64,000 nt of DNA, taken from NCBI GenBank assembly GCA_020630915.1, contig JAHDIF010000002.1, positions 62,001-126,000 on the forward strand. Reading direction: 5' to 3'. A model generated the notes under the pieces. The model searched no databases, was not told where the DNA came from, and saw nothing but the letters and a program-made list of their open reading frames with translations. Source of the stretch: Dokdonia sp. GTDB taxonomy: Bacteria > Bacteroidota > Bacteroidia > Flavobacteriales > Flavobacteriaceae. Positions 1-64,000 of the stretch are shown in pieces. The first letter of the stretch is position 1. Every line of letters begins with the position of its first letter. The translations under genes and the position numbers were made by a program.

Positions 1-2070
1 TCTAAAGCTTTGACAAAAAATAGTATACCTCCAGTAGCCGAAAAAAAACCTGTTAATCTAGAAAAACACGGTGATATACGTGTAGATAATTATTTCTGGA
101 TGAATGAAAGAGATCATCCAGAAGTTATAGATTATCTCGAAAGAGAGAATGACTACTATGATAAAATGACGGCTCATACCAAGAACTTTCAAAAAGAACT
201 CTTCACAGAAATGAAAGGTAGGATTAAGGAAGATGATGCTTCTGTTCCTTTTAAAAGTAATGGGTACTGGTATTACAATAGGTATGAATTAGGTAAGGAC
301 TACCCCGTTTTATGTCGCAAGAAAGATTCGCTCTCGAGCCAGGAGATTGTAGTGTTTGATAACAATGTAATGGCTAAAGGTCACCCATATTTTAGTCAGG
401 CAGGTTATACGGTATCAGAAGATAATAAGATAGCGGCCTTTGGCATTGATACAGTGAGTAGAAGGCAGTATACCATACAATTTAAAAACTTGGAAACAGG
501 TCAAGTTTACCCAGAAAAGATTGAAAACACTACTGGCAGAGCTGTATGGGCTAATGATAATAAGACTGTATATTACTCTAGAAAAGATGCTGAAACTTTG
601 CGCTCTAACCAAATTTTTAAACACGTTTTAGGAACCGATGTAAAGAATGATGAGCTCGTTTTTCAGGAAGATGATGAGACATTTTACAGTTATGTGTATA
701 AGACTAAGTCTAAAAAATATATAGTTATAGGATCTAGTAGTACGCTTACGAGTGAGTTTAGATGTACACTCGCAGATGAGGGGTCAAGTGAATTTACAGT
801 ATTTCAAGAGCGTTCTCGAGGACTGGAGTATAGTATTGCTCATTTTGAGAATACTTTTTATATCCTGACCAATAAAGATGGTGCTACCAATTTCAAACTA
901 ATGCAAACCTCTGAAGAATCAACCCAAAAGGAAAATTGGGAAGAGGTAATTCCGCATCGTGATAAGGTTTTACTAGAAGATATAGATATTTTTAAGGACT
1001 TTCTCGTTGTAAGCGAGCGAGAGAACGGACTTAACAAAATACGGATAACTAGCTGGGATAAGCAGGTTGATTACTACTTACCCTTTGATAATGAAACCTA
1101 TACCGCATACCCAACCACGAACGTAGATTTTGATACCACCACATTGCGTTACGCATATAATGCCCTAAATACACCTAGTTCTGTAATTGATTTCGACATG
1201 GTAACAAAGGAGAAATCGGTGATGAAAGAACAAGAAGTACTAGGAGGGACTTTTGATAAAAATAACTATGTGATGGAGCGCGTTTGGGCAACAGCCCGTG
1301 ACGGAGTTAAAGTTCCAGTTTCTATGGTATATCACAAAGACACTAAAAAAGATGGAAATGCTCCTTTGTTGCAATATGCTTACGGCAGCTATGGTAGCAC
1401 TATTGACCCTTCATTTTCGTCTATACGATTATCGCTGCTTGATAGAGGCTTTATTTATGCAATTGCACACATTCGTGGAGGAGAATATCTAGGAAGAAAA
1501 TGGTATGAGGATGGAAAATTACTTAAGAAAAAAAACACATTTACAGATTTTATAGATGTTTCTAAGCATCTTATCAAAGAAGACTATACATCAGAAGAAC
1601 ATTTATATGCTTTTGGTGGATCTGCAGGAGGCTTGCTTATGGGGGCGGTTGTAAATATGGCTCCAGAATTATATAAAGGAGTGATCGCTTCAGTACCTTT
1701 TGTAGATGTTGTGACAACGATGTTAGATGATACAATCCCTTTAACTACAGGTGAATACGACGAGTGGGGTAACCCTAATGATAAAGAGTACTATGAGTAT
1801 ATGAAAAGCTATAGTCCTTATGATAACGCTTTCGCGAAAGCGTACCCTACTATATTTGTAAATACTGGCTATCATGATAGCCAAGTTCAATATTGGGAAC
1901 CTGCTAAATGGGTTGCTAAAATGAGAGAAACAAACACAGGAGACAACACCATACTTTTTCATTGTAATATGGATGCAGGCCACGGCGGTGCATCTGGAAG
2001 GTTTGAATCGCTCAAGGAAGTAGCGCAAGAATATGCCTTCTTACTTGACCTTGAGGACATACAAGAGTAA
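1..2070 (+). CDS. ptrB: Oligopeptidase B (prolyl oligopeptidase family S9A), 5' end cut by the window
   Basis: Serine peptidase of the S9A family that cleaves short peptides, typically after basic residues. Counting from the in-frame TTG at position 10, the C-terminal alpha/beta-hydrolase domain shows the nucleophile motif GGSAGG (Ser538), Asp623 in a GYHDSQV stretch and His658 in DAGHGG: a complete catalytic triad. The N-terminal part (about residues 1-400) would form the beta-propeller gate. The frame is open to base 1 with no stop, and TTG is a poor start, so the true start, probably with a signal sequence, lies upstream of the window. One exact copy of the 14-bp palindrome sits in the gene (1828-1841) and is read as AFAKA. 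Confidence in the family is high; the start is unknown. Confidence 0.9.
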   Translation, partial: SKALTKNSIPPVAEKKPVNLEKHGDIRVDNYFWMNERDHPEVIDYLERENDYYDKMTAHTKNFQKELFTEMKGRIKEDDASVPFKSNGYWYYNRYELGKDYPVLCRKKDSLSSQEIVVFDNNVMAKGHPYFSQAGYTVSEDNKIAAFGIDTVSRRQYTIQFKNLETGQVYPEKIENTTGRAVWANDNKTVYYSRKDAETLRSNQIFKHVLGTDVKNDELVFQEDDETFYSYVYKTKSKKYIVIGSSSTLTSEFRCTLADEGSSEFTVFQERSRGLEYSIAHFENTFYILTNKDGATNFKLMQTSEESTQKENWEEVIPHRDKVLLEDIDIFKDFLVVSERENGLNKIRITSWDKQVDYYLPFDNETYTAYPTTNVDFDTTTLRYAYNALNTPSSVIDFDMVTKEKSVMKEQEVLGGTFDKNNYVMERVWATARDGVKVPVSMVYHKDTKKDGNAPLLQYAYGSYGSTIDPSFSSIRLSLLDRGFIYAIAHIRGGEYLGRKWYEDGKLLKKKNTFTDFIDVSKHLIKEDYTSEEHLYAFGGSAGGLLMGAVVNMAPELYKGVIASVPFVDVVTTMLDDTIPLTTGEYDEWGNPNDKEYYEYMKSYSPYDNAFAKAYPTIFVNTGYHDSQVQYWEPAKWVAKMRETNTGDNTILFHCNMDAGHGGASGRFESLKEVAQEYAFLLDLEDIQE
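1828..1841. repeat. 14-bp palindrome GCTTTCGCGAAAGC, copy 1 (coding)
   Basis: Exact copy inside the oligopeptidase B gene, read as Ala-Phe-Ala-Lys-Ala. The symmetry extends to 18 bp (1826-1843). Confidence 0.95.
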
Positions 2071-2085
2071 GTCATAAAAATATAG

Positions 2086-2093
2086 TACTTTTG
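2086..2093 (+). promoter_or_regulatory. Candidate -7 element TACTTTTG
   Basis: Matches the Bacteroidota -7 consensus TAnnTTTG, 56 bp ahead of the cysteine-synthase-like gene. No TTTG is seen at the expected -33 spacing, so only half the promoter is supported. Confidence 0.5.
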
Positions 2094-2149
2094 TACCGAT
2101 TTGCGTCTTACAATAACCAGTAGAGAGACACTAAATCTAACCTAGACTT

Positions 2150-3190
2150 ATGAACGAACAAAAAAACGTTTATGATAGTGTGTTACAGCTAGTTGGGAAC
2201 ACACCCCTCATAAAACTCAACAAAATTACGGCTCATATTGATGGCGATTTTTATGCTAAAGTAGAGGCGTTTAACCCAGGACATTCTTCTAAAGATCGTA
2301 TTGCACTTCATATAATTGAAGAAGCCGAACGCAATGGAGTGCTTAAACCTGGAGATACCATTATAGAAACTACTTCTGGTAATACAGGTTTTAGTATTGC
2401 TATGGTAAGTATTATAAAAGGATATGAGTGTATCCTTGCTGTAAGCTCTAAATCTTCACCGGACAAGATAGACGCTCTTAAAGCTATGGGAGCTAAAGTG
2501 TATGTATGCCCTGCTCATGTAAGCGCAGATGATCCAAGATCATATTACAGCGTAGCAAGGAGATTACACGAAGAGATGAAAGGTTCTGTATATATCAATC
2601 AGTATTTTAATGAATCTAATATAGACGCTCATTTTAATAGTACAGGCCCAGAAATTTGGGAGCAAACAGAAGGAAAGATAACGCATCTTATTGCTTGTAG
2701 TGGTACAGGGGGAACAATTTCTGGAACCGCTAGATTTCTTAAATCCAAAAACAAAGACATTAAGATTATAGGTATAGACGCTTATGGATCTGTAATTCAG
2801 AAATATCACGAAACACGCGAGTTTGATTCTGGTGAAATTTATCCTTACAGAATAGAAGGTTTAGGTAAGAATTTAATTCCGACGGCAACGGACTTTGATG
2901 CTATAGATAAGTTTGTAAAAGTGACAGACGAAGAGAGTGCTCATACCGCCAGAGAAATCGCTCAAACTGAAGGGTTATTTGTTGGATATACTAGTGGCGC
3001 TGCATTACAAGGACTTAAACAATTAGCTGAGGATGGAGAATTTGATAAGAATAGCCGTGTAGTTGTTATATTTCCAGATCACGGTAGTAGATATATGAGT
3101 AAAGTGTTTAGTGATAAATGGATGAGTGATCAAGGATTTTTTGATAGCCAGCATGAAGAAGCTGTACAGAGCATAGAATATATTAAATAA
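2150..3190 (+). CDS. Cysteine-synthase-family PLP enzyme (possible cysteate synthase)
   Basis: A 346-residue fold-type II PLP enzyme. The PLP lysine is expected at Lys48 in NPGHSSKDR. The substrate-binding loop TSGNTG is at residues 75-80 and the phosphate-binding loop SGTGGTISG at 184-192. There are no C-terminal CBS domains. By family it would make cysteine or a related amino acid by beta-replacement on an activated serine. The next gene in the same direction, 134 bp on, is an alpha-oxoamine-synthase-type enzyme. In Bacteroidota that make capnine sulfonolipids, a cysteine-synthase homologue making cysteate works with a cysteate fatty-acyltransferase of that family, so a cysteate synthase role is plausible here. 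Ordinary cysteine synthase or cystathionine beta-synthase activity is the alternative. A terminator lies between the two genes, so they are neighbours rather than one simple operon. Confidence 0.8.
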
Positions 3191-3208
3191 CATATTTTTA
3201 GTACCCTA

Positions 3209-3243
3209 AAATCTCTTGCCTCAAACAAGAGATTTTTTGTTTT
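3209..3243 (+). terminator. Rho-independent terminator after the cysteine-synthase-like gene
   Basis: Perfect 10-bp stem AAATCTCTTG / CAAGAGATTT with a 7-nt loop, followed by TTTGTTTT. Confidence 0.85.
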
Positions 3244-3294
3244 AAGACCTGTCATTGTTGGAATTTTCTATTAGGTAAGCAGTGAATATTTATG

Positions 3295-3302
3295 TAATTT
3301 TG
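3295..3302 (+). promoter_or_regulatory. Candidate -7 element TAATTTTG
   Basis: Matches TAnnTTTG 22 bp before the start of the oxoamine-synthase-like gene. A weak TTAG sits at the -33 position with 20-bp spacing. Confidence 0.5.
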
Positions 3303-3324
3303 CAGTTCGTTTGAAAAACTGAAT

Positions 3325-4584
3325 ATGAAGGATTTATTTGACAAAATTTATAAGGATAAGGGACCTTTAGGGAAGTGGGCATCTGTAGCAGAAGGTTATT
3401 TTGTATTCCCTAAACTAGAAGGGCCGATCTCTAATCGTATGAAATTTCAAGGTAAAGAAGTTATTACTTGGAGTGTAAACGATTACTTAGGACTAGCAAA
3501 CCGTCCAGAAGTAAGAGCTGTCGATGCTCAAGCTGCTGCAGATTATGGAAGTGCCTATCCTATGGGAGCTCGTATGATGAGTGGGCATACAGAATTGCAT
3601 GAACAATTGCAAAATGAGTGTGCAGATTTTGTACAAAAAGAAGCAGCCTATCTTTTAAATTTTGGGTACCAAGGAATTATGTCTACCATAGATGCTTTGG
3701 TAGGGAAGGATGATATCATTGTATACGATGTAGATACACATGCGTGTATTATAGACGGTGTACGATTACATATGGGTAAACGTTTTACCTATAAGCACAA
3801 CGATATGGAAAGCATCGAAAAAAACCTTGAGCGAGCTACAAAAATGGCAGAGCAAACAGGAGGTGGTATCTTGGTGATATCTGAAGGTGTTTTTGGAATG
3901 CGTGGTGAGCAAGGAAAACTTAAAGAGATTGTAGCTCTTAAGAAAAAGTATAATTTCCGTTTACTAGTAGATGATGCACATGGTTTTGGAACTCTTGGAG
4001 CAACAGGAGCAGGAGCAGGAGAGGAGCAAGGAGTGCAGGATGATATAGATGTGTATTTTGCTACGTTTGCTAAGTCTATGGCATCTACAGGTGCTTTTAT
4101 AGCGGGAGATCAAGAAGTAATAGATTACTTAAAATATAACTTACGTTCACAGATGTTTGCAAAGTCATTGCAAATGCAACTCGTAGTAGGGGCTCTTAAA
4201 CGTCTTGAGATGTTACGTACAATGCCAGAACTTCGTGAGAAACTATGGGAAAATGTAAATGCATTGCAAGGAGGTCTTAAAGAACGAGGTTTTGATATTG
4301 GAACTACACAATCTTGTGTAACTCCTGTGTATCTTAAGGGTAGTGTTCCTGAGGCCATGTCACTGGTAAAAGACTTACGTGAGAATCACGGTGTATTTTG
4401 TTCTATTGTAGTATATCCTGTGATTCCTAAAGGATTAATTTTACTCCGTATGATCCCTACAGCTTCACACACACTCACAGATGTAGAAGAAACCCTTAAC
4501 GCTTTTGAATCTATCAGAGAGCGTTTAGATAACGGTACATACAAAAGACTCTCTGCAAAAGTAGCGGAAGCTTTTGGCGTATAA
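3325..4584 (+). CDS. Alpha-oxoamine synthase-family PLP enzyme (serine palmitoyltransferase / cysteate acyltransferase type)
   Basis: A 419-residue fold-type I PLP enzyme of the group including serine palmitoyltransferase, 2-amino-3-ketobutyrate CoA ligase and BioF. The PLP Schiff-base lysine is Lys250 in FAKSMASTGAF, and the aspartate contacting the PLP ring lies in the upstream motif DDAHGFGTLG. These enzymes condense an amino acid with a fatty acyl thioester and lose CO2. In Bacteroidota this gene type initiates sphingolipid synthesis (serine) or sulfonolipid/capnine synthesis (cysteate). The adjacent cysteine-synthase-like gene favours cysteate, but serine cannot be excluded from sequence alone. 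BioF is less likely because no other biotin gene is nearby. Confidence 0.8.
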   Translation: MKDLFDKIYKDKGPLGKWASVAEGYFVFPKLEGPISNRMKFQGKEVITWSVNDYLGLANRPEVRAVDAQAAADYGSAYPMGARMMSGHTELHEQLQNECADFVQKEAAYLLNFGYQGIMSTIDALVGKDDIIVYDVDTHACIIDGVRLHMGKRFTYKHNDMESIEKNLERATKMAEQTGGGILVISEGVFGMRGEQGKLKEIVALKKKYNFRLLVDDAHGFGTLGATGAGAGEEQGVQDDIDVYFATFAKSMASTGAFIAGDQEVIDYLKYNLRSQMFAKSLQMQLVVGALKRLEMLRTMPELREKLWENVNALQGGLKERGFDIGTTQSCVTPVYLKGSVPEAMSLVKDLRENHGVFCSIVVYPVIPKGLILLRMIPTASHTLTDVEETLNAFESIRERLDNGTYKRLSAKVAEAFGV

Positions 4585-4604
4585 TTATTTAAAATAATAA
4601 AACT

Positions 4605-4639
4605 AAAAAAGCCGATCTAACTGTTAGATCGGCTTTTTT
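4605..4639. terminator. Bidirectional terminator between convergent genes
   Basis: A-tract, perfect stem GCCGATCTAAC / GTTAGATCGGC, then a T-tract. It can serve the plus-strand PLP gene and, read backwards, the minus-strand gene ending at 4669. Confidence 0.85.
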
Positions 4640-4648
4640 ATGTGGTAT

Positions 4649-4662
4649 GCTTTCGCGAAAGC
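4649..4662. repeat. 14-bp palindrome GCTTTCGCGAAAGC, copy 2 (intergenic)
   Basis: Exact copy in the short space between a terminator and the 3' end of the convergent minus-strand gene. Confidence 0.95.
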
Positions 4663-4668
4663 GTTATT

Positions 4669-5715
4669 TTAATCCTTACTAGCCTCTTCCAGCCCTTCTG
4701 AAATGATATCCTTTATTTCAGTATGTTCTGTCGGGGTAAGGGTAGGGTTTTCTACATCTGCTTCCTTGTAAGGGATTTGTATTTCGTAGTACATACCAAA
4801 GTGATCAGAATCAAAACGACGAAGCCTTTCTAATACAGGTACGTTTAAATCTTTAGAATAAAATAGGTGATCCAACGGAAATCGTAGAAGCCAATAACTG
4901 GCATGAAAGGTAGGGTACAGGCCTTTGCCTAAGCGAGGGTCTAGAAAACCTGTAATCTTTCTAAATAATCTGGAGGAACGTGACCAGGCTACATCGTTTA
5001 GATCTCCACAGACTATCGTAGAAATATTGCTTTGCCTACATTGTTTTGCTACAATCATAAGTTCGGCATCTCTTTCTTTTGATGTTTTGTTTTCCGTAGG
5101 GCTAGGAGGAGCTGGATGTACGGCTATTATCTGAATCTCATGCTTGAGATACGTGAGAATTGTACGTATAGATGGAACATCTTCTTCTACTAGAAACTGC
5201 ACTTGAGAGTGGTCAAGAGGGATTTTTGAGTACAAATGCATTCCATAAAAATTAGATAAAGAGACTTTTGTTGTGTGTTTATAAACGGGTAATTCCTTAC
5301 CAATAGCATCATCCCAGTGTTGATCTGATTCCATTGTAATAAAAAGGTGAGGATCTAAACGTTGTATTTCACCTATAAACTTTTGATACGAAGTATTCGT
5401 TTGTAGCACATTTGCAGTAATAAGTTTAAGTGGTTGAGAATAGTACTTTTCTATTCTCTTAGGTTGCTTATTTAAAAAAGTATAGGGAAAAATTAGAAAT
5501 GCTTGGTATACAATACATAGGAGTAATGAAATTTGTAAAAACCACTGTGTATAAGTAGGTGTATCCCAAAGATATATGAGTAAAAAAAGCATTGTGACTT
5601 GCAGAGTGAGTGTTTGTAATCTCACAAAATCAAAAAAACGAACACCCCAGTGCTTCACACCAATGAGAGGAATTATTGGAGCTACAATTAAGAAAATCGC
5701 TATTGCTATAATCAT
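4669..5715 (-). CDS. Membrane-anchored endonuclease/exonuclease/phosphatase (EEP) family protein
   Basis: About 348 residues. Three hydrophobic segments occupy roughly the first 85 residues, followed by an EEP-fold hydrolase domain that would act on phosphodiester or phosphoester bonds, probably outside the inner membrane. Catalytic signatures are GDLNDVAW, PLDHLFYS and the terminal SDHFG. The start is set at ATG 5715 (MIIAIAIF): the longer frame begins with a TTG at 5748 lying inside the terminator hairpin of the upstream gene. The substrate is unknown; family members include nucleases, sphingomyelinases and inositol phosphatases. Confidence 0.8.
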   Translation of the reverse strand: MIIAIAIFLIVAPIIPLIGVKHWGVRFFDFVRLQTLTLQVTMLFLLIYLWDTPTYTQWFLQISLLLCIVYQAFLIFPYTFLNKQPKRIEKYYSQPLKLITANVLQTNTSYQKFIGEIQRLDPHLFITMESDQHWDDAIGKELPVYKHTTKVSLSNFYGMHLYSKIPLDHSQVQFLVEEDVPSIRTILTYLKHEIQIIAVHPAPPSPTENKTSKERDAELMIVAKQCRQSNISTIVCGDLNDVAWSRSSRLFRKITGFLDPRLGKGLYPTFHASYWLLRFPLDHLFYSKDLNVPVLERLRRFDSDHFGMYYEIQIPYKEADVENPTLTPTEHTEIKDIISEGLEEASKD

Positions 5716-5726
5716 CCTTAAATGTA

Positions 5727-5760
5727 AAAAAGCTCCTTGGATACCCAAGGAGCTTTTTTA
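5727..5760 (-). terminator. Terminator after the TlpA-like gene
   Basis: Stem AAGCTCCTTGG / CCAAGGAGCTT with flanking A- and T-tracts, directly downstream (minus strand) of the gene ending at 5776. It overlaps the spurious TTG extension of the next gene. Confidence 0.85.
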
Positions 5761-5775
5761 CATTATTTTCTTTTA

Positions 5776-6909
5776 CTAGCTACCTAGTAATTCATCCATC
5801 TTTGTCTCCAGTGCGCTTCCTCTTAGATTTTTTGCTACAATTACACCATTTTTATCAAGCAGGAAAGTAGCTGGGATTGCACGTACACCATAACTTCTTG
5901 GGATTGGATCCTGCCAGTATTGAAGATTAGAAACGTGGTACCAATCCATTTGATCTTTTTCTATCGCTTTGATCCAACGATCTTTTTGACCAGGACGATC
6001 TAAGGATACACTAATAATATTAAGACCTTTATCGTGGTACTTATTATATACACGAACTACATTAGGGTTTTCCATTCTGCAAGGTTTGCACCAAGATGCC
6101 CAGAAATCTATAATTGTATATTCTCCTAAGGTTTCAGATAAGCTCAATGTCTTGCCTTCTGGAGTAAGTGCAGAAAATTCTGGGGCTTTGTTGCCTACAC
6201 TTGCAAGCTTAGAGGCCATTTTCTGAGCTTTTTGCTGTGCTATATAATTATTAATAGAAGTTCCAATAGGGGACTTCTGTACATCTTCTGACAAATTTTC
6301 AAAAAATGTTGCGGTTTCATCTCCAGTAATAACTTTAGCATTTATTAAATCTGATAAAGCTGCTATAGAAACCATCTTATCACTATGCGTTGCTAATAGT
6401 TCTTTTCTTTCTGTAATAAAATCTGCGTCCATTTTTTTGATCTCTTCCATATACTTATCGACCATAACACCATCTGTTTCGGCTTGTGCTTTTGCAAGGA
6501 GACGTCGTAAATCATTCTTTTTTATATTTAGAATGCGACTCTCGTTACGGTAAGTATTAAAAAGCTCATTCTCTAGGCTCCCTGTTACCAGTGAAGTATT
6601 CAGACTGTCTTTGTAAAGTTCTATGGTAAGTGGGTTAGGGTCTTTTACAAGAAGTAATTGCCCTTCTATGTTCTGAGCTGAGATTATTTGTAAGACTTTA
6701 GTGTTGTCTTGCGACTTATAAAATGCGAAGCTTCCTTGATTAACAATAGCAGTATCTAAAGCAATTCTTGTGTTATTAGGTCCTAGGTCTTGCAAATAGA
6801 TCTCGGTTCCATCGTCAAAGCCTGCTGCTGTTCCTTTAATTGTATGTGGTGCGTCATTTTTACAAGAAAAAATAACCATTGTAAGAATTAATAAAATTAA
6901 CTGTCTCAT
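5776..6909 (-). CDS. TlpA-family thiol-disulfide oxidoreductase lipoprotein with N-terminal DUF4369-type domain
   Basis: 377 residues. The start carries a lipoprotein signal (hydrophobic stretch then FSCK, lipid-Cys about residue 16). An N-terminal beta-rich domain resembles DUF4369, followed by a helical linker. A C-terminal thioredoxin domain has the active site WCKPC (Cys274, Cys277) and a cis-Pro region AIPATFLL. It would be anchored in the periplasm or outer membrane and reduce disulfides or serve cytochrome maturation or stress defence; the partner is unknown. It is followed by a strong terminator. The architecture is very common in Bacteroidota. Confidence 0.88.
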   Translation of the reverse strand: MRQLILLILTMVIFSCKNDAPHTIKGTAAGFDDGTEIYLQDLGPNNTRIALDTAIVNQGSFAFYKSQDNTKVLQIISAQNIEGQLLLVKDPNPLTIELYKDSLNTSLVTGSLENELFNTYRNESRILNIKKNDLRRLLAKAQAETDGVMVDKYMEEIKKMDADFITERKELLATHSDKMVSIAALSDLINAKVITGDETATFFENLSEDVQKSPIGTSINNYIAQQKAQKMASKLASVGNKAPEFSALTPEGKTLSLSETLGEYTIIDFWASWCKPCRMENPNVVRVYNKYHDKGLNIISVSLDRPGQKDRWIKAIEKDQMDWYHVSNLQYWQDPIPRSYGVRAIPATFLLDKNGVIVAKNLRGSALETKMDELLGS

Positions 6910-6929
6910 AAAATCGTAAATTTGAGTAA

Positions 6930-6937
6930 CAAAAATA
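6930..6937 (-). promoter_or_regulatory. Candidate -7 element for the TlpA-like gene
   Basis: The minus strand reads TATTTTTG (consensus TAnnTTTG), 21 bp upstream of the start codon. No convincing -33 element. Confidence 0.45.
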
Positions 6938-7013
6938 CATATAATCCGTCATATGATCGGGTTGAAAGAGGTTATTGTGACCCTAATTTGGTTATAGTTA
7001 AAAGTAGTTAGAG

Positions 7014-9386
7014 ATGGCATTTTTAGAAGAAAAATTCCCAATGGAGATTAAGATAGGCTTTGGGAAGCTTGTGGAGGATTATAAATTACATCTTAATGGT
7101 ACTGACACTTTGCTTAAAGCTCGTGCAGAGCGGGTAATTGCTATTGCAAAAGAGTATCCAGTGCTTATTGAAGGGTTAAGCTCTTTTGAAGAAATAGAAA
7201 AGTATCAATCTCAAATAGATGCTATTCTAGCAGATCTCTTTTCGGGTATTTTACAGAATAATGAAATAAAGATGGCTTCTTTACCTTTTCATGAAGGAGT
7301 AATTAAAACATCTAAAAGATATGACAATATCATTAAGGCCGCTGGGCCAGAATTTCAACCAGAATTAAAGAACTTTGATGATGACTCCATGTACATAATG
7401 GGGTGTAGTATTATTTTGAACGCTTACTATGGTTATAAAACAGACTTTAGGAGGCCATTTTATTATGACATACCCGATGCGCAAGGTGTTATAAGACATT
7501 ATAGATTGCTTTATAACGGTGACTATATTTCTATAGAAAAAGGTCCAAGTGCTATTGATATCTCTCCAGAAGATGTTGCAGAATTGCTGGATAATTTTGA
7601 AAACATTGAGCTTTGGAAAGAAAAATTTCCGCCAAGAAGCTGGATATTTAAAGGTTTTGTAATTGCAAATTTGTATGATGCCACTGCTGATGTATCTATA
7701 TCTGATTTTAAGACTGGCTTGATTAAGTATGACAAGAGTGAAGAAGGTTTTGTAGAAGGTTTTCAGAAAATATTTAGGTCTATCTTTAATGTGCGTGACT
7801 TACAGGTTGGTTTTTCTGGTTATAATGAAGAAGAAAAAACTCTTGAGAGAATCCCAGAAAGGCGCATTGGTAGTTTTGTGCTTGCAGAAAACTTACGTGC
7901 AAATTGTCAAACCGCACTTTGCTCAGGATCCTATCACACCATATTTACACAGAATAAATTTTTTGCTATTTCTGATGTAGCAAACTATTATAAAAAGAAT
8001 CCAAAAGAAATATTCTACAAGAACTTATTAGATCAAAATATTAAGAGTGCCATTTTTGCTCCTATAACGAATAATGGACAATTTTTGGGTTTACTAGAAA
8101 TAGTATCAGGAACTACTCAAACACTTAATAGTATCAATGCCAATAAGTTGTTAGATTTAATGCCGTTTTTAGAAGATACTGTCCTTAGAGATAAAGCTGA
8201 GAGTGAAAATGCGCTGGAATTAATTATTCAAGATGAGTGTACTTCCATACATCCAAGTGTGTATTGGAAATTTAGACAAGAAGCTAAGCGTGTTTTTCAG
8301 GCACAATTAGATGATAACTCAGAGGTGTCCTTTAGGGATATTGTATTTAACGAGGTATATCCACTATTTGGTCAAATAGATATTAAAGGATCTTCTCAAG
8401 CTCGAAATGAAGCCGTTCAAAAAGATTTAATAGTTCAACTTAAGAGTGCAAAGACTATTTTGAAAGCTCTTCAAAATGTAAACAAATTACCTGTATACGA
8501 GGAGTTCCTGTATAGACTAGAAAAGTATGAACAAACTGTTCATTCTAACTTTGAGGTAGATAGCGAGCAAACTGTACTTAACTTTTTTAATGAAGATATA
8601 AGACCACTTTTTGATCATTTATTAAAAACCACCACGCCAGAGCTCAGAAAAATGATACGTGAGTATCGCTCTAAATTAGATCAAGGAATGGGGCTCATTT
8701 ATGTAAATAGAAAAGCTTTTGATGAGTCTGTGATGGCAATAAACAAGAAAATGGCTTCGGTTTTAGATAAGAAACAAAAAGCAGCTCAAGCTATGTATCC
8801 CCATTTTTATGAGCGTTTTAAAACGGATGGTGTAGAGCACAATATGTATATAGGCGAGTCCATAACTCGTGAAGATAGTTTCAATAAAATATATCTTTAT
8901 AATTTAAGGTTGTGGCAGTTGCAGGCAATGTGTGAGATGGAAAATGAGCATTATAAGCTTTCGCGAAAGCTTACGCACCCGCTTGATGTTGCTTCTATGA
9001 TATTAGTATTTAACACCTCGCTTTCTGTGCGTTTTAGAATGGATGAAAAACGTTTTGATGTAGACGGTACGTATAATGCTCGATATGAAGTTGTAAAAAA
9101 ACGTGTAGACAAGGCATATATCAAGGGAACTCAACAGCGGGTTACTCAAGCTGGAAAGATTGCGATTGTATACAGTCAAAAGGAAGACGAAAAAGAATAC
9201 TTAGGCTACGTACGTTTTTTACAAGCAAAGAAATACCTGGGAGAAAGTATAGAAATTGTTGAGCTAGAGGATTTACAGGCGGTAACAGGCCTTAAAGCAA
9301 TTCTTGTGGAGGTTCTCTACAAAACAAAAGCAGGTGAAAAGCAATACTACACCTATGATGACCTTATGAAAGAGCTGGAACTATAA
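7014..9386 (+). CDS. Large GAF-domain protein of unknown function
   Basis: 790 residues, soluble, no signal peptide. A GAF-like sensory module is suggested at about residues 240-400 by the segment with IKSAIFAPITNNGQFLGLLEI. The regions on both sides are mostly helical and not recognised. No histidine kinase, GGDEF, sigma-54 or DNA-binding output domain is visible, so what the GAF module controls is unknown. The last 23 bp overlap the 3' end of the convergent HD-PycTM gene. It carries one palindrome copy (8957), read as LSRK. The alternative start nine codons downstream (ATG 7041) is also possible. Confidence 0.75.
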   Translation: MAFLEEKFPMEIKIGFGKLVEDYKLHLNGTDTLLKARAERVIAIAKEYPVLIEGLSSFEEIEKYQSQIDAILADLFSGILQNNEIKMASLPFHEGVIKTSKRYDNIIKAAGPEFQPELKNFDDDSMYIMGCSIILNAYYGYKTDFRRPFYYDIPDAQGVIRHYRLLYNGDYISIEKGPSAIDISPEDVAELLDNFENIELWKEKFPPRSWIFKGFVIANLYDATADVSISDFKTGLIKYDKSEEGFVEGFQKIFRSIFNVRDLQVGFSGYNEEEKTLERIPERRIGSFVLAENLRANCQTALCSGSYHTIFTQNKFFAISDVANYYKKNPKEIFYKNLLDQNIKSAIFAPITNNGQFLGLLEIVSGTTQTLNSINANKLLDLMPFLEDTVLRDKAESENALELIIQDECTSIHPSVYWKFRQEAKRVFQAQLDDNSEVSFRDIVFNEVYPLFGQIDIKGSSQARNEAVQKDLIVQLKSAKTILKALQNVNKLPVYEEFLYRLEKYEQTVHSNFEVDSEQTVLNFFNEDIRPLFDHLLKTTTPELRKMIREYRSKLDQGMGLIYVNRKAFDESVMAINKKMASVLDKKQKAAQAMYPHFYERFKTDGVEHNMYIGESITREDSFNKIYLYNLRLWQLQAMCEMENEHYKLSRKLTHPLDVASMILVFNTSLSVRFRMDEKRFDVDGTYNARYEVVKKRVDKAYIKGTQQRVTQAGKIAIVYSQKEDEKEYLGYVRFLQAKKYLGESIEIVELEDLQAVTGLKAILVEVLYKTKAGEKQYYTYDDLMKELEL
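8957..8970. repeat. 14-bp palindrome GCTTTCGCGAAAGC, copy 3 (coding)
   Basis: Exact copy inside the GAF protein gene, read as Leu-Ser-Arg-Lys. Confidence 0.95.
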
Positions 9387-10599
9387 AACTAGCGACTCCT
9401 TGTAAACTACTCACAACCGTATCAACTTCTTGCATCCTAAAGAAGACTGCAAAAGCTATTACAGAAGCAATAATACCAATAATAAAGACGGTATAGGTTA
9501 TTCTTAGAATACGATATTTTCTGTCGAGAACAAGCCCAAGAAAGTAAAGATCTTTTGTAAGAGCAGAGTAGATGTACTCTTTGTCATTCATCATTTCATT
9601 CATTGCCCATTCAAATTCTGTAAGACTCATTTTATGGAAGTTTCCAAAAAACAGTAAATTCACTTTTTTCTCTTCTACATCTTGTCTTGTAAACTTGCCT
9701 CTTGTTACGTTAGGCCTTGTTGCGAGTACAGAAAGAACCATTGATGCTATACTAAATACAATGAAAACTACTGTAGGTACAATTAGATATCCATTAGATG
9801 GATTGTCCAGTTTAGGAATTAAATTAGATAGGGCAAGAGAGACAATAATGGCATTTACTGAGAGTAAAATATTAGCTTTCGTATCTGCTATATCACTCAA
9901 TTTTATGTGATTACGTAGGGTAATCCTAAACATAGACTGCACGCCTTTTTCTGGGCTTTCGTCTTTAAGTTTAGCCTTGAGTTTTTCTTTTTTTCTGGCT
10001 TTTTTTAGTTTCTTTTTCTCATTGAGCATAGAAACTAGATGGTTGTCCTTTTTAGGTTTCCAATTTTTAATTGCATAATCTGTATAGTACTGATGTTTGG
10101 TGGTAAACATCTCGATGTTACACTCGCGCCAGCTGTCTAGAGAATGGTCTGCAATATCCAGAAGCTTTAATTCTTGTCGCAAGTACTCACTGGCTTCTTC
10201 AAAATAGCTCTTAGCAAAATGAGACGCATCTGAATCACAAAGGGCTTTCTCTAAGTCATTAGAAGGGTCTACACCCATTTTTGTTGCACGTATGGTTTGT
10301 GCTACTTGGTCTACAATATGTTTATCTACGCCTTCTTTTGTTAAGAAGTCAATCGCAATTAGAGCACCTTCTTCCTCGTGTTCATCTCTAGATTTTGTGT
10401 ATCCTACATCATGTAGTAGAGCTGCGAGTTTAAGAACAAGTGTTTCTTCATCAGAAAAGCTTGAGTTATCAATAATTTCTTTTGTACTTTTAAATACACG
10501 TTGTGTATGCACATAATTATGATAGATATACTCTTTAGGTAACTCATTATCTAGGAGTTGTGTTATAAAGTCATTTGTTTTTTCAACCAATTGAGTCAT
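9364..10599 (-). CDS. HD-domain phosphohydrolase fused to a Pycsar effector-type (PycTM) membrane domain
   Basis: 411 residues in two parts. Residues 1-190 form an HD phosphohydrolase domain with metal ligands visible as His31, His63-Asp64 (LLHDVGY), His74 and Asp122/124 (CDSD). After a lysine-rich linker, residues 225-411 match the PycTM/DUF5706 effector type. The hallmark segment LSDIADTKANILLSVNAII (about 235-253) opens the first transmembrane hairpin, and a later pair of membrane segments lies near the C terminus. In Pycsar anti-phage defence, a PycTM effector is triggered by a cyclic mononucleotide from a dedicated cyclase. No cyclase gene is in this window, so a defence role is inferred only. 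The HD domain could degrade a nucleotide signal. Its 3' end overlaps the GAF gene by 23 bp. Confidence 0.8.
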   Translation of the reverse strand: MTQLVEKTNDFITQLLDNELPKEYIYHNYVHTQRVFKSTKEIIDNSSFSDEETLVLKLAALLHDVGYTKSRDEHEEEGALIAIDFLTKEGVDKHIVDQVAQTIRATKMGVDPSNDLEKALCDSDASHFAKSYFEEASEYLRQELKLLDIADHSLDSWRECNIEMFTTKHQYYTDYAIKNWKPKKDNHLVSMLNEKKKLKKARKKEKLKAKLKDESPEKGVQSMFRITLRNHIKLSDIADTKANILLSVNAIIVSLALSNLIPKLDNPSNGYLIVPTVVFIVFSIASMVLSVLATRPNVTRGKFTRQDVEEKKVNLLFFGNFHKMSLTEFEWAMNEMMNDKEYIYSALTKDLYFLGLVLDRKYRILRITYTVFIIGIIASVIAFAVFFRMQEVDTVVSSLQGVASFIVPALS

Positions 10600-10642
10600 A
10601 GCGATCGTATTGTTATGATATAAAAATACATTAATAATCTCT

Positions 10643-13600
10643 ATGTCTAAAAGACTACTACTACTTTACATTCTTATAATTGCATTTTTATCAGGATGTG
10701 CGACATATAAAGTTCAATATTTAGAAGGTGATGGTGCAGATAGTACTACGCTTTCGCGAAAGCGCACACTAGACAAAACTTTTTACCTCATAGGTGATGC
10801 TGGAGGTGCTACACCTAAAAAGCCTGAAACCGCACTCGCTGCCCTAGAAAAAGTGTTAGATACAGCAAGTACAAAGGATAATTATGCCATTTTCTTAGGT
10901 GATAACATCTATGACAAGGGATTACCTGAAAAAAAATCTCCCAAAAGAGAAGATGCAGAATATAAGCTAGATACCCAGCTCAAAGCTGTGAAAAATTTTG
11001 AAGGAAAAGTGATTTTTATTCCAGGTAATCACGATTGGTACGACAGCGGTCTTAAAGGTGTTAAGCGCCAGGAAGAGTACATAGAAAAGGCCTTGAACGA
11101 TAAAGACGCCTTCCAGCCAGAAAACGGATGCCCTATCGAAAAAATTGATGTTTCTGATGACATCACTTTGTTATTATTAGATACGCAGTGGTATCTATCA
11201 AATTGGGATAAGCATCCCACCATAAATGATGAGTGTGATATTAAAACTAGAAAGGATTTTTTCTTAGAAATAGAAGGCGAACTTAAAAAGAACAATGAGA
11301 AAACCATTCTAATAGCTATGCATCACCCAATGTTTACTAATGGAGTGCACGGAGGTAACTTTGCGATAGAGAAACATTTATTTCCATATCAATCAAAGAT
11401 ACCATTACCTGGTCTAGCTTCATTAGTTAAGCAAATACGAGGACAAGGAGGTGTATCTATTCAAGATAGAGGGAATAAACGATACAGTGAGTTAATGGAT
11501 AGGCTAGCTACACTAGCATATGATACGAACAAGGCCATTTTTGTTTCGGGTCATGAGCATAGTTTACAGTATATAGATCACGATGGCATTAAGCAAATAG
11601 TAAGTGGGTCAGGATCTAAAAAATCTGCAGCTAAGCTAGGGAGTGATGGGTTGTTTGCCTACGGAGGTCAAGGTTTTGCTGTTCTGGATGTATACAAAGA
11701 TGGGAGTTCTAAGGTCCGGTATTTTTCGGCAGTAGGAGGTGAGCCCAAGTTAATTTATACAAAAGAAGTTCATCCAGCTTGGAAAGACTACGACACATCT
11801 GGTCTACCAAATAGTTTTGAATCTACCACAAAAGCCACCGTATATGCTAAAGAGGATACAGATAAAGGAGACGGATATAAGAGTTTTTGGGGTGATCATT
11901 ATAGAAAAGTATATGGGACAGATATTGAAGTCCCAGTAGTGACACTCGATACACTAATGGGTGGCTTTACGATAGATAGAAAAGGAGGAGGACACCAAAC
12001 TCGATCGCTAAGATTAGTTTCTCCGGCAGGTAAAAATTATGCGATGCGAGCTGTTAAGAAAAGCGCCGTACAGTTCTTACAATCTGTAGTATTTAAAGAT
12101 AATTTTGTGCAAGAAGAGTTTAAAGAAACATTTACCCAAGACGTCATTCTGGATTTCTACACCGCAAGTCACCCTTTTGCGAGTCTTGCAGTAGGTGATC
12201 TCGCAGATGCTATAGATGTATATCACACAAATCCGCAGCTTGTGTGGATGCCTAAGCATCCTGCTTTAGGAAAATACAATGAGACTTATGGAGATGAGTT
12301 GTATTTAATAGAAGAGAGGCCAGACGAAGGATTTACAGATGTAGTATCCTTTGGGACTCCAGATAAAATAGAAAGTACTTCTGATATGCTTGAGAATATT
12401 AGAAAAGATGAAGAGTATCTCATGGACGAAACGGCTTATGTAAAAGCACGATTGTTTGATATGTTACTAGGTGATTGGGATAGACATGCAGATCAATGGA
12501 GATGGGCACGTTTTGATAATAAAGACAAGAAAATCTACAGGCCTATACCTAGAGATAGGGATCAGGTATTTTCCAATTACGACGGTGGTTTTTTAGACAT
12601 TATCAAAGCCTTGGTACCCGCAGCGAGACAATTTCAAGAGTATGATGGTGAGTTAAAAGATGTAAAATGGATTAATATCGCAGGAAGTAAGCTAGATCAC
12701 GCACTATTACCAAATACTACAAGAGATACCTGGTTAGAACAGGCAACTTTTATACAAGAAAACTTGACAGATGAGGCTATTGAAAGTGCATTCTGCAAGT
12801 TTCCTAAAGAGGTTAAGGATGAACAATTGGAAAATGTAAAGGCCATATTAAAAGTGCGCCGTTCTAATCTGACATCTATCGCAAAGCGTTATTATGACCA
12901 TTTAAGTAAACTAGTGATTCTTAAAGGAACAGACAAGGATGACCATTTTGAGATTACTAGAGAAGCAATGGGAACTCGCGTTCAGATTTCTAGAATTAAA
13001 GATGGCGAGGTAAAAAAGCCCTTTATAGATAGACTATTACTTCCCGGAGAAACTAAGGAGTTGTGGATTTATGGACTGGATGATGATGATACCTTTCGCG
13101 TAAGCGGAAAAGGAAAAAAACCAATCTTTACACGTATTGTAGGAGGACAGAATAATGATGTGTATACCATAGAAGATGGCAGGCGAGTAAAGGTATACGA
13201 CCATAAAACTAAACCTAATACGATCAAGAAAAAAGGCGGTGCTAACTTTAAGCGATCCAACATTTACACGCACAATACATACGATCTTAATAAGACAATT
13301 ACTAAGGTAAATAGTATTTTGCCTTCCATAGGCTTTAATCCGGATGATGGATTGATTCTCGGGCTTCAGGACACGTATGCTATTAAAGGTTTTAAAAATG
13401 ATCCCTTTCATAGAAAGCACGTTTTTAAGGCAGGGTACTACACGGCGACAGGAGGATTTGATGCCAGTTATCAAGGAGAATTTGCAAATTCTCTTGGTGA
13501 ATGGAATCTACTAGTGGGTGGCCGTCTTACCACAGATGCATATGCGTTAAATTTCTTTGGTTTTGGGAATGAAACTGAAAATAATGACGATACAGAATCG

Positions 13601-14356
13601 CTAGAACTTGATTTTAATCGTGTTCGTACGGGACAGACAGAAATCCATCTAGGCGTGGTGAAGGATAATGACTATGGAAGTCGTATTGCTTTTACAACAA
13701 ACTTTCAAAGCGTTGAGATAGACCCAAGTGCTGGCAGATTTATCACAGAGGATTTTGTGACTACAGATACCGAATTTTTTGACCGTAAGAATTTTGTTGG
13801 AGCAGAGGGAATGTATAGCTATCACAGCACTAATAATGATGCAAACCCACACACTGGGATGCTTTTTGATATCACAGTAGGCTCAACGTTAAATATAGAA
13901 GATACAGATAGGGTTTTTGGATATGTTCGTCCAGATTTGACTTTTTATAATGCGCTTTCGCGAAATAAAAAGCTAGTACTTAGAACACAAGTGCAAGGAC
14001 AATTTAACATAGGTGATTCTTTTGAATTTTATCAAGCTGCGACCGTAGGCGCTACTAATGGCTTACGAGGTTTTAGGAACCAACGATTTACGGGTGAGAG
14101 TGCACTGGCAGGAAGTGCAGATATTAGATATAGCTTTAATCAGATGAAAACGGGTTTACTCCCTATCCAGTTAGGAATCTTTGGAGGAGCAGATCTCGGA
14201 AGAGTATGGCTAGACGGAGAAGATAGTGATATATGGCACAACTCCCTAGGAGGTGGATTCTGGATAAATGCGGTGGATATGATTTCTGGGCAGTTTGGGC
14301 TTTTTAATTCTGACGACGGGATGCGTGTTAGTTTTGGATTTGGAGTAAGTTTATAA
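10643..14356 (+). CDS. Giant lipoprotein: calcineurin-like phosphoesterase + kinase-like middle region + outer-membrane beta-barrel
   Basis: 1237 residues. Lipoprotein signal (FLSGC). Residues 45-370 are a metallophosphoesterase with GDN (86-88), GNHD (128-131) and GHEH (303-306). The middle region (about 440-760) is not a standard domain. It contains AMRAVKK (Lys472/473), LLGDWDRH (Asp611, Asp613, His615) and PIPRDRDQ (Asp638, Asp640), an order resembling CotH/FAM20-type atypical kinases. Residues about 880-1237 look like a BamA-type beta-barrel of alternating strands. It would sit at the outer membrane with enzymatic domains in the periplasm or on the surface. The PAP2 phosphatase gene follows 11 bp later, suggesting an operon for phospholipid, phosphate or cell-surface phosphoester metabolism. 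One palindrome copy at 10750 (LSRK) and a degenerate one at 13954. Confidence 0.8.
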   Translation: MSKRLLLLYILIIAFLSGCATYKVQYLEGDGADSTTLSRKRTLDKTFYLIGDAGGATPKKPETALAALEKVLDTASTKDNYAIFLGDNIYDKGLPEKKSPKREDAEYKLDTQLKAVKNFEGKVIFIPGNHDWYDSGLKGVKRQEEYIEKALNDKDAFQPENGCPIEKIDVSDDITLLLLDTQWYLSNWDKHPTINDECDIKTRKDFFLEIEGELKKNNEKTILIAMHHPMFTNGVHGGNFAIEKHLFPYQSKIPLPGLASLVKQIRGQGGVSIQDRGNKRYSELMDRLATLAYDTNKAIFVSGHEHSLQYIDHDGIKQIVSGSGSKKSAAKLGSDGLFAYGGQGFAVLDVYKDGSSKVRYFSAVGGEPKLIYTKEVHPAWKDYDTSGLPNSFESTTKATVYAKEDTDKGDGYKSFWGDHYRKVYGTDIEVPVVTLDTLMGGFTIDRKGGGHQTRSLRLVSPAGKNYAMRAVKKSAVQFLQSVVFKDNFVQEEFKETFTQDVILDFYTASHPFASLAVGDLADAIDVYHTNPQLVWMPKHPALGKYNETYGDELYLIEERPDEGFTDVVSFGTPDKIESTSDMLENIRKDEEYLMDETAYVKARLFDMLLGDWDRHADQWRWARFDNKDKKIYRPIPRDRDQVFSNYDGGFLDIIKALVPAARQFQEYDGELKDVKWINIAGSKLDHALLPNTTRDTWLEQATFIQENLTDEAIESAFCKFPKEVKDEQLENVKAILKVRRSNLTSIAKRYYDHLSKLVILKGTDKDDHFEITREAMGTRVQISRIKDGEVKKPFIDRLLLPGETKELWIYGLDDDDTFRVSGKGKKPIFTRIVGGQNNDVYTIEDGRRVKVYDHKTKPNTIKKKGGANFKRSNIYTHNTYDLNKTITKVNSILPSIGFNPDDGLILGLQDTYAIKGFKNDPFHRKHVFKAGYYTATGGFDASYQGEFANSLGEWNLLVGGRLTTDAYALNFFGFGNETENNDDTESLELDFNRVRTGQTEIHLGVVKDNDYGSRIAFTTNFQSVEIDPSAGRFITEDFVTTDTEFFDRKNFVGAEGMYSYHSTNNDANPHTGMLFDITVGSTLNIEDTDRVFGYVRPDLTFYNALSRNKKLVLRTQVQGQFNIGDSFEFYQAATVGATNGLRGFRNQRFTGESALAGSADIRYSFNQMKTGLLPIQLGIFGGADLGRVWLDGEDSDIWHNSLGGGFWINAVDMISGQFGLFNSDDGMRVSFGFGVSL
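10750..10763. repeat. 14-bp palindrome GCTTTCGCGAAAGC, copy 4 (coding)
   Basis: Exact copy near the 5' end of the phosphoesterase gene, read as Leu-Ser-Arg-Lys. Confidence 0.95.
13954..13967. repeat. Degenerate palindrome copy (coding)
   Basis: GCTTTCGCGAAATA: 12 of 14 bases match the repeat. It lies in the beta-barrel part of the phosphoesterase gene. Confidence 0.7.
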
Positions 14357-14367
14357 GATGAGTTTTT

Positions 14368-15216
14368 ATGCGATTAGTAGTGAAATATATTTTTCTATGT
14401 AGCTTATTTTTATGTACGTTTTATGCCTCTGGTCAAAGTTCTAGAGGGATTGAAGATCCTACTTTATGGCAGGATTTCACCTATGATATTGGAGTTGTTT
14501 TTGGAGGAGTAGGACATGCATATACAAGACCGTTGCAGTGGCAAGCAAATGATTTCAAGCGATTAGGTTACGTAGTTGGAATTACTGGGGGTATGTATTT
14601 ATTGGACAATGAGATTCAAAATGAATTTCAGAGTCATAAAGACGATGTGCCCGAATTCATTCTCGATTATGGATGGAGATCAGGAAGTCCTCAGGTAATG
14701 TATTCTGCACAGGGTATCGTTTATCTAACGGGTTTGTTTACCCATAATGAAAAACTTAGAAGGACCGGAGTTCTTTTAATATCATCTGCAACAGCCACTG
14801 GATTTTTACAGCAATTAACAAAGTCATTAACAGGACGGGCACGTCCTGGAGCAGGATTAGGGAATCATCATTTTAGGCCTTTTGGGGGTAGTGCGGCATA
14901 TAGATCTTTTCCTTCAGGACATTCTGTATTAACTTTTACTGCGGCACACAGTGTAGCCAAGCAATTTGATAATGCTTGGGTTAAAGCAGGGATTTATACC
15001 TTGGGTGTAATCCCTGGGTTAAGTAGAATTTATGAAGACGCTCACTGGGCAAGTGATGTGCTATTAAGCTGGGCATTAAGTTATTTTATGGTAGAGGCTA
15101 TAGATTTATACTTAGACCGAAAATATGATCAAAAGTATAACCAGAACGATATAGCCCGGTCTAAAATAAGTCTATCACTTGGTGGTGGCGGTGTAGGAGT
15201 AGCATACACTTTTTAA
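14368..15216 (+). CDS. PAP2-family phosphatase, secreted or outer-membrane associated
   Basis: 282 residues with an N-terminal signal peptide ending near ASGQ. The three PAP2 signature motifs are present in order: KSLTGRARP, the SFPSGHS loop and SRIYEDAHWASDV. This identifies a type 2 phosphatidic acid phosphatase fold that removes phosphate from lipid phosphates or polyprenyl pyrophosphate. It starts 11 bp after the giant phosphoesterase gene, so the two are probably cotranscribed. The C-terminal segment is glycine-rich and ends in an aromatic residue, so an outer-membrane barrel tail is possible. Its stop overlaps the stop of the convergent dps gene by 4 bp. Confidence 0.88.
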   Translation: MRLVVKYIFLCSLFLCTFYASGQSSRGIEDPTLWQDFTYDIGVVFGGVGHAYTRPLQWQANDFKRLGYVVGITGGMYLLDNEIQNEFQSHKDDVPEFILDYGWRSGSPQVMYSAQGIVYLTGLFTHNEKLRRTGVLLISSATATGFLQQLTKSLTGRARPGAGLGNHHFRPFGGSAAYRSFPSGHSVLTFTAAHSVAKQFDNAWVKAGIYTLGVIPGLSRIYEDAHWASDVLLSWALSYFMVEAIDLYLDRKYDQKYNQNDIARSKISLSLGGGGVGVAYTF

Positions 15217-15680
15217 CTCTTTAAGAAAGAGGTATACATCCAGATATTTTTTTCTTGCTCTCTGATATAGTCACTCATTAGGGCATTCGTTCCCTCATCA
15301 TCATACTCTTCGGATAATTTAAGCAACTCTCGTTCTAGTGGAATTATGGTTCCATATGCTTCTACAACCAGTTGCAATGCGTCTTTACCATTTGCAATAC
15401 CTCTTTTGGGTTTTATTGACGAATATGAGAGATAATCTTCAAATGTATGGAGAGGCACATTACCCAAAGTTAAGATACGTTCTGCAATTTCATCTATCTT
15501 TATTTGAGCATCATTATAAATTTCTTCGAATTTAAGATGCAGTTCAAAAAACTTATCTCCTTTTATATTCCAATGAAATCCTCTAGTGTTAATATAAAAT
15601 AATTGATAATTTGCTAATAAATCATTGAGTTTCTGAGAAATTTCCCCAGCTCCTTTTGTGTCTAATCCTATGTGATTCAT
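15213..15680 (-). CDS. dps: Dps-family ferritin-like DNA-protection protein
   Basis: 155 residues, a typical Dps length. The ferroxidase-site residues follow the family spacing: His36 (in RGFHWNIKG), His48, Asp63 and Glu67 (IDEIAERI). Dps dodecamers oxidise and store iron using H2O2 and protect DNA in stress or stationary phase. No long basic DNA-binding tail is visible. Monocistronic on the minus strand; its stop overlaps the PAP2 stop by 4 bp. Confidence 0.93.
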   Translation of the reverse strand: MNHIGLDTKGAGEISQKLNDLLANYQLFYINTRGFHWNIKGDKFFELHLKFEEIYNDAQIKIDEIAERILTLGNVPLHTFEDYLSYSSIKPKRGIANGKDALQLVVEAYGTIIPLERELLKLSEEYDDEGTNALMSDYIREQEKNIWMYTSFLKS

Positions 15681-15726
15681 ACTACAGGTTTTAAGTACTA
15701 AAGTTACAAATTAAGTATACAGCAGA

Positions 15727-16176
15727 TTATAATTTCTTCTTAAAACAACAGCTATTATCAATGCCTACATATTGCCCATAGTTAGGAATTTTTTTATAGC
15801 CGTTTTTCATATATAATGCAATAGCATCAGGCATACGTTTGCCAGTTTCTAGAACACAATGGAGCGCTCCTAATTCTTTAGCCCAGTTTTCGAGTTCTTT
15901 TAAGATTTGTGTTGCGCTTCCTTTTCCTCTTTGAGAAGGCAGGACAAACATTCTCTTGATTTCGAAGTCCGTTTTATTAAATCTCTTTAAAGCACCACAA
16001 CCTATAGGATTGCCACTATCGTGTAACACTATACAATTATGTAAAAGCTTTGTAGAATTGAATTGATTATAGAAATCGTGATCCTCGCCATCTATAATTG
16101 CTAGATAACTGTCTAGTTGGTCAACCAGATTTTTAAAATCTATATCCTTAGAATTAATCCGTTTAATAGAAGTCAT
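15727..16176 (-). CDS. GNAT-family N-acetyltransferase
   Basis: 149 residues from ATG 16176 (MTSIKRINSKD). The longer frame needs a TTG start at 16197 and adds only seven hydrophobic residues. The acetyl-CoA-binding motif Q/R-x-x-G-x-G/A appears as QRGKGSA, with the typical preceding strand ending VLPS and a C-terminal MPDAIALYMKNGYKK segment. The substrate is not predictable. Confidence 0.85.
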   Translation of the reverse strand: MTSIKRINSKDIDFKNLVDQLDSYLAIIDGEDHDFYNQFNSTKLLHNCIVLHDSGNPIGCGALKRFNKTDFEIKRMFVLPSQRGKGSATQILKELENWAKELGALHCVLETGKRMPDAIALYMKNGYKKIPNYGQYVGIDNSCCFKKKL

Positions 16177-16357
16177 TAAAATTAAAATAAAATGCAACAG
16201 TTAAAATTAAAGAAAATAGAATAGTTTTTAATTAACGCTGGCAATAACTCAATTCTTGCCATAGATAGTTTTCGGAGATCAAAGGTAAAACCATAGACTA
16301 CGATTGTCAAAGGCAAAAAGTTTAGGAAAAATTAGTTTTTAACAATACTTTAGCGTG

Positions 16358-16436
16358 ATACGTTAATTGTTGTTTAAATGTATGTGCTTTCGCGAAAGCA
16401 TATAAACCAAGATCCATTTTAGGGCGTTTAACGTAT
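16358..16436. repeat. Inverted repeat flanking a palindrome copy upstream of the coiled-coil gene
   Basis: ATACGTTAA (16358-16366) and its exact reverse complement TTAACGTAT (16428-16436) bracket the palindrome at 16386, almost centred on it. It ends 20 bp before the next start codon. The function is unknown. Confidence 0.5.
16386..16399. repeat. 14-bp palindrome GCTTTCGCGAAAGC, copy 5 (intergenic)
   Basis: Exact copy in the upstream region of the coiled-coil gene, 57 bp before its start codon. Confidence 0.95.
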
Positions 16437-16456
16437 AACTAGTAAACAATTTAATT

Positions 16457-17341
16457 ATGGAAACTGAAAAGAATAACAACGGAATAAAAATTATTACAGG
16501 AATACTTGCAGTACTCTTGGTAGTAGCGGGAGCTTTTGCCTACAAGTTGTATAATCAAGAAAAGGAAACAAAGGCACAACTCACGAAAGAAAAGAATGTC
16601 GTATTAGCGGACCTTAAGGAAATGGTAAGTAAATACGATGTAGTTATTGAAGAAAATAATCTTAAGGATACTGAACTTAATGAAGCTAGAGATAAGATCC
16701 AAACGCTTATAGACGATATAAATACTAAAGATGCTACAATTGCAAGTTTAGGAAAGTATAGAACAGAAGTTTTTAAACTGCGCAAGGAGAGAGATTTCTT
16801 ATTTGCTCAGAATGACTCTTTACGCGTTAGTAATAATTATCTCGCAATGCGTGTAGATAGCACGAGCTACGAGCTAGAAGTGCAGCGTGGGGTAGGTGAT
16901 TCATTATCTATTGAAAATGATAAACTTGCAGAGCGAGTAGAGTTAGGATCTGCATTGGTAGCAAATAAGCTCAAGGCGGTTGGAGTAATAGAGCGATCAT
17001 CAGGTAAATTGGTTGAAAACTCAAGAGCGCGAAGAGTGAATAAAGTAAGAGCTTGTTTTACGGTACCTCAAAATAGACTTAGTGAAGCAGGTGACAAAGA
17101 ATTGTTTGTTCAAGTAATAGATCCTTCTAATACTGTTCTTGGAGAGAACAAGAAAGTGACTTTTGAAAATGGTGAAGAGATTACCTTTAGCAAAATTTCT
17201 AAGTTTTACTATGAAAATACTGCCCTAGATGTTTGTGAAAATATTGCTCCTAATGGAGATAAGTTTACAGAAGGTGTTTATAAAGTAAACGTGTATGATG
17301 GCCCGAAATTACTGGCGCAAACATCATTTACCTTGAAATAA
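16457..17341 (+). CDS. Membrane-anchored coiled-coil protein, hypothetical
   Basis: 294 residues. A short cytoplasmic N terminus, one membrane segment (about residues 10-30), then a long charged heptad-rich coiled coil to about residue 165. A compact beta-rich C-terminal domain (about 185-294) follows, ending KVNVYDGPKLLAQTSFTLK. This suggests a periplasmic-facing domain on a coiled-coil stalk. I do not recognise a named family. It stands alone between its own upstream region and a strong terminator. Confidence 0.7.
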   Translation: METEKNNNGIKIITGILAVLLVVAGAFAYKLYNQEKETKAQLTKEKNVVLADLKEMVSKYDVVIEENNLKDTELNEARDKIQTLIDDINTKDATIASLGKYRTEVFKLRKERDFLFAQNDSLRVSNNYLAMRVDSTSYELEVQRGVGDSLSIENDKLAERVELGSALVANKLKAVGVIERSSGKLVENSRARRVNKVRACFTVPQNRLSEAGDKELFVQVIDPSNTVLGENKKVTFENGEEITFSKISKFYYENTALDVCENIAPNGDKFTEGVYKVNVYDGPKLLAQTSFTLK

Positions 17342-17361
17342 TACTTTGTATTAAGTAGGTT

Positions 17362-17406
17362 GAGTTCCGCGGGGAAGTGTGATGCTTTTTCGCGGAATTC
17401 TTTTTT
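17362..17406 (+). terminator. Terminator after the coiled-coil gene
   Basis: 10-bp stem GAGTTCCGCG / CGCGGAATTC (one G-T pair) with a 19-nt loop, followed by six T. The T-tract abuts the 3' end of the convergent acetyltransferase gene. Confidence 0.8.
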
Positions 17407-17866
17407 AGGCGCATATTATAAGCTCCATTTTAATATCTGCTCTTTCGTAGCTAGATGTGCTTTCAAGATCAATTTCCTTAAAGCCCCATTTTCTATATAT
17501 ATAAATGGCATTTTCTAGCCTAGTATTAGAATAAAGAATTATTTTTTTCATTAGGCGCTCCTTTGCAAATTGAATACAATGATTCATTAATTGCTGACCT
17601 ATTCCTTTACCACGTGTTTTAGGTACTACTGCCATTTTTGTTAGTTCAAAGACGCCAGGTATTACCGGCATTAAAGCTACTGTGCCACAAACTACATTTC
17701 TTTCTATGCCAAAGAATATATGTCCTCCTTTATCTATAATATGAGTCTCAGGATTACTCAGTACCTCTAGATCATAAGGTTCTACATAGAAATAGGTTTC
17801 TAACCATTCTATATTTAAGTCTTTAAATGCTGGCGCAAATTCTTTACGATAGGGAATGATGTTCAT
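17405..17866 (-). CDS. GNAT-family N-acetyltransferase at the end of the hut operon
   Basis: 153 residues. The acetyl-CoA motif is TRGKGIG, preceded by the strand KMAVVP and followed by an RLENAIYIYRKWGF segment, typical of the family. Its start overlaps the end of the hutG-like gene by 23 bp on the same strand, so it is translationally coupled and part of the hutI-X-hutG transcript. The substrate is unknown. Confidence 0.85.
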   Translation of the reverse strand: MNIIPYRKEFAPAFKDLNIEWLETYFYVEPYDLEVLSNPETHIIDKGGHIFFGIERNVVCGTVALMPVIPGVFELTKMAVVPKTRGKGIGQQLMNHCIQFAKERLMKKIILYSNTRLENAIYIYRKWGFKEIDLESTSSYERADIKMELIICA

Positions 17867-18854
17867 TGTAAGAACGTATAAAGTCTGTTACTATATAACT
17901 TAGCGCTTTACCTACTTGATCATTTCTTTTCTTTGTTGGCGCCGCTTCACAAAGATGCAGGTAGGCACAATTTTTTCTCTGGGCGGCATGCACTACAAGT
18001 TGTCTTAGTTGATTGAGACTAAAACTAGAAGGTGTTTGAGCACTACTTGGAAAGTCTGTGATGACGTCACAGTCTACCTCTAATCCAAAAATACTGTCTG
18101 AAACAAAATTTAGCTTTTCATCAAATAAACGTATCATATCACTCTCTAGCTCAATATCTTCTATAAACTTAAATTGGACTATGTCTGAATGTGATTCCAT
18201 AAAATCTAAGATATACTGTGGGGTATAGTTTTTATGAAGTCCAAAAAGTGCGTATTTGTTTAATGCTGGACCATTTTCTTTTTGTAATGCATATGTAAAG
18301 CCGTTACCACTATGCCTATAGTCTGTATATCTCAGATCTGTATGGGCGTCAATATTTATGGCATTAACAGGGTAGGAGTGAGCCCTACTAGTACCCAATA
18401 AATTTCCAAAAGAGTTATTATGACCACCACCTATAATTATAGGAATTTTACCAGATTGTACTATGGTTTCTACAACTTGGGCAACTTTTTTGTCTATTCT
18501 TGATACGATGGTACCTAGCTGTTCCTTGGGAGTGGAAGCAGAAATAGGTTGATCTGGTGTAACTTTAATATGACCTAGTATAAGAATAGAACTTGCTTTG
18601 TTAAACTTGTTAGTCTGCACGTTTACAAAAGATTTTATAAATGCCATCCAGGCTTTGTGAGTACCAGGTTTTCCAAAATTTGCTCGTACACCTATAGATT
18701 CTGAAATGCCAAAAATAACAAACTGAGCCTTACTTTCTTTTATAGTATCCAGGCTATCGCAAAGGGAAATATTTTCTCCTAACTTCTGTTCACCATTCCT
18801 AAAAGCAATGTAGGCATCTATCGCTTCTCGTTTTTGAATACGCAATTGTATCAT
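17844..18854 (-). CDS. hutG: Formimidoylglutamase (arginase/ureohydrolase family)
   Basis: 336 residues. The binuclear-manganese motifs of the ureohydrolase superfamily are visible: His145 in GGGHNNSFG, Asp169-His171-Asp173 in NIDAHTDLR, and Asp261/Asp263 in EVDCDV. Formimidoylglutamase converts N-formimidoyl-glutamate to glutamate plus formamide, the last step of histidine degradation. The assignment rests on the fold plus the position directly downstream of hutI; agmatinase or arginase is less likely here. It starts at 18854, immediately after the stop of the preceding gene. Confidence 0.85.
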   Translation of the reverse strand: MIQLRIQKREAIDAYIAFRNGEQKLGENISLCDSLDTIKESKAQFVIFGISESIGVRANFGKPGTHKAWMAFIKSFVNVQTNKFNKASSILILGHIKVTPDQPISASTPKEQLGTIVSRIDKKVAQVVETIVQSGKIPIIIGGGHNNSFGNLLGTSRAHSYPVNAINIDAHTDLRYTDYRHSGNGFTYALQKENGPALNKYALFGLHKNYTPQYILDFMESHSDIVQFKFIEDIELESDMIRLFDEKLNFVSDSIFGLEVDCDVITDFPSSAQTPSSFSLNQLRQLVVHAAQRKNCAYLHLCEAAPTKKRNDQVGKALSYIVTDFIRSYNEHHSLS

Positions 18855-19421
18855 TTAATCTACCGTTTGTAGGGCAAGTATGCAAGACTCTCGTATCTGC
18901 CATAGTTCTTTTAAGCTGTAGGGAAGCTTGTCCCTTTCTATCCAGTCTTTAATGATGTTCTTATGATACGCTGCTTTATGTTCTTTTATTTGATCAACAT
19001 CTATAGAGGTTTCTATGAGAATTTCGTTTTCCCACTTCATTTCATTTTTTTCTGGAAAGGTAAAATCAAAACGTTCATCTCCATAAGTGATATATACGTG
19101 AGATTCTAGCATATATTCAAGTTTATATCTATTCAAAATTTTTCCTACGCCTGGGGTGTTTCCCTCATGCATCGGATAGATACACATATTTAGATCTATG
19201 CTGTATATATTATTTTCTTCGGCGAGTTCTTTAATACAAGCGTGTTTGGTAGAACAGGTGCCTCTTAAATCCTTAAGAATGTTGTTTGGATACTTATATT
19301 TACTTCTTCCATAGTGCAATTTTCTTATATGATTTATAGCCTCATAAAATGTGAGGATATCATTTTTAATAAAATGATCTGAGATCAAACCGCCTGTTGA
19401 TAAATTAAAATTTGGAATCAT
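18855..19421 (-). CDS. Transglutaminase-like protein embedded in the hut operon, function unknown
   Basis: 188 residues, no signal peptide. A possible papain/transglutaminase-type triad is visible: Cys56 in GTCSTKHA, His108 in SHVYITYG and Asp119 in RFDFT, with the spacing and local pattern of that superfamily. I have not recognised a characterised homologue. It lies between hutI and hutG with a 1-bp gap to hutI and none to hutG, so it is surely cotranscribed and may act on a histidine-pathway intermediate or a peptide. The domain assignment is an inference from motif shape. Confidence 0.6.
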   Translation of the reverse strand: MIPNFNLSTGGLISDHFIKNDILTFYEAINHIRKLHYGRSKYKYPNNILKDLRGTCSTKHACIKELAEENNIYSIDLNMCIYPMHEGNTPGVGKILNRYKLEYMLESHVYITYGDERFDFTFPEKNEMKWENEILIETSIDVDQIKEHKAAYHKNIIKDWIERDKLPYSLKELWQIRESCILALQTVD

Positions 19422-19422
19422 T

Positions 19423-20652
19423 TTACACGTCTATACCATTTAAAAGTACGTAATCTATATGATGAAACCCAAAATTATATGGGATAGCGTTGTAAGAATT
19501 GATTGGTTTGGTAATTATTAAGTTCGCTCTTTTGCCTCTAGATATACTTCCTACTTGATCAGCCACACCCATAGCAAAGGCTCCATTTATTGTGGCGGCA
19601 ACAATAGCTTCTTCAGGAGTCATTCTTAAATTTATACACGCCTGGGCAACGGTAAAATTCATGTTTCCGCTTGGAGCAGAGCCTGGATTAAAATCTGTTG
19701 CTATTGCTACTGGTATTCCTGCGTCTATAAGCTTTCGTACAGGTGTGTAGGGTATGTTTAAGAAGTATGAGCAACCTGGCAGTGCAGTAGCAATAGTATC
19801 ACTTTTTTGTAATTCGAGAATGTCTTCTTCATTAAGTTCTTCCAGATGGTCAACAGATAGGGCATTATATTGTAAGGCACTCGCGATACCTCCAAAGGAG
19901 TTAAATTGATTAAGATGTACTTTAGGGACTAAGCTGTATGCAGCTCCGGCGTCAAGAATGCGCTCCATTTCTGCAATTGTAAAATAACCTTTTTCACAAA
20001 AGACATCTATAAAGTCACATAGGTTTGCTTTCGCGAAAGCAGGAATCATCTCCTCAACAATCAAATCAATATAGCCATTTCTATCAGATGTATATTCTTC
20101 TGGAATCGCATGTGCCGCAAGAAGAGTCGCTTTAATAGGAAGATCAAATTCCTTCTTGAGCAGGGCGATTACCTCAAGCATTTTTCTTTCATCATGTACG
20201 CTCAAGCCATATCCACTTTTGATCTCTATAGCACCAGTTCCTAGCTGTATAAGTTCTTCCATTCTCTTACGAGCATCTTCATAAAGTTTTGAGGTGCTCA
20301 TAGCTCTTAGTTTTTTTACAGAGTTTAAAATACCCCCACCGCGATTAGCTATTTCCTCATAACTAATACCATTAATTTTATCCACAAATTCATTCTCTCT
20401 ATTTGCAGCATATACGAGATGCGTATGGGAGTCGCACCAAGTGGGAAGTACCACGCGCCCTGTGAGATCTACAACTTCATCTACAGCAACTGGATGAAAA
20501 TCTTCCATCTTTCCGTAATCATAAATACGACCTTCATCTGTAAGCAAAAACGCATTTTCAATAAAGGGCATTGATTTCATGGCCACTCCAGACAATGGAT
20601 TGGGATAATCTCCCGTAACCAGAAGTTGCTTTATGTTTGTGAATAATTTCAT
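19423..20652 (-). CDS. hutI: Imidazolonepropionase
   Basis: 409 residues from ATG 20652 (MKLFTNIKQLL); the longer frame to 20688 lacks a plausible start. Amidohydrolase fold with the metal-binding HxH (His76, His78) in DSHTHLVYAANRENEF, a later KVHLNQFNSFGG histidine, and the FNPGSAPSGNM segment diagnostic of imidazolonepropionase. It hydrolyses 4-imidazolone-5-propionate to N-formimidoyl-glutamate, the substrate of HutG. First gene of the four-gene minus-strand operon; hutH and hutU are not in this window. One palindrome copy at 20027, read as AFAKA. Confidence 0.94.
   Translation of the reverse strand: MKLFTNIKQLLVTGDYPNPLSGVAMKSMPFIENAFLLTDEGRIYDYGKMEDFHPVAVDEVVDLTGRVVLPTWCDSHTHLVYAANRENEFVDKINGISYEEIANRGGGILNSVKKLRAMSTSKLYEDARKRMEELIQLGTGAIEIKSGYGLSVHDERKMLEVIALLKKEFDLPIKATLLAAHAIPEEYTSDRNGYIDLIVEEMIPAFAKANLCDFIDVFCEKGYFTIAEMERILDAGAAYSLVPKVHLNQFNSFGGIASALQYNALSVDHLEELNEEDILELQKSDTIATALPGCSYFLNIPYTPVRKLIDAGIPVAIATDFNPGSAPSGNMNFTVAQACINLRMTPEEAIVAATINGAFAMGVADQVGSISRGKRANLIITKPINSYNAIPYNFGFHHIDYVLLNGIDV
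20027..20040. repeat. 14-bp palindrome GCTTTCGCGAAAGC, copy 6 (coding)
   Basis: Exact copy inside hutI, read on the minus strand as Ala-Phe-Ala-Lys-Ala. Confidence 0.95.
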
Positions 20653-20726
20653 GTAGTTTAAAGATAATGACTTTATGGTAGTTGCCACAGAGAATTTTGT
20701 ATTTTTAAACTTCTAATACATGAAAA

Positions 20727-21896
20727 ATGAGTTTAAAAAAGAAAGGAATTCAAACCATATGTACTCACGTAGGTGAAATAGAAGATGAGCAGTTTAAAGG
20801 TGCTGTATCTCCTATATATCTCTCTTCTTCTTACGCATTTATGGATGTAGATGTAAAACGCTACCCTCGTTATTTTAACACACCTAATCAAGAGGCATTG
20901 TGCAAAAAAATTGCTGCTTTGGAAGAAACAGAAGGTGCACTCATCTTTGGAAGTGGGATGGCCGCAGTAAGTACTACCTTACTGGCCTTTCTTAATCAAG
21001 GAGATCATGTGGTACTACAAAAAACTTTATACGGCGGAACCTATAACCTTGTGGTGGAAGAATTTGCAAAGTATGGAATCACATATACTTTTACAGATGG
21101 ATTGGATGAAGAAGCTTTCGCGAAAGCGATTACAGAAAAAACGAAAGTCTTATACATAGAAACACCTTCAAACCCCTTAATGACGATTACTGATATGCAA
21201 ATGGTGACGGACGTAGCAAAAAAGAACGGTATCATCACGATGATTGATAATACGTTTGCTTCACCCATAAATCAGAATCCTATAAATTTCGGGATAGATA
21301 TTATGATACATAGTGCAACCAAATATATGGGAGGACATAGTGATATTTGTGCAGGAGCAGTTGCTGCGAGTCAAGAACATATAGATAAGATTTGGAATCT
21401 TGCTAAAAACTTAGGAGGAAGTCTAAGTGATATGACGGTATGGATGCTGGAACGAAGTATGAAGACTATGGCATTGAGGGTGAATGCACAGAACGCAAAT
21501 GCACTGGCATTAGCTACTTGGTTAGATTCGTTAGATGAGATACGTACTGTATACTATCCAGGATTGCCATCGCATCCTGGTCATGAACTCGCAAAAAGGC
21601 AGATGAGTGGTTTTGGCGGGATGGTATCATTTGAGTTAATTGCTACTATAGATGCAGCAGTTTTTATGAAATCTTTGGAGCTTATAAAACCTAGTATGAG
21701 TCTTGCTGGAGTAGAAAGTACAATGCTATCACCCACCCAAACTTCGCACGCATTATTATCGCCAGAGGAGAGAGAAATACAAGGTATTGCAGATGGGTTG
21801 ATACGGTTTTCTGTAGGAATTGAAGATATAGAAGATTTGCAACAGGATATAATACAGGCAATTAAAAAAGTAAGGAAAGCAGTAGCTGTACATTAA
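20727..21896 (+). CDS. Trans-sulfuration family PLP enzyme (cystathionine gamma-synthase/lyase or methionine gamma-lyase type)
   Basis: 389 residues, the usual length of the Cys/Met-metabolism PLP family. The PLP lysine is Lys199 in HSATKYMGGHSD. Other family marks are SGMAA (76-80), TPSNPL (146-151), DNTFASP (174-180) and the C-terminal RFSVGIED. It makes or breaks C-S bonds in methionine and cysteine metabolism; the exact reaction cannot be fixed by eye. Divergent from hutI. The next gene, bshB1, starts 10 bp later, linking it to low-molecular-weight thiol supply. Palindrome copy at 21114 (AFAKA). Confidence 0.88.
   Translation: MSLKKKGIQTICTHVGEIEDEQFKGAVSPIYLSSSYAFMDVDVKRYPRYFNTPNQEALCKKIAALEETEGALIFGSGMAAVSTTLLAFLNQGDHVVLQKTLYGGTYNLVVEEFAKYGITYTFTDGLDEEAFAKAITEKTKVLYIETPSNPLMTITDMQMVTDVAKKNGIITMIDNTFASPINQNPINFGIDIMIHSATKYMGGHSDICAGAVAASQEHIDKIWNLAKNLGGSLSDMTVWMLERSMKTMALRVNAQNANALALATWLDSLDEIRTVYYPGLPSHPGHELAKRQMSGFGGMVSFELIATIDAAVFMKSLELIKPSMSLAGVESTMLSPTQTSHALLSPEEREIQGIADGLIRFSVGIEDIEDLQQDIIQAIKKVRKAVAVH
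21114..21127. repeat. 14-bp palindrome GCTTTCGCGAAAGC, copy 7 (coding)
   Basis: Exact copy inside the trans-sulfuration gene, read as Ala-Phe-Ala-Lys-Ala. It is only 1.1 kb from copy 6. Confidence 0.95.
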
Positions 21897-21906
21897 AAAA
21901 TAGTAA

Positions 21907-22623
21907 ATGAAAGTAGATATACTAGCTATAGGAGCGCACCCAGATGATATAGAGTTAGGATGTGGGGCAACTATTGCCAAAGAAATTGCAAAAGGAAAAA
22001 AAGTAGGCTTTTTGGACCTCACTCGAGGGGAGTTAGGAACTCGAGGTTCTGCCGAAATTAGAGACCAAGAAGCAGCAGATGCGGCAAAAATACTAGGAGC
22101 TACTTTTAGAAAAAACATTGCGTTAGCCGATGGTTTTTTTGCAAATGATCGAGATAGCCAGCTTAGAATTATAGAGATTATACGCTACTGTCGCCCCGAT
22201 ATTGTGCTGTGTAATGCCATAGATGACCGTCATATAGATCATGGAAAAGGAAGTAAACTAGCAAGCGATGCCTGCTTTTTAAGTGGACTCAAAAAGATCG
22301 AAACTACATTAGACGGACAACCTCAAGAGCACTGGAGACCCAAGAATGTGTATCATTACATACAATGGAAAAACATAGAGCCAGACGTTGTAGTAGATGT
22401 GTCTGGTTATATTGAAAAGAAAAAAGAGGCCGTATTTGCGTATAGTTCTCAGTTTTTTGACCCTTCTTCTAAGGAGAGTAATACACCCATATCTAGTGAG
22501 ACATTTAAGGATAGTATTACGTATAGGGCTCGAGATTTAGGAAGACTCATAGGAGTAGAGCACGCCGAAGGTTTTACTGTAGAGCGTTATCCTGCGGTAG
22601 ATAGTTTGTTTGATTTGAAATAA
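21907..22623 (+). CDS. bshB1: Bacillithiol biosynthesis deacetylase BshB1
   Basis: 238 residues, LmbE/PIG-L-like zinc deacetylase. The zinc-binding AHPDD motif is at residues 10-14, followed by the TRGELGTRGS stretch and a DDRHIDHGKG segment typical of BshB1. It removes the acetyl group from GlcNAc-malate, giving GlcN-malate, to which BshC adds cysteine to form bacillithiol. It begins 10 bp after the trans-sulfuration gene, which may help supply cysteine. bshA and bshC are not in the window. Confidence 0.93.
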   Translation: MKVDILAIGAHPDDIELGCGATIAKEIAKGKKVGFLDLTRGELGTRGSAEIRDQEAADAAKILGATFRKNIALADGFFANDRDSQLRIIEIIRYCRPDIVLCNAIDDRHIDHGKGSKLASDACFLSGLKKIETTLDGQPQEHWRPKNVYHYIQWKNIEPDVVVDVSGYIEKKKEAVFAYSSQFFDPSSKESNTPISSETFKDSITYRARDLGRLIGVEHAEGFTVERYPAVDSLFDLK

Positions 22624-22638
22624 ATGCAAGCTTTAAAT

Positions 22639-22673
22639 AAAAAAAGCCCCTTCGTTACGAAGGAGCTTTATAA
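22639..22673 (-). terminator. Terminator after tRNA-His (shared with bshB1)
   Basis: Hairpin with arms AAAGCCCCTTCG / CGAAGGAGCTTT (one mismatch) and a TTA loop. The minus-strand reading ends in a run of T, suiting the tRNA; it also lies just after bshB1. Confidence 0.75.
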
Positions 22674-22674
22674 G

Positions 22675-22749
22675 GGTGGAAGACCGGGTTCGAACCGGCG
22701 ACTTCTGGTACCACAAACCAGCGCTCTAACCAGCTGAGCTACAACCACC
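22675..22749 (-). tRNA. tRNA-His (anticodon GTG)
   Basis: Cloverleaf on the minus strand. D stem GCTC/GAGC, anticodon stem CTGGT/ACCAG around TTGTGGT (GTG), and T arm GCCGG-TTCGAAC-CCGGT. The extra 5' G (G-1) faces discriminator C73, the identity mark of bacterial tRNA-His. CCA is not encoded. The acceptor arms GTGGTTG and CTTCCAC leave U-U oppositions at 5:68 and 6:67. Confidence 0.95.
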
Positions 22750-22765
22750 ATTTTAATTGCGACAG

Positions 22766-22796
22766 CAAAGATAATCAATCCCTTTATTTACACAAT
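22766..22796 (-). promoter_or_regulatory. Candidate tRNA-His promoter
   Basis: The minus strand reads ATTG, 19 bp, then TATCTTTG, close to the TTTG-N19-21-TAnnTTTG consensus. It ends 17 bp before the tRNA 5' end. Confidence 0.65.
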
Positions 22797-22803
22797 ATAA
22801 TTC

Positions 22804-22833
22804 ATAAAAAAAGCGACTGTAATTTGCAGTCGC
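22804..22833 (-). terminator. Terminator after the M28 peptidase gene
   Basis: Stem GCGACTG / CAGTCGC, extended by AAG/CTT-type pairs. On the minus strand it is followed by a run of seven T. Confidence 0.8.
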
Positions 22834-22856
22834 TTCTATTTTATTTTAGAAACATA

Positions 22857-23924
22857 TTATTTTCTAGCCTTGTCAACAACGGGTCTTTCTTTTCGATTTG
22901 CTAGTTCCCAAGCAGTTGCAAAAACAAGCTGCGTACGTTTTTCAAGCATCTCATAGTTTATTTTATCGGGTGTATCCGTAATTCTGTGATAGTCTTGATG
23001 AGTACCATTAAAGTAAAAAATTACTGGGATATTATTTTTTGCAAAATTGTAATGATCTGACCTATAATAAAAACGATTAGGCTCATTTTCTACATTGTAC
23101 CTATAGTCTAGATTTATATTTGCATACTTCATATTAATAGCAGCAGAGATATTGTGAAGATCCGTACTTAATTTATCCGAACCTATAAGGTATACATAGT
23201 TTGGATCTTCTTTGTGAGCTTCATCTACACGACCTATCATATCAATATTAAGGTTTGCTATGGTATTTTCTAAAGGATAGATTGGGTTCTCGGTATAATA
23301 CTTTGATCCGTATAGCCCTTTTTCTTCACCCGTAACGTGCAAGAATAGTATGGAACGCTTAGGACCTTTCCCATCTTTTACAGCCTGTTGAAAAGCCTCG
23401 GCAATTTCTAATATGGCAACAGTTCCAGAACCATCATCATCTGCACCATTATATACGTTACCATCTCTATCCATTCCTACATGGTCTAGGTGTGCAGATA
23501 TTACTAATACTTCATCTGGTTTTTCTGAACCTTGTATGTAAGCTAGAACATTTTCTGAGTCATTAAGGCCGCTATTTTTTCTAAAAAAGGTATTAGGTAC
23601 AATTTGGTAATAGGTATCATCACCAGATCCAGAAGAAATATTCATTGCTTTATACTGCTCTCTTAGATAGTTAGCAGCTTTTTTCTGACCAGGGTCCCCT
23701 GTGTTCCTTCCTTCCATTTCATCACTTGCATAGACATACAGCATTTCTTTAAGTTCTGCACTTGTAATAGTTTCTAGGTATGAAGGCACAACTTTCTCTC
23801 CATCGCCTTCTAGGGTAGTAAGATCTATTAATACAGGTTCAAGAGTCTTTTGAACCGTTGGTTTGGATTCTTTACAACTTACTAAAGCTATTAATGTAAG
23901 AGCAACGAGAAGTAGTTTTTTCAT
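22857..23924 (-). CDS. M28-family zinc aminopeptidase lipoprotein
   Basis: 355 residues. Lipoprotein signal with ALVSCKE (lipid-Cys 17). The M28 metal ligands follow in order: AHLDH, NGADDDGSG, the catalytic GEEKGL, NIDMIGR and a C-terminal HQDYHRITDTPD histidine. It would remove N-terminal amino acids from peptides outside the inner membrane. Monocistronic, with terminators on both sides. Confidence 0.92.
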   Translation of the reverse strand: MKKLLLVALTLIALVSCKESKPTVQKTLEPVLIDLTTLEGDGEKVVPSYLETITSAELKEMLYVYASDEMEGRNTGDPGQKKAANYLREQYKAMNISSGSGDDTYYQIVPNTFFRKNSGLNDSENVLAYIQGSEKPDEVLVISAHLDHVGMDRDGNVYNGADDDGSGTVAILEIAEAFQQAVKDGKGPKRSILFLHVTGEEKGLYGSKYYTENPIYPLENTIANLNIDMIGRVDEAHKEDPNYVYLIGSDKLSTDLHNISAAINMKYANINLDYRYNVENEPNRFYYRSDHYNFAKNNIPVIFYFNGTHQDYHRITDTPDKINYEMLEKRTQLVFATAWELANRKERPVVDKARK

Positions 23925-23976
23925 GGCTATTTAATTTATTTGCAAAATAGTTAAAATTAATCTTATGTCAAGACAT

Positions 23977-24015
23977 AAAAAAAGCGATCTTTTCTATATA
24001 AAAGACCGCTTTTTT
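23977..24015 (-). terminator. Terminator after dnaN
   Basis: A-tract, stem AAAGCGATCTTTT / AAAAGACCGCTTT (one mismatch) and a T-tract in the minus-strand reading direction, directly downstream of dnaN. Confidence 0.75.
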
Positions 24016-24031
24016 ACACTTAACACTTAAT

Positions 24032-25150
24032 TTAATTATTGAGCATTACAGGCATTACAAGCATCGTTACGCTCTCGCCTTCTTCTAGTCCATCTATGGG
24101 AGTAAGAATTCCTGCTCTATTGGGTAATGACATTTCTAATGAAACGTCATTGGCATTCATATTATTCAACATTTCTGATAAGAAACGTGAATTAAAACCT
24201 ATTTGCATATCATCTCCTTGATAATCACAGGTTAATCTTTCTTCTGCTTTGTTGCTGTAGTCAACATCTTCTGCAGAGACATTTAACTCTGCACCAGCAA
24301 TTTTTAATCGAATTTGGTGCGTTGTTTTATTCGAAAATATCGATACCCTTCTTACAGAATTTAAAAACTGATTTCTATCAATTATTAATCTATTGGGGTT
24401 TTCTTTTGGAATTACAGCTTCGTAATTTGGATATTTTCCATCAATAAGTCTACAAATTAATTCGGTATTTTCAAATGTGAATTTAGCGTTAGATTCATTG
24501 TACTCAACTGTTATCTCTTCTTCAGAACCACCTAATATACTTTTTAGAAGATTAAGAGGTTTTTTGGGCATGATAAACTCGGCTGTTTGCGCTGCTTTAA
24601 TATCTGTACGACCGTATTTCACTAGTTTATGAGCATCTGTCGCAACAAACGTTAATCCGTCTGATCCAAACTGGAAGAAGACACCACTCATTACAGGTCT
24701 CAAGTCATCATTACCTGTTGCAAATATGGTATTTGTAATAGCAGTTGCAAGTATGTGACCCGTAATTTCAACTTTGCTAGGATTTTCTAATGCCACAGCA
24801 TTGGGAAACTCGTTACCGTCTGCATAGGCCAGTGCATATTTTCCGTGATTAGAACTAATCTCTACCGTATTATTTTCTTCTTGGGTAAATGTAAGTGGCT
24901 GCTCTGGAAAAGTTTTAAGTGTATCCAGTAACAATCGTGCTGGTAATGCAATATTCCCTACATCGTCTGACTCTACTTCTAGTTTAGCTGTCATTGTAGT
25001 TTCAAGATCTGAAGCCGATACAGTAAGAGCGTTTCCGTTTAAATCAAAAAGGAAATTATCTAAAATAGGAAGGGTATTATTACTATTAATTACTCCTCCT
25101 AAAACCTGGAGTTGCTTGAGTAAATATGTACTGGAAACTATAAATTTCAT
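24032..25150 (-). CDS. dnaN: DNA polymerase III sliding clamp (beta subunit)
   Basis: 372 residues, the family length. It starts MKFIVSSTYLLKQLQVLGGVI and ends LVMPVMLNN, both typical of DnaN: three repeated clamp domains of about 120 residues forming a dimeric ring around DNA. The C-terminal M-P-V/M segment belongs to the protein-binding pocket used by polymerase and MutS/MutL peptides. It lies downstream of the gldF-gldG genes on the same strand, with a 113-bp gap and its own -7 candidate. dnaA and an origin are not visible here. Confidence 0.96.
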   Translation of the reverse strand: MKFIVSSTYLLKQLQVLGGVINSNNTLPILDNFLFDLNGNALTVSASDLETTMTAKLEVESDDVGNIALPARLLLDTLKTFPEQPLTFTQEENNTVEISSNHGKYALAYADGNEFPNAVALENPSKVEITGHILATAITNTIFATGNDDLRPVMSGVFFQFGSDGLTFVATDAHKLVKYGRTDIKAAQTAEFIMPKKPLNLLKSILGGSEEEITVEYNESNAKFTFENTELICRLIDGKYPNYEAVIPKENPNRLIIDRNQFLNSVRRVSIFSNKTTHQIRLKIAGAELNVSAEDVDYSNKAEERLTCDYQGDDMQIGFNSRFLSEMLNNMNANDVSLEMSLPNRAGILTPIDGLEEGESVTMLVMPVMLNN

Positions 25151-25216
25151 AAAGAAAATAACATTTGCTTATTAGGGAAGACTAGATTTTAATAAATCTA
25201 TATTTTCTTCGTCCTA

Positions 25217-25224
25217 CAAATATA
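25217..25224 (-). promoter_or_regulatory. Candidate dnaN -7 element
   Basis: The minus strand reads TATATTTG (TAnnTTTG), 66 bp upstream of the dnaN start. No clear -33 partner. Confidence 0.45.
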
Positions 25225-25263
25225 TTTGAAATGCTACGGTCTAAGAAAGAAACTTATTAACAC

Positions 25264-26958
25264 TTAGTATGCATACTTGCGCTTACGCAAAAAGTAAAAT
25301 AGTCCCCCAAAAAGAAATAACAGAACTAGAGGAAGCCCTAAACACAAGGCTTGCCACTTATTAATGGTTTTAGCTGTTTTTTGACTATTAAGAAATGCAA
25401 GAGAAATATCCTTACTTCGTATGTTAATAAGACCTGTGTCGTCCAATAGGTAGTTGACAGTGTTTAGTAAAAACTCTTTATTTCCATACTGTTTTCTTGT
25501 AAAATAGTCAAAGCCTAGTTCCATAGGTTTTCCCTGTGGATCTATATCATTGGCAATAAAATCACCATCTGCAATAACTACCATTTTTGATGGGTTTGTT
25601 GCGCTTTCGCGAAAGCGTAGATCCTTTAATTGAAAAGGTTGTACCCGGTTTCTAAATGCCGAATCAAATGCCCCTTCTAGAAGTACGGCGAGTGGTTGGG
25701 GGCCATCTTTGTAGTCTTCTTCTTTGGGTTCTATTCCCACTTGGTCTAATGATATTTGTTTAGGTACTCCTTCTAATCGTGTAAGAGGGCTTGAGGCTAG
25801 TAACACAGTTTTTGTAATGTCTTGCCCCGTTTTGAGGAGCTCTATTGGGTTTGCATAATTGAACTTGACAGGTTGTTCGATATTTGTATTTATAGGATGT
25901 GTATTAAATGAAGGCACCTGTGGCTGATAAAACCACGGTAACTCAGTATAGGAGGATTTACTTCCATTTCCTGAAGCAACACTTAAGGGGGCAGAATATA
26001 GATCTTTTACCAGTTGAGGGTTGATACGCACTCCATATTTAAAGAGCATGTCTTTAAGGTTTAATTCTCTTGGGAATGCCAGTGCCTTTCCATTATTTGC
26101 TCTTAGACTATCATTTTCCATAATAACTTGGTCTAATAACCATAGAGAGTGCCCCCCGTTTAGAATATATTGATCAAGCACGAATTTCTGATTGTCTGTA
26201 AATGCTTTGGTAGGCTTTGCAATAACGATTAGGTCAAAGGTGTTTTGCAACGCTTTTAATGCTTGCTCAGGGTTTTCTGCCACACTATTCATAGGGAAAG
26301 GGGCGATGCTGTAGGTGTCTCCTAACTCTCTAAAAAAATCTGCAATGCGAGCATCTGGCAGCTCACCATTATCTTTAAGTACCGCAATTCTTTTGGTCTT
26401 GGAACTTATAAGCTTGTTAAAGCCATCCATAAAGGAATACTCTAGATTTTGCGTAGAGGCATATACAAACTCCTCAGGCGTAGCGCCAGCAATATTTTTT
26501 ATAAGCGATATGGGTACTGCTTTTCCGTTATGATTTGCTGTGGCCCAAGGAAAAATTGTCTGAGCAGATTCTTTTCCGTTACGTTTTACTTTAAGAGGTA
26601 AGGGAGTCATTCCAAATTGTGCAAATTGTTGTGCTATTTGATCAGGATCACTTCCTTCTTCTACAGGATTTGAGAAAAGGAAAGTAATATTGGGGTTGTA
26701 ATCATTAATTTCTTCCAGCAAAAAACGAGTTTCTCTTTGCAATTTTCGTAATTCAGATGGGAACTCACCTTCTAAAAAAACATCAATAATTAATGGGCTT
26801 TCTATTTGGTCAAGAATTTCTTTAGCAGGGTCACTTAAGGTATAGCGTTTATCCTGAGTTAAATCAAAACGGTCATAACTCAAAGATCCTACATAATTTA
26901 TGATTCCTAATAAAATTAGGGCATATATAAATGGCGGTATTTTTTTAAAAAAAATCAC
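25264..26958 (-). CDS. gldG: Gliding-motility ABC transporter auxiliary protein GldG
   Basis: 564 residues. An N-terminal membrane segment (about 10-28), a large periplasmic region resembling the ABC-type uncharacterised transport (GldG) domain, and a C-terminal membrane segment (about 535-555) followed by basic residues. Ten bp downstream of gldF. GldA (ATPase), GldF (permease) and GldG form an ABC transporter linked to flavobacterial gliding, although some gliding species do without it. gldA is not in the window. Palindrome copy at 25603, read as FRES. Confidence 0.9.
   Translation of the reverse strand: MIFFKKIPPFIYALILLGIINYVGSLSYDRFDLTQDKRYTLSDPAKEILDQIESPLIIDVFLEGEFPSELRKLQRETRFLLEEINDYNPNITFLFSNPVEEGSDPDQIAQQFAQFGMTPLPLKVKRNGKESAQTIFPWATANHNGKAVPISLIKNIAGATPEEFVYASTQNLEYSFMDGFNKLISSKTKRIAVLKDNGELPDARIADFFRELGDTYSIAPFPMNSVAENPEQALKALQNTFDLIVIAKPTKAFTDNQKFVLDQYILNGGHSLWLLDQVIMENDSLRANNGKALAFPRELNLKDMLFKYGVRINPQLVKDLYSAPLSVASGNGSKSSYTELPWFYQPQVPSFNTHPINTNIEQPVKFNYANPIELLKTGQDITKTVLLASSPLTRLEGVPKQISLDQVGIEPKEEDYKDGPQPLAVLLEGAFDSAFRNRVQPFQLKDLRFRESATNPSKMVVIADGDFIANDIDPQGKPMELGFDYFTRKQYGNKEFLLNTVNYLLDDTGLINIRSKDISLAFLNSQKTAKTINKWQALCLGLPLVLLFLFGGLFYFLRKRKYAY
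25603..25616. repeat. 14-bp palindrome GCTTTCGCGAAAGC, copy 8 (coding)
   Basis: Exact copy inside gldG, read on the minus strand as Phe-Arg-Glu-Ser. Confidence 0.95.
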
Positions 26959-26967
26959 AAAAGTCTA

Positions 26968-27696
26968 CTAACGATGGTTTTTTAATCTTTGAGCGGTTAG
27001 ATATAGAAAGAACACTGTAAGGCTCACAAAATATATAATATCTCTAGTGTCTACTACGCCACGGCTAATACTGTCATAATGAGTTTTTAAGCTTAGTTTA
27101 GAGATATAGTGATCTATGCCCCCAAAGGCATTATAATTTGCAAGACCGTATAACCCGTAAAAAAGGATAAAAGAAAGACAAACAGCACCTATAAATGCTA
27201 CGATTTGATTACTAGTTAAAGAGGACATAAATAGTCCTATAGCAGCAAAAGTTCCTGCTATAAATACTAGACCAACATATGAGCCTATGGTTGCACCTAT
27301 ATCCAAATTACCTATTGGATTTCCTAAACTATAGATGGCAATTACATAGATCAAAGTAGGAATAAGGGTACAAACAATTAAAAACAGAGTACCCGCATAT
27401 TTGCCAACAACCAGCTCCCAGGTGGTCATAGGTTTTGTGAGTAACAGTTCTAAAGTACCAGCTTTTTCTTCGTCACTAAGGCTTCTCATCGTGATTGCTG
27501 GGATAAGAAATGTGAAAATCCAAGGTGAAAGCTCAAAAAACGGAGCAAGACTGGCAAAACCGCTATTGGGTATATTATAGTCTCCCTCAAAAACCCAAAG
27601 AAATGATCCTACTGAAACCAGAAAAACCCCAATAATGAGATAACCAATAGGAGCGGTAAAAAAAGTATTTATTTCCTTTTTAAATAGTGCGGTCAA
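26968..27696 (-). CDS. gldF: Gliding-motility ABC transporter permease GldF
   Basis: 242 residues, ABC-2 type permease with about six membrane segments. The family-like stretch ITMRSLSDEEKAGTLELLLT lies in the cytosolic loop after segment two, the region that contacts the ATPase. It is first in the gldF-gldG pair. The neighbour upstream is a SanA-like gene on the same strand, 60 bp away. Confidence 0.9.
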   Translation of the reverse strand: MTALFKKEINTFFTAPIGYLIIGVFLVSVGSFLWVFEGDYNIPNSGFASLAPFFELSPWIFTFLIPAITMRSLSDEEKAGTLELLLTKPMTTWELVVGKYAGTLFLIVCTLIPTLIYVIAIYSLGNPIGNLDIGATIGSYVGLVFIAGTFAAIGLFMSSLTSNQIVAFIGAVCLSFILFYGLYGLANYNAFGGIDHYISKLSLKTHYDSISRGVVDTRDIIYFVSLTVFFLYLTAQRLKNHR

Positions 27697-27756
27697 TGCG
27701 TGTTGTAATTTATGTTACTGTAAATCTAATGTAGTTTTTCTAACTTAAAAAACGTT

Positions 27757-28428
27757 TTAAGTTTTTTCATAAGTAGATTGGGGAGGACCTTTAATAGGGA
27801 TTTTTGAGCCTAGATATGTAGGTTCTTTTCTAAAAGCTAGTTCTAAGTATGCTTTTACATTTGCGAGAAGTTCTCTTTTTATATTATATTCTTCTTGAGC
27901 ATAAGTACGTTTGTCTCCTGTATAGCCCACATAATTTAGTCCCATTTCTTGTGCTAAGAATACGGCTCGAGGTAAGTGAAAGCCTTGTGTAACAATAATT
28001 GCATCTTCTACTTCAAAAACTTCTTTAGAACGATACATAGTATCATATGTGTCAAAACCTGCGTAGTCTAAATAGATATGATCTTTAGGTACGCCCCGTT
28101 CGATAAGATAATTTTTCATCGCTTTAGGCTCATTATAATTTTCAGTGCCATTATCTCCTGATAATAAAAAACGTTTTACTTTACCGTGATTGTATAATAA
28201 CAAAGCGCTTTCAACCCGGTCTCGAAGCATGACTGACAGGTTCCCATTAGATTTTACACTTGCTCCAAGTACAATGGCGGTATGCTTGAAAGGGACTTCT
28301 TCCATAGTTTTGTAAATAGAAGAGCTGGTAGATGTTTTTATTTTATTGTTCAAGATGAAGATAGCCAGTATTCCTAGTAAGATAAATACGAGCAGCACTA
28401 GACTTAATTTTTTAAGCTTTTTCTTCAA
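27757..28428 (-). CDS. SanA/YdcF (DUF218) family membrane protein
   Basis: 223 residues. One N-terminal membrane segment (about 8-27) followed by the DUF218 Rossmann-like domain: AIVLGASVKSNG, RFLLSGDNG, YLIERGVP and VTQGFHLPRA are the family marks. Relatives (SanA, ElyC, YdcF) act in cell-envelope integrity and vancomycin exclusion in enterobacteria. The biochemical reaction is unknown. It follows the thioesterase gene by 17 bp. Confidence 0.85.
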   Translation of the reverse strand: MKKKLKKLSLVLLVFILLGILAIFILNNKIKTSTSSSIYKTMEEVPFKHTAIVLGASVKSNGNLSVMLRDRVESALLLYNHGKVKRFLLSGDNGTENYNEPKAMKNYLIERGVPKDHIYLDYAGFDTYDTMYRSKEVFEVEDAIIVTQGFHLPRAVFLAQEMGLNYVGYTGDKRTYAQEEYNIKRELLANVKAYLELAFRKEPTYLGSKIPIKGPPQSTYEKT

Positions 28429-28445
28429 AGGGAATAATTAATAAA

Positions 28446-28829
28446 TTAAACTATTGGTGTAGGCTTTTTGTTCTCATCTAGCGCCACAAATGTAAAGTAA
28501 CCGGTAACGGCAATCTCTCTATGGTTACTGTACATATCTTCTTTGTAAATATCTACTTTTACTATACAACTTGTTTTACCTACCTTATCAATACGCGCTA
28601 CTAGTTCTATTATTGTTCCTTGCGGAATAGGTTTTGTAAAATCTATCGCATCGGTGGAGATTGTCACCATCTTTTTACGACTAAATCTCGTTGCACAGAT
28701 AAAAGAGGCTTCATCCATCATATGCAAAGCTGTACCTCCAAATAAAGTATCATAATGATTTGTAGTATTGGGAAATACAGCTTTAAATATTCTCGTTTCT
28801 GAAGAATTAATACGACTTTCTAAAGACAT
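28446..28829 (-). CDS. Acyl-CoA thioesterase, hotdog fold (YciA-like)
   Basis: 127 residues. The hotdog signature runs from NHYDTLFGG to the MMDEAS helix with the candidate catalytic Asp39; the DFTKPIPQG strand follows. It hydrolyses acyl-CoA thioesters to free acid and CoA. Divergently transcribed from the nitroreductase gene across a 93-bp region that contains an operator-like inverted repeat. Confidence 0.88.
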   Translation of the reverse strand: MSLESRINSSETRIFKAVFPNTTNHYDTLFGGTALHMMDEASFICATRFSRKKMVTISTDAIDFTKPIPQGTIIELVARIDKVGKTSCIVKVDIYKEDMYSNHREIAVTGYFTFVALDENKKPTPIV

Positions 28830-28862
28830 CTATTTATTGATATAGGTATTACAATTTACTAT

Positions 28863-28890
28863 GGTCAATATACGTGATTATAGATTGACC
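28863..28890. promoter_or_regulatory. Operator-like inverted repeat in a divergent promoter region
   Basis: Perfect 7-bp arms GGTCAAT (28863-28869) and ATTGACC (28884-28890) separated by 14 bp, ending 4 bp before the -7 element of the nitroreductase gene. A bound repressor here would cover the promoter. Confidence 0.45.
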
Positions 28891-28894
28891 AGAG

Positions 28895-28902
28895 TATCTT
28901 TG
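28895..28902 (+). promoter_or_regulatory. Candidate -7 element TATCTTTG for the nitroreductase gene
   Basis: Matches TAnnTTTG, 20 bp before the start codon. No -33 motif; the inverted repeat lies just upstream. Confidence 0.55.
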
Positions 28903-28922
28903 TATCATAAAAAAATGTTAGT

Positions 28923-29555
28923 ATGTCTACAATTTTAAAGGATTTGGCTTGGCGTTATGCGACTAAGAAATTTGATGTTACAAAGCGCCTTTCTAATGAA
29001 AAAATTTCAGTAGTAAAAGAGGCGTTTAACCTTACTGCTACTAGTTTTGGATTGCAACCTGTAAGACTTTTAATTATAGAAGATGATCACCTTAAAAAGG
29101 CCTTAGTCTCTCACTCTATGAACCAACAGCAAGTAGCAGATGCTTCTCATGTTTTAGTTTTTTGTATAGAGAAAAAGGTAGACTCTGCTTACGTCAAGAA
29201 ATACTTTGATAGAGTAAAAGAGATTCGAGATACACCAGATGACATATTACAGCCTTATCGAGAATACCTTCTTGATCATTTTAAAGAAAAAAGTCAAAAT
29301 GAAACAGATCTATGGGCTACAAAACAAGCGTATCTCGCAATGGGCAACTTATTAACTACCTGCGCCATAGAGAAAATAGACGCTTGTCCTATGGAAGGAT
29401 TTGATCCTTTTGGATATAATGAGATACTTGAACTTTCAGAAAAAAGTTTACAGGCTGTATTGGTGATGCCTATTGGTTACAGGGCTGATGATGACATGTT
29501 TGCTAGTTTAAAGAAAGTGCGCAAACCTATAAAGGATACAATTTTGGAGCTATAA
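28923..29555 (+). CDS. Nitroreductase-family NAD(P)H-dependent flavin oxidoreductase
   Basis: 210 residues. N-terminal WRYATKKFD and the SFGLQPVRLLII strand are typical of NfsB-like FMN enzymes, as are ACPMEGFDP and the C-terminal KKVRKP. It reduces nitro compounds or quinones with NAD(P)H as a dimer. The likely true role is redox or quinone handling. It may be regulated through the inverted repeat immediately upstream. Confidence 0.9.
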   Translation: MSTILKDLAWRYATKKFDVTKRLSNEKISVVKEAFNLTATSFGLQPVRLLIIEDDHLKKALVSHSMNQQQVADASHVLVFCIEKKVDSAYVKKYFDRVKEIRDTPDDILQPYREYLLDHFKEKSQNETDLWATKQAYLAMGNLLTTCAIEKIDACPMEGFDPFGYNEILELSEKSLQAVLVMPIGYRADDDMFASLKKVRKPIKDTILEL

Positions 29556-29559
29556 TAAC

Positions 29560-30258
29560 TTAATCTAAGGACCTACTTTTTATTAAGCTCTTTAGTTGCT
29601 CGCCGTACATAGATTTTTGTGTCTTTTGGGGTAAGCTCTTATATAAGGTGTCAAGATAAGTAACCGTAGCGTCTGGGATTTGAGTAAGAATTATATATGG
29701 TGCCACGGGCAGGGTTTTGTTAGTAATGGCAAAATTACCAGTATATCGATACCTTCTTTTTAATAAGTTGTTAAGTGAATCATCGTATTTTAGGATCAAA
29801 TCTTGATCTCCAGATCTTTGCGCAACAAAGGATTCTTTAATGAGATCGAGATTTTTGTCATTAAACTGAGTGTTTATGGATTTAAACTCTATCCATTTCA
29901 TTTGATTTTCTGACCCAGTAATGGCCGCAAAACCTTCAAAATTCTTGAGAGAAGTGGTAATATTCATTTCTCCAGGTTCGGCAAAAAATAGAATGCGGTC
30001 GTCGTAACCAGAGGCATCTTTTTTATCTAGGTGTAGATAAAATACTTGCGGTTCATCTAGAGCAGTACTGAAATTAAAGTCCGGATCGCCATCTACAACT
30101 AATGAATCTATATTTACCAAAGCAGTATCCTCAATCTTTTGTAAATAGAGAGTTCCTTTTTTAAGACCTTTAACTGTTCCTGTTAGCGTAAAATTACCTT
30201 GTTTAGAACAAGATGTTACAACCATAAGGATCAAAGATGATAGAATAAATACGCGCAT
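29560..30258 (-). CDS. DUF4369-type lipoprotein, hypothetical
   Basis: 232 residues from ATG 30258 (MRVFILSSLILMVVTSC). The longer frame to 30300 would bury the lipoprotein signal. Lipid-Cys is about residue 17. The following beta-rich segment FTLTGTVKGLKKGTLYLQK matches DUF4369, the domain also found at the N terminus of TlpA-like lipoproteins such as the one at 5776-6909. The thioredoxin domain is absent here; the rest is helical. Function unknown. Confidence 0.78.
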   Translation of the reverse strand: MRVFILSSLILMVVTSCSKQGNFTLTGTVKGLKKGTLYLQKIEDTALVNIDSLVVDGDPDFNFSTALDEPQVFYLHLDKKDASGYDDRILFFAEPGEMNITTSLKNFEGFAAITGSENQMKWIEFKSINTQFNDKNLDLIKESFVAQRSGDQDLILKYDDSLNNLLKRRYRYTGNFAITNKTLPVAPYIILTQIPDATVTYLDTLYKSLPQKTQKSMYGEQLKSLIKSRSLD

Positions 30259-30307
30259 AATGTTTTCTAAATAGGAGGGCAAAGATGCTATTATTTTCAA
30301 AAATAAA

Positions 30308-31558
30308 CTAGCCTGGAGATACCATTTCCATTAAAATTGTACACAATATGGCACCATACGTACCTACGACATATCCAAAAACTGCAAGTAAAACACCCAC
30401 ACTTGCAAGAGAAGGGTGAAACTCTGCCGCTACCACTGGTGCAGAAGCGGCGCCACCCACGTTTGCCTGGCTTCCAACAGCAAGAAAGAAAAACGGCGCT
30501 TTGATAAGTTTTGCTACGAGAATAAGCAGGCCAGCGTGTATAGCCATCCATACAATACCCACTAAAATCAACTTCGGGTTATCAAAAATAGCTCCTAAAT
30601 CCATCTTCATACCAATACTTGCTACCAATATATAGATGAAAATACTACCTATTTTACTGGCTCCGGCACCTTCGTAGTTTTTTGCTGGAGTAAAAGATAG
30701 TGTTACTCCTATGGCGGTAGCGATTGTTACCATCCAGAAAAATGTAGATCCAAAGGAGGCTAGGGCAGAGTCTTTAGGAATGCTATCAAAAAGACTGGCC
30801 ATACCTGTAGAACCCCAATGAGCTATGGCAACTGCGCCAAAAGCAAGACCCAACATTACCATATAATCGTTAAGAGTAGGATTACGTCGTATGCTTTCTT
30901 CAAAAGATGATACCTTTTCCTTTAATTCTTGTATAGCACTATTATCCGCTTTAAGCCATTTATCTATTCTATCAGATTTTCCAATTCCAAAGAGTAGTAC
31001 AGCCATCCATAAGTTTGCCACTACAATATCTACTAAAACCATCCCCCCATATTTTTCTGGATTATATTGATAGATTTCGAGCATTGCTGCTTGATTTGCA
31101 CCACCGCCTATCCAGCTCCCTGCAAGTGTGGATAGTCCTCGCCATACAGCATCAAAATCTGCTCCTCCCACTGTTTCTGGCGACACTAAAGATATAAGCA
31201 AGATTGCCAGAGGACCTCCTATAATAATGCCTATAGTTCCTGTAAAAAACATGATAAGTGCTTTTACTCCCAGATTAGAAATAGCTTTTAGATCGATACT
31301 TAATGTCATTAAAACTAAAGAGGCAGGCAGCAAGTATCTGCTGGCAACAAAGTATAACTGAGAAGATTTGTCGCTAATCATACCCAAAGAGTTTAAAATT
31401 GCTGGTAATAAGTAACATAACAATAGAGCAGGCACGATACTATAAAACTTTTTCCAAAACCCGGTTTTTCTTCCAGAGGTATAAAAAATTGCTCCTAGCA
31501 AGATGGCTATAAGCCCAAAAACAATTGTGTCGTTCGTAAAGTAAGGTGTATGCTCCAT
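30308..31558 (-). CDS. DUF819-family membrane permease
   Basis: 416 residues with about ten to twelve membrane segments. The glycine-rich stretch GSWIGGGANQAA and the C-terminal half repeat with SQANVGGAASAPV are the DUF819 marks, suggesting two inverted transport repeats. The substrate is unknown. It lies 49 bp upstream of the lipoprotein gene, so the two may be cotranscribed. A one-mismatch palindrome (31576) lies just upstream. Confidence 0.83.
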   Translation of the reverse strand: MEHTPYFTNDTIVFGLIAILLGAIFYTSGRKTGFWKKFYSIVPALLLCYLLPAILNSLGMISDKSSQLYFVASRYLLPASLVLMTLSIDLKAISNLGVKALIMFFTGTIGIIIGGPLAILLISLVSPETVGGADFDAVWRGLSTLAGSWIGGGANQAAMLEIYQYNPEKYGGMVLVDIVVANLWMAVLLFGIGKSDRIDKWLKADNSAIQELKEKVSSFEESIRRNPTLNDYMVMLGLAFGAVAIAHWGSTGMASLFDSIPKDSALASFGSTFFWMVTIATAIGVTLSFTPAKNYEGAGASKIGSIFIYILVASIGMKMDLGAIFDNPKLILVGIVWMAIHAGLLILVAKLIKAPFFFLAVGSQANVGGAASAPVVAAEFHPSLASVGVLLAVFGYVVGTYGAILCTILMEMVSPG

Positions 31559-31575
31559 GGGTGTTTGTTAATTAC

Positions 31576-31589
31576 GCTTTCGCGGAAGC
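31576..31589. repeat. Degenerate palindrome copy (intergenic)
   Basis: GCTTTCGCGGAAGC, one mismatch to the repeat, between the DUF819 and DUF5916 genes. Confidence 0.8.
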
Positions 31590-31607
31590 GTACAAATTAC
31601 CAAAAAA

Positions 31608-33854
31608 TTAGAGATACAGCCAGTAGGTAAGTTTTAAATTAATAGATCTAAAACGGGGGGCGAAGGTGTTATCGGTAAAATAATTATCATTATACACTAA
31701 AAATAGATCAGATAACGGAGCAAAACGCCACTGAAGTCTTGAGTTAATCCCAAAATTATCTTGAAGAGAACTATACTGCACAAGCGTGTTCCAGAAAAGG
31801 GATTTACTAAAGGTAATATCTATCCTAGGGCTAATAAGCCATATATCATTATCAGAAAAAGGAGCGGGTAAATCAATCTTGTCATATCTAGCATTGAGTC
31901 CAATTGCTAGATGAGGTTGAAGTCTAAGGTTTGCTCCAGCTCTAACAGTCACGCGATCTCCATTAAAGAATTCTCCAAATTCTGTATTTACATTATATGA
32001 AAGCACTTTTCTTCTATCTGACTCATATTCTATCTCAGCACTTTCATAATAATAGTCTGTACCTTCTGCAAGTTGCAGTCCGTCGTCAGATCTAGAAGGA
32101 TCAAAGGAGTCAAAAAGTAGTGTATACCTCGATCGTAATCGCACGCTCAGATTGCTCGTATTTTTAAATTCTGCCTGCCAGCGAGGTGAATACGTTCGGT
32201 CGCCCTTCACAAAATCCAGTTCAGGTCTCCAAACAAAAAATGAGGCTAACGAAAATATATGACGATTAATCTTACCTGTTTTTGGAAAGTACAATCGCTC
32301 TATACGGGTAAAATTTCTAAAAATATCTTTACGGGGAATGAACCCCAAGTCAGAATTAAAATTTTCTCCCACAAAAAGAGCTGAGTTGAGGATACGCCAA
32401 TTGTTGCGATTATATTCTAATCTCACTCCTGCAGAGTAGTCATTATCTTCTACCTCTGGTGTGAAGGATTTATGTAACCAGAACTTGCCATTCCAGCTAT
32501 TGTCTTGATTTGCTAGATTATAGTCTATACCTACTAACCTATTATATCTAGTTTGAACATTTTCTTCTTCTTCCTCTGCTTGGTCTGGAATAACATCTAT
32601 ATCCGTAGGGGGAAGTAGCTCTTCTTTATTGGTCTTTTGTCTATTTACAAATATGGCGCTGATATTAGACCTACTAAAAACTCTATGCTGTAAGGCAATT
32701 ACAGCATTATTATTGGCATCGATGTTGTTATCTTCATCGCTTGCAGTTTGCATATTAAGAAAGCCTATTCTGAAATTATTATTGAGCTTACCACTCAATC
32801 TAGCACCAGCAACGATATCATTTTGTATGGTGTTTCCAACGATATCTTGGGCTATGCCTATACGTCTTGAGAAAAAGGGATTTGCGGCTCTTGGGTCTCC
32901 AAAATCTGCAAATAGATCACTATTTTCTATAAAAAACTGTCTTCGTTCTGGAAGACCTACTTCAAATCTAGTGAGGTTTGTAATGGCGTTATCTACTTCT
33001 ACCTGCGAGAAATCTGGATTAATAGTTGCATCCAGATTGAGACTATTACCAATGGTAAATCTAGCATCTCCGCCAAATTTAAAATCTGAAAAATCTTCTG
33101 GGGTTTCTCTGTCTTCTCCCACTATCGCGTTTATGTAAGGGATAATAGATATGGGACTTTTTGAATTGCCTAATGGCTTTTCAAAAACCATATCTCCCAT
33201 ATAAGCAAGGTTAAAAATAAACTGATTTTGAGGTATTTGTATCCATGTATTACGTTCATTTCCTTGGGTGTCAAACTGGTAAGAGTTAAACCGCCAGTGC
33301 GTTTCTCCTTCACGATATTTAAAGGCTGAGAGTGGAATTGCCCACTCGCAAATGTAATAGCCGTCGTGTTTTGTAGTTTCTCCTACCCACTTTGTATCCC
33401 AACTTGTGGTAAATCCTCTTAAGTCTGTGCCTCCTCCAGAGACTAAAGCTTCACGGCGCACGCCTTCAGGATTTGAACCAAAAAGAAATGCATTTTGACC
33501 ATCATTAAAAGTATCAAACATGAGTGTGATGTTATCACTGCCTCCCGCTCTAAAGTCCCGTCTTAAAGAAGGCACGACGTAGTCATCTCCTACACTGTAA
33601 ATTTTGATACCTACGTATAGCTTTCTATTATCGTATAGAAAACGTATTTCCGTCTGTCCTTTTGCTTGTATTGTATCTGTTGGGAAGTATTGCCAGAAAT
33701 TTGTTGCCGGAGCGACTTGCCTCCAAACATCTTCATCGAGTAGCCCATCTACAGAAATGGCAGAATCTATATATTTTACAGTAACTTCTTTTGTCTGAGC
33801 AAATACACTCAAACTAAAAATAGATAGGTAAACACCGAGTAAGTTCTTAAACAT
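31608..33854 (-). CDS. DUF5916 outer-membrane protein with family-9 carbohydrate-binding-like domain
   Basis: 748 residues with a cleavable signal peptide (ending VFAQ). Residues about 25-215 resemble the CBM9-like domain (DGLLDEDVW, FLYDNRKLYVGIKI). The remainder matches DUF5916, a beta-strand-rich region with a NPDFSQVEVD segment and the GLPERRQFFIEN motif. It ends in repeated amphipathic strands and a C-terminal LTYWLYL, consistent with an outer-membrane barrel. Possibly a glycan- or polymer-related surface protein; no substrate is established. Confidence 0.85.
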   Translation of the reverse strand: MFKNLLGVYLSIFSLSVFAQTKEVTVKYIDSAISVDGLLDEDVWRQVAPATNFWQYFPTDTIQAKGQTEIRFLYDNRKLYVGIKIYSVGDDYVVPSLRRDFRAGGSDNITLMFDTFNDGQNAFLFGSNPEGVRREALVSGGGTDLRGFTTSWDTKWVGETTKHDGYYICEWAIPLSAFKYREGETHWRFNSYQFDTQGNERNTWIQIPQNQFIFNLAYMGDMVFEKPLGNSKSPISIIPYINAIVGEDRETPEDFSDFKFGGDARFTIGNSLNLDATINPDFSQVEVDNAITNLTRFEVGLPERRQFFIENSDLFADFGDPRAANPFFSRRIGIAQDIVGNTIQNDIVAGARLSGKLNNNFRIGFLNMQTASDEDNNIDANNNAVIALQHRVFSRSNISAIFVNRQKTNKEELLPPTDIDVIPDQAEEEEENVQTRYNRLVGIDYNLANQDNSWNGKFWLHKSFTPEVEDNDYSAGVRLEYNRNNWRILNSALFVGENFNSDLGFIPRKDIFRNFTRIERLYFPKTGKINRHIFSLASFFVWRPELDFVKGDRTYSPRWQAEFKNTSNLSVRLRSRYTLLFDSFDPSRSDDGLQLAEGTDYYYESAEIEYESDRRKVLSYNVNTEFGEFFNGDRVTVRAGANLRLQPHLAIGLNARYDKIDLPAPFSDNDIWLISPRIDITFSKSLFWNTLVQYSSLQDNFGINSRLQWRFAPLSDLFLVYNDNYFTDNTFAPRFRSINLKLTYWLYL

Positions 33855-33950
33855 TTTTGGCGATGGTTAATCACTAACGAATGTAATTAAAGACAATTTC
33901 TTAGGCGAAATTTTAAGAGCTATTTAACCTAAAATTTTGAGATAATTATA

Positions 33951-34883
33951 TTAGTTCTTTGATATAAAAGCAACAATAGTGTTAATTAGAGTAGGAGCAA
34001 GTGGCCTTGATGGCTCATTATAGCTCTTTGCATTTTCTAATTGATCACCAGAGACTTCTTTGAGAACGTGGTTCATATTATCTATAATCTTTAATTGCGC
34101 TGCTGGCGCAGCATCTTTAAGTGATTGTGCTTCTTTAAGGTCTACTTGAAGATCTTGTGTTCCATTAATAATAAGAGTAGGAATATCAAGTTTTTGTATT
34201 TCAGTCGCAGGGTCGTATTGCATCCAGCTTGCCATAAAGGGTTGAACAGATTTTCTTAGTATAGAGGTGAGAGCTGGATTAAAATCTTTTACACTTCCTT
34301 TTTCTTTAAGTGTTCCAAAGGCAGCTATTGCCTCGTCTTTAAGACCTGGCATTTGCAATCCTATTTGGTTTATGATGGTTTGATCTATGCCTTGTCCCGC
34401 ACCCGCTACAGAAATATATCCAGAAGCATCTGTTTGTAAAGCGGCCATTAGACCTACCAAAGCCCCTTGACTGTGTCCAAGAATATAGATCTTGTCATAT
34501 TTGTTTTTGGAATTAAAGTAATCGACCGTATTTACTGCATCTTCAATAAAATCATCAAAGCGCAGTTTTTCCTCTTGTAAGGCTCGTTGTTTTAATAGCG
34601 TAAATATTCTCTTATCATATCTAAAAGTTGCAAACCCTTCTTTGCTAAGATCTTGTGCAAGCATTTTCAAAGAATTATTTCTCATCATCTGCTGGTTACC
34701 ATCTCTGTCTGTGGGACCAGAACCTGCAATAATTATTACTAACGTAGTCGCTTTCTCTTTAGGTTGAAGTAGAGTTCCATACACTAGAGAATTTATTTTT
34801 ATATCCTGAGCGATATAATTTTCTTGCCCTAGTACGTTGGTGATTGTAATTAATGCCAGAAAAGTGGTAACTAAGAATTTCAT
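33951..34883 (-). CDS. Secreted alpha/beta hydrolase
   Basis: 310 residues with a signal peptide (ending NVLGQ). The fold marks are IIAGSGPTDRDGN (oxyanion region), the nucleophile elbow GHSQGALVG, INGTQDLQVD for the acid and NMNHVLKE for the histidine. An esterase or peptidase-like hydrolase acting outside the inner membrane; substrate unknown. Its upstream region contains a long hairpin and a palindrome copy shared with the divergent nuclease gene. Confidence 0.86.
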   Translation of the reverse strand: MKFLVTTFLALITITNVLGQENYIAQDIKINSLVYGTLLQPKEKATTLVIIIAGSGPTDRDGNQQMMRNNSLKMLAQDLSKEGFATFRYDKRIFTLLKQRALQEEKLRFDDFIEDAVNTVDYFNSKNKYDKIYILGHSQGALVGLMAALQTDASGYISVAGAGQGIDQTIINQIGLQMPGLKDEAIAAFGTLKEKGSVKDFNPALTSILRKSVQPFMASWMQYDPATEIQKLDIPTLIINGTQDLQVDLKEAQSLKDAAPAAQLKIIDNMNHVLKEVSGDQLENAKSYNEPSRPLAPTLINTIVAFISKN

Positions 34884-34915
34884 TTATTTATATGTTTTTG
34901 AAGGCCTGTTAAACC

Positions 34916-34950
34916 CATATTATGCAATAGATTTTCTATTGTATAATATG
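34916..34950. repeat. Long AT-rich hairpin between divergent genes
   Basis: 16-bp stem (left arm 34916-34931, right arm 34935-34950) with a single G-T pair and a 3-nt TTT loop. No T-tract follows. It lies 33 bp upstream of the hydrolase start; role unknown. Confidence 0.8.
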
Positions 34951-34971
34951 AGTTAAAGGTAGTCTTTTTAT

Positions 34972-34985
34972 GCTTTCGCGAAAGC
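34972..34985. repeat. 14-bp palindrome GCTTTCGCGAAAGC, copy 9 (intergenic)
   Basis: Exact copy; symmetry extends to 20 bp (34969-34988). It lies in the divergent region between the hydrolase and nuclease genes. Confidence 0.95.
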
Positions 34986-35052
34986 ATAATACATCACACT
35001 ATCATAACAGTTCATTTTGATTTTCATTGTATTTTTACAAAAAAATAGACAA

Positions 35053-35826
35053 ATGCGTTATTCCTTATTTTTGATTATTGCTTTAACATTCTCTCATTCA
35101 TCTGTTGCATATGATTGGGGTAAAACAGGTCATCGAACGACTGGCGAAATCGCAGAAAAATATTTAACAAAGAAAGCTAAGAAGGCATTACGTAAGTTAT
35201 TAGATGGAGAGTCGCTGGCGCTTATTTCGACCTACGGGGATGAGATCAAAAGTGACACTTTATATAGATCTTACGGGCCGTGGCATTATGTAAATATTCC
35301 TTTTGATATGACGTATGGTACGCATCCTAAAAATGATCGTGGTGATATAATACAAGGCATTCAGAGTTGTATTACGTCTATTAAAGATCCTTTGACTAGC
35401 AAGGAAAAAAAGGTTTTTCATGTGAAACTGTTGGTTCATTTAATTGGAGATTTGCATCAACCACTGCATACGGGTATAGGCGAAGATAGGGGTGGTAATG
35501 ATTTTCAAGTGAGATGGTTTAAGGATGGCACGAATTTACATTCGGTTTGGGACACAAAAATGATTGAACACTACAATATGTCGTATAGTGAGCTAGCCAG
35601 AACAATGCCTAAAGTTTCTAAGAAAGAAGTTGCGGCAATAAAGAATGGTGATGTGATAGATTGGATGGAAGAGAGCAGAGTTCTTACAAAAAATATCTAT
35701 GCTGATACTAATAAAGGAGATAAGTTAGGGTATCGCTATATGTACGATTATTTTGGAACAGTAAGGAGCCAACTGCAAAAAGGAGGAATTCGTCTGGCAG
35801 GTGTTCTTAATGAGCTTTTTGGTTAA
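35053..35826 (+). CDS. S1/P1-type zinc nuclease, secreted
   Basis: 257 residues from ATG 35053 (MRYSLFLIIALTF); the longer frame from 35017 precedes the signal peptide. After cleavage near SVAY, the mature protein begins close to the Trp of DWGKTGHR, whose N-terminal Trp and His bind zinc in this family. Further ligands lie in WHYVNIPFD, HLIGDLHQPLHTG and NLHSVWDTKMI. It degrades single-stranded DNA/RNA or 3'-nucleotides outside the cell, perhaps for phosphate and nucleoside supply. Its stop overlaps the convergent AraC gene by 4 bp. Confidence 0.92.
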   Translation: MRYSLFLIIALTFSHSSVAYDWGKTGHRTTGEIAEKYLTKKAKKALRKLLDGESLALISTYGDEIKSDTLYRSYGPWHYVNIPFDMTYGTHPKNDRGDIIQGIQSCITSIKDPLTSKEKKVFHVKLLVHLIGDLHQPLHTGIGEDRGGNDFQVRWFKDGTNLHSVWDTKMIEHYNMSYSELARTMPKVSKKEVAAIKNGDVIDWMEESRVLTKNIYADTNKGDKLGYRYMYDYFGTVRSQLQKGGIRLAGVLNELFG

Positions 35827-36710
35827 CCCGCTTCGTTTATAGAAGCTTGCTCTTTAACCAATTCTTTGGTTTTAAATTGTTTAGGAGTCATACCATTATA
35901 CTTCTTAAAAATACGAGTAAGATGGCTTTCATCAGTAAAACCTAGTTGGAAAGCAATTTCAGATACGGTAAAGTCTGTATTTTTTAAGCGATATTTCACT
36001 AGGTGTATCTTGTACATTAGTATATAATGATGCAAGGATTCTCCAGATTTTCTTTTAAAATAAGCACTAAGTCCGCTACTGGTCATATTAAACTTATCTG
36101 CAATGGCGTGCACTTTCATAAGGTCGGTGTCATATACGTGCTTTCTTATGTAAGCTATTATTTGGTCTATAGTGGTAGATTTATCGTTGCGCAATCGTCT
36201 TGTATTAAGTTCAAAGTCGCGTGTAATATTGCGAGCAATAATACTTAATATAGTACTAACCATGTTAGAAATATTATGCTTGTAAAATTCCTTCCTGCCT
36301 TCATACTCATTGATGATAACATCGTGTATGTGCCATATTAAATATCGCTCTGCTTTTTCCTTAATGATGTCTCCAGGTAATAAATTAGGATTATTCATAA
36401 TATGTTCAATACGATGTAGCCAGTATGAACGATCAGGAAGATTCATCTTGCTAGAAAACAAAAGCTCTGTAAATCTAAAATGGCAGAAAGAGGTGCGCTC
36501 CTGCACCTCAAAATGATGTTCATCTTCTGGAGCAATTAAAAAAATATCTCCTTCTTGATATGAAACAATAAATTCATTTATAAAGTGCTTTCCTTTTCCT
36601 TCTTCGATAAAAATAATTTCAAAATAGCCACGATGTTCATCATCTCTATAGGCACTAACTGCCGAATCTCGTTTGATAATGAAGGTGTCTTGTAAATTGA
36701 AACTACGCAT
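35823..36710 (-). CDS. AraC-family transcriptional regulator
   Basis: 295 residues. An N-terminal cupin-like sensor (about 15-105, with FINEFIVSYQEGDIFLI) and a C-terminal AraC DNA-binding domain (about 190-290). The two helix-turn-helix units are around MTSSGLSAYFKRKSGES and VSEIAFQLGFTDESHLTRIFKKYNG, ending in MTPKQFK. The target is unknown; three TGTACA boxes lie upstream of its start, suggesting autoregulation. Transcribed into the nuclease gene tail to tail. Confidence 0.9.
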   Translation of the reverse strand: MRSFNLQDTFIIKRDSAVSAYRDDEHRGYFEIIFIEEGKGKHFINEFIVSYQEGDIFLIAPEDEHHFEVQERTSFCHFRFTELLFSSKMNLPDRSYWLHRIEHIMNNPNLLPGDIIKEKAERYLIWHIHDVIINEYEGRKEFYKHNISNMVSTILSIIARNITRDFELNTRRLRNDKSTTIDQIIAYIRKHVYDTDLMKVHAIADKFNMTSSGLSAYFKRKSGESLHHYILMYKIHLVKYRLKNTDFTVSEIAFQLGFTDESHLTRIFKKYNGMTPKQFKTKELVKEQASINEAG

Positions 36711-36744
36711 TTATTGAGTACTTAGAAATTGGTTACTAGCGTTT

Positions 36745-36826
36745 TGTACATTTAACGAAAACGTTTTAGTTGAGCTAAGAACCAGTAAATTACAAATTTT
36801 GTACAAAATAAATAGAAAAATGTACA
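36745..36826. promoter_or_regulatory. Cluster of three TGTACA boxes upstream of the AraC gene
   Basis: TGTACA at 36745-36750, 36800-36805 and 36821-36826. The middle one is the core of a perfect 14-bp palindrome ATTTTGTACAAAAT (36796-36809). The last two are 21 bp apart, two helix turns. A 10-bp palindrome AAAACGTTTT (36758-36767) lies in between. Confidence 0.5.
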
Positions 36827-36849
36827 AGAATTAATTTACTATGCTTGCA

Positions 36850-36857
36850 TAGTTTTG
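36850..36857 (+). promoter_or_regulatory. Candidate -7 element TAGTTTTG pointing into the gene-free gap
   Basis: Matches TAnnTTTG on the plus strand with no gene downstream before 37348 (minus strand). It could start a small RNA or be chance. Confidence 0.35.
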
Positions 36858-37347
36858 CAGTCCAAAGTAAAGTAGTTTTTATAAGATTAAGGATGCTCCC
36901 ACATTTGGTTATAAAGTCAGTTGTTGGTTCATTTATGTTAGTTCATTCATTATTAAAAGTTAATGATCTAAGATACATTTCTGAGAGGGCTTAGAGATTC
37001 AATTAATTTATATAGTTATTTGCCTCTTAAGTCCTTTTTAATGTTGGTGTCTTTACTGTTTTTTCTAGAATGCACTAGAGGTGTTACTATTGCGAGAAGG
37101 CATTTTTTATAAAAATGAGGTTATGATCTTTAGTAATCTGCTTCGTTTAATATTTGATTTAGCTTATTCAAGCGTGATGAAGCAGTTTTTTGTAATAGTG
37201 TCTTTTATGATGTCTTTGGACGTATTACTTAACTTATTTACTCAACAGAGGGAGCAGATATAAGTATAAGTAATTTTAATCTAGGCGGGTTAGGATAAAG
37301 AGTAAACGTAGTTCTTTATTGCAATTGCCTCAGATTTTTTATGGCTT
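36858..37347. other. Gene-free interval between the AraC and AlkB genes
   Basis: With the regulatory boxes just upstream, the whole gap is 637 bp, the longest in the window. It is AT-rich and holds no convincing gene. The one open frame (37081-37263) encodes a hydrophobic, unconvincing 60-residue product. An imperfect hairpin with arms at 36986-36996 and 37024-37035 is followed by TTTTAAT and could end a short transcript started at 36850. Confidence 0.6.
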
Positions 37348-37950
37348 TTAGCTCAATATTTTCCGAAACGTTAGATTGATTCTAGGTTTCACTTGTTTTG
37401 AAGTTTTAGGTAGTTGGTGCTGCCAGTTATGTTGGGTAGACCCCTTCATAAGTAGCAGGCTGCCTGGTTCAAGACGTAACGAAAAGACGTTTGTCTTAGC
37501 CTTTTTATCCCTAAATTTAAAGACCCTGCTGGCACCAAAGGAAACTGAAGCGATAGTGGGGTTTTTTCCTAATTCTTTTTCATCATCAGAGTGCCATCCA
37601 TTACTATCTTTCCCGTCACGATATAAATTTAAAAGGCAGGTGGTAAAATGCTCGTTTGCTAAGAATTCAACCTTATTTTTTATAGCTTCTAGTTCTAGAG
37701 TAAACTTGTGAGGATACATTGTTATGTTAGAATAGGAGTATGGCAAACCATTGGATGCGTATAAAGCTGTTAAGCGAGGTTGTGCATACACTTTTCCAAA
37801 CACCTTTATATCATCTTGTTGCCAAGGAGTCTCACTATGCAGTTTGTTGTATAGCCTTAAAGCCTCATCTGCTGCAATAAAATTTGGATAGTAGATGACA
37901 TTTGCTCCTTCTAGAGGTATTTTTTGCGGTTCTTTTGGAAATAGTGACAT
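37348..37950 (-). CDS. alkB: AlkB-like 2-oxoglutarate/Fe(II) dioxygenase (DNA alkylation repair)
   Basis: 200 residues from ATG 37950 (MSLFPKEPQK). The longer frame to 38010 adds a hydrophobic stretch read from inside the DoxX-like gene. Iron ligands are His120, Asp122 (WHSDDE) and His178 (QHNWQHQLP). Arg190 and Arg196 in KPRINLTFR bind 2-oxoglutarate and substrate. It oxidatively removes methyl groups from 1-methyladenine and 3-methylcytosine. It starts 2 bp after the stop of the DoxX-like gene, so the two are translationally coupled. Confidence 0.92.
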   Translation of the reverse strand: MSLFPKEPQKIPLEGANVIYYPNFIAADEALRLYNKLHSETPWQQDDIKVFGKVYAQPRLTALYASNGLPYSYSNITMYPHKFTLELEAIKNKVEFLANEHFTTCLLNLYRDGKDSNGWHSDDEKELGKNPTIASVSFGASRVFKFRDKKAKTNVFSLRLEPGSLLLMKGSTQHNWQHQLPKTSKQVKPRINLTFRKILS

Positions 37951-37952
37951 TA

Positions 37953-38303
37953 CTAAATATAATAATAGGCCCAATACATAAGACCAAACTGTAAAATAAA
38001 ACGCAACCATAGCAGTGCTAAAGGAAAGGTAGTATGAAATTTTTTATCTCGAATCATATACCAGTGCACTATTAAGAAAATAAAAAGCATTGCAATGATA
38101 CCCCAAAGAGCGATTACTTTAGTTTGTTCAAAAAAGAGTGCGATGCCTAAACCAATTTCTGCAATACCGCTCAAGTAAACCATTAATTTACCATTAGAAA
38201 TATAAGGAGGGATAACTCTTAGAAAAGCCTTAGGTTTTATAAAATGCACGCAGCCTATGCCTATATACATAGTGGCCATAAGATGTAAATGCCAAAGCGT
38301 CAT
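37953..38303 (-). CDS. DoxX-like small membrane protein
   Basis: 116 residues with four predicted membrane segments. The FIKPKAFLRVIPPYI segment and AEIGLGIALFF helix resemble the DoxX/YphA-like family. The role is unclear; DoxX-type proteins are linked to quinone or thiosulfate redox and stress responses. Upstream partner of alkB in a two-gene operon. Confidence 0.78.
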   Translation of the reverse strand: MTLWHLHLMATMYIGIGCVHFIKPKAFLRVIPPYISNGKLMVYLSGIAEIGLGIALFFEQTKVIALWGIIAMLFIFLIVHWYMIRDKKFHTTFPLALLWLRFILQFGLMYWAYYYI

Positions 38304-38390
38304 TTTTTATTTTAAAGGTACAAAATACCGCCTAGTTAGAGTATAATAAGGAATAAAGTGTTAGTAATTGTTCTTATCCTTAGTAAAGAC

Positions 38391-38421
38391 TTTGAAAAAC
38401 AGAAAACTATCAGTACTTTTG
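38391..38421 (+). promoter_or_regulatory. rpsA promoter (TTTG-N19-TACTTTTG)
   Basis: Full match to the Bacteroidota housekeeping consensus: TTTG at 38391-38394, 19-bp spacer, TACTTTTG at 38414-38421. The predicted leader of about 150 nt carries palindrome copy 10. Confidence 0.8.
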
Positions 38422-38503
38422 CACTCCTTTTTTGGATAACCTTTAGAAAGCACCAAGAAGGAAAAACAAACAAAATCACTTTTATGGTTTTGTGGTTATG
38501 AAA

Positions 38504-38517
38504 GCTTTCGCGAAAGC
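38504..38517. repeat. 14-bp palindrome GCTTTCGCGAAAGC, copy 10 (intergenic, rpsA leader)
   Basis: Exact copy in the predicted untranslated leader of rpsA, 62 bp before its start codon. Confidence 0.95.
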
Positions 38518-38579
38518 GTAAAATACAAAAACCCATCAGTACAGCAATTAATAAGCCGTATTGATGCAAATTTTTAGCA

Positions 38580-40418
38580 ATGGCTGAAGAAACAAAAAAC
38601 CCTGAAGTTCAGGATGCAGCAGCTGCAGTAGCAGAAGCACCAAAAGTTGAGCAATCCCCTGCTCAAGAAAATCCAGAAAAATTTTTAAAAGAGTTTAATT
38701 GGGAAAAGTACGAAGAAGGTATTGAAGTTGTAGATGATAAGCAACTTGAAGAATTCGAGAGCTTAGTAGCAAAAAACTTTGTAGACACATTAGATGATGA
38801 CGTTGTAGAAGGTACTGTAATTAATCTTACAGATCGTGATGCAATTATCGATATCAATGCAAAGTCTGAAGGTGTAATATCTCTTAACGAGTTTCGTTAC
38901 AATCCAGACCTTAAAGTAGGTGACAAAGTAGAAGTATTAATTGACGTGCGTGAAGATGCAACGGGACAATTAATTTTATCTCACCGTAAAGCGAGAGTAA
39001 TCAAAGCTTGGGATCGTGTGAATGCAGCTCATGATGAAGGCACTATCGTAAACGGATTTGTGAAGGCGCGTACTAAAGGAGGTATGATTGTAGACGTATT
39101 TGGTATAGAAGCATTCTTGCCAGGATCACAAATTGATGTGAAGCCTATACGCGATTACGATCAGTATGTAAATAAAACAATGGAATTCAAGGTTGTAAAA
39201 ATCAACCACGAGTTTAAAAATGTTGTTGTATCTCACAAAGCGCTTATTGAAGCAGATATTGAAGAGCAGAAGAAGGAAATCATCGCTCAGTTAGAAAAAG
39301 GACAAGTACTAGAAGGTGTTGTTAAAAACATTACTTCTTACGGTGTATTTGTTGATTTAGGTGGTGTAGATGGTCTTGTACATATTACAGACCTTTCTTG
39401 GTCTCGTATCAATCACCCGAGTGAGATCGTAGAGCTTGATCAAAAGCTTAACGTAGTTATCCTTGATTTTGATGAGAATAAAACACGTATCCAATTAGGT
39501 CTTAAGCAACTTTCTAAGCATCCTTGGGAGGCGTTGAGTGAAGAAATGAAAATTGGAGATAAGGTAGAAGGTAAAGTGGTTGTAATCGCAGATTACGGTG
39601 CATTTATCGAAGTATCAGAAGGAGTAGAAGGATTAATACACGTTTCAGAAATGTCTTGGTCTACACATTTACGTAGTGCACAAGATTTTGTAAAAGTAGG
39701 AGATAAGGTAGATGCCGTAATTCTTACCTTAGATCGTGAAGATCGCAAGATGAGCCTTGGTATTAAGCAATTAACACCAGATCCTTGGACAGATATTACA
39801 TCTAAATACCCTGTAGGTTCACGTCACGAAGGTATCGTGCGTAACTTTACAAACTTTGGAGTATTTGTTGAGTTAGAAGAAGGAATTGATGGATTAATTT
39901 ACATCTCAGATCTTTCTTGGACTAAAAAGGTGAAACACCCATCTGAGTTCTGTGCAGTAGGAGATAAGCTAGAAGTAGTGGTTCTTGAGCTAGACGTAGA
40001 AGGACGTAAATTATCTTTAGGTCACAAACAAATAGAAGACAATCCTTGGGATAAATACGAAGAGGAGTTTGCGGTTGGTACAAAGCACACTGCAGTACTT
40101 ACAGAGATCGTAGATAAAGGAGCAACAGTAGATTTTAACGAAGATATTACGGCCTTTATCCCAACACGTCACCTTGAAAAAGAAGACGGTTCTAAAGTAG
40201 CAAAAGGAGAAGAGGTTGAATTCCAAGTTATAGAGTTCAATAAGGACTTCAAGCGTGTAGTCGCTTCACATATGGTAATCCATAAAGAAGAAGAAGCAAA
40301 CATTGTTAAGAAGCAGGCTAAGAAAGCCGCTGCACAAGCAGATGAAGCTAAGCCTACTTTGGGTGATGCAAATGAAGCACTTGCGGCTCTTAAGAAGCAA
40401 ATGGAATCAGGAAAGTAA
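38580..40418 (+). CDS. rpsA: 30S ribosomal protein S1
   Basis: 612 residues with about six consecutive S1 RNA-binding domains between residues 70 and 570. Repeated GVFVDLGGVDGLVHITDLSW-like and GAFIEVSEGVEGLIHVSEMSW-like segments are visible. The N terminus is acidic and Ala-rich, and the C-terminal tail is Lys/Ala-rich. S1 helps recruit mRNAs lacking strong Shine-Dalgarno sites, which matters in Bacteroidota where such sites are rare. Single-gene unit with a strong promoter and terminator. In proteobacteria S1 represses its own translation through its leader; whether this occurs here is unknown. Confidence 0.96.
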   Translation: MAEETKNPEVQDAAAAVAEAPKVEQSPAQENPEKFLKEFNWEKYEEGIEVVDDKQLEEFESLVAKNFVDTLDDDVVEGTVINLTDRDAIIDINAKSEGVISLNEFRYNPDLKVGDKVEVLIDVREDATGQLILSHRKARVIKAWDRVNAAHDEGTIVNGFVKARTKGGMIVDVFGIEAFLPGSQIDVKPIRDYDQYVNKTMEFKVVKINHEFKNVVVSHKALIEADIEEQKKEIIAQLEKGQVLEGVVKNITSYGVFVDLGGVDGLVHITDLSWSRINHPSEIVELDQKLNVVILDFDENKTRIQLGLKQLSKHPWEALSEEMKIGDKVEGKVVVIADYGAFIEVSEGVEGLIHVSEMSWSTHLRSAQDFVKVGDKVDAVILTLDREDRKMSLGIKQLTPDPWTDITSKYPVGSRHEGIVRNFTNFGVFVELEEGIDGLIYISDLSWTKKVKHPSEFCAVGDKLEVVVLELDVEGRKLSLGHKQIEDNPWDKYEEEFAVGTKHTAVLTEIVDKGATVDFNEDITAFIPTRHLEKEDGSKVAKGEEVEFQVIEFNKDFKRVVASHMVIHKEEEANIVKKQAKKAAAQADEAKPTLGDANEALAALKKQMESGK

Positions 40419-40440
40419 TTTCTTGAGTACATATAGATTA

Positions 40441-40471
40441 AAAAAGCCTCTCAAATCGAGAGGCTTTTTTT
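40441..40471 (+). terminator. rpsA terminator
   Basis: AAAAA, 7-bp GC-rich stem GCCTCTC / GAGAGGC with a 5-nt loop, then seven T. Confidence 0.92.
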
Positions 40472-40526
40472 GTGAGAACATAGTCTAAGATTGTTTATTT
40501 TTGGAAGGTTTAAAGACAGATTCTTT

Positions 40527-41468
40527 ATGAGAATATTAGTTACAGGTGCGGCAGGGTTTATAGGTTCTCATATGGCTGAATATCTTGCGTCCAATGGACA
40601 TATTGTTTATGGCCTTGATAATTTCTCACCTTATTACTCTGAGGAGCTTAAACAAAAAAACAAGAGGGATCTAGTAAAATCTGGTATTCATTTTATTGCA
40701 GTAGATCTGTTAGATGATCTTGCAACTATCTTACCTAATGATATTGATGTGATATATCATTTTGCGGCGCAGCCAGGTATTTCCTCCAATACCTCCTTTG
40801 AGCAGTACGAAAGAAATAACATACTAGCTACTCAAAATGTATTACAATGGAGCCTCAACCTAGAGAGTCCGTTAAAAATGTTTGTCAATATTTCTACTTC
40901 TTCTGTATATGGACTAAAAGCAACTAGTTCAGAAGGTTGTCTTCCCAAGCCTGCATCAGATTATGGTGTCACAAAGCTTGCGGGAGAGCAGCTTGTGCTC
41001 GCCGCAAATAGGATGAATAAAATAAAAGCCTGTTCTATAAGACTATACTCAGTATATGGCCCTAGGGAACGTCCAGAAAAGCTGTATACTAAACTTATTA
41101 AGTCTATTATTGAAGAAAAACCTTTCCCTCTATTTAAAGGCAGTGAGAAACATCTTCGTAGTTTTACTTATGTAGGCGATATCGTAGATGGACTCGCACG
41201 TATTCTTGATTGCATGGAGGTATGCAACGGCGAGATTATTAATATGGGTAATGATAAAGCTTATAGTACCTCGCAAGGTATCCAGTACGTCGAAGAAATA
41301 TTAGGAAAGAAAGCAATAATAGAAACCTTTCCAAGTAGATCAGGAGATCAATTAAAAACTACAGCAAACATCGATAAAGCCAGAAAAATATTGAATTTTG
41401 AGCCAAAAATGTCTTTCAAAAAGGGACTGGAACAACAGATTAATTGGTACAAACACACAAATACATAG
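40527..41468 (+). CDS. NAD-dependent sugar epimerase/dehydratase (UDP-glucuronate 4-epimerase type)
   Basis: 313 residues from ATG 40527 (MRILVTGAAGF); the longer frame has an implausible N terminus. Extended SDR fold: NAD motif GAAGFIG (residues 7-13), catalytic Ser124-126 and Tyr146-x3-Lys150 (YGVTK). The SPYYSEELK segment and RLYSVYGPRERPE loop resemble UDP-glucuronate/UDP-sugar epimerases. It would make an activated sugar for surface polysaccharide; the glycosyltransferase genes follow. Confidence 0.88.
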   Translation: MRILVTGAAGFIGSHMAEYLASNGHIVYGLDNFSPYYSEELKQKNKRDLVKSGIHFIAVDLLDDLATILPNDIDVIYHFAAQPGISSNTSFEQYERNNILATQNVLQWSLNLESPLKMFVNISTSSVYGLKATSSEGCLPKPASDYGVTKLAGEQLVLAANRMNKIKACSIRLYSVYGPRERPEKLYTKLIKSIIEEKPFPLFKGSEKHLRSFTYVGDIVDGLARILDCMEVCNGEIINMGNDKAYSTSQGIQYVEEILGKKAIIETFPSRSGDQLKTTANIDKARKILNFEPKMSFKKGLEQQINWYKHTNT

Positions 41469-41540
41469 TGGCTATTATGCTTACGCGAAATCGAGATCAT
41501 GAGATTTATAAGTATCGGTAGAGCGAGTCAGTATCTCAAC

Positions 41541-42296
41541 CTATTTCAATCCTCTTCGGTACAGCCATAATTTTGCATACCGCATCCATATTGAATAGGC
41601 GTGTAAATAGCTTATAATAAGTCCAACAATCCCATCTCTAAATCCCATCTGGATGACGTAGTGCTTAAAAAATCCCCAAAATGGTTTGATGATTAAATGA
41701 AATGGATTCAGTCTATTTACCTTTTCGTCATAGTCTCTAGCTTGCCACGCCGCGTAGCGGTTCATCTTTTGTATGTGATGGTCTAGAGAAATGTATGTAT
41801 TATGATAAAACTTACTTTTTAAAAAACCTACAGGTCCATTTGCTTTAATTTCTGCGTGTACCATTTTATCTTCATAAACGCAAAAGTCACGTTTAAAAAG
41901 ACGAATTACCTTATCATTTTGCCATCCACTATATCTCACGCGTTTACCCATAAAATGGTTCATCCTATAAATCCAAAAAGCTACTTTGTCCATTGGAGGA
42001 TTTGCTAGAACAGCCTTAATCTCTTTTTTGAGCTCTGGAGTTACTCTCTCATCTGCATCTACTAGTAGAATCCATTGGTGAGAAGCCTGGGGTATAGCCC
42101 AGTTTTTTTGAGAAGCCGAGTATTTATACTCGCGTTGAAGGATTACATCTGTATACTCTTTTGCAATTGCAATAGTATTATCAGTACTGAAAGAATCTAC
42201 TACCATAATTTCATCTGCAAAGGATACAGACTCAAGAACTTCTCGTATGTTATGTTCTTCATTTCCCGTAGGGATAATGGCAGTTAATTTCTCCAT
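41541..42296 (-). CDS. Glycosyltransferase family 2 (WaaE/KdtX-like LPS core type)
   Basis: 251 residues from ATG 42296 (MEKLTAIIPTGNEE); the 42314 frame would need a TTG. GT-A fold with VVDSFSTDNT and the metal-binding DADER. The SASQKNWAIPQA stretch and HAEIKANGP segment are typical of beta-1,4-glucosyltransferases of LPS inner-core assembly. Divergent from the next GT2 gene. Confidence 0.86.
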   Translation of the reverse strand: MEKLTAIIPTGNEEHNIREVLESVSFADEIMVVDSFSTDNTIAIAKEYTDVILQREYKYSASQKNWAIPQASHQWILLVDADERVTPELKKEIKAVLANPPMDKVAFWIYRMNHFMGKRVRYSGWQNDKVIRLFKRDFCVYEDKMVHAEIKANGPVGFLKSKFYHNTYISLDHHIQKMNRYAAWQARDYDEKVNRLNPFHLIIKPFWGFFKHYVIQMGFRDGIVGLIISYLHAYSIWMRYAKLWLYRRGLK

Positions 42297-42341
42297 AAAT
42301 TCTTTAAAAAGCAAAGCTACAAAGTTTTAACAATTAAATAG

Positions 42342-42349
42342 TACTTTTG
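42342..42349 (+). promoter_or_regulatory. -7 element TACTTTTG very close to a start codon
   Basis: Matches TAnnTTTG and ends 10 bp before the ATG at 42360, which predicts an almost leaderless mRNA for the glycosyltransferase. Confidence 0.55.
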
Positions 42350-42359
42350 TTGTGTTACT

Positions 42360-43196
42360 ATGGCAACAAATACTCCCTCAATTTCAGTTATTATAAGCAC
42401 TTACAATGCAGTAGAGTGGCTTACAAAAACCTTATGGGGTTATGCTGTTCAAACCACAACAGATTTTGAAGTTGTTATCGCAGATGACGGGTCAGGTCAG
42501 GAGACTATAGATTGTATTCAAGCTTTTTCAAAGGACTTTCCCGTACCCATTATACACGTATGGCAGAAAGATGATGGTTTTCAAAAATCTCGTATTCTCA
42601 ATAAAGCTATAGAAGCTTGTAATGCAGATTATATTTTAATGAGTGACGGTGACTGTATTGCAAAAAATGACTTTGTAGAACAGCATCTTAAGCATAGAGA
42701 AAGAGGGTATTTTTTGTCTGGGGGTTATTTTAAACTTCCGTTAGATATTTCTCAAGAAATCACTAAAGAAGATATTGAGTCACAAAGGTGTTTCGAGTTG
42801 TCTTGGCTTAAGGCACGAGGGCTAAAGTCATCTTTTAAAAACAACAAGTTAACGGCAAAAGGAACCAAAGCAAGCCTTCTTAATGCTGTGACTCCCACTA
42901 ATGCTAGTTGGAATGGGCATAATGCTAGTGGTTGGAAAAAAGACATACTTTCAGTAAATGGCTTTGATGAACGTATGCAGTATGGAGGTCAAGATAGGGA
43001 ACTAGGTGAGCGATTGATTAATATGGGTTTCAAGTCTAAGCAAATACGTTACAGTGCGCTTTGTATACATTTAGATCACCCAAGAGGTTATAAAACGGCA
43101 GAAACCTTAGAGAAAAATGCAGCCATCAGAAAAAATACTAGAAAAAAGGGATATGCCTATACCTATCATGGTATTAAAAAGGGAGACAATTTATAA
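42360..43196 (+). CDS. Glycosyltransferase family 2
   Basis: 278 residues. GT-A fold: VIISTYNAVEWL at the start, IADDGSGQET nucleotide-binding aspartates and the MSDGDC metal motif. A C-terminal GYDE-like acceptor region is seen as NGFDERMQYGGQDRELGERL. It belongs to the chondroitin-type/galactosyltransferase-like GT2 group by this GGQDRE segment. The last 23 bp overlap the convergent GT9 gene. Confidence 0.87.
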   Translation: MATNTPSISVIISTYNAVEWLTKTLWGYAVQTTTDFEVVIADDGSGQETIDCIQAFSKDFPVPIIHVWQKDDGFQKSRILNKAIEACNADYILMSDGDCIAKNDFVEQHLKHRERGYFLSGGYFKLPLDISQEITKEDIESQRCFELSWLKARGLKSSFKNNKLTAKGTKASLLNAVTPTNASWNGHNASGWKKDILSVNGFDERMQYGGQDRELGERLINMGFKSKQIRYSALCIHLDHPRGYKTAETLEKNAAIRKNTRKKGYAYTYHGIKKGDNL

Positions 43197-44235
43197 AACT
43201 CTTTAAACGAACCCACACGAGTTCAGGGCTCATTAAATCATAAAAACGTAGTGCATTCTTTCTTATTTCTTTAAGATTTTCTTTCTCATAGATTACTGGT
43301 TCTACATCCTTTAAATGAAAAGATTGGTTCCTTTCATTTTCAAATATCCCCCAAGCCTCACGAGTGATCCAAGGTGAGAAAATTGAAAATGTTGGTATAT
43401 CGAGGGCCTTTGCCATATTAATAGCGCCACCTTCATTCCCTATCATCATTGAACAATGGCTTGCAAGTGCTAGAAATTCGCGTAGACTTTTTCCATAAAT
43501 AGTACTGAAAATGTATTGCTTCGTTTCCTCTTTTGCAAGGGCTAATAGTCTATCTACCTCTGGTTGCTGTTTGGGAATGTAATTAAGAAGTAATTGGATG
43601 TTTTTGTGATCTACAAGAGTGTCTAAAAGAACTGCCATATACGCTAGAGGATAGGTTTTTTCTTTGCTACTCCCTAAAAGCGAAACCATAGCTACTGGCT
43701 TGTTGAGATCTATGTAACCTTTTTTGAGTGTTGTTCTGGCTATTTCAATTTCTTCTGTCGTTAGATAAATTTTAGGTTCAAGAAAAGGTGGGAAATCACT
43801 ACCTAAAGGCGATAGTAATTTTATTCTATTCTCTATGGCTAGTCCAGCGACTGTTTTAGGATTCCTATCGTAAGAAAATGTATCTGTGTACGCCCATTGC
43901 GTGTACCATTTAAAGTATCCAATACGAGTTTTGGCCTTCGTAGCTCTCGTAAATTGGGCGCTTCCAAGTTTGGAATATATATCAATTACCGTATCGTAAT
44001 GCTCATTTTTTAAAAACTCGAATAGTTTGTTTCTGGCCTTTTTATTTTTCTCCATTTCTGGAGTAAAAAGTACTAATTGATCTATATACGGGTTGTTTTC
44101 TACTACAGCAGCGGTGTGACTATTTATTAAATAATGCACTTCGCTTTCGCCAAAGCGTACCTTAATCGCTTCACACAAGATAGACGACGTTAAAACGTCG
44201 CCTATCATTTTTTGCTGTATGATTAATATTTTCAA
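43174..44235 (-). CDS. Glycosyltransferase family 9 (heptosyltransferase-like)
   Basis: 353 residues. GT-B fold with the typical start KILIIQQKMIGDVLTSS, the VSLLGSSKEKTYP donor-site segment, and GNEGGAINMAKALDIP with FSPW near the C terminus. By family it transfers heptose or a related sugar from an ADP-activated donor to LPS core. It forms a surface-glycan cluster with the adjacent GT2 genes. dapD lies 8 bp upstream on the same strand, so the two may be cotranscribed. A degenerate palindrome is at 44143. Confidence 0.88.
   Translation of the reverse strand: MKILIIQQKMIGDVLTSSILCEAIKVRFGESEVHYLINSHTAAVVENNPYIDQLVLFTPEMEKNKKARNKLFEFLKNEHYDTVIDIYSKLGSAQFTRATKAKTRIGYFKWYTQWAYTDTFSYDRNPKTVAGLAIENRIKLLSPLGSDFPPFLEPKIYLTTEEIEIARTTLKKGYIDLNKPVAMVSLLGSSKEKTYPLAYMAVLLDTLVDHKNIQLLLNYIPKQQPEVDRLLALAKEETKQYIFSTIYGKSLREFLALASHCSMMIGNEGGAINMAKALDIPTFSIFSPWITREAWGIFENERNQSFHLKDVEPVIYEKENLKEIRKNALRFYDLMSPELVWVRLKSFINCLPF
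44143..44156. repeat. Degenerate palindrome copy (coding)
   Basis: GCTTTCGCCAAAGC, one mismatch, near the 5' end of the GT9 gene. Confidence 0.8.
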
Positions 44236-44243
44236 ACTATGTT

Positions 44244-45059
44244 TTAAACGGCTACATCATATTCTCTCAATGCATCATTAAGAGAGGTCTTTTTATTAGT
44301 ACTTTCTTTTCGCTTTCCTATGATAAGTGCACAAGGTACGTGATATTCTCCAGCAGCAAATTTCTTAGTATAACTTCCTGGTATTACGACTGATCGCGCA
44401 GGTACGCGTCCTTTCATCTCTATAGGCTCGCCACCCGTAACATCTATAATTTTTGTACTCATAGTAAGCACCACATTTGCACCCAATACGGCTTCTTTTT
44501 CTACATGAACTCCTTCTACTACGATACAACGACTACCTATAAAAGCACCATCTTCTATAATTACAGGAGAGGCTTGTAAAGGTTCTAATACACCTCCTAT
44601 ACCTACACCACCACTAAGATGAACGTTTTTGCCTATCTGCGCGCAACTTCCTACCGTGGCCCACGTATCTACCATAGTGCCTTCATCTACATACGCACCA
44701 ATATTTACATAGCTAGGCATTAAAATAGTGCCACTAGAGATATACGCTCCGTGACGTGCTACTGCATTTGGAACTACGCGTATCCCACGATTTTCGTAAT
44801 CTCTTTTCAATGGAATTTTGTCGTGATATTCGAAAATACCTGCTTCGAGAGTTTCCATTTTTTGGATTGGGAAGTAGAGTACTACCGCTTTTTTAATCCA
44901 TTCATTTACTTGCCATCCATTTTCTGTAGGTTCTGCTACACGCAAGGTGCCCCTATCTAGCATATCAACCACCTCTCGTATGGCATTTATAGTCACTTTA
45001 TTTGTAAGTTGAGAGCGATCCTCCCAAGCATCTTCTATAATGTTTTGTAGTTGTGTCAT
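44244..45059 (-). CDS. dapD: 2,3,4,5-tetrahydropyridine-2,6-dicarboxylate N-succinyltransferase
   Basis: 271 residues, the DapD length. A helical N-terminal domain, then a left-handed beta-helix of hexapeptide repeats (about 100-220), with the family stretch VPNAVARHGAYI and the VNIGAYVDEGTMVDTWATVGSCAQIG segment. It succinylates tetrahydrodipicolinate in the lysine/diaminopimelate pathway, supplying peptidoglycan. A repeat-rich 5' region separates it from its predicted promoter. Confidence 0.95.
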   Translation of the reverse strand: MTQLQNIIEDAWEDRSQLTNKVTINAIREVVDMLDRGTLRVAEPTENGWQVNEWIKKAVVLYFPIQKMETLEAGIFEYHDKIPLKRDYENRGIRVVPNAVARHGAYISSGTILMPSYVNIGAYVDEGTMVDTWATVGSCAQIGKNVHLSGGVGIGGVLEPLQASPVIIEDGAFIGSRCIVVEGVHVEKEAVLGANVVLTMSTKIIDVTGGEPIEMKGRVPARSVVIPGSYTKKFAAGEYHVPCALIIGKRKESTNKKTSLNDALREYDVAV

Positions 45060-45210
45060 AAATTTAATTTCCGCGAAGGCGGAAATCTCATACCCGCAGT
45101 CGCAATTAGTATTGAATTTAACAAGACTTCCGCCTACGCGGAAGTTTTATGAATCACGAAGGCGGAAACCTGCCTGCCTGCAGGCAGGTATCATACCGCA
45201 TTCACAATGG
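45060..45210. repeat. Cluster of GC-rich hairpin repeats in the dapD leader
   Basis: Two perfect hairpins with 8-bp stems: ATTTCCGC-GAAG-GCGGAAAT (45067-45086) and ACTTCCGC-CTAC-GCGGAAGT (45126-45145). A third CGAAGGCGGAAA copy follows, broken by the 16-bp palindrome CCTGCCTGCAGGCAGG near 45173-45188. CGCA-AT-like tails after copies one and three suggest duplicated units. It looks like a REP-type mobile intergenic repeat. The apparent reading frames here (for example 45040-45246) are not genes. Confidence 0.75.
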
Positions 45211-45227
45211 TTCTTCTTTTTGCATTG

Positions 45228-45260
45228 CAAAGATAAAGTTTCATAAAGTGTTTGGGCAAC
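45228..45260 (-). promoter_or_regulatory. Candidate dapD promoter
   Basis: The minus strand reads GTTG, 21 bp, TATCTTTG, close to consensus. It lies upstream of the repeat cluster, so the dapD mRNA leader of about 160 nt would contain the hairpins. Confidence 0.6.
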
Positions 45261-45338
45261 TAGGAGTATTCAAAATATTGGACAAATTATTATAATGTTG
45301 TTACATCTAAAACAATAGTGTTTGCTCACCGTTTTCCG

Positions 45339-45346
45339 TATTTTTG
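45339..45346 (+). promoter_or_regulatory. -7 element TATTTTTG for ruvX
   Basis: Matches TAnnTTTG, 15 bp before the ruvX start codon. A TTTG lies 14 bp upstream, shorter than the usual spacing. Confidence 0.5.
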
Positions 45347-45361
45347 CATCAAATTTTAGAG

Positions 45362-45772
45362 ATGGCTCGCATTATAGCGATAGATTATGGTACTAAACGA
45401 ACAGGCATAGCAGTAACAGACGAGTTACAACTAATAGCCTCAGGTTTGACGACGGTTGCTACAAAAGAATTAATGCCTTTTCTAAAGAAGTATCTAACAG
45501 AGGAAGATGTCGAGATGATGGTGATAGGAGAGCCCAAACGTATGAGCGGAGAGCCTTCTGAAGTAGAGGTGGATATAGTACGCTTTCGCGAAAGCGTAGA
45601 AAAAAAATTCCCCACCTTAAAGATTGTAAGGCAAGATGAGCGTTTTACCTCAAAAATGGCTTTCCAAACAATGATAGATAGTGGAATAGGAAAGAAAAAG
45701 AGACAAAATAAAGCACTGGTAGATCAAATTAGTGCGACCATTATATTACAAGAGTATCTTTACAATACATAA
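45362..45772 (+). CDS. ruvX: Holliday-junction resolvase-like RNase H fold protein RuvX/YqgF
   Basis: 136 residues from ATG 45362 (MARIIAIDYGTKRTG); the frame upstream of it is spurious. RNase H fold with catalytic Asp8 and the IGEPKRMSG, DERFTSKMA and ALVDQISATIILQEYL segments typical of YqgF. YqgF is essential in E. coli, with a role in 16S rRNA 5' processing as well as a proposed resolvase activity. The stop is followed 3 bp later by def, so the two are coupled. Contains palindrome copy 11, read as FRES. Confidence 0.93.
   Translation: MARIIAIDYGTKRTGIAVTDELQLIASGLTTVATKELMPFLKKYLTEEDVEMMVIGEPKRMSGEPSEVEVDIVRFRESVEKKFPTLKIVRQDERFTSKMAFQTMIDSGIGKKKRQNKALVDQISATIILQEYLYNT
45582..45595. repeat. 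14-bp palindrome GCTTTCGCGAAAGC, copy 11 (coding)
   Basis: Exact copy in ruvX, read as Phe-Arg-Glu-Ser. The symmetry extends to 20 bp (45579-45598). Confidence 0.95.
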
Positions 45773-45775
45773 CAA

Positions 45776-46366
45776 ATGATTTTACCCATTGTAGCGTACG
45801 GAGATCCCGTATTAAAGAAAAAAGCAAAAGCAATTACACCTGAGTATCCTAATCTTAAGGAACTTCTTGAAAATATGTATGAGACGATGTATGGGGCAAG
45901 AGGTGTAGGGCTAGCTGCCCCGCAAATAGGATTGCCAATCCGTTTGTTTCTTGTAGATACCGAGCCTTTTGCTGCCGATGAAGGCTTTACAGAAGAAGAG
46001 CAAAAAGAGCTAGGTGCTTTTAAAAAAACGTTTATCAATGCCGAAATTTTAGAAGAAGATGGTGATGAATGGGCATTTTCTGAAGGATGCCTTAGTATAC
46101 CTGGCATTAATGAAGACGTCTTTAGACAGCCTAAGGTTACGATACGTTATCAAGACGAAAATTTTAAGGAGTTTACAGAAACCTACGAAGGATTAATAGC
46201 TCGAGTAATACAGCACGAATACGATCACATAGAAGGGGTACTTTTTACAGATAAATTGTCCAGCTTAAAGAAACGATTAATCAAAGGAAAGCTAGCAAAC
46301 ATATCTAAAGGCAAGTGCAGTGCAGATTATAGAATGCGCTTTCCTGCAATGTCTAAAAAACGATAA
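45776..46366 (+). CDS. def: Peptide deformylase
   Basis: 196 residues. All three family motifs are present: GVGLAAPQ (43-50), EGCLS with metal ligand Cys105 and QHEYDH with His147, Glu148 and His151. It removes the formyl group from the initiator methionine of new proteins. It starts 3 bp after ruvX; the DUF5606 gene follows 94 bp later. Confidence 0.97.
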   Translation: MILPIVAYGDPVLKKKAKAITPEYPNLKELLENMYETMYGARGVGLAAPQIGLPIRLFLVDTEPFAADEGFTEEEQKELGAFKKTFINAEILEEDGDEWAFSEGCLSIPGINEDVFRQPKVTIRYQDENFKEFTETYEGLIARVIQHEYDHIEGVLFTDKLSSLKKRLIKGKLANISKGKCSADYRMRFPAMSKKR

Positions 46367-46460
46367 GTTAAATTTTACATAAGTTATTGATAAGAATCTT
46401 TAATTTATTTTGAAAAGTAAAAGCAGCAATGCATATTTGCTGCCCAATAAAATATAGAGA

Positions 46461-46871
46461 ATGAGTTTAGATAAAGTAATAGCAATTTCTGGAAAACCAG
46501 GTATCTACGCGCTAAAAGCACAAACCCGAGGAGGATTTTTAACAGAATCCCTTTTAGATGGTAAGAAACTATCTGTAGGACTGCGTCATAACGTGAGTGT
46601 CCTTTCTGAGATTGCCATATATACTACCACGGCAGAGATGCCTTTAAGAGAGGTCTTTGAAAAAATTAAAGAAAAGGAAAACGGAGGAGAAGCGATAAGC
46701 CACAAAGCATCTAAAGATGAGTTAGAAGAGTATTTCTTTAACCTTATTCCAGATTACGATGAAGACCGTGTGTATGCCAGCGATATTAAAAAAGTAGTAC
46801 AATGGTACAACATTCTTCAAAGAAAAGGAATGATGGACTTCTCAGAAACCACTAGTGAAGAAGAGGAGTAG
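46461..46871 (+). CDS. DUF5606 protein
   Basis: 136 residues, soluble and acidic at the C terminus (ends EEEE). The start KVIAISGKPGIYALKAQTRGG and the DGKKLSVGLRHNVSVLSEI stretch match DUF5606, a family I know from Bacteroidota only. The SH3-like beta start suggests a nucleic-acid or ribosome role, but none is established. Placed in a translation-associated run (ruvX, def) and followed by a terminator. Confidence 0.82.
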   Translation: MSLDKVIAISGKPGIYALKAQTRGGFLTESLLDGKKLSVGLRHNVSVLSEIAIYTTTAEMPLREVFEKIKEKENGGEAISHKASKDELEEYFFNLIPDYDEDRVYASDIKKVVQWYNILQRKGMMDFSETTSEEEE

Positions 46872-46896
46872 TGCATAACTTTTAATAAAAGATACA

Positions 46897-46928
46897 AGCC
46901 TTTACTCATTGCAGTAAGGGCTTTTTTT
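46897..46928 (+). terminator. Terminator after the DUF5606 gene
   Basis: 10-bp stem AGCCTTTACT / AGTAAGGGCT (one G-T pair) with a 6-nt loop, followed by seven T. Confidence 0.85.
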
Positions 46929-46941
46929 ATTTTTATGCTAT

Positions 46942-47715
46942 ATGAACACAAGACAACAACAACTAGCCGCTTTTGATCGCTTACTTACCATTATGGACGA
47001 ATTACGTGTGGGTTGTCCATGGGATAAAAAGCAAACAATGCAAACGCTCAGACATCTTACTATAGAGGAGACCTATGAGCTGGGCGATGCGATTCTTGAG
47101 AATGATCTAGATGAGGTAAAGAAAGAACTGGGAGATCTCTTGTTACATATTGTCTTTTATGCCAAAATAGGAAGCGAGACCCAAGATTTTGACATTGCAG
47201 ATGTGGCTAATAGCATTAGTGATAAACTTATCTCTCGTCACCCACATATTTATGGAGATATTGACGTGGCAGATGCAAAAGAAGTAGAACGTAACTGGGA
47301 AAAACTCAAACTCAAGGAAGGAAAGAAATCGGTGTTAGAAGGTGTTCCTAATGGGTTGCCAGCAATGGTAAAAGCAAACCGTGTACAAGATAAAGTAGCT
47401 GGTGTAGGTTTTGATTGGGAAGAGCCAGAGCAGGTGTTTGAAAAACTACAAGAAGAGCTAGGTGAACTCCAGCACGAAGTAAATGAAGCCAATCAAGACA
47501 AGATAGAAGCCGAGTTTGGCGATGTGCTATTCTCTATGATTAATTATGCCCGTTTTCTCAAGGTAGACCCAGAAAGCGCTTTAGAACGCACCAATAAAAA
47601 GTTTATCAAGCGTTTTCAATACTTAGAGAGCAAAGCGAAAGAACTTAACAAAGACCTTTCAGATATGACCTTGGCTGAGATGGATGTGTTTTGGGAAGAG
47701 GCGAAGAGGATTTAA
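46942..47715 (+). CDS. mazG: Nucleoside triphosphate pyrophosphohydrolase MazG
   Basis: 257 residues with two MazG domains: N-terminal CPWDKKQT, EETYELGDAI and KKELGDLLLHIVFYA, then a second set with EELGELQHEVNEA and EAEFGDVLFSMINYARFL. The acidic EExxE/ExxD clusters bind Mg. It hydrolyses NTPs and dNTPs to NMP plus PPi, limiting aberrant nucleotides. The start codon is close behind the preceding terminator. Confidence 0.95.
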   Translation: MNTRQQQLAAFDRLLTIMDELRVGCPWDKKQTMQTLRHLTIEETYELGDAILENDLDEVKKELGDLLLHIVFYAKIGSETQDFDIADVANSISDKLISRHPHIYGDIDVADAKEVERNWEKLKLKEGKKSVLEGVPNGLPAMVKANRVQDKVAGVGFDWEEPEQVFEKLQEELGELQHEVNEANQDKIEAEFGDVLFSMINYARFLKVDPESALERTNKKFIKRFQYLESKAKELNKDLSDMTLAEMDVFWEEAKRI

Positions 47716-47756
47716 TAAATTGTTTAGAATCTTTTGAGTCTATTCATATTGAATTC

Positions 47757-48158
47757 CTAATTAAATGTTTTGTTAATTTTCCATTCTGAAACACTTTTAA
47801 TCCTATCTATTTTTAATGACAATTCTGAATTGTAAGATATTCTATCTTTATCGAAGCCAATCCAATTAGGATAATATTTTAGAGTTTGTTTGTAGGTCCA
47901 ATACTCTATGCTCTTTTTGTTTTTTTGTCGCTCAAAGTCTTTATGTTGTATTAGGTTAGTGCGATAGTTTAGAGCGTATCTAAAAGCATTTTCTAACTTG
48001 GGATGACACTTGTCAATTCCCTCGTCTTCCCAAACGATAGCATTAGCTAGAACATTAAAGATAATTTTAGGATTTTCGATACCAGACGAAGTAGGAAGGG
48101 TATTTTTATACTTCTTTAAAGCTGCCTTTATAAAGAATCTTTCTAGTATTTGGCGCAT
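47757..48158 (-). CDS. Hypothetical protein of unknown family
   Basis: 133 residues, Lys/Ile/Asn-rich, no signal peptide or membrane segment. I recognise no domain. The sequence is AT-rich compared with its neighbours, especially its last 40 codons. It begins 15 bp after the stop of the methyltransferase gene and probably shares its transcript. Possibly a recently acquired or fast-evolving gene. Confidence 0.55.
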   Translation of the reverse strand: MRQILERFFIKAALKKYKNTLPTSSGIENPKIIFNVLANAIVWEDEGIDKCHPKLENAFRYALNYRTNLIQHKDFERQKNKKSIEYWTYKQTLKYYPNWIGFDKDRISYNSELSLKIDRIKSVSEWKINKTFN

Positions 48159-48173
48159 CCTCTGTTTTTTGAA

Positions 48174-49784
48174 TTAAGCCCCAAACAAATTAACAGTCAC
48201 TGTTGCCAGTTCTGAGTCGGGAAATTTTCGCGAAAGCGTATCATTTTTACGCAATCCAATCGTATCTAAAACGGCCTCAAATATAGGGGCTTCCACAATA
48301 TATTGATCAGAATATCCATGTGTGGCATTGTAGGCCGTTACAGCACTGCGACCTAAATTTTTGGCAACGACTGCTGGTGGTACAGTATGGAGCTCTATTA
48401 ATAGCAATCCAAACTTTTTTGTATACGGTGCCCACGCTTTAAAATGCTCGGCTAGAGAAGCTTCGACAGCATTATTGGATAGTCGTACACCTTCATAGGC
48501 AAAAGCTCCTGTAGAGGCACTAATATGGGCAAGATCCATAGACGGCTGTTTCCAGATACGGTTATGATCCAAGAAAGAACGTACATTAAGCAAATCGCCC
48601 AGAGCAACACCATAATCTTCTTGTAAGTCTTGTGCCAGTCTATCGGGATCACCAATATCTCCCCATACTACTTTTGCCCAGATATCTGCCTGTATAAGGT
48701 TTGCTTTGGTGATTTTAAGGGCAGCATCATTATAATCTGCTCCTACCAATATTAATGGGTGTTCATCTAAGTGTCTACCACGAAGGGTTTGATGCTCAAT
48801 AACCTCAAATAAGTGTGTGAGAAAAGCACCATTACCGCAACCCATATCCAGTATACCTTTGGGTTGTTGTTCGAGTGGTTTGTTAAAGAGATCTATAATA
48901 ATTTGATCTACGATTTTAAAGTAACTACTATGCGCACCACCACTTCCCCAGACATTCATCGCACGGTCTACGTGGCCTTCTTTATTCCCGTCTCCAGCTT
49001 CTTTTGCAGCGGTGGCATTTCCAAAGATGAGGTCGTCTAGCTTTCTAAGTGTTGGGATATACGATACAGTCACGCCATAGGCACTTGCTCTTTTTGCAAA
49101 AAACAATCCCTTTTCCGTAAAGCGATAGGTGTTTTTAGACTTTTCAAAAATCTCAAAATAGGCGAGTATGTCCAATAAACGCTCAAAGTTTTTAGGGTCT
49201 TCATGAAACTCTTCACTCTTAAAACTGGCTTGCATAAAGTATTTATGGAACATCCCGTTCATTGCTAGGTTTACGAGAGTAGGTCCAAGTATAATGCCTT
49301 CAATATGTTTGAGTATTTGATGTTGCAGGTCCTTTTCTAGTGCTGTCTCTGGTGCAGGAAAATCATAGTTATTTTTAAACTTTGTCACGATAGACTCTAA
49401 GGTTAAAAAGGGCGGAACATCAATTCTTCTATAGTGATAATCTGTAGAGAGGCGTAACAGCTCAACGACGTCTCTATAAGCTTGAAACAAAGGAAAAACA
49501 AAGGCACTTGTCTCATTGGTTTTATAAGTAACCGCGTTGTTTACATTATCTATGTGTTGTTCTAACCAACCTTGTGAGCATAGGGTATGTAGTGCAACAT
49601 TAAGATAGCCCTCATTTGCTTTGAACTTCTTTGTAATATCTTTTAGAGCTACTTTTTTCTTTTCTAAAAGGTAATCGGTCACGCCTTTGCAGTACAATTC
49701 GTAGGCAGATGGAGCGGTGACAATTCCATCTAGATGTCTAAATAAGCTATTACGATACTGTGTGAAATCCTTTTTTGGTGCCAT
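48174..49784 (-). CDS. Large class I SAM-dependent methyltransferase with two N-terminal winged-helix-like regions
   Basis: 536 residues. The SAM-binding motif GILDMGCGNGAFL (about 315) and acidic strand VGADYNDAAL define a Rossmann methyltransferase domain in the C-terminal half. The N-terminal half has two dimerisation/winged-helix-like stretches, one with LKDITKKFKANEGYLNVALHTL (about 45-75) and one with FERLLDILAYFEIFEKSKNTYRFTEKG (about 200-230). Such helices precede the catalytic domain in small-molecule O-methyltransferases and in some polyketide-type methyltransferases. The substrate is unknown and no biosynthetic cluster surrounds it. A degenerate palindrome sits near its 3' end. Confidence 0.75.
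   Translation of the reverse strand: MAPKKDFTQYRNSLFRHLDGIVTAPSAYELYCKGVTDYLLEKKKVALKDITKKFKANEGYLNVALHTLCSQGWLEQHIDNVNNAVTYKTNETSAFVFPLFQAYRDVVELLRLSTDYHYRRIDVPPFLTLESIVTKFKNNYDFPAPETALEKDLQHQILKHIEGIILGPTLVNLAMNGMFHKYFMQASFKSEEFHEDPKNFERLLDILAYFEIFEKSKNTYRFTEKGLFFAKRASAYGVTVSYIPTLRKLDDLIFGNATAAKEAGDGNKEGHVDRAMNVWGSGGAHSSYFKIVDQIIIDLFNKPLEQQPKGILDMGCGNGAFLTHLFEVIEHQTLRGRHLDEHPLILVGADYNDAALKITKANLIQADIWAKVVWGDIGDPDRLAQDLQEDYGVALGDLLNVRSFLDHNRIWKQPSMDLAHISASTGAFAYEGVRLSNNAVEASLAEHFKAWAPYTKKFGLLLIELHTVPPAVVAKNLGRSAVTAYNATHGYSDQYIVEAPIFEAVLDTIGLRKNDTLSRKFPDSELATVTVNLFGA
48224..48237. repeat. Degenerate palindrome copy (coding)
   Basis: 12 of 14 bases match (first two differ), in the 3' part of the methyltransferase gene. 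Confidence 0.7.
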
Positions 49785-49900
49785 AGGTCTGTGTACTAAG
49801 TCTTTTAAAGATACTATTTTTCGTGACTTAGACGAGATAATGGTGACACGCTTTCGCTAACCTTCCTCGTCGGCTGGCAGGAGCACACCAAGAACAAAAA

Positions 49901-50119
49901 CTAATTGCTATCTATAGATTGCAAATATAGTTGCTCCACCTTTTCTCTTGCCCAAGGCGTTTTACGCAGAAACTTGAGACTAGATTTAATAGAAGGGTCT
50001 TTTTTAAAACAGTTTATGTTTACCTGGTAGCTCAACTCTTTAAAGCCGTATTTTTCTACTAAAAATTCTAAAATATCAGCGAGTTTAACGCCGTGTAATG
50101 GGTTGTTGGGTTGACTCAT
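49901..50119 (-). CDS. VF530-family (DUF2132) DNA-binding-like protein
   Basis: 72 residues from ATG 50119 ([13 protein letters not shown]); the longer frame is not supported because the family starts here. [20 protein letters not shown], the [24 protein letters not shown] core and REKVE are the family fingerprint. A small basic helical protein with a VHS-like/histone-like fold; binding partner unestablished. Divergent from pabB. Confidence 0.88.
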
Positions 50120-50185
50120 GGCGCAAAAGTAAAAAAAGAAACTTGTTTGGAACATAAAAGAGTATATCTGTTTATTTTTACACCT

Positions 50186-51487
50186 GTGACTCGAACGAAA
50201 AAAGAACATATTTATACAGACTTAGATCTCTTAAAATCTAAGTTATTGCAATGGGCACAGCAGTATGATGAGGTAATCTGGCTGGATAGTAATAGCTACG
50301 AGGGTCAAAATTATCCAGAGTATGAAGCTATTCTAGCTGTCGAAGCTTTTACGAGTATCAAAACAGATTATTTTGGGGCTTTTGACAAACTCGAAGAGTA
50401 TCAAAGCACGACTAAAGACTGGATATTTGGATACCTTTCATACGATCTTAAAAATGATGTAGAGCGTCTTCAATCTAAAAATGATGATGGGTTGGACTTT
50501 CCTGATCTACAGTTTTTTCAGCCTAAAAAAGTTTTCTTACTTAAAGGCGGTATACTTACTATGTTATATCTCCCTATGTGCGATGATGAGATAGAAGAAG
50601 ACTATCTCCAAATACAAAATACGTCACCCGAAATTAAAGAGGAGGCTGCCGAATCATTATCTATCAAACTCAAAATCCATAAGGACGCTTACAAGGATAA
50701 AGTAGAGAAAATGCTTTCTCATATTTACAGAGGCGATATTTATGAGGCAAATTTTTGCCAAGAGTTTTTTGCGCATGGCACTATAGATCCCGTGAGGGTT
50801 TACAAAAATCTTAATAACATTAGCAGTCCGCCATTTGCAACCTATATCAAGCTAGATGAGCACTATGTACTATCAGCAACTCCAGAACGGTATCTTAAAA
50901 AGATAGGGGAGAAGGTAGTGAGTTCTCCTATAAAAGGCACAGCGGCTAGAGGAAAGGATGATAAGGAGGATATCGCTTTCGCGAAAGCGTTATCTCAAGA
51001 TCCAAAAGAACGTAGTGAAAATGTCATGATCGTAGATCTCGTCCGAAACGACTTGTCGCGAATAGCCAAAAAGGGAAGTGTGCGAGTAGAAGAGTTGTGC
51101 AAAGTGTATCCTTTTAAACAAGTGCATCAGATGATTTCTACTGTAGCGTGTGACGTGAGTGTGGGCATTTCTCCAGTAGATGTAATACGAGCTACCTTTC
51201 CAATGGGCAGTATGACGGGAGCGCCCAAAGTAAGCGCAATGCAAATTATAGAAGATTTAGAAGAAACCAAACGTGGTTTGTATAGTGGCGCTGTAGGCTA
51301 CTTTACACCAGATGGTGATTTTGATTTTAATGTGATTATAAGAAGCATCTTGTATAATCAACAAGAAGACTACATTTCTTATTCTGTAGGCGGCGCGATT
51401 ACTGCACAATCAGATCCAGATAAAGAGTATGCTGAGTGTTTATTAAAGGCGAAGGCAATGAGAGCTGTTTTGGAAGGGAAATCCTAA
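50186..51487 (+). CDS. pabB: Aminodeoxychorismate synthase component I
   Basis: About 433 residues from GTG 50186 (residue run V-T-R-T-K-K-E-H). The frame extends to TTG 50111, but that overlaps the divergent VF530 start and lacks family resemblance. Chorismate-binding motifs: [33 protein letters not shown] and [15 protein letters not shown]. With PabA it converts chorismate plus glutamine-derived ammonia to aminodeoxychorismate for p-aminobenzoate and folate. Anthranilate synthase component I is the closest alternative. Palindrome copy at 50975 (AFAKA). Confidence 0.88.
50975..50988. repeat. 14-bp palindrome GCTTTCGCGAAAGC, copy 12 (coding)
   Basis: Exact copy inside pabB, read as Ala-Phe-Ala-Lys-Ala. 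Confidence 0.95.
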
Positions 51488-51497
51488 GAGCTTTTTG

Positions 51498-51505
51498 TAT
51501 TTTTG
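51498..51505 (+). promoter_or_regulatory. -7 element TATTTTTG for ettA
   Basis: Matches TAnnTTTG. The next palindrome copy begins 7 bp downstream, so it would lie at the very start of the ettA leader. Confidence 0.55.
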
Positions 51506-51512
51506 AAGATAT

Positions 51513-51526
51513 GCTTTCGCGAAAGC
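51513..51526. repeat. 14-bp palindrome GCTTTCGCGAAAGC, copy 13 (intergenic, ettA leader)
   Basis: Exact copy 50 bp before the ettA start codon, only 524 bp from copy 12. Confidence 0.95.
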
Positions 51527-51576
51527 AAAATAACAAACATTTCTACCAACAATAAACCAAAGTCTAAAGACTAACT

Positions 51577-53268
51577 ATGAGCGACGACAAGAAAATTATA
51601 TTCTCCATGCAAGGCGTTTCTAAAACGTATCCTGGAGCACAAACACCAGTACTTAAAAAGATATACTTGAGCTTCTTTTACGGGGCTAAAATTGGAATTT
51701 TAGGACTTAACGGATCTGGTAAATCTACTTTAATGAAGATTATTGCTGGGCTGGATACCAATTATCAAGGTGATGTAACATCAGACAAGGAATTTTCTGT
51801 AGGCTATTTAGAGCAAGAACCTAAACTAGACCCAGAAAAAACGGTATTAGAAATTGTAAAAGAAGGCGCTTCAGAAACAGTTGCTATTCTAGATGAGTAC
51901 AATAAGATTAATGATTCATTTGGGCTAGAAGAAGTATATAGCGATGCAGATAAGATGGAGAAGTTAATGGCGCGTCAGGCAGTACTTCAAGATGAGATAG
52001 ATGCTCGTGGTGCTTGGGAGCTAGATACCAAGCTAGAAATCGCTATGGATGCACTACGCACACCTCCTGCAGATCAGAAAGTAGGAGTGCTTTCTGGTGG
52101 AGAGAAACGTCGTGTTGCTCTATGTAGATTACTTTTGCAAGAACCTGATGTACTGCTATTAGATGAGCCTACTAACCACTTAGATGCAGAGTCTGTGCAC
52201 TGGCTAGAACATCATTTAGATCAATATAAAGGAACGGTAATTGCTGTAACACACGATCGCTATTTCTTAGACAACGTAGCGGGATGGATTTTAGAACTCG
52301 ATAGAGGAGAAGGTATTCCTTGGAAAGGAAACTACTCTTCGTGGTTAGATCAGAAGTCTAAACGTATGGCTCAAGAAGGGAAAGCGGCTTCTAAGCGCCA
52401 GAAAACCCTTGAGAGAGAGCTTGATTGGGTGCGTCAAGGAGCAAAAGGACGCCAGACCAAACAGAAGGCACGTCTTAAGAACTACGATAAGCTCATGAGT
52501 CAAGACCAAAAGCAGGTAGATGAGAAGTTAGAAATATACATTCCAAACGGCCCACGTCTAGGAACTAATGTGATTGAAGCGAGTGGGGTAAGTAAGGCTT
52601 TTGGAGATAAGTTATTGTATGAGGATTTAAATTTTAATCTTCCGCAGGCAGGAATTGTGGGAATCATTGGACCTAACGGTGCTGGTAAAACCACCATCTT
52701 TAAAATGATCATGGGTGAAGAAACTCCGGATAAAGGTACCTTTACTGTGGGAGATACTGCGCAACTGGCGTATGTAGATCAGAGCCATAGTAATATAGAC
52801 CTAGAGAAAACTATCTGGCAAAACTTTTCAGATGAGCAAGAGCTGATCTTAATGGGAGGCCGAGAAGTAAACTCTAGAGCCTACCTAAGTCGATTTAACT
52901 TTTCGGGTAGTGAGCAAAACAAAAAAGTAGCAACTCTTTCTGGAGGTGAGCGCAACCGTTTACACCTAGCAATGACCTTGCGAGAAGAAGGAAATGTATT
53001 GTTGCTGGATGAGCCTACAAATGATCTGGACGTAAATACATTAAGAGCCTTAGAAGAAGGGCTTGAAAATTTTGCAGGTTGTGCTGTCGTAATTAGTCAC
53101 GACCGCTGGTTCTTAGATAGAATTTGCACACATATTCTTGCTTTTGAAGGTGACAGTCAAGTGTATTTCTTTGAAGGGAGCTTCTCAGATTATGAGGAGA
53201 ATAAGAAGAAGCGTCTGGGCGGTGATTTAATGCCTAAACGTATCAAATATAAAAAGTTGGTAAGATAA
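51577..53268 (+). CDS. ettA: Energy-dependent translational throttle protein EttA (ABC-F ATPase)
   Basis: 563 residues, two ABC-F ATPase domains. Walker A motifs GLNGSGKST (43-51) and GPNGAGKT in the second half, two LSGGE signatures, and LLDEPTNHLDAES / LLDEPTNDLDVNT Walker B regions. The linker holds the P-site tRNA-interacting motif region (QKARLKNYDKL). The family member EttA gates the ribosome into elongation according to ADP/ATP. Single gene downstream of pabB. Confidence 0.95.
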   Translation: MSDDKKIIFSMQGVSKTYPGAQTPVLKKIYLSFFYGAKIGILGLNGSGKSTLMKIIAGLDTNYQGDVTSDKEFSVGYLEQEPKLDPEKTVLEIVKEGASETVAILDEYNKINDSFGLEEVYSDADKMEKLMARQAVLQDEIDARGAWELDTKLEIAMDALRTPPADQKVGVLSGGEKRRVALCRLLLQEPDVLLLDEPTNHLDAESVHWLEHHLDQYKGTVIAVTHDRYFLDNVAGWILELDRGEGIPWKGNYSSWLDQKSKRMAQEGKAASKRQKTLERELDWVRQGAKGRQTKQKARLKNYDKLMSQDQKQVDEKLEIYIPNGPRLGTNVIEASGVSKAFGDKLLYEDLNFNLPQAGIVGIIGPNGAGKTTIFKMIMGEETPDKGTFTVGDTAQLAYVDQSHSNIDLEKTIWQNFSDEQELILMGGREVNSRAYLSRFNFSGSEQNKKVATLSGGERNRLHLAMTLREEGNVLLLDEPTNDLDVNTLRALEEGLENFAGCAVVISHDRWFLDRICTHILAFEGDSQVYFFEGSFSDYEENKKKRLGGDLMPKRIKYKKLVR

Positions 53269-53270
53269 CT

Positions 53271-53369
53271 TTAAATAAAATAGGGAGTTACAAATAAGGC
53301 TGCACAGGCAACTAAAATTAGAATCGTAATAATTGTTCTGCCATCTAGATAGTCGTAGTTTTCTTTCAT
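53271..53369 (-). CDS. Candidate 32-residue single-pass membrane peptide
   Basis: Short minus-strand frame between ettA and the HAD gene. ATG at 53369, stop TAA at 53271-53273. The product begins with a charged stretch MKENYDYLDGR, continues with a hydrophobic run TIITILILVACAALFVTP and ends YFI. One clean membrane span after a polar N terminus is unlike a random AT-rich frame. No Shine-Dalgarno site, as is usual in this phylum. Its 3' end abuts ettA. Conservation is unverified. Confidence 0.5.
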   Translation of the reverse strand: MKENYDYLDGRTIITILILVACAALFVTPYFI

Positions 53370-53455
53370 GATTAGTATGTATTTGCGTAGGATTACTACA
53401 ATATAGATGCCAAAATGCATAAAAGGTTGCGTTATTCTTAATTAATTATTTGAAA

Positions 53456-54142
53456 ATGAAGAAAGTAATTGCTTTTGATGCAGATGATACCTTATGGGTA
53501 AATGAACCGCTCTTTAGAAGAGCAGAGGAAGAATTTTGTGAGTTGATGGTTGATTTTTTGGATATACAAACCTGTGCAAAAAAGCTTTTTGATTTTGAAA
53601 TGCAAAATCTTCCACTGTATGGGTATGGTATCAAACCTTTTACTTTATCACTGGTCGAAGCCGCTATTATATTAAGCAAAGGCAAGGTTTCTAATGATAT
53701 CTTACTTAAAATTATAGCAATAGGAAAAGCTATGCTTGCCGCACCAGTCGTGGTATTAGATGAGGTGGAAGAGGTGTTAGGTGCGCTTTCGCGAAAGCAA
53801 AACTACAAACTCGTCATGGCTACAAAAGGGGATTTATTAGATCAAGAGCGTAAATTAGAAAAATCTGGATTATCTGAATATTTTCATCATATTGAGGTAA
53901 TGAGTAATAAAAAACCGGGTAATTATAGAAAACTGGTAGAGCATCTAGATATTCATCCAGAGCAGTTTGTTATGGTAGGTAATTCTGTAAAAAGCGACAT
54001 TTTGCCCGTACTAGAAATAGGCGGTCAAGCTTTTCACATTCCTTTTCATACTACCTGGGAGCATGAAATGGTTACAGAACCAGTTGCACATCCTAAGTTT
54101 AAAGAATTGGTAAGTATAAAACAACTAGTAGACCATATGTAA
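53456..54142 (+). CDS. HAD-family hydrolase
   Basis: 228 residues from ATG 53456 (MKKVIAFDADDTLW); the TTG two codons earlier is weaker. Motif I DADDT with nucleophile Asp8 and acid/base Asp10, motif II ATKG, motif III K-P (NKKPGNYRK) and motif IV GNSVKSDI. A Mg-dependent phosphatase, substrate unpredictable. Palindrome copy at 53785 (LSRK). Confidence 0.9.
   Translation: MKKVIAFDADDTLWVNEPLFRRAEEEFCELMVDFLDIQTCAKKLFDFEMQNLPLYGYGIKPFTLSLVEAAIILSKGKVSNDILLKIIAIGKAMLAAPVVVLDEVEEVLGALSRKQNYKLVMATKGDLLDQERKLEKSGLSEYFHHIEVMSNKKPGNYRKLVEHLDIHPEQFVMVGNSVKSDILPVLEIGGQAFHIPFHTTWEHEMVTEPVAHPKFKELVSIKQLVDHM
53785..53798. repeat. 14-bp palindrome GCTTTCGCGAAAGC, copy 14 (coding)
   Basis: Exact copy inside the HAD hydrolase gene, read as Leu-Ser-Arg-Lys. 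Confidence 0.95.
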
Positions 54143-54145
54143 GGT

Positions 54146-55486
54146 CTATATTCCCGTATAGTTTTGTGGTGTTATTGCTTTAAGCTCAGACTTAATAACT
54201 TCATTTACATCTAAGGTATCAATAAACGACGCTATTGAGTCTTGAGTAATACGTTCATTAACTCGGGTTAATGATTTAAGTGCTTCATATGGGTTGGGAT
54301 ACCCTTCTCTTCTTAAAATAGTCTGTATAGCCTCTGCAACGACTGCCCAGTTATTCTCCAGATCTGCTGCTATTTTTGCCTCATTAATAAGCAGCTTATT
54401 AAGTCCTTTGAGAGTAGATTGCATCCCGATAAGTGTGTGTCCTATAGGTACACCTATATTACGTAATACGGTACTGTCTGTAAGATCACGTTGCAGTCTT
54501 GATATAGGCAGTTTTGCAGATAGGTGTTCAAAAACTGCATTTGCAATTCCTAAATTTCCTTCACTATTTTCGAAGTCTATAGGGTTTACTTTATGTGGCA
54601 TCGCACTAGATCCCACTTCACCTTTTTTAATTTTTTGCTTAAAGTAGTCCATAGAGATATAGGTCCACATATCTCTATTAAGGTCTATTAAGATGGTATT
54701 AATACGCTTTAATCCATCAAATAAAGCGGCCATATGGTCGTAATGTTCTATTTGTGTGGTAGGGAAGGAGTGATGAAGTTTTAACGTTTCTTGAACAAAA
54801 CTACCTCCAAAAGCTTTCCAATCTATATTTGGATAGGCTACTTTATGGGCATTAAAGTTTCCTGTTGCTCCACCAAATTTTGCTGCACTTGGGATATCAT
54901 TAAGCAAGTTAAGTTGCTCTTCAATACGCGTTACAAACACCTGAATTTCTTTTCCTAAGCGCGTAGGAGAGGCGGGTTGCCCGTGAGTTCTAGCAAGAAG
55001 TGGTATCGCAGACCACTCATCTACAAACTGTCTTAAATGATCTACTACTTCTAGTAAGAGTGGGATGTATGTATTATTTACAGCATCCTTTAAACTCATA
55101 GGAATTGCAGTATTGTTTATATCTTGGGACGTTAACCCAAAGTGGATAAACTCTTTGTATTCCTGCATTCCAAGAGTGTCAAATTTTTCTTTTATAAAAT
55201 ATTCAACCGCCTTCACATCGTGATTGGTTACACGTTCTATATCTTTAATGGCTTGCGCGTCTTGTGTTGAGAAGTCTACATACATTTCGCGTAAAGCGAG
55301 ATAATGATGTTTATCAATCCCTTCTAATTGTGGTAATGGCAACTCACATAGGGCTATAAAATATTCTACTTCTACTTTTACTCTGTATTTTATAAGGGCT
55401 TCTTCTGAGAAGAAAGAGATAAGGCTTTCTGTTTTTGAGGCGTAACGCCCATCTATAGGTGAGATTGCTCTCAATGCAGTCGACAT
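54146..55486 (-). CDS. purB: Adenylosuccinate lyase
   Basis: 446 residues from ATG 55486 (MSTALRAISPIDGRY); the upstream residues in the open frame are not family-like. The signature loop GSSAMPHKVNPIDFEN, the SPIDGRYAS start and the RTHGQPASPT segment with catalytic His are clear. It performs two fumarate-releasing steps in purine synthesis (SAICAR to AICAR and adenylosuccinate to AMP). Convergent with the HAD gene, with a 3-bp gap. Confidence 0.96.
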   Translation of the reverse strand: MSTALRAISPIDGRYASKTESLISFFSEEALIKYRVKVEVEYFIALCELPLPQLEGIDKHHYLALREMYVDFSTQDAQAIKDIERVTNHDVKAVEYFIKEKFDTLGMQEYKEFIHFGLTSQDINNTAIPMSLKDAVNNTYIPLLLEVVDHLRQFVDEWSAIPLLARTHGQPASPTRLGKEIQVFVTRIEEQLNLLNDIPSAAKFGGATGNFNAHKVAYPNIDWKAFGGSFVQETLKLHHSFPTTQIEHYDHMAALFDGLKRINTILIDLNRDMWTYISMDYFKQKIKKGEVGSSAMPHKVNPIDFENSEGNLGIANAVFEHLSAKLPISRLQRDLTDSTVLRNIGVPIGHTLIGMQSTLKGLNKLLINEAKIAADLENNWAVVAEAIQTILRREGYPNPYEALKSLTRVNERITQDSIASFIDTLDVNEVIKSELKAITPQNYTGI

Positions 55487-55553
55487 AGTCGTGTGTTTTA
55501 AGAAAGTGCGAAGATAAAGATTACACAAATGATAACCATAAAAACCTAACGTT

Positions 55554-56894
55554 TTACAATATACCTCGTGCCTTAATTTCTAGATACTTATTAATTGTAT
55601 TCACTGTAAGGTCCTCTGGGGCTGTGAGTATGGTCTGGATACCGTATTTCTCAAGAGTAGTTGCCATTACTTTTTTGTCGTAGTCAGATTTTTGGGCAAT
55701 GGTTTTATGGTAGATAGTTTGTACATCTTCCGCAGGGCTGGAAATAAGCTTATCGAGCTCTGTATTTTTGAAAAATATAACAACGAGTATATGCTTTCGC
55801 GAAAGCGCTTTCAAATACCCCATCTGTCGCTCCATAGCACTTATATGCTCAAAATTAGTATAAAGTAAAAGCAGGCTGCGCTGGGTAACCTTTCTTTTTA
55901 CTTGATTATATAACGTGCCAAAATCACCATCTAGGAACTTAGTTTCTATATTGTAAAGCACCTCTAAAATCGTCGTGAGATGTGTTTTTTTACTACTGGC
56001 AGGTAAGTGGTTTTTAATACCTTCTGCAAAGGTGATCATTCCCACTTTATCCTTCTTTTTTAAGGCGATATTAGAAAATGCGAGGGTGCTATTAATGGCG
56101 TAATCTAACAAGGTAAGACCATTAAAAGGCATTTTCATTGTCCTACTGGCATCTATGAGACTATAAATAGGTTGTGATTTTTCATCTTGAAATTGATTGA
56201 CCATCAGACTGGCTCTTTTTGCCGTCGCTTTCCAGTTTATGGTTCGTACATCATCTCCTAGGACGTAGTCTTTTATTTGTTCAAACTCCATCGTATGTCC
56301 TATACGACGTATCTTTTTCATCCCGTGTAATGTGAGTCTATTGTCTAGCGCGAGGAAGGCATACTTTTTCATCTGAATAAAAGAAGGATAGACTTTTACC
56401 ATCTGATCTTTCTCAAATTTATAACGCCTTTTAAGAAGTTTTAATCCTGAGCTGGCATAGATATTTAAATTCCCAAAGTAGTATTCCCCGCGTTCTGTTG
56501 GTCTTAGCTCATAAGTGAATGTAGCTTCTTCCTTTGCTGGAATATTAAGTGTTTTATTAAAATCTCGTTTTTGAAATTGTATAGGGATTTCTTCTATAAC
56601 GTCTACGGTAATCGCAAAACCATAGTTATTTTTAATGAGTATAGGTAATTCGTTTTGATCACTATTCGAAAATTTTTCTGGAAGTTTACGTGCCGCAACA
56701 ACGCGCTGTCCTCCTCTCCATAACGAAATAGCATCTAAGAGTAACACTACACCCAAGCCAGCTAGCGCTAGAAGTCCTATAGCAAACAGTCCGTTAAACC
56801 AATAGGATAGAAGCAAACAGACGGCTATAGCTGCCAGTAGGTAAAACAATCGCGTGTTTACGTACAGAGATTTTATGAATCTAATAAAAGCCAA
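55554..56894 (-). CDS. DUF58 protein with von Willebrand factor A-like fold
   Basis: 446 residues. Two membrane segments near the N terminus (about 15-55), a beta-rich middle, then the DUF58 core: VRTINWKATAKRASLMVNQ and IYSLIDASRTM (MIDAS-like). It ends without a membrane anchor. In MoxR clusters, DUF58 proteins pair with the ATPase, which is thought to act as a chaperone loading metal or maturing partners. It begins directly after the moxR gene. Palindrome copy at 55793 (LSRK). Confidence 0.9.
   Translation of the reverse strand: MAFIRFIKSLYVNTRLFYLLAAIAVCLLLSYWFNGLFAIGLLALAGLGVVLLLDAISLWRGGQRVVAARKLPEKFSNSDQNELPILIKNNYGFAITVDVIEEIPIQFQKRDFNKTLNIPAKEEATFTYELRPTERGEYYFGNLNIYASSGLKLLKRRYKFEKDQMVKVYPSFIQMKKYAFLALDNRLTLHGMKKIRRIGHTMEFEQIKDYVLGDDVRTINWKATAKRASLMVNQFQDEKSQPIYSLIDASRTMKMPFNGLTLLDYAINSTLAFSNIALKKKDKVGMITFAEGIKNHLPASSKKTHLTTILEVLYNIETKFLDGDFGTLYNQVKRKVTQRSLLLLYTNFEHISAMERQMGYLKALSRKHILVVIFFKNTELDKLISSPAEDVQTIYHKTIAQKSDYDKKVMATTLEKYGIQTILTAPEDLTVNTINKYLEIKARGIL
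55793..55806. repeat. 14-bp palindrome GCTTTCGCGAAAGC, copy 15 (coding)
   Basis: Exact copy inside the DUF58 gene, read on the minus strand as Leu-Ser-Arg-Lys. Confidence 0.95.
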
Positions 56895-57935
56895 TTATCT
56901 CGGGATTTCTATAGATTGTACGATCATATCTATTACCTGTTCTGTAGTCATCCCTTCCATTTCTCGCTCTGGAGACAGTATTAAACGATGCCTAAGCACA
57001 GGAGTTACAGCTCTTTTAATATCTTCTGGAATCACAAAGTCTCTTCCTGAGATGGCCGCAAATGCCTTAGACGCATTCATAATAGCAAGGGATGCTCTTG
57101 GAGAGCCTCCTAAATATAGATGAGGATGTGTTCTGGTCTTCACCACTATAGACGCTACGTAATTAAGTATTTTTTCTTCAATGAGTACATCTTGCGTTTG
57201 AGCTCTAAATTCCTGTAGCTTTGCTGGCGATACCACAGCATTCACTTCTTTTTGAGGAGCACCACCTTTGCGGTTGTGATGATTAGAAAGGATAGTCACC
57301 TCTTCTTCTAGTGATGGATAATCTACCTTAATTTTGAATAAGAAACGGTCTAATTGTGCCTCTGGTAAAGCGTAGGTACCTTCTTGCTCTACTGGATTTT
57401 GTGTGGCAAGAACTACAAAAGGTGGCTCCATAGGGTAGCGATGCCCGTCTATAGTGATCTGCCGCTCTTCCATCACCTCAAATAGAGCTGCTTGTGTTTT
57501 TGCAGGAGCTCTGTTGATCTCATCTATTAGTACAATATTGGAAAATATAGGGCCTTTTTTAAATTCAAAATCACTGGTTTTCATATTAAGAACAGAGGTT
57601 CCTAACACATCACTAGGCATTAGGTCTGGTGTAAACTGTAGTCTACTAAAATCTGTATCCAGTGTTTTGGCAAATAGTTTTGCGGTTACTGTTTTTGCAA
57701 TTCCTGGAACACCCTCTATAAGCACGTGACCGTCTGAGAGTAAGGCTACAATAAGTAAATCTATAAACTCGTGCTGTCCTACGATAATCTTGCCAAGTTC
57801 TAAGCGTATATTTTCTGCCATCGAGCGTAGCTCTTCCAAAGGGATTCTATTCTCAAAAGACAGGTTTTGGTCTTGGCTTTGAGGTGTTTGAGCTCCTTGC
57901 TCTTCTGGAATGTTATTTTGATCTTGTTCCTCCAT
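56895..57935 (-). CDS. MoxR-family AAA+ ATPase
   Basis: 346 residues. Walker A GVPGIAKT (75-82), Walker B IVLIDEINRAP, and the MoxR stretches FEVMEERQITIDG and VLATQNPVEQEGTYALPEAQLDRF. A Q-rich N-terminal tail of about 30 residues precedes the ATPase. It works with the DUF58 and membrane proteins of its operon. Adjacent genes are separated by 1 bp or less. Confidence 0.95.
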   Translation of the reverse strand: MEEQDQNNIPEEQGAQTPQSQDQNLSFENRIPLEELRSMAENIRLELGKIIVGQHEFIDLLIVALLSDGHVLIEGVPGIAKTVTAKLFAKTLDTDFSRLQFTPDLMPSDVLGTSVLNMKTSDFEFKKGPIFSNIVLIDEINRAPAKTQAALFEVMEERQITIDGHRYPMEPPFVVLATQNPVEQEGTYALPEAQLDRFLFKIKVDYPSLEEEVTILSNHHNRKGGAPQKEVNAVVSPAKLQEFRAQTQDVLIEEKILNYVASIVVKTRTHPHLYLGGSPRASLAIMNASKAFAAISGRDFVIPEDIKRAVTPVLRHRLILSPEREMEGMTTEQVIDMIVQSIEIPR

Positions 57936-57936
57936 A

Positions 57937-59142
57937 TTATGTCGTTTTGTATGCTTCTATTAAAGTATTGAGTCGCTCTAGTTCTTGTTGGGTAATGTGC
58001 TCCTTTTGTTGTATGTATTGTATTAAGTCTATAATACGTTTTGTTTGATCTACGGGATTCCCTGTTTTAAGAGAGGCTCTATTTATAAAATCCAATCCCA
58101 ATCTAGAAGTATCTAGATTATGAGTGCTGCGTAAATACTCTAGAAAATGATTTATTTGATGATAGGCTATACTCTTATGATCCTTCTTTTCTAAATACAT
58201 ACCGGCTATTGTATGCGTGTAAGCGATCGTTTGGTTTTCTAAGGGTTTTACAATTGGGATCGCCCGTTGCTTGCGCTTTCCTTCAAAAAACACCCATAAA
58301 AAAACACCTAACAGCAGCACGTACCAAGCCCACTTTAGATATCTATTCTTAAAGAGCATATAAAGCGGAGAGCTATAGTAGGTCTTACTATTTTTATAAT
58401 GATTATCCCAGTAAAAGTTGGTGCCCTCAGGAATATATAATTGTGCTCCATCTGTATACTTGTAGTTTTCTTTATGAAGCATAAAGTAATTTGTAAAGGT
58501 CTCTGGGAAGAGATGAAGATAGACCATTCCTTTTCCATAAGGTTGAGCTATAAAATTTACTTTTGGCTCTTCCATCCCGTTTACATTTTCCTTTTTGTAG
58601 TCAAAAACGCCAAGAACCGTTGTATTAAGTGTATCTATCTCATTAAAGTAACTAGCAGATATTTCAATATCTAAGTCGTATGGAATGCTTTTTTTTAGTG
58701 ACGGATTCGAAAGATTAAGCAAGGGTTTCTTTTCAAAATTGTCCAGGTCATAATAAAACTCTGTTGCAAGCGATAAGGAGTCTAGCAGCGTTTCAGAAAC
58801 AGTGCTGCTTGCAACGTAAAGCGCATTGCCTTCTGCTACCCATTCTAATAATCTATGCGTTTCTGCTTCGTCAAAATAGACAGCATCATTCACAAAAAAA
58901 TACGTGCCCGTCACGGTAGTATCCTTTAAAAATTCATATGGAGGCATATTTGCTTCTTGAAAATCATCAGCTAGTTTGTCTTTTAAGGTCGTATGATACA
59001 CGTTTAGTCCAAACGGTATTTTGTCATTGTTACCATAACTAGGATACCAATTAATTGGCTCTGGACGGGTCGCTTCTAGATAGATAAGTAACCCCAACGC
59101 GAGGAGAATAACACCAGCAAGTATTTTATAACTCTTCGTCAT
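57937..59142 (-). CDS. DUF4350 membrane protein of the MoxR cluster
   Basis: 401 residues. One N-terminal membrane segment, an extracytoplasmic domain with YVASSTVSETLLDSL and YGKGMVYLH segments matching DUF4350, and a second membrane segment at about 270-290 (WAWYVLLLGVFLWVFF). A cytosolic tail rich in charged helices follows. The function is unknown; the family occurs with MoxR, DUF58 and DUF4129 genes. Overlaps the DUF4129 gene by 4 bp. Confidence 0.87.
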   Translation of the reverse strand: MTKSYKILAGVILLALGLLIYLEATRPEPINWYPSYGNNDKIPFGLNVYHTTLKDKLADDFQEANMPPYEFLKDTTVTGTYFFVNDAVYFDEAETHRLLEWVAEGNALYVASSTVSETLLDSLSLATEFYYDLDNFEKKPLLNLSNPSLKKSIPYDLDIEISASYFNEIDTLNTTVLGVFDYKKENVNGMEEPKVNFIAQPYGKGMVYLHLFPETFTNYFMLHKENYKYTDGAQLYIPEGTNFYWDNHYKNSKTYYSSPLYMLFKNRYLKWAWYVLLLGVFLWVFFEGKRKQRAIPIVKPLENQTIAYTHTIAGMYLEKKDHKSIAYHQINHFLEYLRSTHNLDTSRLGLDFINRASLKTGNPVDQTKRIIDLIQYIQQKEHITQQELERLNTLIEAYKTT

Positions 59143-59885
59143 ATCTCACTGTTTATTTTGTTGAATGCGAGTTGCGCTTTCGCGAAAGCGTCCTCATCCA
59201 CCTCAAAGTTACCATACCAGATGTAGTCGTATATGTCTGTAAGTCGCATAAATTGACCACGTAGTTGTGTGTTTTTTATCTCATAAATATACTCATGATT
59301 GGTTTTCTGAACTTGCCAATCTATAAGCTCTTTTCCAGATAATTTTTGAAGCGTGAGTAAGTAGTAGTATCTAATTGCGAGACGGTAGTTTCCTTCTTTA
59401 AGCGCCGTATCTATCAAAGATTGGATATCTTGACTGTTCATGATCTCCTCATCATCTCCTATAAAAACATCCTTGTGATTTGGATGAATTATGGCTCTGG
59501 CATTATCAATTTTGAGGAATACATAAATGAGAAGCGCTAAGAGTCCAGCGCCTAATAAATAGGGCAGAAGTCTGAGTAATATACCTAGTATACCTGTGGC
59601 TTCTTCACCGCCTGTGAGCCATCGTAAAAAAGAGTTCCAGATATCTGATAATTTCCTTCTTAAACGAGAAAGCCAGTTGTCTTCTGGTTCGATCTCTACA
59701 TAATTGTAGTCGGGATCATTTTTAAAATCTTCAATAGCGACTTCATCTAGAGATGTCCCATCAATAGGTTGAGCATCATACACCACCTCTTTTTGAGTGG
59801 AGACAGGTACGTCCTCACTTGTCGTCTGTGCCAAACAACAAACTGACGGGCATACCAATAAACAGAAGATGAGTATTCTGAACAT
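59139..59885 (-). CDS. DUF4129 membrane protein of the MoxR cluster
   Basis: 248 residues. Signal peptide (ends CCLAQ), an acidic extracytoplasmic stretch, one membrane segment (about 106-128) and a C-terminal DUF4129-like domain (IDTALKEGNYRLAIRYYYLLTLQKL) of about 85 residues, similar to proteins in transglutaminase/MoxR operons. It contains palindrome copy 16, read as AFAKA in the C-terminal helix. Confidence 0.86.
   Translation of the reverse strand: MFRILIFCLLVCPSVCCLAQTTSEDVPVSTQKEVVYDAQPIDGTSLDEVAIEDFKNDPDYNYVEIEPEDNWLSRLRRKLSDIWNSFLRWLTGGEEATGILGILLRLLPYLLGAGLLALLIYVFLKIDNARAIIHPNHKDVFIGDDEEIMNSQDIQSLIDTALKEGNYRLAIRYYYLLTLQKLSGKELIDWQVQKTNHEYIYEIKNTQLRGQFMRLTDIYDYIWYGNFEVDEDAFAKAQLAFNKINSEI
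59176..59189. repeat. 14-bp palindrome GCTTTCGCGAAAGC, copy 16 (coding)
   Basis: Exact copy near the 3' end of the DUF4129 gene, read on the minus strand as Ala-Phe-Ala-Lys-Ala. Confidence 0.95.
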
Positions 59886-59892
59886 ATATTCC

Positions 59893-60762
59893 TTATTCTC
59901 CTAAACGGTCTATTTGTTCTAGCGTTCCTGTTTGATTTTTTTGCTCGTTGAGGTTATAATACACAAAGGCAGCCCCTATAGGTATAAATAAGTAAGCGAT
60001 GTACTGAAGAGCAGAGGCGACTACTGTTAGAATTACCGTGCCTAAGTCAAACATACTGCTTGGATCTGACAGTGATCCTTCTTGAATAGACGTAAACATC
60101 TTAACCCATATATAAATCATAGATGGTAGACTAAAGATGATACTTATTATATACCATAAAAGCCCTAGAACTATCATCGAAGCAAAAGTCATCCACCAGT
60201 GGTCTTTAATAAGGGTGAAGCTGTCTGAAATAGCATCTCCAGCATTTTTGTTTTCAAAAAGTAAAATTGCAAAAATCAAGAAAAAAGGTGCTGATACGTA
60301 AATCCCTGGTATAAGACATAGCATAAATCCTAAAGCAGCTAGCAGTGATTTTCCTAAACCGGCGATAATAATATTTCCCAGGTTGTCTTTTACTGTGCTC
60401 ATTACTTCACTATCTATAATCTCGCCTTCATTTGCAATATAAGATTTTATAATACTCGTGATCGCGGCATATAAAAATGTGAGGTAGATAAAAAGGGAGA
60501 GATATACGAAAAGTGTACTAATAATAACAGCAGTGCTATCAAAAGCACTAAAAGGATCATTGACATTAAAAAGCGAATCATTGCCAAAAGAAGATTGTGC
60601 ATTGTATGCAGATGCCGCTATAAAAAGTACAAAGGGAATACCTACTATTTTGAAAAGGTTTCTAAAAATGGCCTTAGAGTTTCTTCTTAAAAACTTAAAG
60701 GTATCCGTAATGATTTCTCCAAGTTCTCTCTTACGTTTAAAGTTGATATAATGAGTTTGCAT
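59893..60762 (-). CDS. Six-pass membrane protein of the MoxR cluster, function unknown
   Basis: 289 residues. Short cytosolic N terminus, then about six membrane segments with a GFMLCLIPGIYVSAPFFLI segment and the conserved-looking KDHWWMTFASMI loop. It resembles membrane domains placed next to SpoIIM/DUF58 operons, some annotated as glycerophosphodiesterase-type membrane domains. It starts 7 bp after the SpoIIM-like gene ends and ends 7 bp before the DUF4129 start. Confidence 0.75.
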   Translation of the reverse strand: MQTHYINFKRKRELGEIITDTFKFLRRNSKAIFRNLFKIVGIPFVLFIAASAYNAQSSFGNDSLFNVNDPFSAFDSTAVIISTLFVYLSLFIYLTFLYAAITSIIKSYIANEGEIIDSEVMSTVKDNLGNIIIAGLGKSLLAALGFMLCLIPGIYVSAPFFLIFAILLFENKNAGDAISDSFTLIKDHWWMTFASMIVLGLLWYIISIIFSLPSMIYIWVKMFTSIQEGSLSDPSSMFDLGTVILTVVASALQYIAYLFIPIGAAFVYYNLNEQKNQTGTLEQIDRLGE

Positions 60763-60769
60763 AATTGTT

Positions 60770-61756
60770 TTATGAATTTTGAGTGATTAAAGTAAGTTCT
60801 TTTTGCTTACGCTTGTATATTTTTCTAGGATAAAAAACATAGTAAAAAAGAATCAAAGCAAGTGAACTAGATATGATAAGAATGGCAAGCCAGTCAGGCA
60901 TTTCTGTATGTCTGGTCACAAAACCTTCTAGAAATCCTGCGATAATAAAAAAGGGAACAGTGCTTACCACTATCTTAAGTCCGTTTTTCATACCTCTTTT
61001 AAAAGAAGCGAGTCTGGTATATGTTCTGGGAAATAGAATGCTGTTTCCTACCACCATTCCTGCACACCCTGCTATAATGATAACAGAAATCTCAATAGTA
61101 CCGTGTATCCAGATAGTTCGTACAGATTCCCAAAGCAATCCTTGCTCGTAAAAGAAATATTGAAAGCTCCCTAGCATGACAGCATTATTCATAATAATCA
61201 TAAGCGACCCAATGCTAAAAAGTATGCCATAGATAAATGCATAAAAAGCCACTTTAATATTATTAATAGTAATTCCCAAAAACATTCCCATTTCTCCAGA
61301 GTCTTTATAAACAGCCATAGGATCACCATTTTCTATATTCTCTAAAGTCATATTTACATATCCATCTCCCAAAATAGATCTCACAAAAGTTCCGTCATTT
61401 GCAGCACTATAGGCCCCAATTATAGAGAATAAAACGAAAGTTAGAAAGGCTATTAATAACTGACGCTGATAACTATAAAATAGTAAAGGGAACTCCTCTG
61501 TAAAAAAAGATATAAATCGTTTACTCGATTCTCTTTTAGTCTTATATATAAGTTGGTGAGACTGAGAAGATAGATAATTTAGATACTCTAAAGTCTTACT
61601 TTCTGGGTAGAATGTTTGAGCATAACTTAAGTGATCTGTAACCTCCATATATAGATTAGAAAGTTCATCTGGAGAAATTTGTTCTCTATTATGAAGGAGA
61701 CTTTCAAATCTCAACCATTTATCCTTATTTTGCTTCACGAAAGCCGCCTCACGCAT
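60770..61756 (-). CDS. SpoIIM-like stage II sporulation M family membrane protein
   Basis: 328 residues from ATG 61756 (MREAAFVKQNKDKWLRF). The frame to 61918 reaches into the divergent RDD gene and has no family resemblance before this Met. The DUF95/SpoIIM domain includes FNN-like NNIKVAFYAFIYGILFSIGSL and GTIEISVIIIAGCAGM with about six membrane segments. In non-sporulating bacteria its role is unknown; it occurs with RDD and MoxR genes as here. Confidence 0.88.
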   Translation of the reverse strand: MREAAFVKQNKDKWLRFESLLHNREQISPDELSNLYMEVTDHLSYAQTFYPESKTLEYLNYLSSQSHQLIYKTKRESSKRFISFFTEEFPLLFYSYQRQLLIAFLTFVLFSIIGAYSAANDGTFVRSILGDGYVNMTLENIENGDPMAVYKDSGEMGMFLGITINNIKVAFYAFIYGILFSIGSLMIIMNNAVMLGSFQYFFYEQGLLWESVRTIWIHGTIEISVIIIAGCAGMVVGNSILFPRTYTRLASFKRGMKNGLKIVVSTVPFFIIAGFLEGFVTRHTEMPDWLAILIISSSLALILFYYVFYPRKIYKRKQKELTLITQNS

Positions 61757-61791
61757 ACACCCTAAATTATATAAGTAAAGAAAGACAAAAG

Positions 61792-62514
61792 ATGGATAAT
61801 TTTCAAATAGAAACTGCTCAAAATGTGAGTATTTATCAAAATGTTGCAGGAATAGGAGAGCGTATCCTTGCTTTTTTAATAGACTTTTTGGTAATAGTGG
61901 CATATTGGATTTTATCAATCTTTCTTATTGCAGCTTTTGATGTTGATACAAATGACCAATGGGAGTTTATTTCTTTTATTATGATTTTGGGATTGCCAGT
62001 CTTTTTGTATCATCTGTTTTTTGAGACTTTTTGGGATGGTCGTTCTTTAGGTAAATCTGCTATGAAATTACGAGTAGTGAAGCTTGATGGGTCTAAGCCG
62101 GGTTTTGGTAGTTATTTTGTAAGATGGATTATGCGCATTGTAGATATAAGTTTAATGAGCGGGGCGCTAGCAACGGTGACGATATTATTAAATGAAAAAG
62201 GACAGCGTCTAGGAGATATGGCCGCAGGAACCACTGTAATAAGCGAAAAGAAGAAAGCACGTCTCAGCGATACACTCCTTGTAGATATTCCTGAGGATTA
62301 CGTGCCATTATATCCTCAGGTAACAGTTTTTACTGATAAAGATATGCAACGAATTAAGACTGTATACTCAGATGCTAGGAGTCAAGCAAACCATAACGTT
62401 ATTGTCAAGCTAGCAAATAAGATGCAAGAAATGATGAGTATTACTCCAGAAGAAAAACCCATAGAGTTTGTAGATCGCGTGATTTCTGACTATAACTACT
62501 ACACCCAGCAATAA
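61792..62514 (+). CDS. RDD-family membrane protein
   Basis: 240 residues, divergent from the SpoIIM-like gene across 35 bp. The RDD marks are ERILAFLIDFLVIVAYW, FETFWDGRSLGKSAMKLRV and KGQRLGDMAAGTTVI, with four membrane segments. A cytosolic tail of about 70 residues follows. RDD proteins are proposed transport or regulatory subunits; this pairing with SpoIIM and MoxR genes is recurrent. Its stop overlaps the next start by 1 nt (TAATG). Confidence 0.9.
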   Translation: MDNFQIETAQNVSIYQNVAGIGERILAFLIDFLVIVAYWILSIFLIAAFDVDTNDQWEFISFIMILGLPVFLYHLFFETFWDGRSLGKSAMKLRVVKLDGSKPGFGSYFVRWIMRIVDISLMSGALATVTILLNEKGQRLGDMAAGTTVISEKKKARLSDTLLVDIPEDYVPLYPQVTVFTDKDMQRIKTVYSDARSQANHNVIVKLANKMQEMMSITPEEKPIEFVDRVISDYNYYTQQ

Positions 62515-63131
62515 TGCAACTCTTTACAATTATAGATATTTTAGGCACCATAGCCTTTGCTATTTCTGGAGTGTTGACAGCGATGCATAAAAAAATGGAT
62601 CCCTTTGGGATATTAATCATTGCCACTGTAACGTCTGTAGGAGGAGGTACCTTGAGGGATATACTTGTTGGGAAACTACCAGTCTCTTGGATGCTAGATA
62701 TGACATTTATTTATGTCATTATAGCTACGACTATATTTGCGGTAGTATTTAGATCTAAACTTAAATACTTTAGGAGATCCTTGTTTTTATTTGATACTAT
62801 CGGGATCGCTCTTTATACAACAACAGGAGCTCAGATAGGGCTCGCTGCAGATTTGCATCCTCTCGTGTGCATTGCTCTGGGCATGATGTCTGCGTGTTTT
62901 GGTGGAGTACTTCGAGATATATTATGCAATGAGATTCCTATAATTTTTAGAAAAGAAATTTATGCAACGGCTTGTATGGTAGGAGCGGCATTTTTTTTGA
63001 CTCTTCAAAATTTTGATATAGATAACACTACGGCTGTAATACTGTCAGGAATGGTTATCATTGCAATACGAATATTAGCTGTAGTTTATAAACTGAAACT
63101 TCCATCGTTTTATAATAATGAAGATGTTTAA
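62514..63131 (+). CDS. TRIC-type cation channel family protein (YicG-like)
   Basis: 205 residues with about six to seven membrane segments. The two related halves each contain a GGG-LRD-like motif: SVGGGTLRDILVG and CFGGVLRDILCN, the glycine-rich kinks of trimeric intracellular cation channels, with a preceding FAISG stretch. It would form a K+ or monovalent cation channel. Overlaps the RDD gene by 1 nt, so it is coupled to it and maybe linked to the MoxR cluster. A long perfect palindrome begins at its stop codon. Confidence 0.9.
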   Translation: MQLFTIIDILGTIAFAISGVLTAMHKKMDPFGILIIATVTSVGGGTLRDILVGKLPVSWMLDMTFIYVIIATTIFAVVFRSKLKYFRRSLFLFDTIGIALYTTTGAQIGLAADLHPLVCIALGMMSACFGGVLRDILCNEIPIIFRKEIYATACMVGAAFFLTLQNFDIDNTTAVILSGMVIIAIRILAVVYKLKLPSFYNNEDV

Positions 63132-63175
63132 GACATACAAAGCCATTCAAATTGAATGGCTTTGTATGTCTTAAA
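63127..63175. terminator. 49-nt near-perfect palindrome between convergent genes
   Basis: Two 24-nt arms, exact reverse complements, around a single A at 63151. The left arm contains the TRIC stop codon. It probably acts as a bidirectional terminator, although no long T-tract follows. Confidence 0.75.
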
Positions 63176-63190
63176 GGAGTTTAGAAACGC

Positions 63191-63580
63191 CTATATGTCG
63201 TCAAAACTTACATCTGTAAAGTTATCCGTTGCAGGAGCTTCTTCTTTCGTCCCATCATTGTCTGCGTCAGAAAAGGCAGGTCTTTCGTAATCACTCTGGT
63301 GACGATCACTTATGACTTCTTCTCCCTTTTCTTCTAAGATATACTTAGTCATCTCGTTTAGAATTTCTGTAAATCCGTTAAAGTCTTCTTTGTACAGATA
63401 AATTTTATGCTTTTTGAAGTGGAAAGATCCATCATCATTGGTAAATTTCTTACTCTCAGTAATTGTTAAGTAGTAGTCTTCTGCCTTTGTAGCTCTTACA
63501 TCAAAAAAGTACGTTCTTCTTCCGGCTCTTAATACTTTAGAAAATATTTCTTCATTGTCTCGCGATCCATAATCACTCAT
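63191..63580 (-). CDS. PUR-family (DUF3276) DNA/RNA-binding protein
   Basis: 129 residues. The PUR-like repeat is seen as IFSKVLRAGRRTYFFDVRATKAEDYYLTITESKKF, followed by a KIYLYKEDFNGFTEILNEMTKYI helix and an acidic disordered tail. Bacterial PUR-alpha-like proteins bind single-stranded nucleic acid; the role in Bacteroidota is thought to be regulation or RNA handling. Single gene on the minus strand. Confidence 0.92.
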   Translation of the reverse strand: MSDYGSRDNEEIFSKVLRAGRRTYFFDVRATKAEDYYLTITESKKFTNDDGSFHFKKHKIYLYKEDFNGFTEILNEMTKYILEEKGEEVISDRHQSDYERPAFSDADNDGTKEEAPATDNFTDVSFDDI

Positions 63581-63655
63581 AATCCAGTCTTTCTTTTAGT
63601 TTTAATTAATTGATAAACCAAAAATGGTAAAAAAAATGGCATCTCCCAATCTTTT

Positions 63656-64000
63656 TTACATTTCTTTTTCGTCCAGTTGTTCTTGATATAATTCTTTGTA
63701 ATATCCTTCTTGAGCAATAAGCTCACTATGAGTACCTTGTTGCACTATCCTACCTTCATCAAGAATGATCACACTATCTGCATTTTTTGCAGAAGAAATT
63801 CTGTGACTCACAATTATCGTCGTTGTTTTATTTTTTAGTTTGGCAAGATTTTCAAGAATTTGCTCCTCTGTTTCTGTATCTACAGCACTCAGAGAGTCAT
63901 CTAGAAGCAAGATTTTAGGGTCGCCTATTAAAGCTCTAGCAATAGATACACGTTGTTTTTGTCCTCCAGATAAAGTAATACCACGCTCGCCTAGAACGGT
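63656..64000 (-). CDS. ABC exporter ATP-binding domain, 5' part cut by the window
   Basis: The visible 114 residues are the C-terminal end of an ABC transporter. They show the LSGGQKQR signature, Walker [13 protein letters not shown] and the H-loop [11 protein letters not shown]-loop is present and the tail ends QLDEKEM. The frame stays open to the window edge, so the gene begins upstream (minus strand, beyond 64000). It is most like the fused membrane/ATPase exporters of the MdlB type; substrate unknown. Confidence 0.88.

Follow-up and report, generated by a model that had tools for sequence, protein, structure and literature searches.

An evenly spaced 14-bp palindrome with phased flanks, apparently maintained by selection in Dokdonia genomes

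Introduction

Few of the words that recur throughout genomes have a known job (uptake sequences and Chi do), and the HIP1 word of cyanobacteria is still unexplained; Xu et al. 2018 reportedly proposed a nucleoid role for it. Known Chi sites are short, directional and not palindromic. Sites of the parS, Noc, SlmA and MatP type are palindromic and bound by a dimer, and in the DnaA-trio of replication origins a double-strand box lies beside a three-nucleotide single-strand pattern.

Published counts give a scale for comparison. E. coli has 1008 Chi copies in 4.64 Mb, and 65% of the uptake sequences of H. influenzae and 35% of those of N. gonorrhoeae lie within ORFs; uptake sequences are also in excess in non-coding DNA, are cited as evenly spaced and, as described there, are not palindromes (excerpt of PMC1939737). 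The element reported here resembles Chi in its density, near 1 per 4-5 kb, and in a G/T-rich entering strand, and differs from it in being a strict 14-bp palindrome. What makes it unusually informative is its length, near invariance, even spacing and conservation in place; moreover, it is confined to three genera and its flanks follow a readable grammar.

Results

The window, by which we mean the whole 64-kb stretch of DNA analysed, from a marine bacterium of the Dokdonia group, was recounted for the 14-bp palindrome GCTTTCGCGAAAGC, which an earlier note had described as dispersed through it. That observation is confirmed. All 16 exact copies are where they had been reported, as are four near copies, two with one mismatch (31576, 44143) and two with two (13954, 48224), and there are two further 2-mismatch copies, at 13092 and 41479, that the earlier note lacked. 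Chance was said to be far too low to account for them, and when up to 2 mismatches are allowed the window indeed holds 22 matches, as against a mean of 0.17 and a maximum of 2 in 100 dinucleotide shuffles counted the same way; 0.00008 exact copies are expected under independent bases. The next commonest palindromes in the window have 4 copies (10 bp), 2 copies (12 bp) and 1 copy (14 bp). With ORFs of at least 100 aa considered, 11 of the 16 exact copies are inside ORFs, where they are read as AFAKA in five, LSRK in four and FRES in two, the same tally as before. The features are as follows, with no strand assigned to any of the sites.

1828..1841, exact copy, inside ORF 10-2070 (+), frame AFAKA
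4649..4662, exact copy, convergent spacer
8957..8970, exact copy, inside ORF 7014-9386 (+), frame LSRK
10750..10763, exact copy, inside ORF 10643-14356 (+), frame LSRK
13092..13105, near copy, 2 mismatches
13954..13967, near copy, 2 mismatches
16386..16399, exact copy, divergent spacer
20027..20040, exact copy, inside ORF 19423-20688 (-), frame AFAKA
21114..21127, exact copy, inside ORF 20727-21896 (+), frame AFAKA
25603..25616, exact copy, inside ORF 25264-26958 (-), frame FRES
31576..31589, near copy, 1 mismatch
34972..34985, exact copy, divergent spacer
38504..38517, exact copy, divergent spacer
41479..41492, near copy, 2 mismatches
44143..44156, near copy, 1 mismatch
45582..45595, exact copy, inside ORF 45344-45772 (+, RuvX family), frame FRES
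48224..48237, near copy, 2 mismatches
50955..51008, example of the full proposed element, palindrome plus ~20 bp per side, left side C-poor and right side G-poor
50975..50988, exact copy, inside ORF 50111-51487 (+, pabB), frame AFAKA
51513..51526, exact copy, tandem spacer, pabB / ettA
53785..53798, exact copy, inside ORF 53450-54142 (+, HAD hydrolase family), frame LSRK
55793..55806, exact copy, inside ORF 55554-56894 (-), frame LSRK
59176..59189, exact copy, inside ORF 59139-59885 (-), frame AFAKA

The element exceeds its first description in that its flanks belong to it and its spacing is even. Specifically, it spans about 54 bp of DNA with two-fold symmetry, made up of the strict palindrome, a TAY/RTA shoulder and ~20 bp on each side; the extent given for 50955..51008 holds for the other exact copies on the basis of flank statistics over many copies. 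C is avoided on the strand entering the palindrome for ~20 bp on each side, in ORFs as well as in convergent, tandem and divergent spacers, and this signature does not depend on gene strand. Being strand-independent and the same in ORFs and in all spacer kinds, the signature is not driven by RNA or by codons.

T is enriched at each third base of the flanks in two genera and weakly in a third. In spacer copies the T phase means are.52/.35/.38 (permutation p 0.0006), and in strict spacers, which have no ORF of 50 aa within 30 bp, they are.52/.39/.35 and.62/.38/.41. With similar flanks removed, the contrast of the T period is.106 (CI.077-.134) in the genome from which the window comes (the source genome),.147 (CI.107-.188) in G223 and a weak.048 (CI.006-.089) in G178. 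The period is nearly flat in control windows farther from the palindrome; in g10 other spectral peaks are about as large as the three-base peak.

Could such a palindrome arise unselected, as a by-product of codon use, as a mobile repeat or as an RNA hairpin? The AFAKA frame, frame 0, is favoured within ORFs (48 of 98 ORF copies in the source genome) and copies are over-represented in the first tenth of ORFs (26/135), and both points were counted for this possibility. They are opposed by a copy density that is ~5.6 times higher in spacers than in ORFs of the source genome, by a flank signature that is equally present in divergent spacers and by copies that are more conserved than other 14-mers. 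Nor are the flanks repeats, as the source genome's own flanks have a mean identity of.31 and reach at least 70% in 9 of 51040 pairs. Hairpins were rejected as well, since the flanks have no clear register complementarity beyond a mild excess at position 1 (.609 vs.538, sd.027), with 1-2 sd at other positions, and the context of REP or terminator hairpins was not found, divergent spacers being equal in density and flanks. A by-product is thus largely refuted and is very improbable. In keeping with the earlier note, the element is maintained at the level of DNA rather than of the peptide, as shown by the use of three frames, the denser spacers and the likeness of flanks in ORFs and spacers.

The earlier note had named a chance-level genome count and absence from close relatives as findings that would speak against a maintained element. 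Genome-wide there are 685 exact copies in 2.97 Mb (about 0.23 per kb, or one per ~4.4 kb) and 0 for the reversed control, and 18 of 18 genomes of the genus Dokdonia carry the palindrome in 369-905 copies each. Between the source genome and G003, 8 of 11 sites are conserved as against a background of 2.8% for other 14-mers. In 8 of 17 other loci of the Dokdonia group, the pabB copy at 50975..50988 has a perfect counterpart at matching distance from ettA, and there is site turnover between species in the pabB-ettA tandem spacer that holds the copy at 51513..51526. These comparisons show an element retained at many orthologous positions but subject to local turnover, and the palindrome is apparently maintained genome-wide by selection.

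The copies also repel one another, so that their spacing is even. When compared with 1000 simulations that preserve the spacer/ORF preference, the source genome has 0 of 155 spacings below 500 bp (19.6 simulated, lowest 9) and 3 of 155 below 1 kb (33.5 simulated, lowest 20), while G223 has 0 of 112 below 1 kb (25.1 simulated, lowest 13). Gaps longer than 12 kb carry ordinary-looking genes, as judged by eye, and foreign DNA was rejected as their source. In the one-contig genome G178 there is no ori/ter trend over 24 stretches, which hold 0-4 copies per 20 kb, the sole stretch with 0 copies containing 5000 masked bases.

This distribution bears on two proposals of the earlier note. In the first, a surface receptor of natural transformation would prefer site-bearing DNA, and biased uptake with recombination would have filled the genome, as for the DUS of Neisseriaceae and the USS of Pasteurellaceae. 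Those sequences, like the present element (98 of 160 copies in the source genome lie in ORFs), are abundant, partly in ORFs, spacer-enriched and reportedly evenly spaced, and the even spacing and spacer excess that characterise them are both seen here. Patchy occurrence in 3 of 203 genera fits too, and the retention of the flank signature by one-mismatch copies was counted in the same direction. Moreover, a related flavobacterium, Riemerella columbina, prefers its own DNA in natural transformation, for which a signal sequence is not established (excerpt of PMC7965970). On the other hand, a strong match (over 400 bits) to the type IV pilus/T2SS ATPase (PF00437) is present in only 2 of 8 motif-rich and 4 of 20 motif-poor genomes. 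The pilus ATPase is therefore not supported as a partner, being missing from 6 of the 8 motif-rich genomes, and this departs from DUS and USS as does the palindrome itself. A flank that is strand-asymmetric and phased in three bases is also hard to account for by an extracellular receptor. The uptake proposal thus fits density and spacing but not the distribution of the pilus ATPase, although uptake might proceed by other means than such an ATPase, and we regard it as a possible but doubtful explanation.

The second proposal was a nucleoid- or partition-protein site, at which a putative dimeric DNA-binding protein would bridge, condense or tether the chromosome as Noc, SlmA and MatP do and as was suggested for HIP1. 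The strict palindrome, even spacing, conserved positions and lack of an ori/ter trend suit a nucleoid organiser, and a palindromic dimer site is shared with parS/Noc/SlmA/MatP-type sites. These differ, however, from an element with hundreds of copies, no ori/ter bias and no ParB paralogue. The ParB version is not supported, as each of 7 motif-rich genomes has one ParB copy and its helix-turn-helix region, of the usual kind in 4 motif-rich proteins, is near-identical across these and 9 motif-poor proteins in alignment; a Noc-like ParB paralogue was rejected on the same grounds. An organiser alone would also leave the single-strand-like flank pattern unexplained. We hold this reading to be about as doubtful as uptake.

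The earlier note had further likened the palindrome to HIP1. HIPs are 8 bp long, occur about once per 1000 nt and can have palindromic extensions, and a core resistant to change is described for them (excerpt of PMC4390886). As a description the likeness stands, for both are hyper-abundant exact palindromes in genes and spacers without an assigned function, though the present element has 14 bp, ~0.23 copies per kb and strand-asymmetric phased flanks. The palindrome, its high count and a core that resists change, all HIP-like, were counted for a methylation-linked origin. Elhai's proposal for cyanobacterial HIPs, in which the palindrome arises and persists through an orphan DNA methyltransferase and biased mismatch repair, found no support here among three enzyme classes. 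The m5C class PF00145 is missing in 3 of 6 motif-rich genomes, PF01555 in 4 of 6 and MethyltransfD12 in 4 of 8, and G223, with 664 copies, lacks all three, so that none of these classes is supported as a partner. A methyltransferase site is also too small for 14 bp with 20-bp flanks. A methylation origin is accordingly improbable, and the earlier interpretation overall is partly supported.

Discussion

Our best explanation, offered tentatively, is a site which a dimer recognises and from which a filament with three nucleotides per unit is laid down, for use in recombination or repair at intervals of a few kb; uptake and nucleoid organisation are its close rivals. A putative homodimeric protein would read the palindrome as double-stranded DNA, and a filament with a three-nucleotide footprint per unit, of RecA type or of a DnaA-type AAA+ initiator, would be placed in fixed register on the unpaired strand to either side. 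The site would then serve a recombination or repair process that needs at least one such place per few kilobases, acting like a Chi hotspot yet independently of direction because it is palindromic. That separate flavobacterial lineages gained such a direction-independent loading site together with its putative protein, which would make it a new kind of element, is rather unlikely. The DnaA-trio offers the parallel of a double-strand box adjoining a three-nucleotide single-strand pattern, although the entering strand here has a T-K-A-like triplet in place of the DnaA-trio and the element is dispersed in hundreds of copies with no DnaA-box needed.

RecA filaments are most stable on TGG repeats and least on CCA, with single-stranded DNA grouped in threes (excerpt of PMC3763553), and the C-poor, G/T-rich entering strand matches this preference and was counted for filament loading. 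Counted against it, from the same excerpt, are that RecA nucleation is not preferential at Chi and that papers cited there put GT-rich islands near Chi down to codon use. Limitation to 3 of 203 sampled genera is likewise odd for a core repair function. The weak period in G178 and the similar peaks in g10 mean that the pattern would also suit a protein bound to double-stranded DNA through contacts at -4, -7, -10 and -13.

An AddB-type nuclease (PF12705, AddB-like ORF) is present in 16 of 16 genomes tested, which was counted for the Chi-like reading, and an additional, AddA-like match was called in 14 of them, the exceptions being G223 and G026. Over the aligned C-terminal ~770 aa of AddB, 0 residues separate 7 motif-rich from 9 motif-poor genomes, and in that part no co-variation with the motif was seen. 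The half-site GCTTTCG occurs 94 times outside perfect copies in the source genome, near copies included, as against 54.7 expected under a Markov model, a mild excess that gives no sign of an independent 7-nt Chi. The analysis yielded no binding protein for the element, which was counted against this explanation; among the small proteins shared across partial genome samples no candidate was convincing.

Of the 299 genomes in the family sample, 5 are motif-rich, and these belong to 3 of the 203 genera; motif-rich genera have motif-poor relatives nearby. For so informative an element, the putative binding protein should be findable through a pull-down or by comparing motif-rich with motif-poor genomes, and a direct structural prediction follows from the flank period. 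No description of the element turned up in the literature searched, the 10 papers with TTTCGCGAAA being judged by title only, and the 14-mer was not found in its text. A search for sequence dialects across 80 named loci gave no comparable palindrome. Phage contigs contributed at least 120 stretches in the palindrome search, a raw count from which no conclusion is drawn.

Finally, 18 stretches from 8 genomes were picked for clustered copies among 66 low-count genomes. There, 37 of 39 copies are inside ORFs, several of metal-efflux families, so that parS-like clusters were rejected and transferred DNA is the better reading. Copies in other genera also flag apparently transferred DNA, such as metal-resistance genes.

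The palindrome is the core of a longer element

Recounting the window placed all 16 exact copies of the 14-bp palindrome where an earlier note had put them, added six near copies, and bore out its claim that 11 exact copies lie inside ORFs in all three frames (genes throughout are longest-ORF calls). The comparison with a control and with close relatives that the note had proposed also went in its favor. Specifically, the source genome (2.97 Mb, 18 contigs) contains the exact palindrome 685 times and the reversed word not once, and all 18 genomes of the genus, this one included, keep 369-905 copies each. The genome samples used below are parts of genomes with some bases masked (5000 in one stretch of G178, a one-contig genome of genus g162).

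A 324-kb sample of the source genome holds 72 perfect copies, 12 with one mismatch and 19 with two. When the 64 one-mismatch copies from this genome, G003 (another Dokdonia-group genome) and G223 (genus g10) are pooled, changes fall at folded positions 1/14 (21), 2/13 (11), 5/10 (12) and 6/9 (16), and are rare at 3/12 (1), 4/11 (1) and 7/8 (2). The element exceeds 14 bp, with the consensus TAYGCTTTCGCGAAAGCRTA. Outside this consensus C is scarce in the left flank and G in the right, and the folded GC skew declines from.67 at distances 4-10 to.45 at 11-20 and.18 at 21-30, with values near zero farther out. This signature is equal in plus-strand genes, minus-strand genes and spacers, and likewise for copies inside ORFs and those in tandem, convergent and divergent spacers; within ORFs it is present at every codon position with a peak at position 3. 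Much of it is retained by the one-mismatch copies, and it is weaker in G178. Comparing the left flank with the right in register gives no clear complementarity, which argues against their being hairpin arms.

Spacer copies also carry an excess of T on the strand entering the palindrome at -4, -7, -10, -13, -16 and -19 (phase means.52,.35 and.38; permutation p 0.0006), and this period is seen in strict spacers as well. With similar flanks removed the T contrast is.106 in the source genome (269 half-sites),.147 in G223 (155) and.048 in G178 (122; CI.006-.089), and the phase is nearly flat in control windows past -25. In g10 the -4 and -10 positions dominate and rival spectral peaks are similar in size; thus, a strict three-base period is best supported in Dokdonia.

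Among ORF copies in the source genome and G003, 26 of 135 lie in the first tenth of the ORF. The frame 0 peptide, AFAKA, can fall where a signal peptide is cleaved, and several efflux proteins are examples. One 479-aa ORF (C10:36706-52320, locus set L114-L116) has the N-terminus ...AFAKPVLSQVEGAQ..., in which PVLSQVEG follows the site peptide AFAK; we take PVLSQVEG to be encoded by a second repeat that is dispersed in flavobacteria.

Distribution across genomes

The closest named relative by EttA, an uncultured Dokdonia (locus L034, 94% identity), has four copies in 21.7 kb, and none occur at the remaining 79 named EttA-relative loci. At least one copy occurs in 71 of 299 genomes in the family sample (203 genera), of which only five are rich: two from the Dokdonia group, two from genus g10 (G026 and G223, with 578 and 664 copies) and G178 of genus g162 (408). 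The remaining 66 have 1-19 copies each. In the phylum sample 21 of 345 genomes match, all except the source genome with 1-4 copies.

In a small tree of ParB plus part of AddB from 13 genomes, the concatenation groups G178 with the motif-poor genus g126, near Dokdonia, and places g10 far from Dokdonia beside motif-poor G188 (supports of the two groupings.92 and.98); AddB alone leaves the near-Dokdonia group of G178 and g126 unresolved. On these placements motif presence looks patchy, which points to more than one gain, or to loss.

Spacing, conservation and turnover

Spacing was analyzed over 724 kb of the source genome (24%), giving 155 spacings with a mean of 4.44 kb and a CV of.63. None is below 500 bp and three are below 1 kb, versus 19.6 and 33.5 in 1000 simulation runs that preserved the denser spacers (minima 9 and 20). 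Spacings below 1 kb number 0 of 112 in G223 (25.1 simulated), 2 of 59 in G003 (13.1 simulated) and, in a small set, 1 of 42 in G178 (5.9 simulated, minimum 0). Copies per 20 kb are under-dispersed, with an index of.39 in the source genome and.37 in G178 and a mild effect in G003 (.81). Across 24 stretches of the G178 chromosome, copy number shows no trend with its GC-skew halves.

Eleven source-genome copies lie in DNA that aligns with G003 (73% identity); 8 of them are perfect in G003 and 3 have one or two mismatches there, versus 2.8% of any 14-mers conserved. Conservation is 3 of 8 copies to G178 (background 0.8%), 1 of 6 to G223 (1.6%) and, between G026 and G223, 11 of 11 (31%). Of 18 loci compared around ettA (17 genomes plus L034, a possible duplicate of G013), 16 carry one or more perfect copies within ~1.6 kb. 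The copy in pabB is found again, at -597 to -608, at 8 of the 17 other loci. At 7 of the 18 loci the spacer adjoining ettA holds a perfect copy; at the rest that copy is degenerate, shifted or absent. Such a mixture of conservation and turnover would be expected under selection for regional density.

Directly upstream of ettA in G003 (locus L315), a different palindromic repeat-like stretch, GAGATTCCCGCCTTCGCGGGAATGAC, fills the spacer that holds the site in other Dokdonia genomes. The 20-mer CCCGCCTTCGCGGGAATGAC has no match in the partial genome samples.

Candidate functions

Among motif-rich genomes, methyltransferases of PF00145 occur in 3 of 6, PF01555 in 2 of 6 and MethyltransfD12 in 4 of 8, with none of these three classes in G223. 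Strong pilus ATPase matches were found in 2 of 8 motif-rich versus 4 of 20 motif-poor genomes. ParB is single in 7 of 7 motif-rich genomes, two are present in 4 of 9 motif-poor genomes, and its helix-turn-helix region is near-identical among 13 aligned proteins.

The data establish the element and the way it is spaced, conserved and distributed; the binding protein and function outlined next are putative. The strict palindrome suggests that a dimer would read it on duplex DNA. The separation of G and C over ~20 bp and the three-base step on one strand suggest that the flank could be contacted as a single strand in three-nucleotide units, in the way of a RecA filament; the base preference reported for RecA agrees with the bases avoided and preferred in the flanks (PMC3763553). 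Even spacing with regional turnover suggests that one site might be needed per few kilobases. Palindrome, flanks and spacing with turnover together favor, tentatively, a Chi-like loading site, which remains a doubtful assignment; a DNA uptake signal and a nucleoid organiser are each only slightly less likely. AddB was found in 16 of 16 genomes, and no residue in its aligned part tracks the motif.

Copies outside motif-rich genomes

In eight low-count genomes picked for clustered copies (18 stretches), 37 of 39 copies are ORF-internal, and their flanks show the signature. These copies look like transferred pieces still carrying the donor's site. Eight copy-bearing proteins were scanned, and four of them, in the first three lines here, match heavy-metal efflux families:

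CusA/CzcA, one protein
Heavy-metal P-type ATPase, two proteins
RND adaptor, one protein
OEP, FUR and metallo-beta-lactamase/rhodanese domains, three of the other proteins
No match, one protein

Two copies 933 bp apart recur in four family-sample genomes (G086, G091, G103, G199) and one of the phylum sample (G153). The pair sits in outer-membrane efflux (OEP) genes of several genera (for example L016:7390-8607 and L021:4360-5577), with CusA/CzcA-type genes adjoining in some, and they have the appearance of metal-resistance DNA that was shared recently and is marked by the site. Two or three copies also occur in viral-collection contigs L185 (IMGVR_UViG_2617271332_000001), L154, L168 and L208, which may be proviruses of motif-rich hosts.
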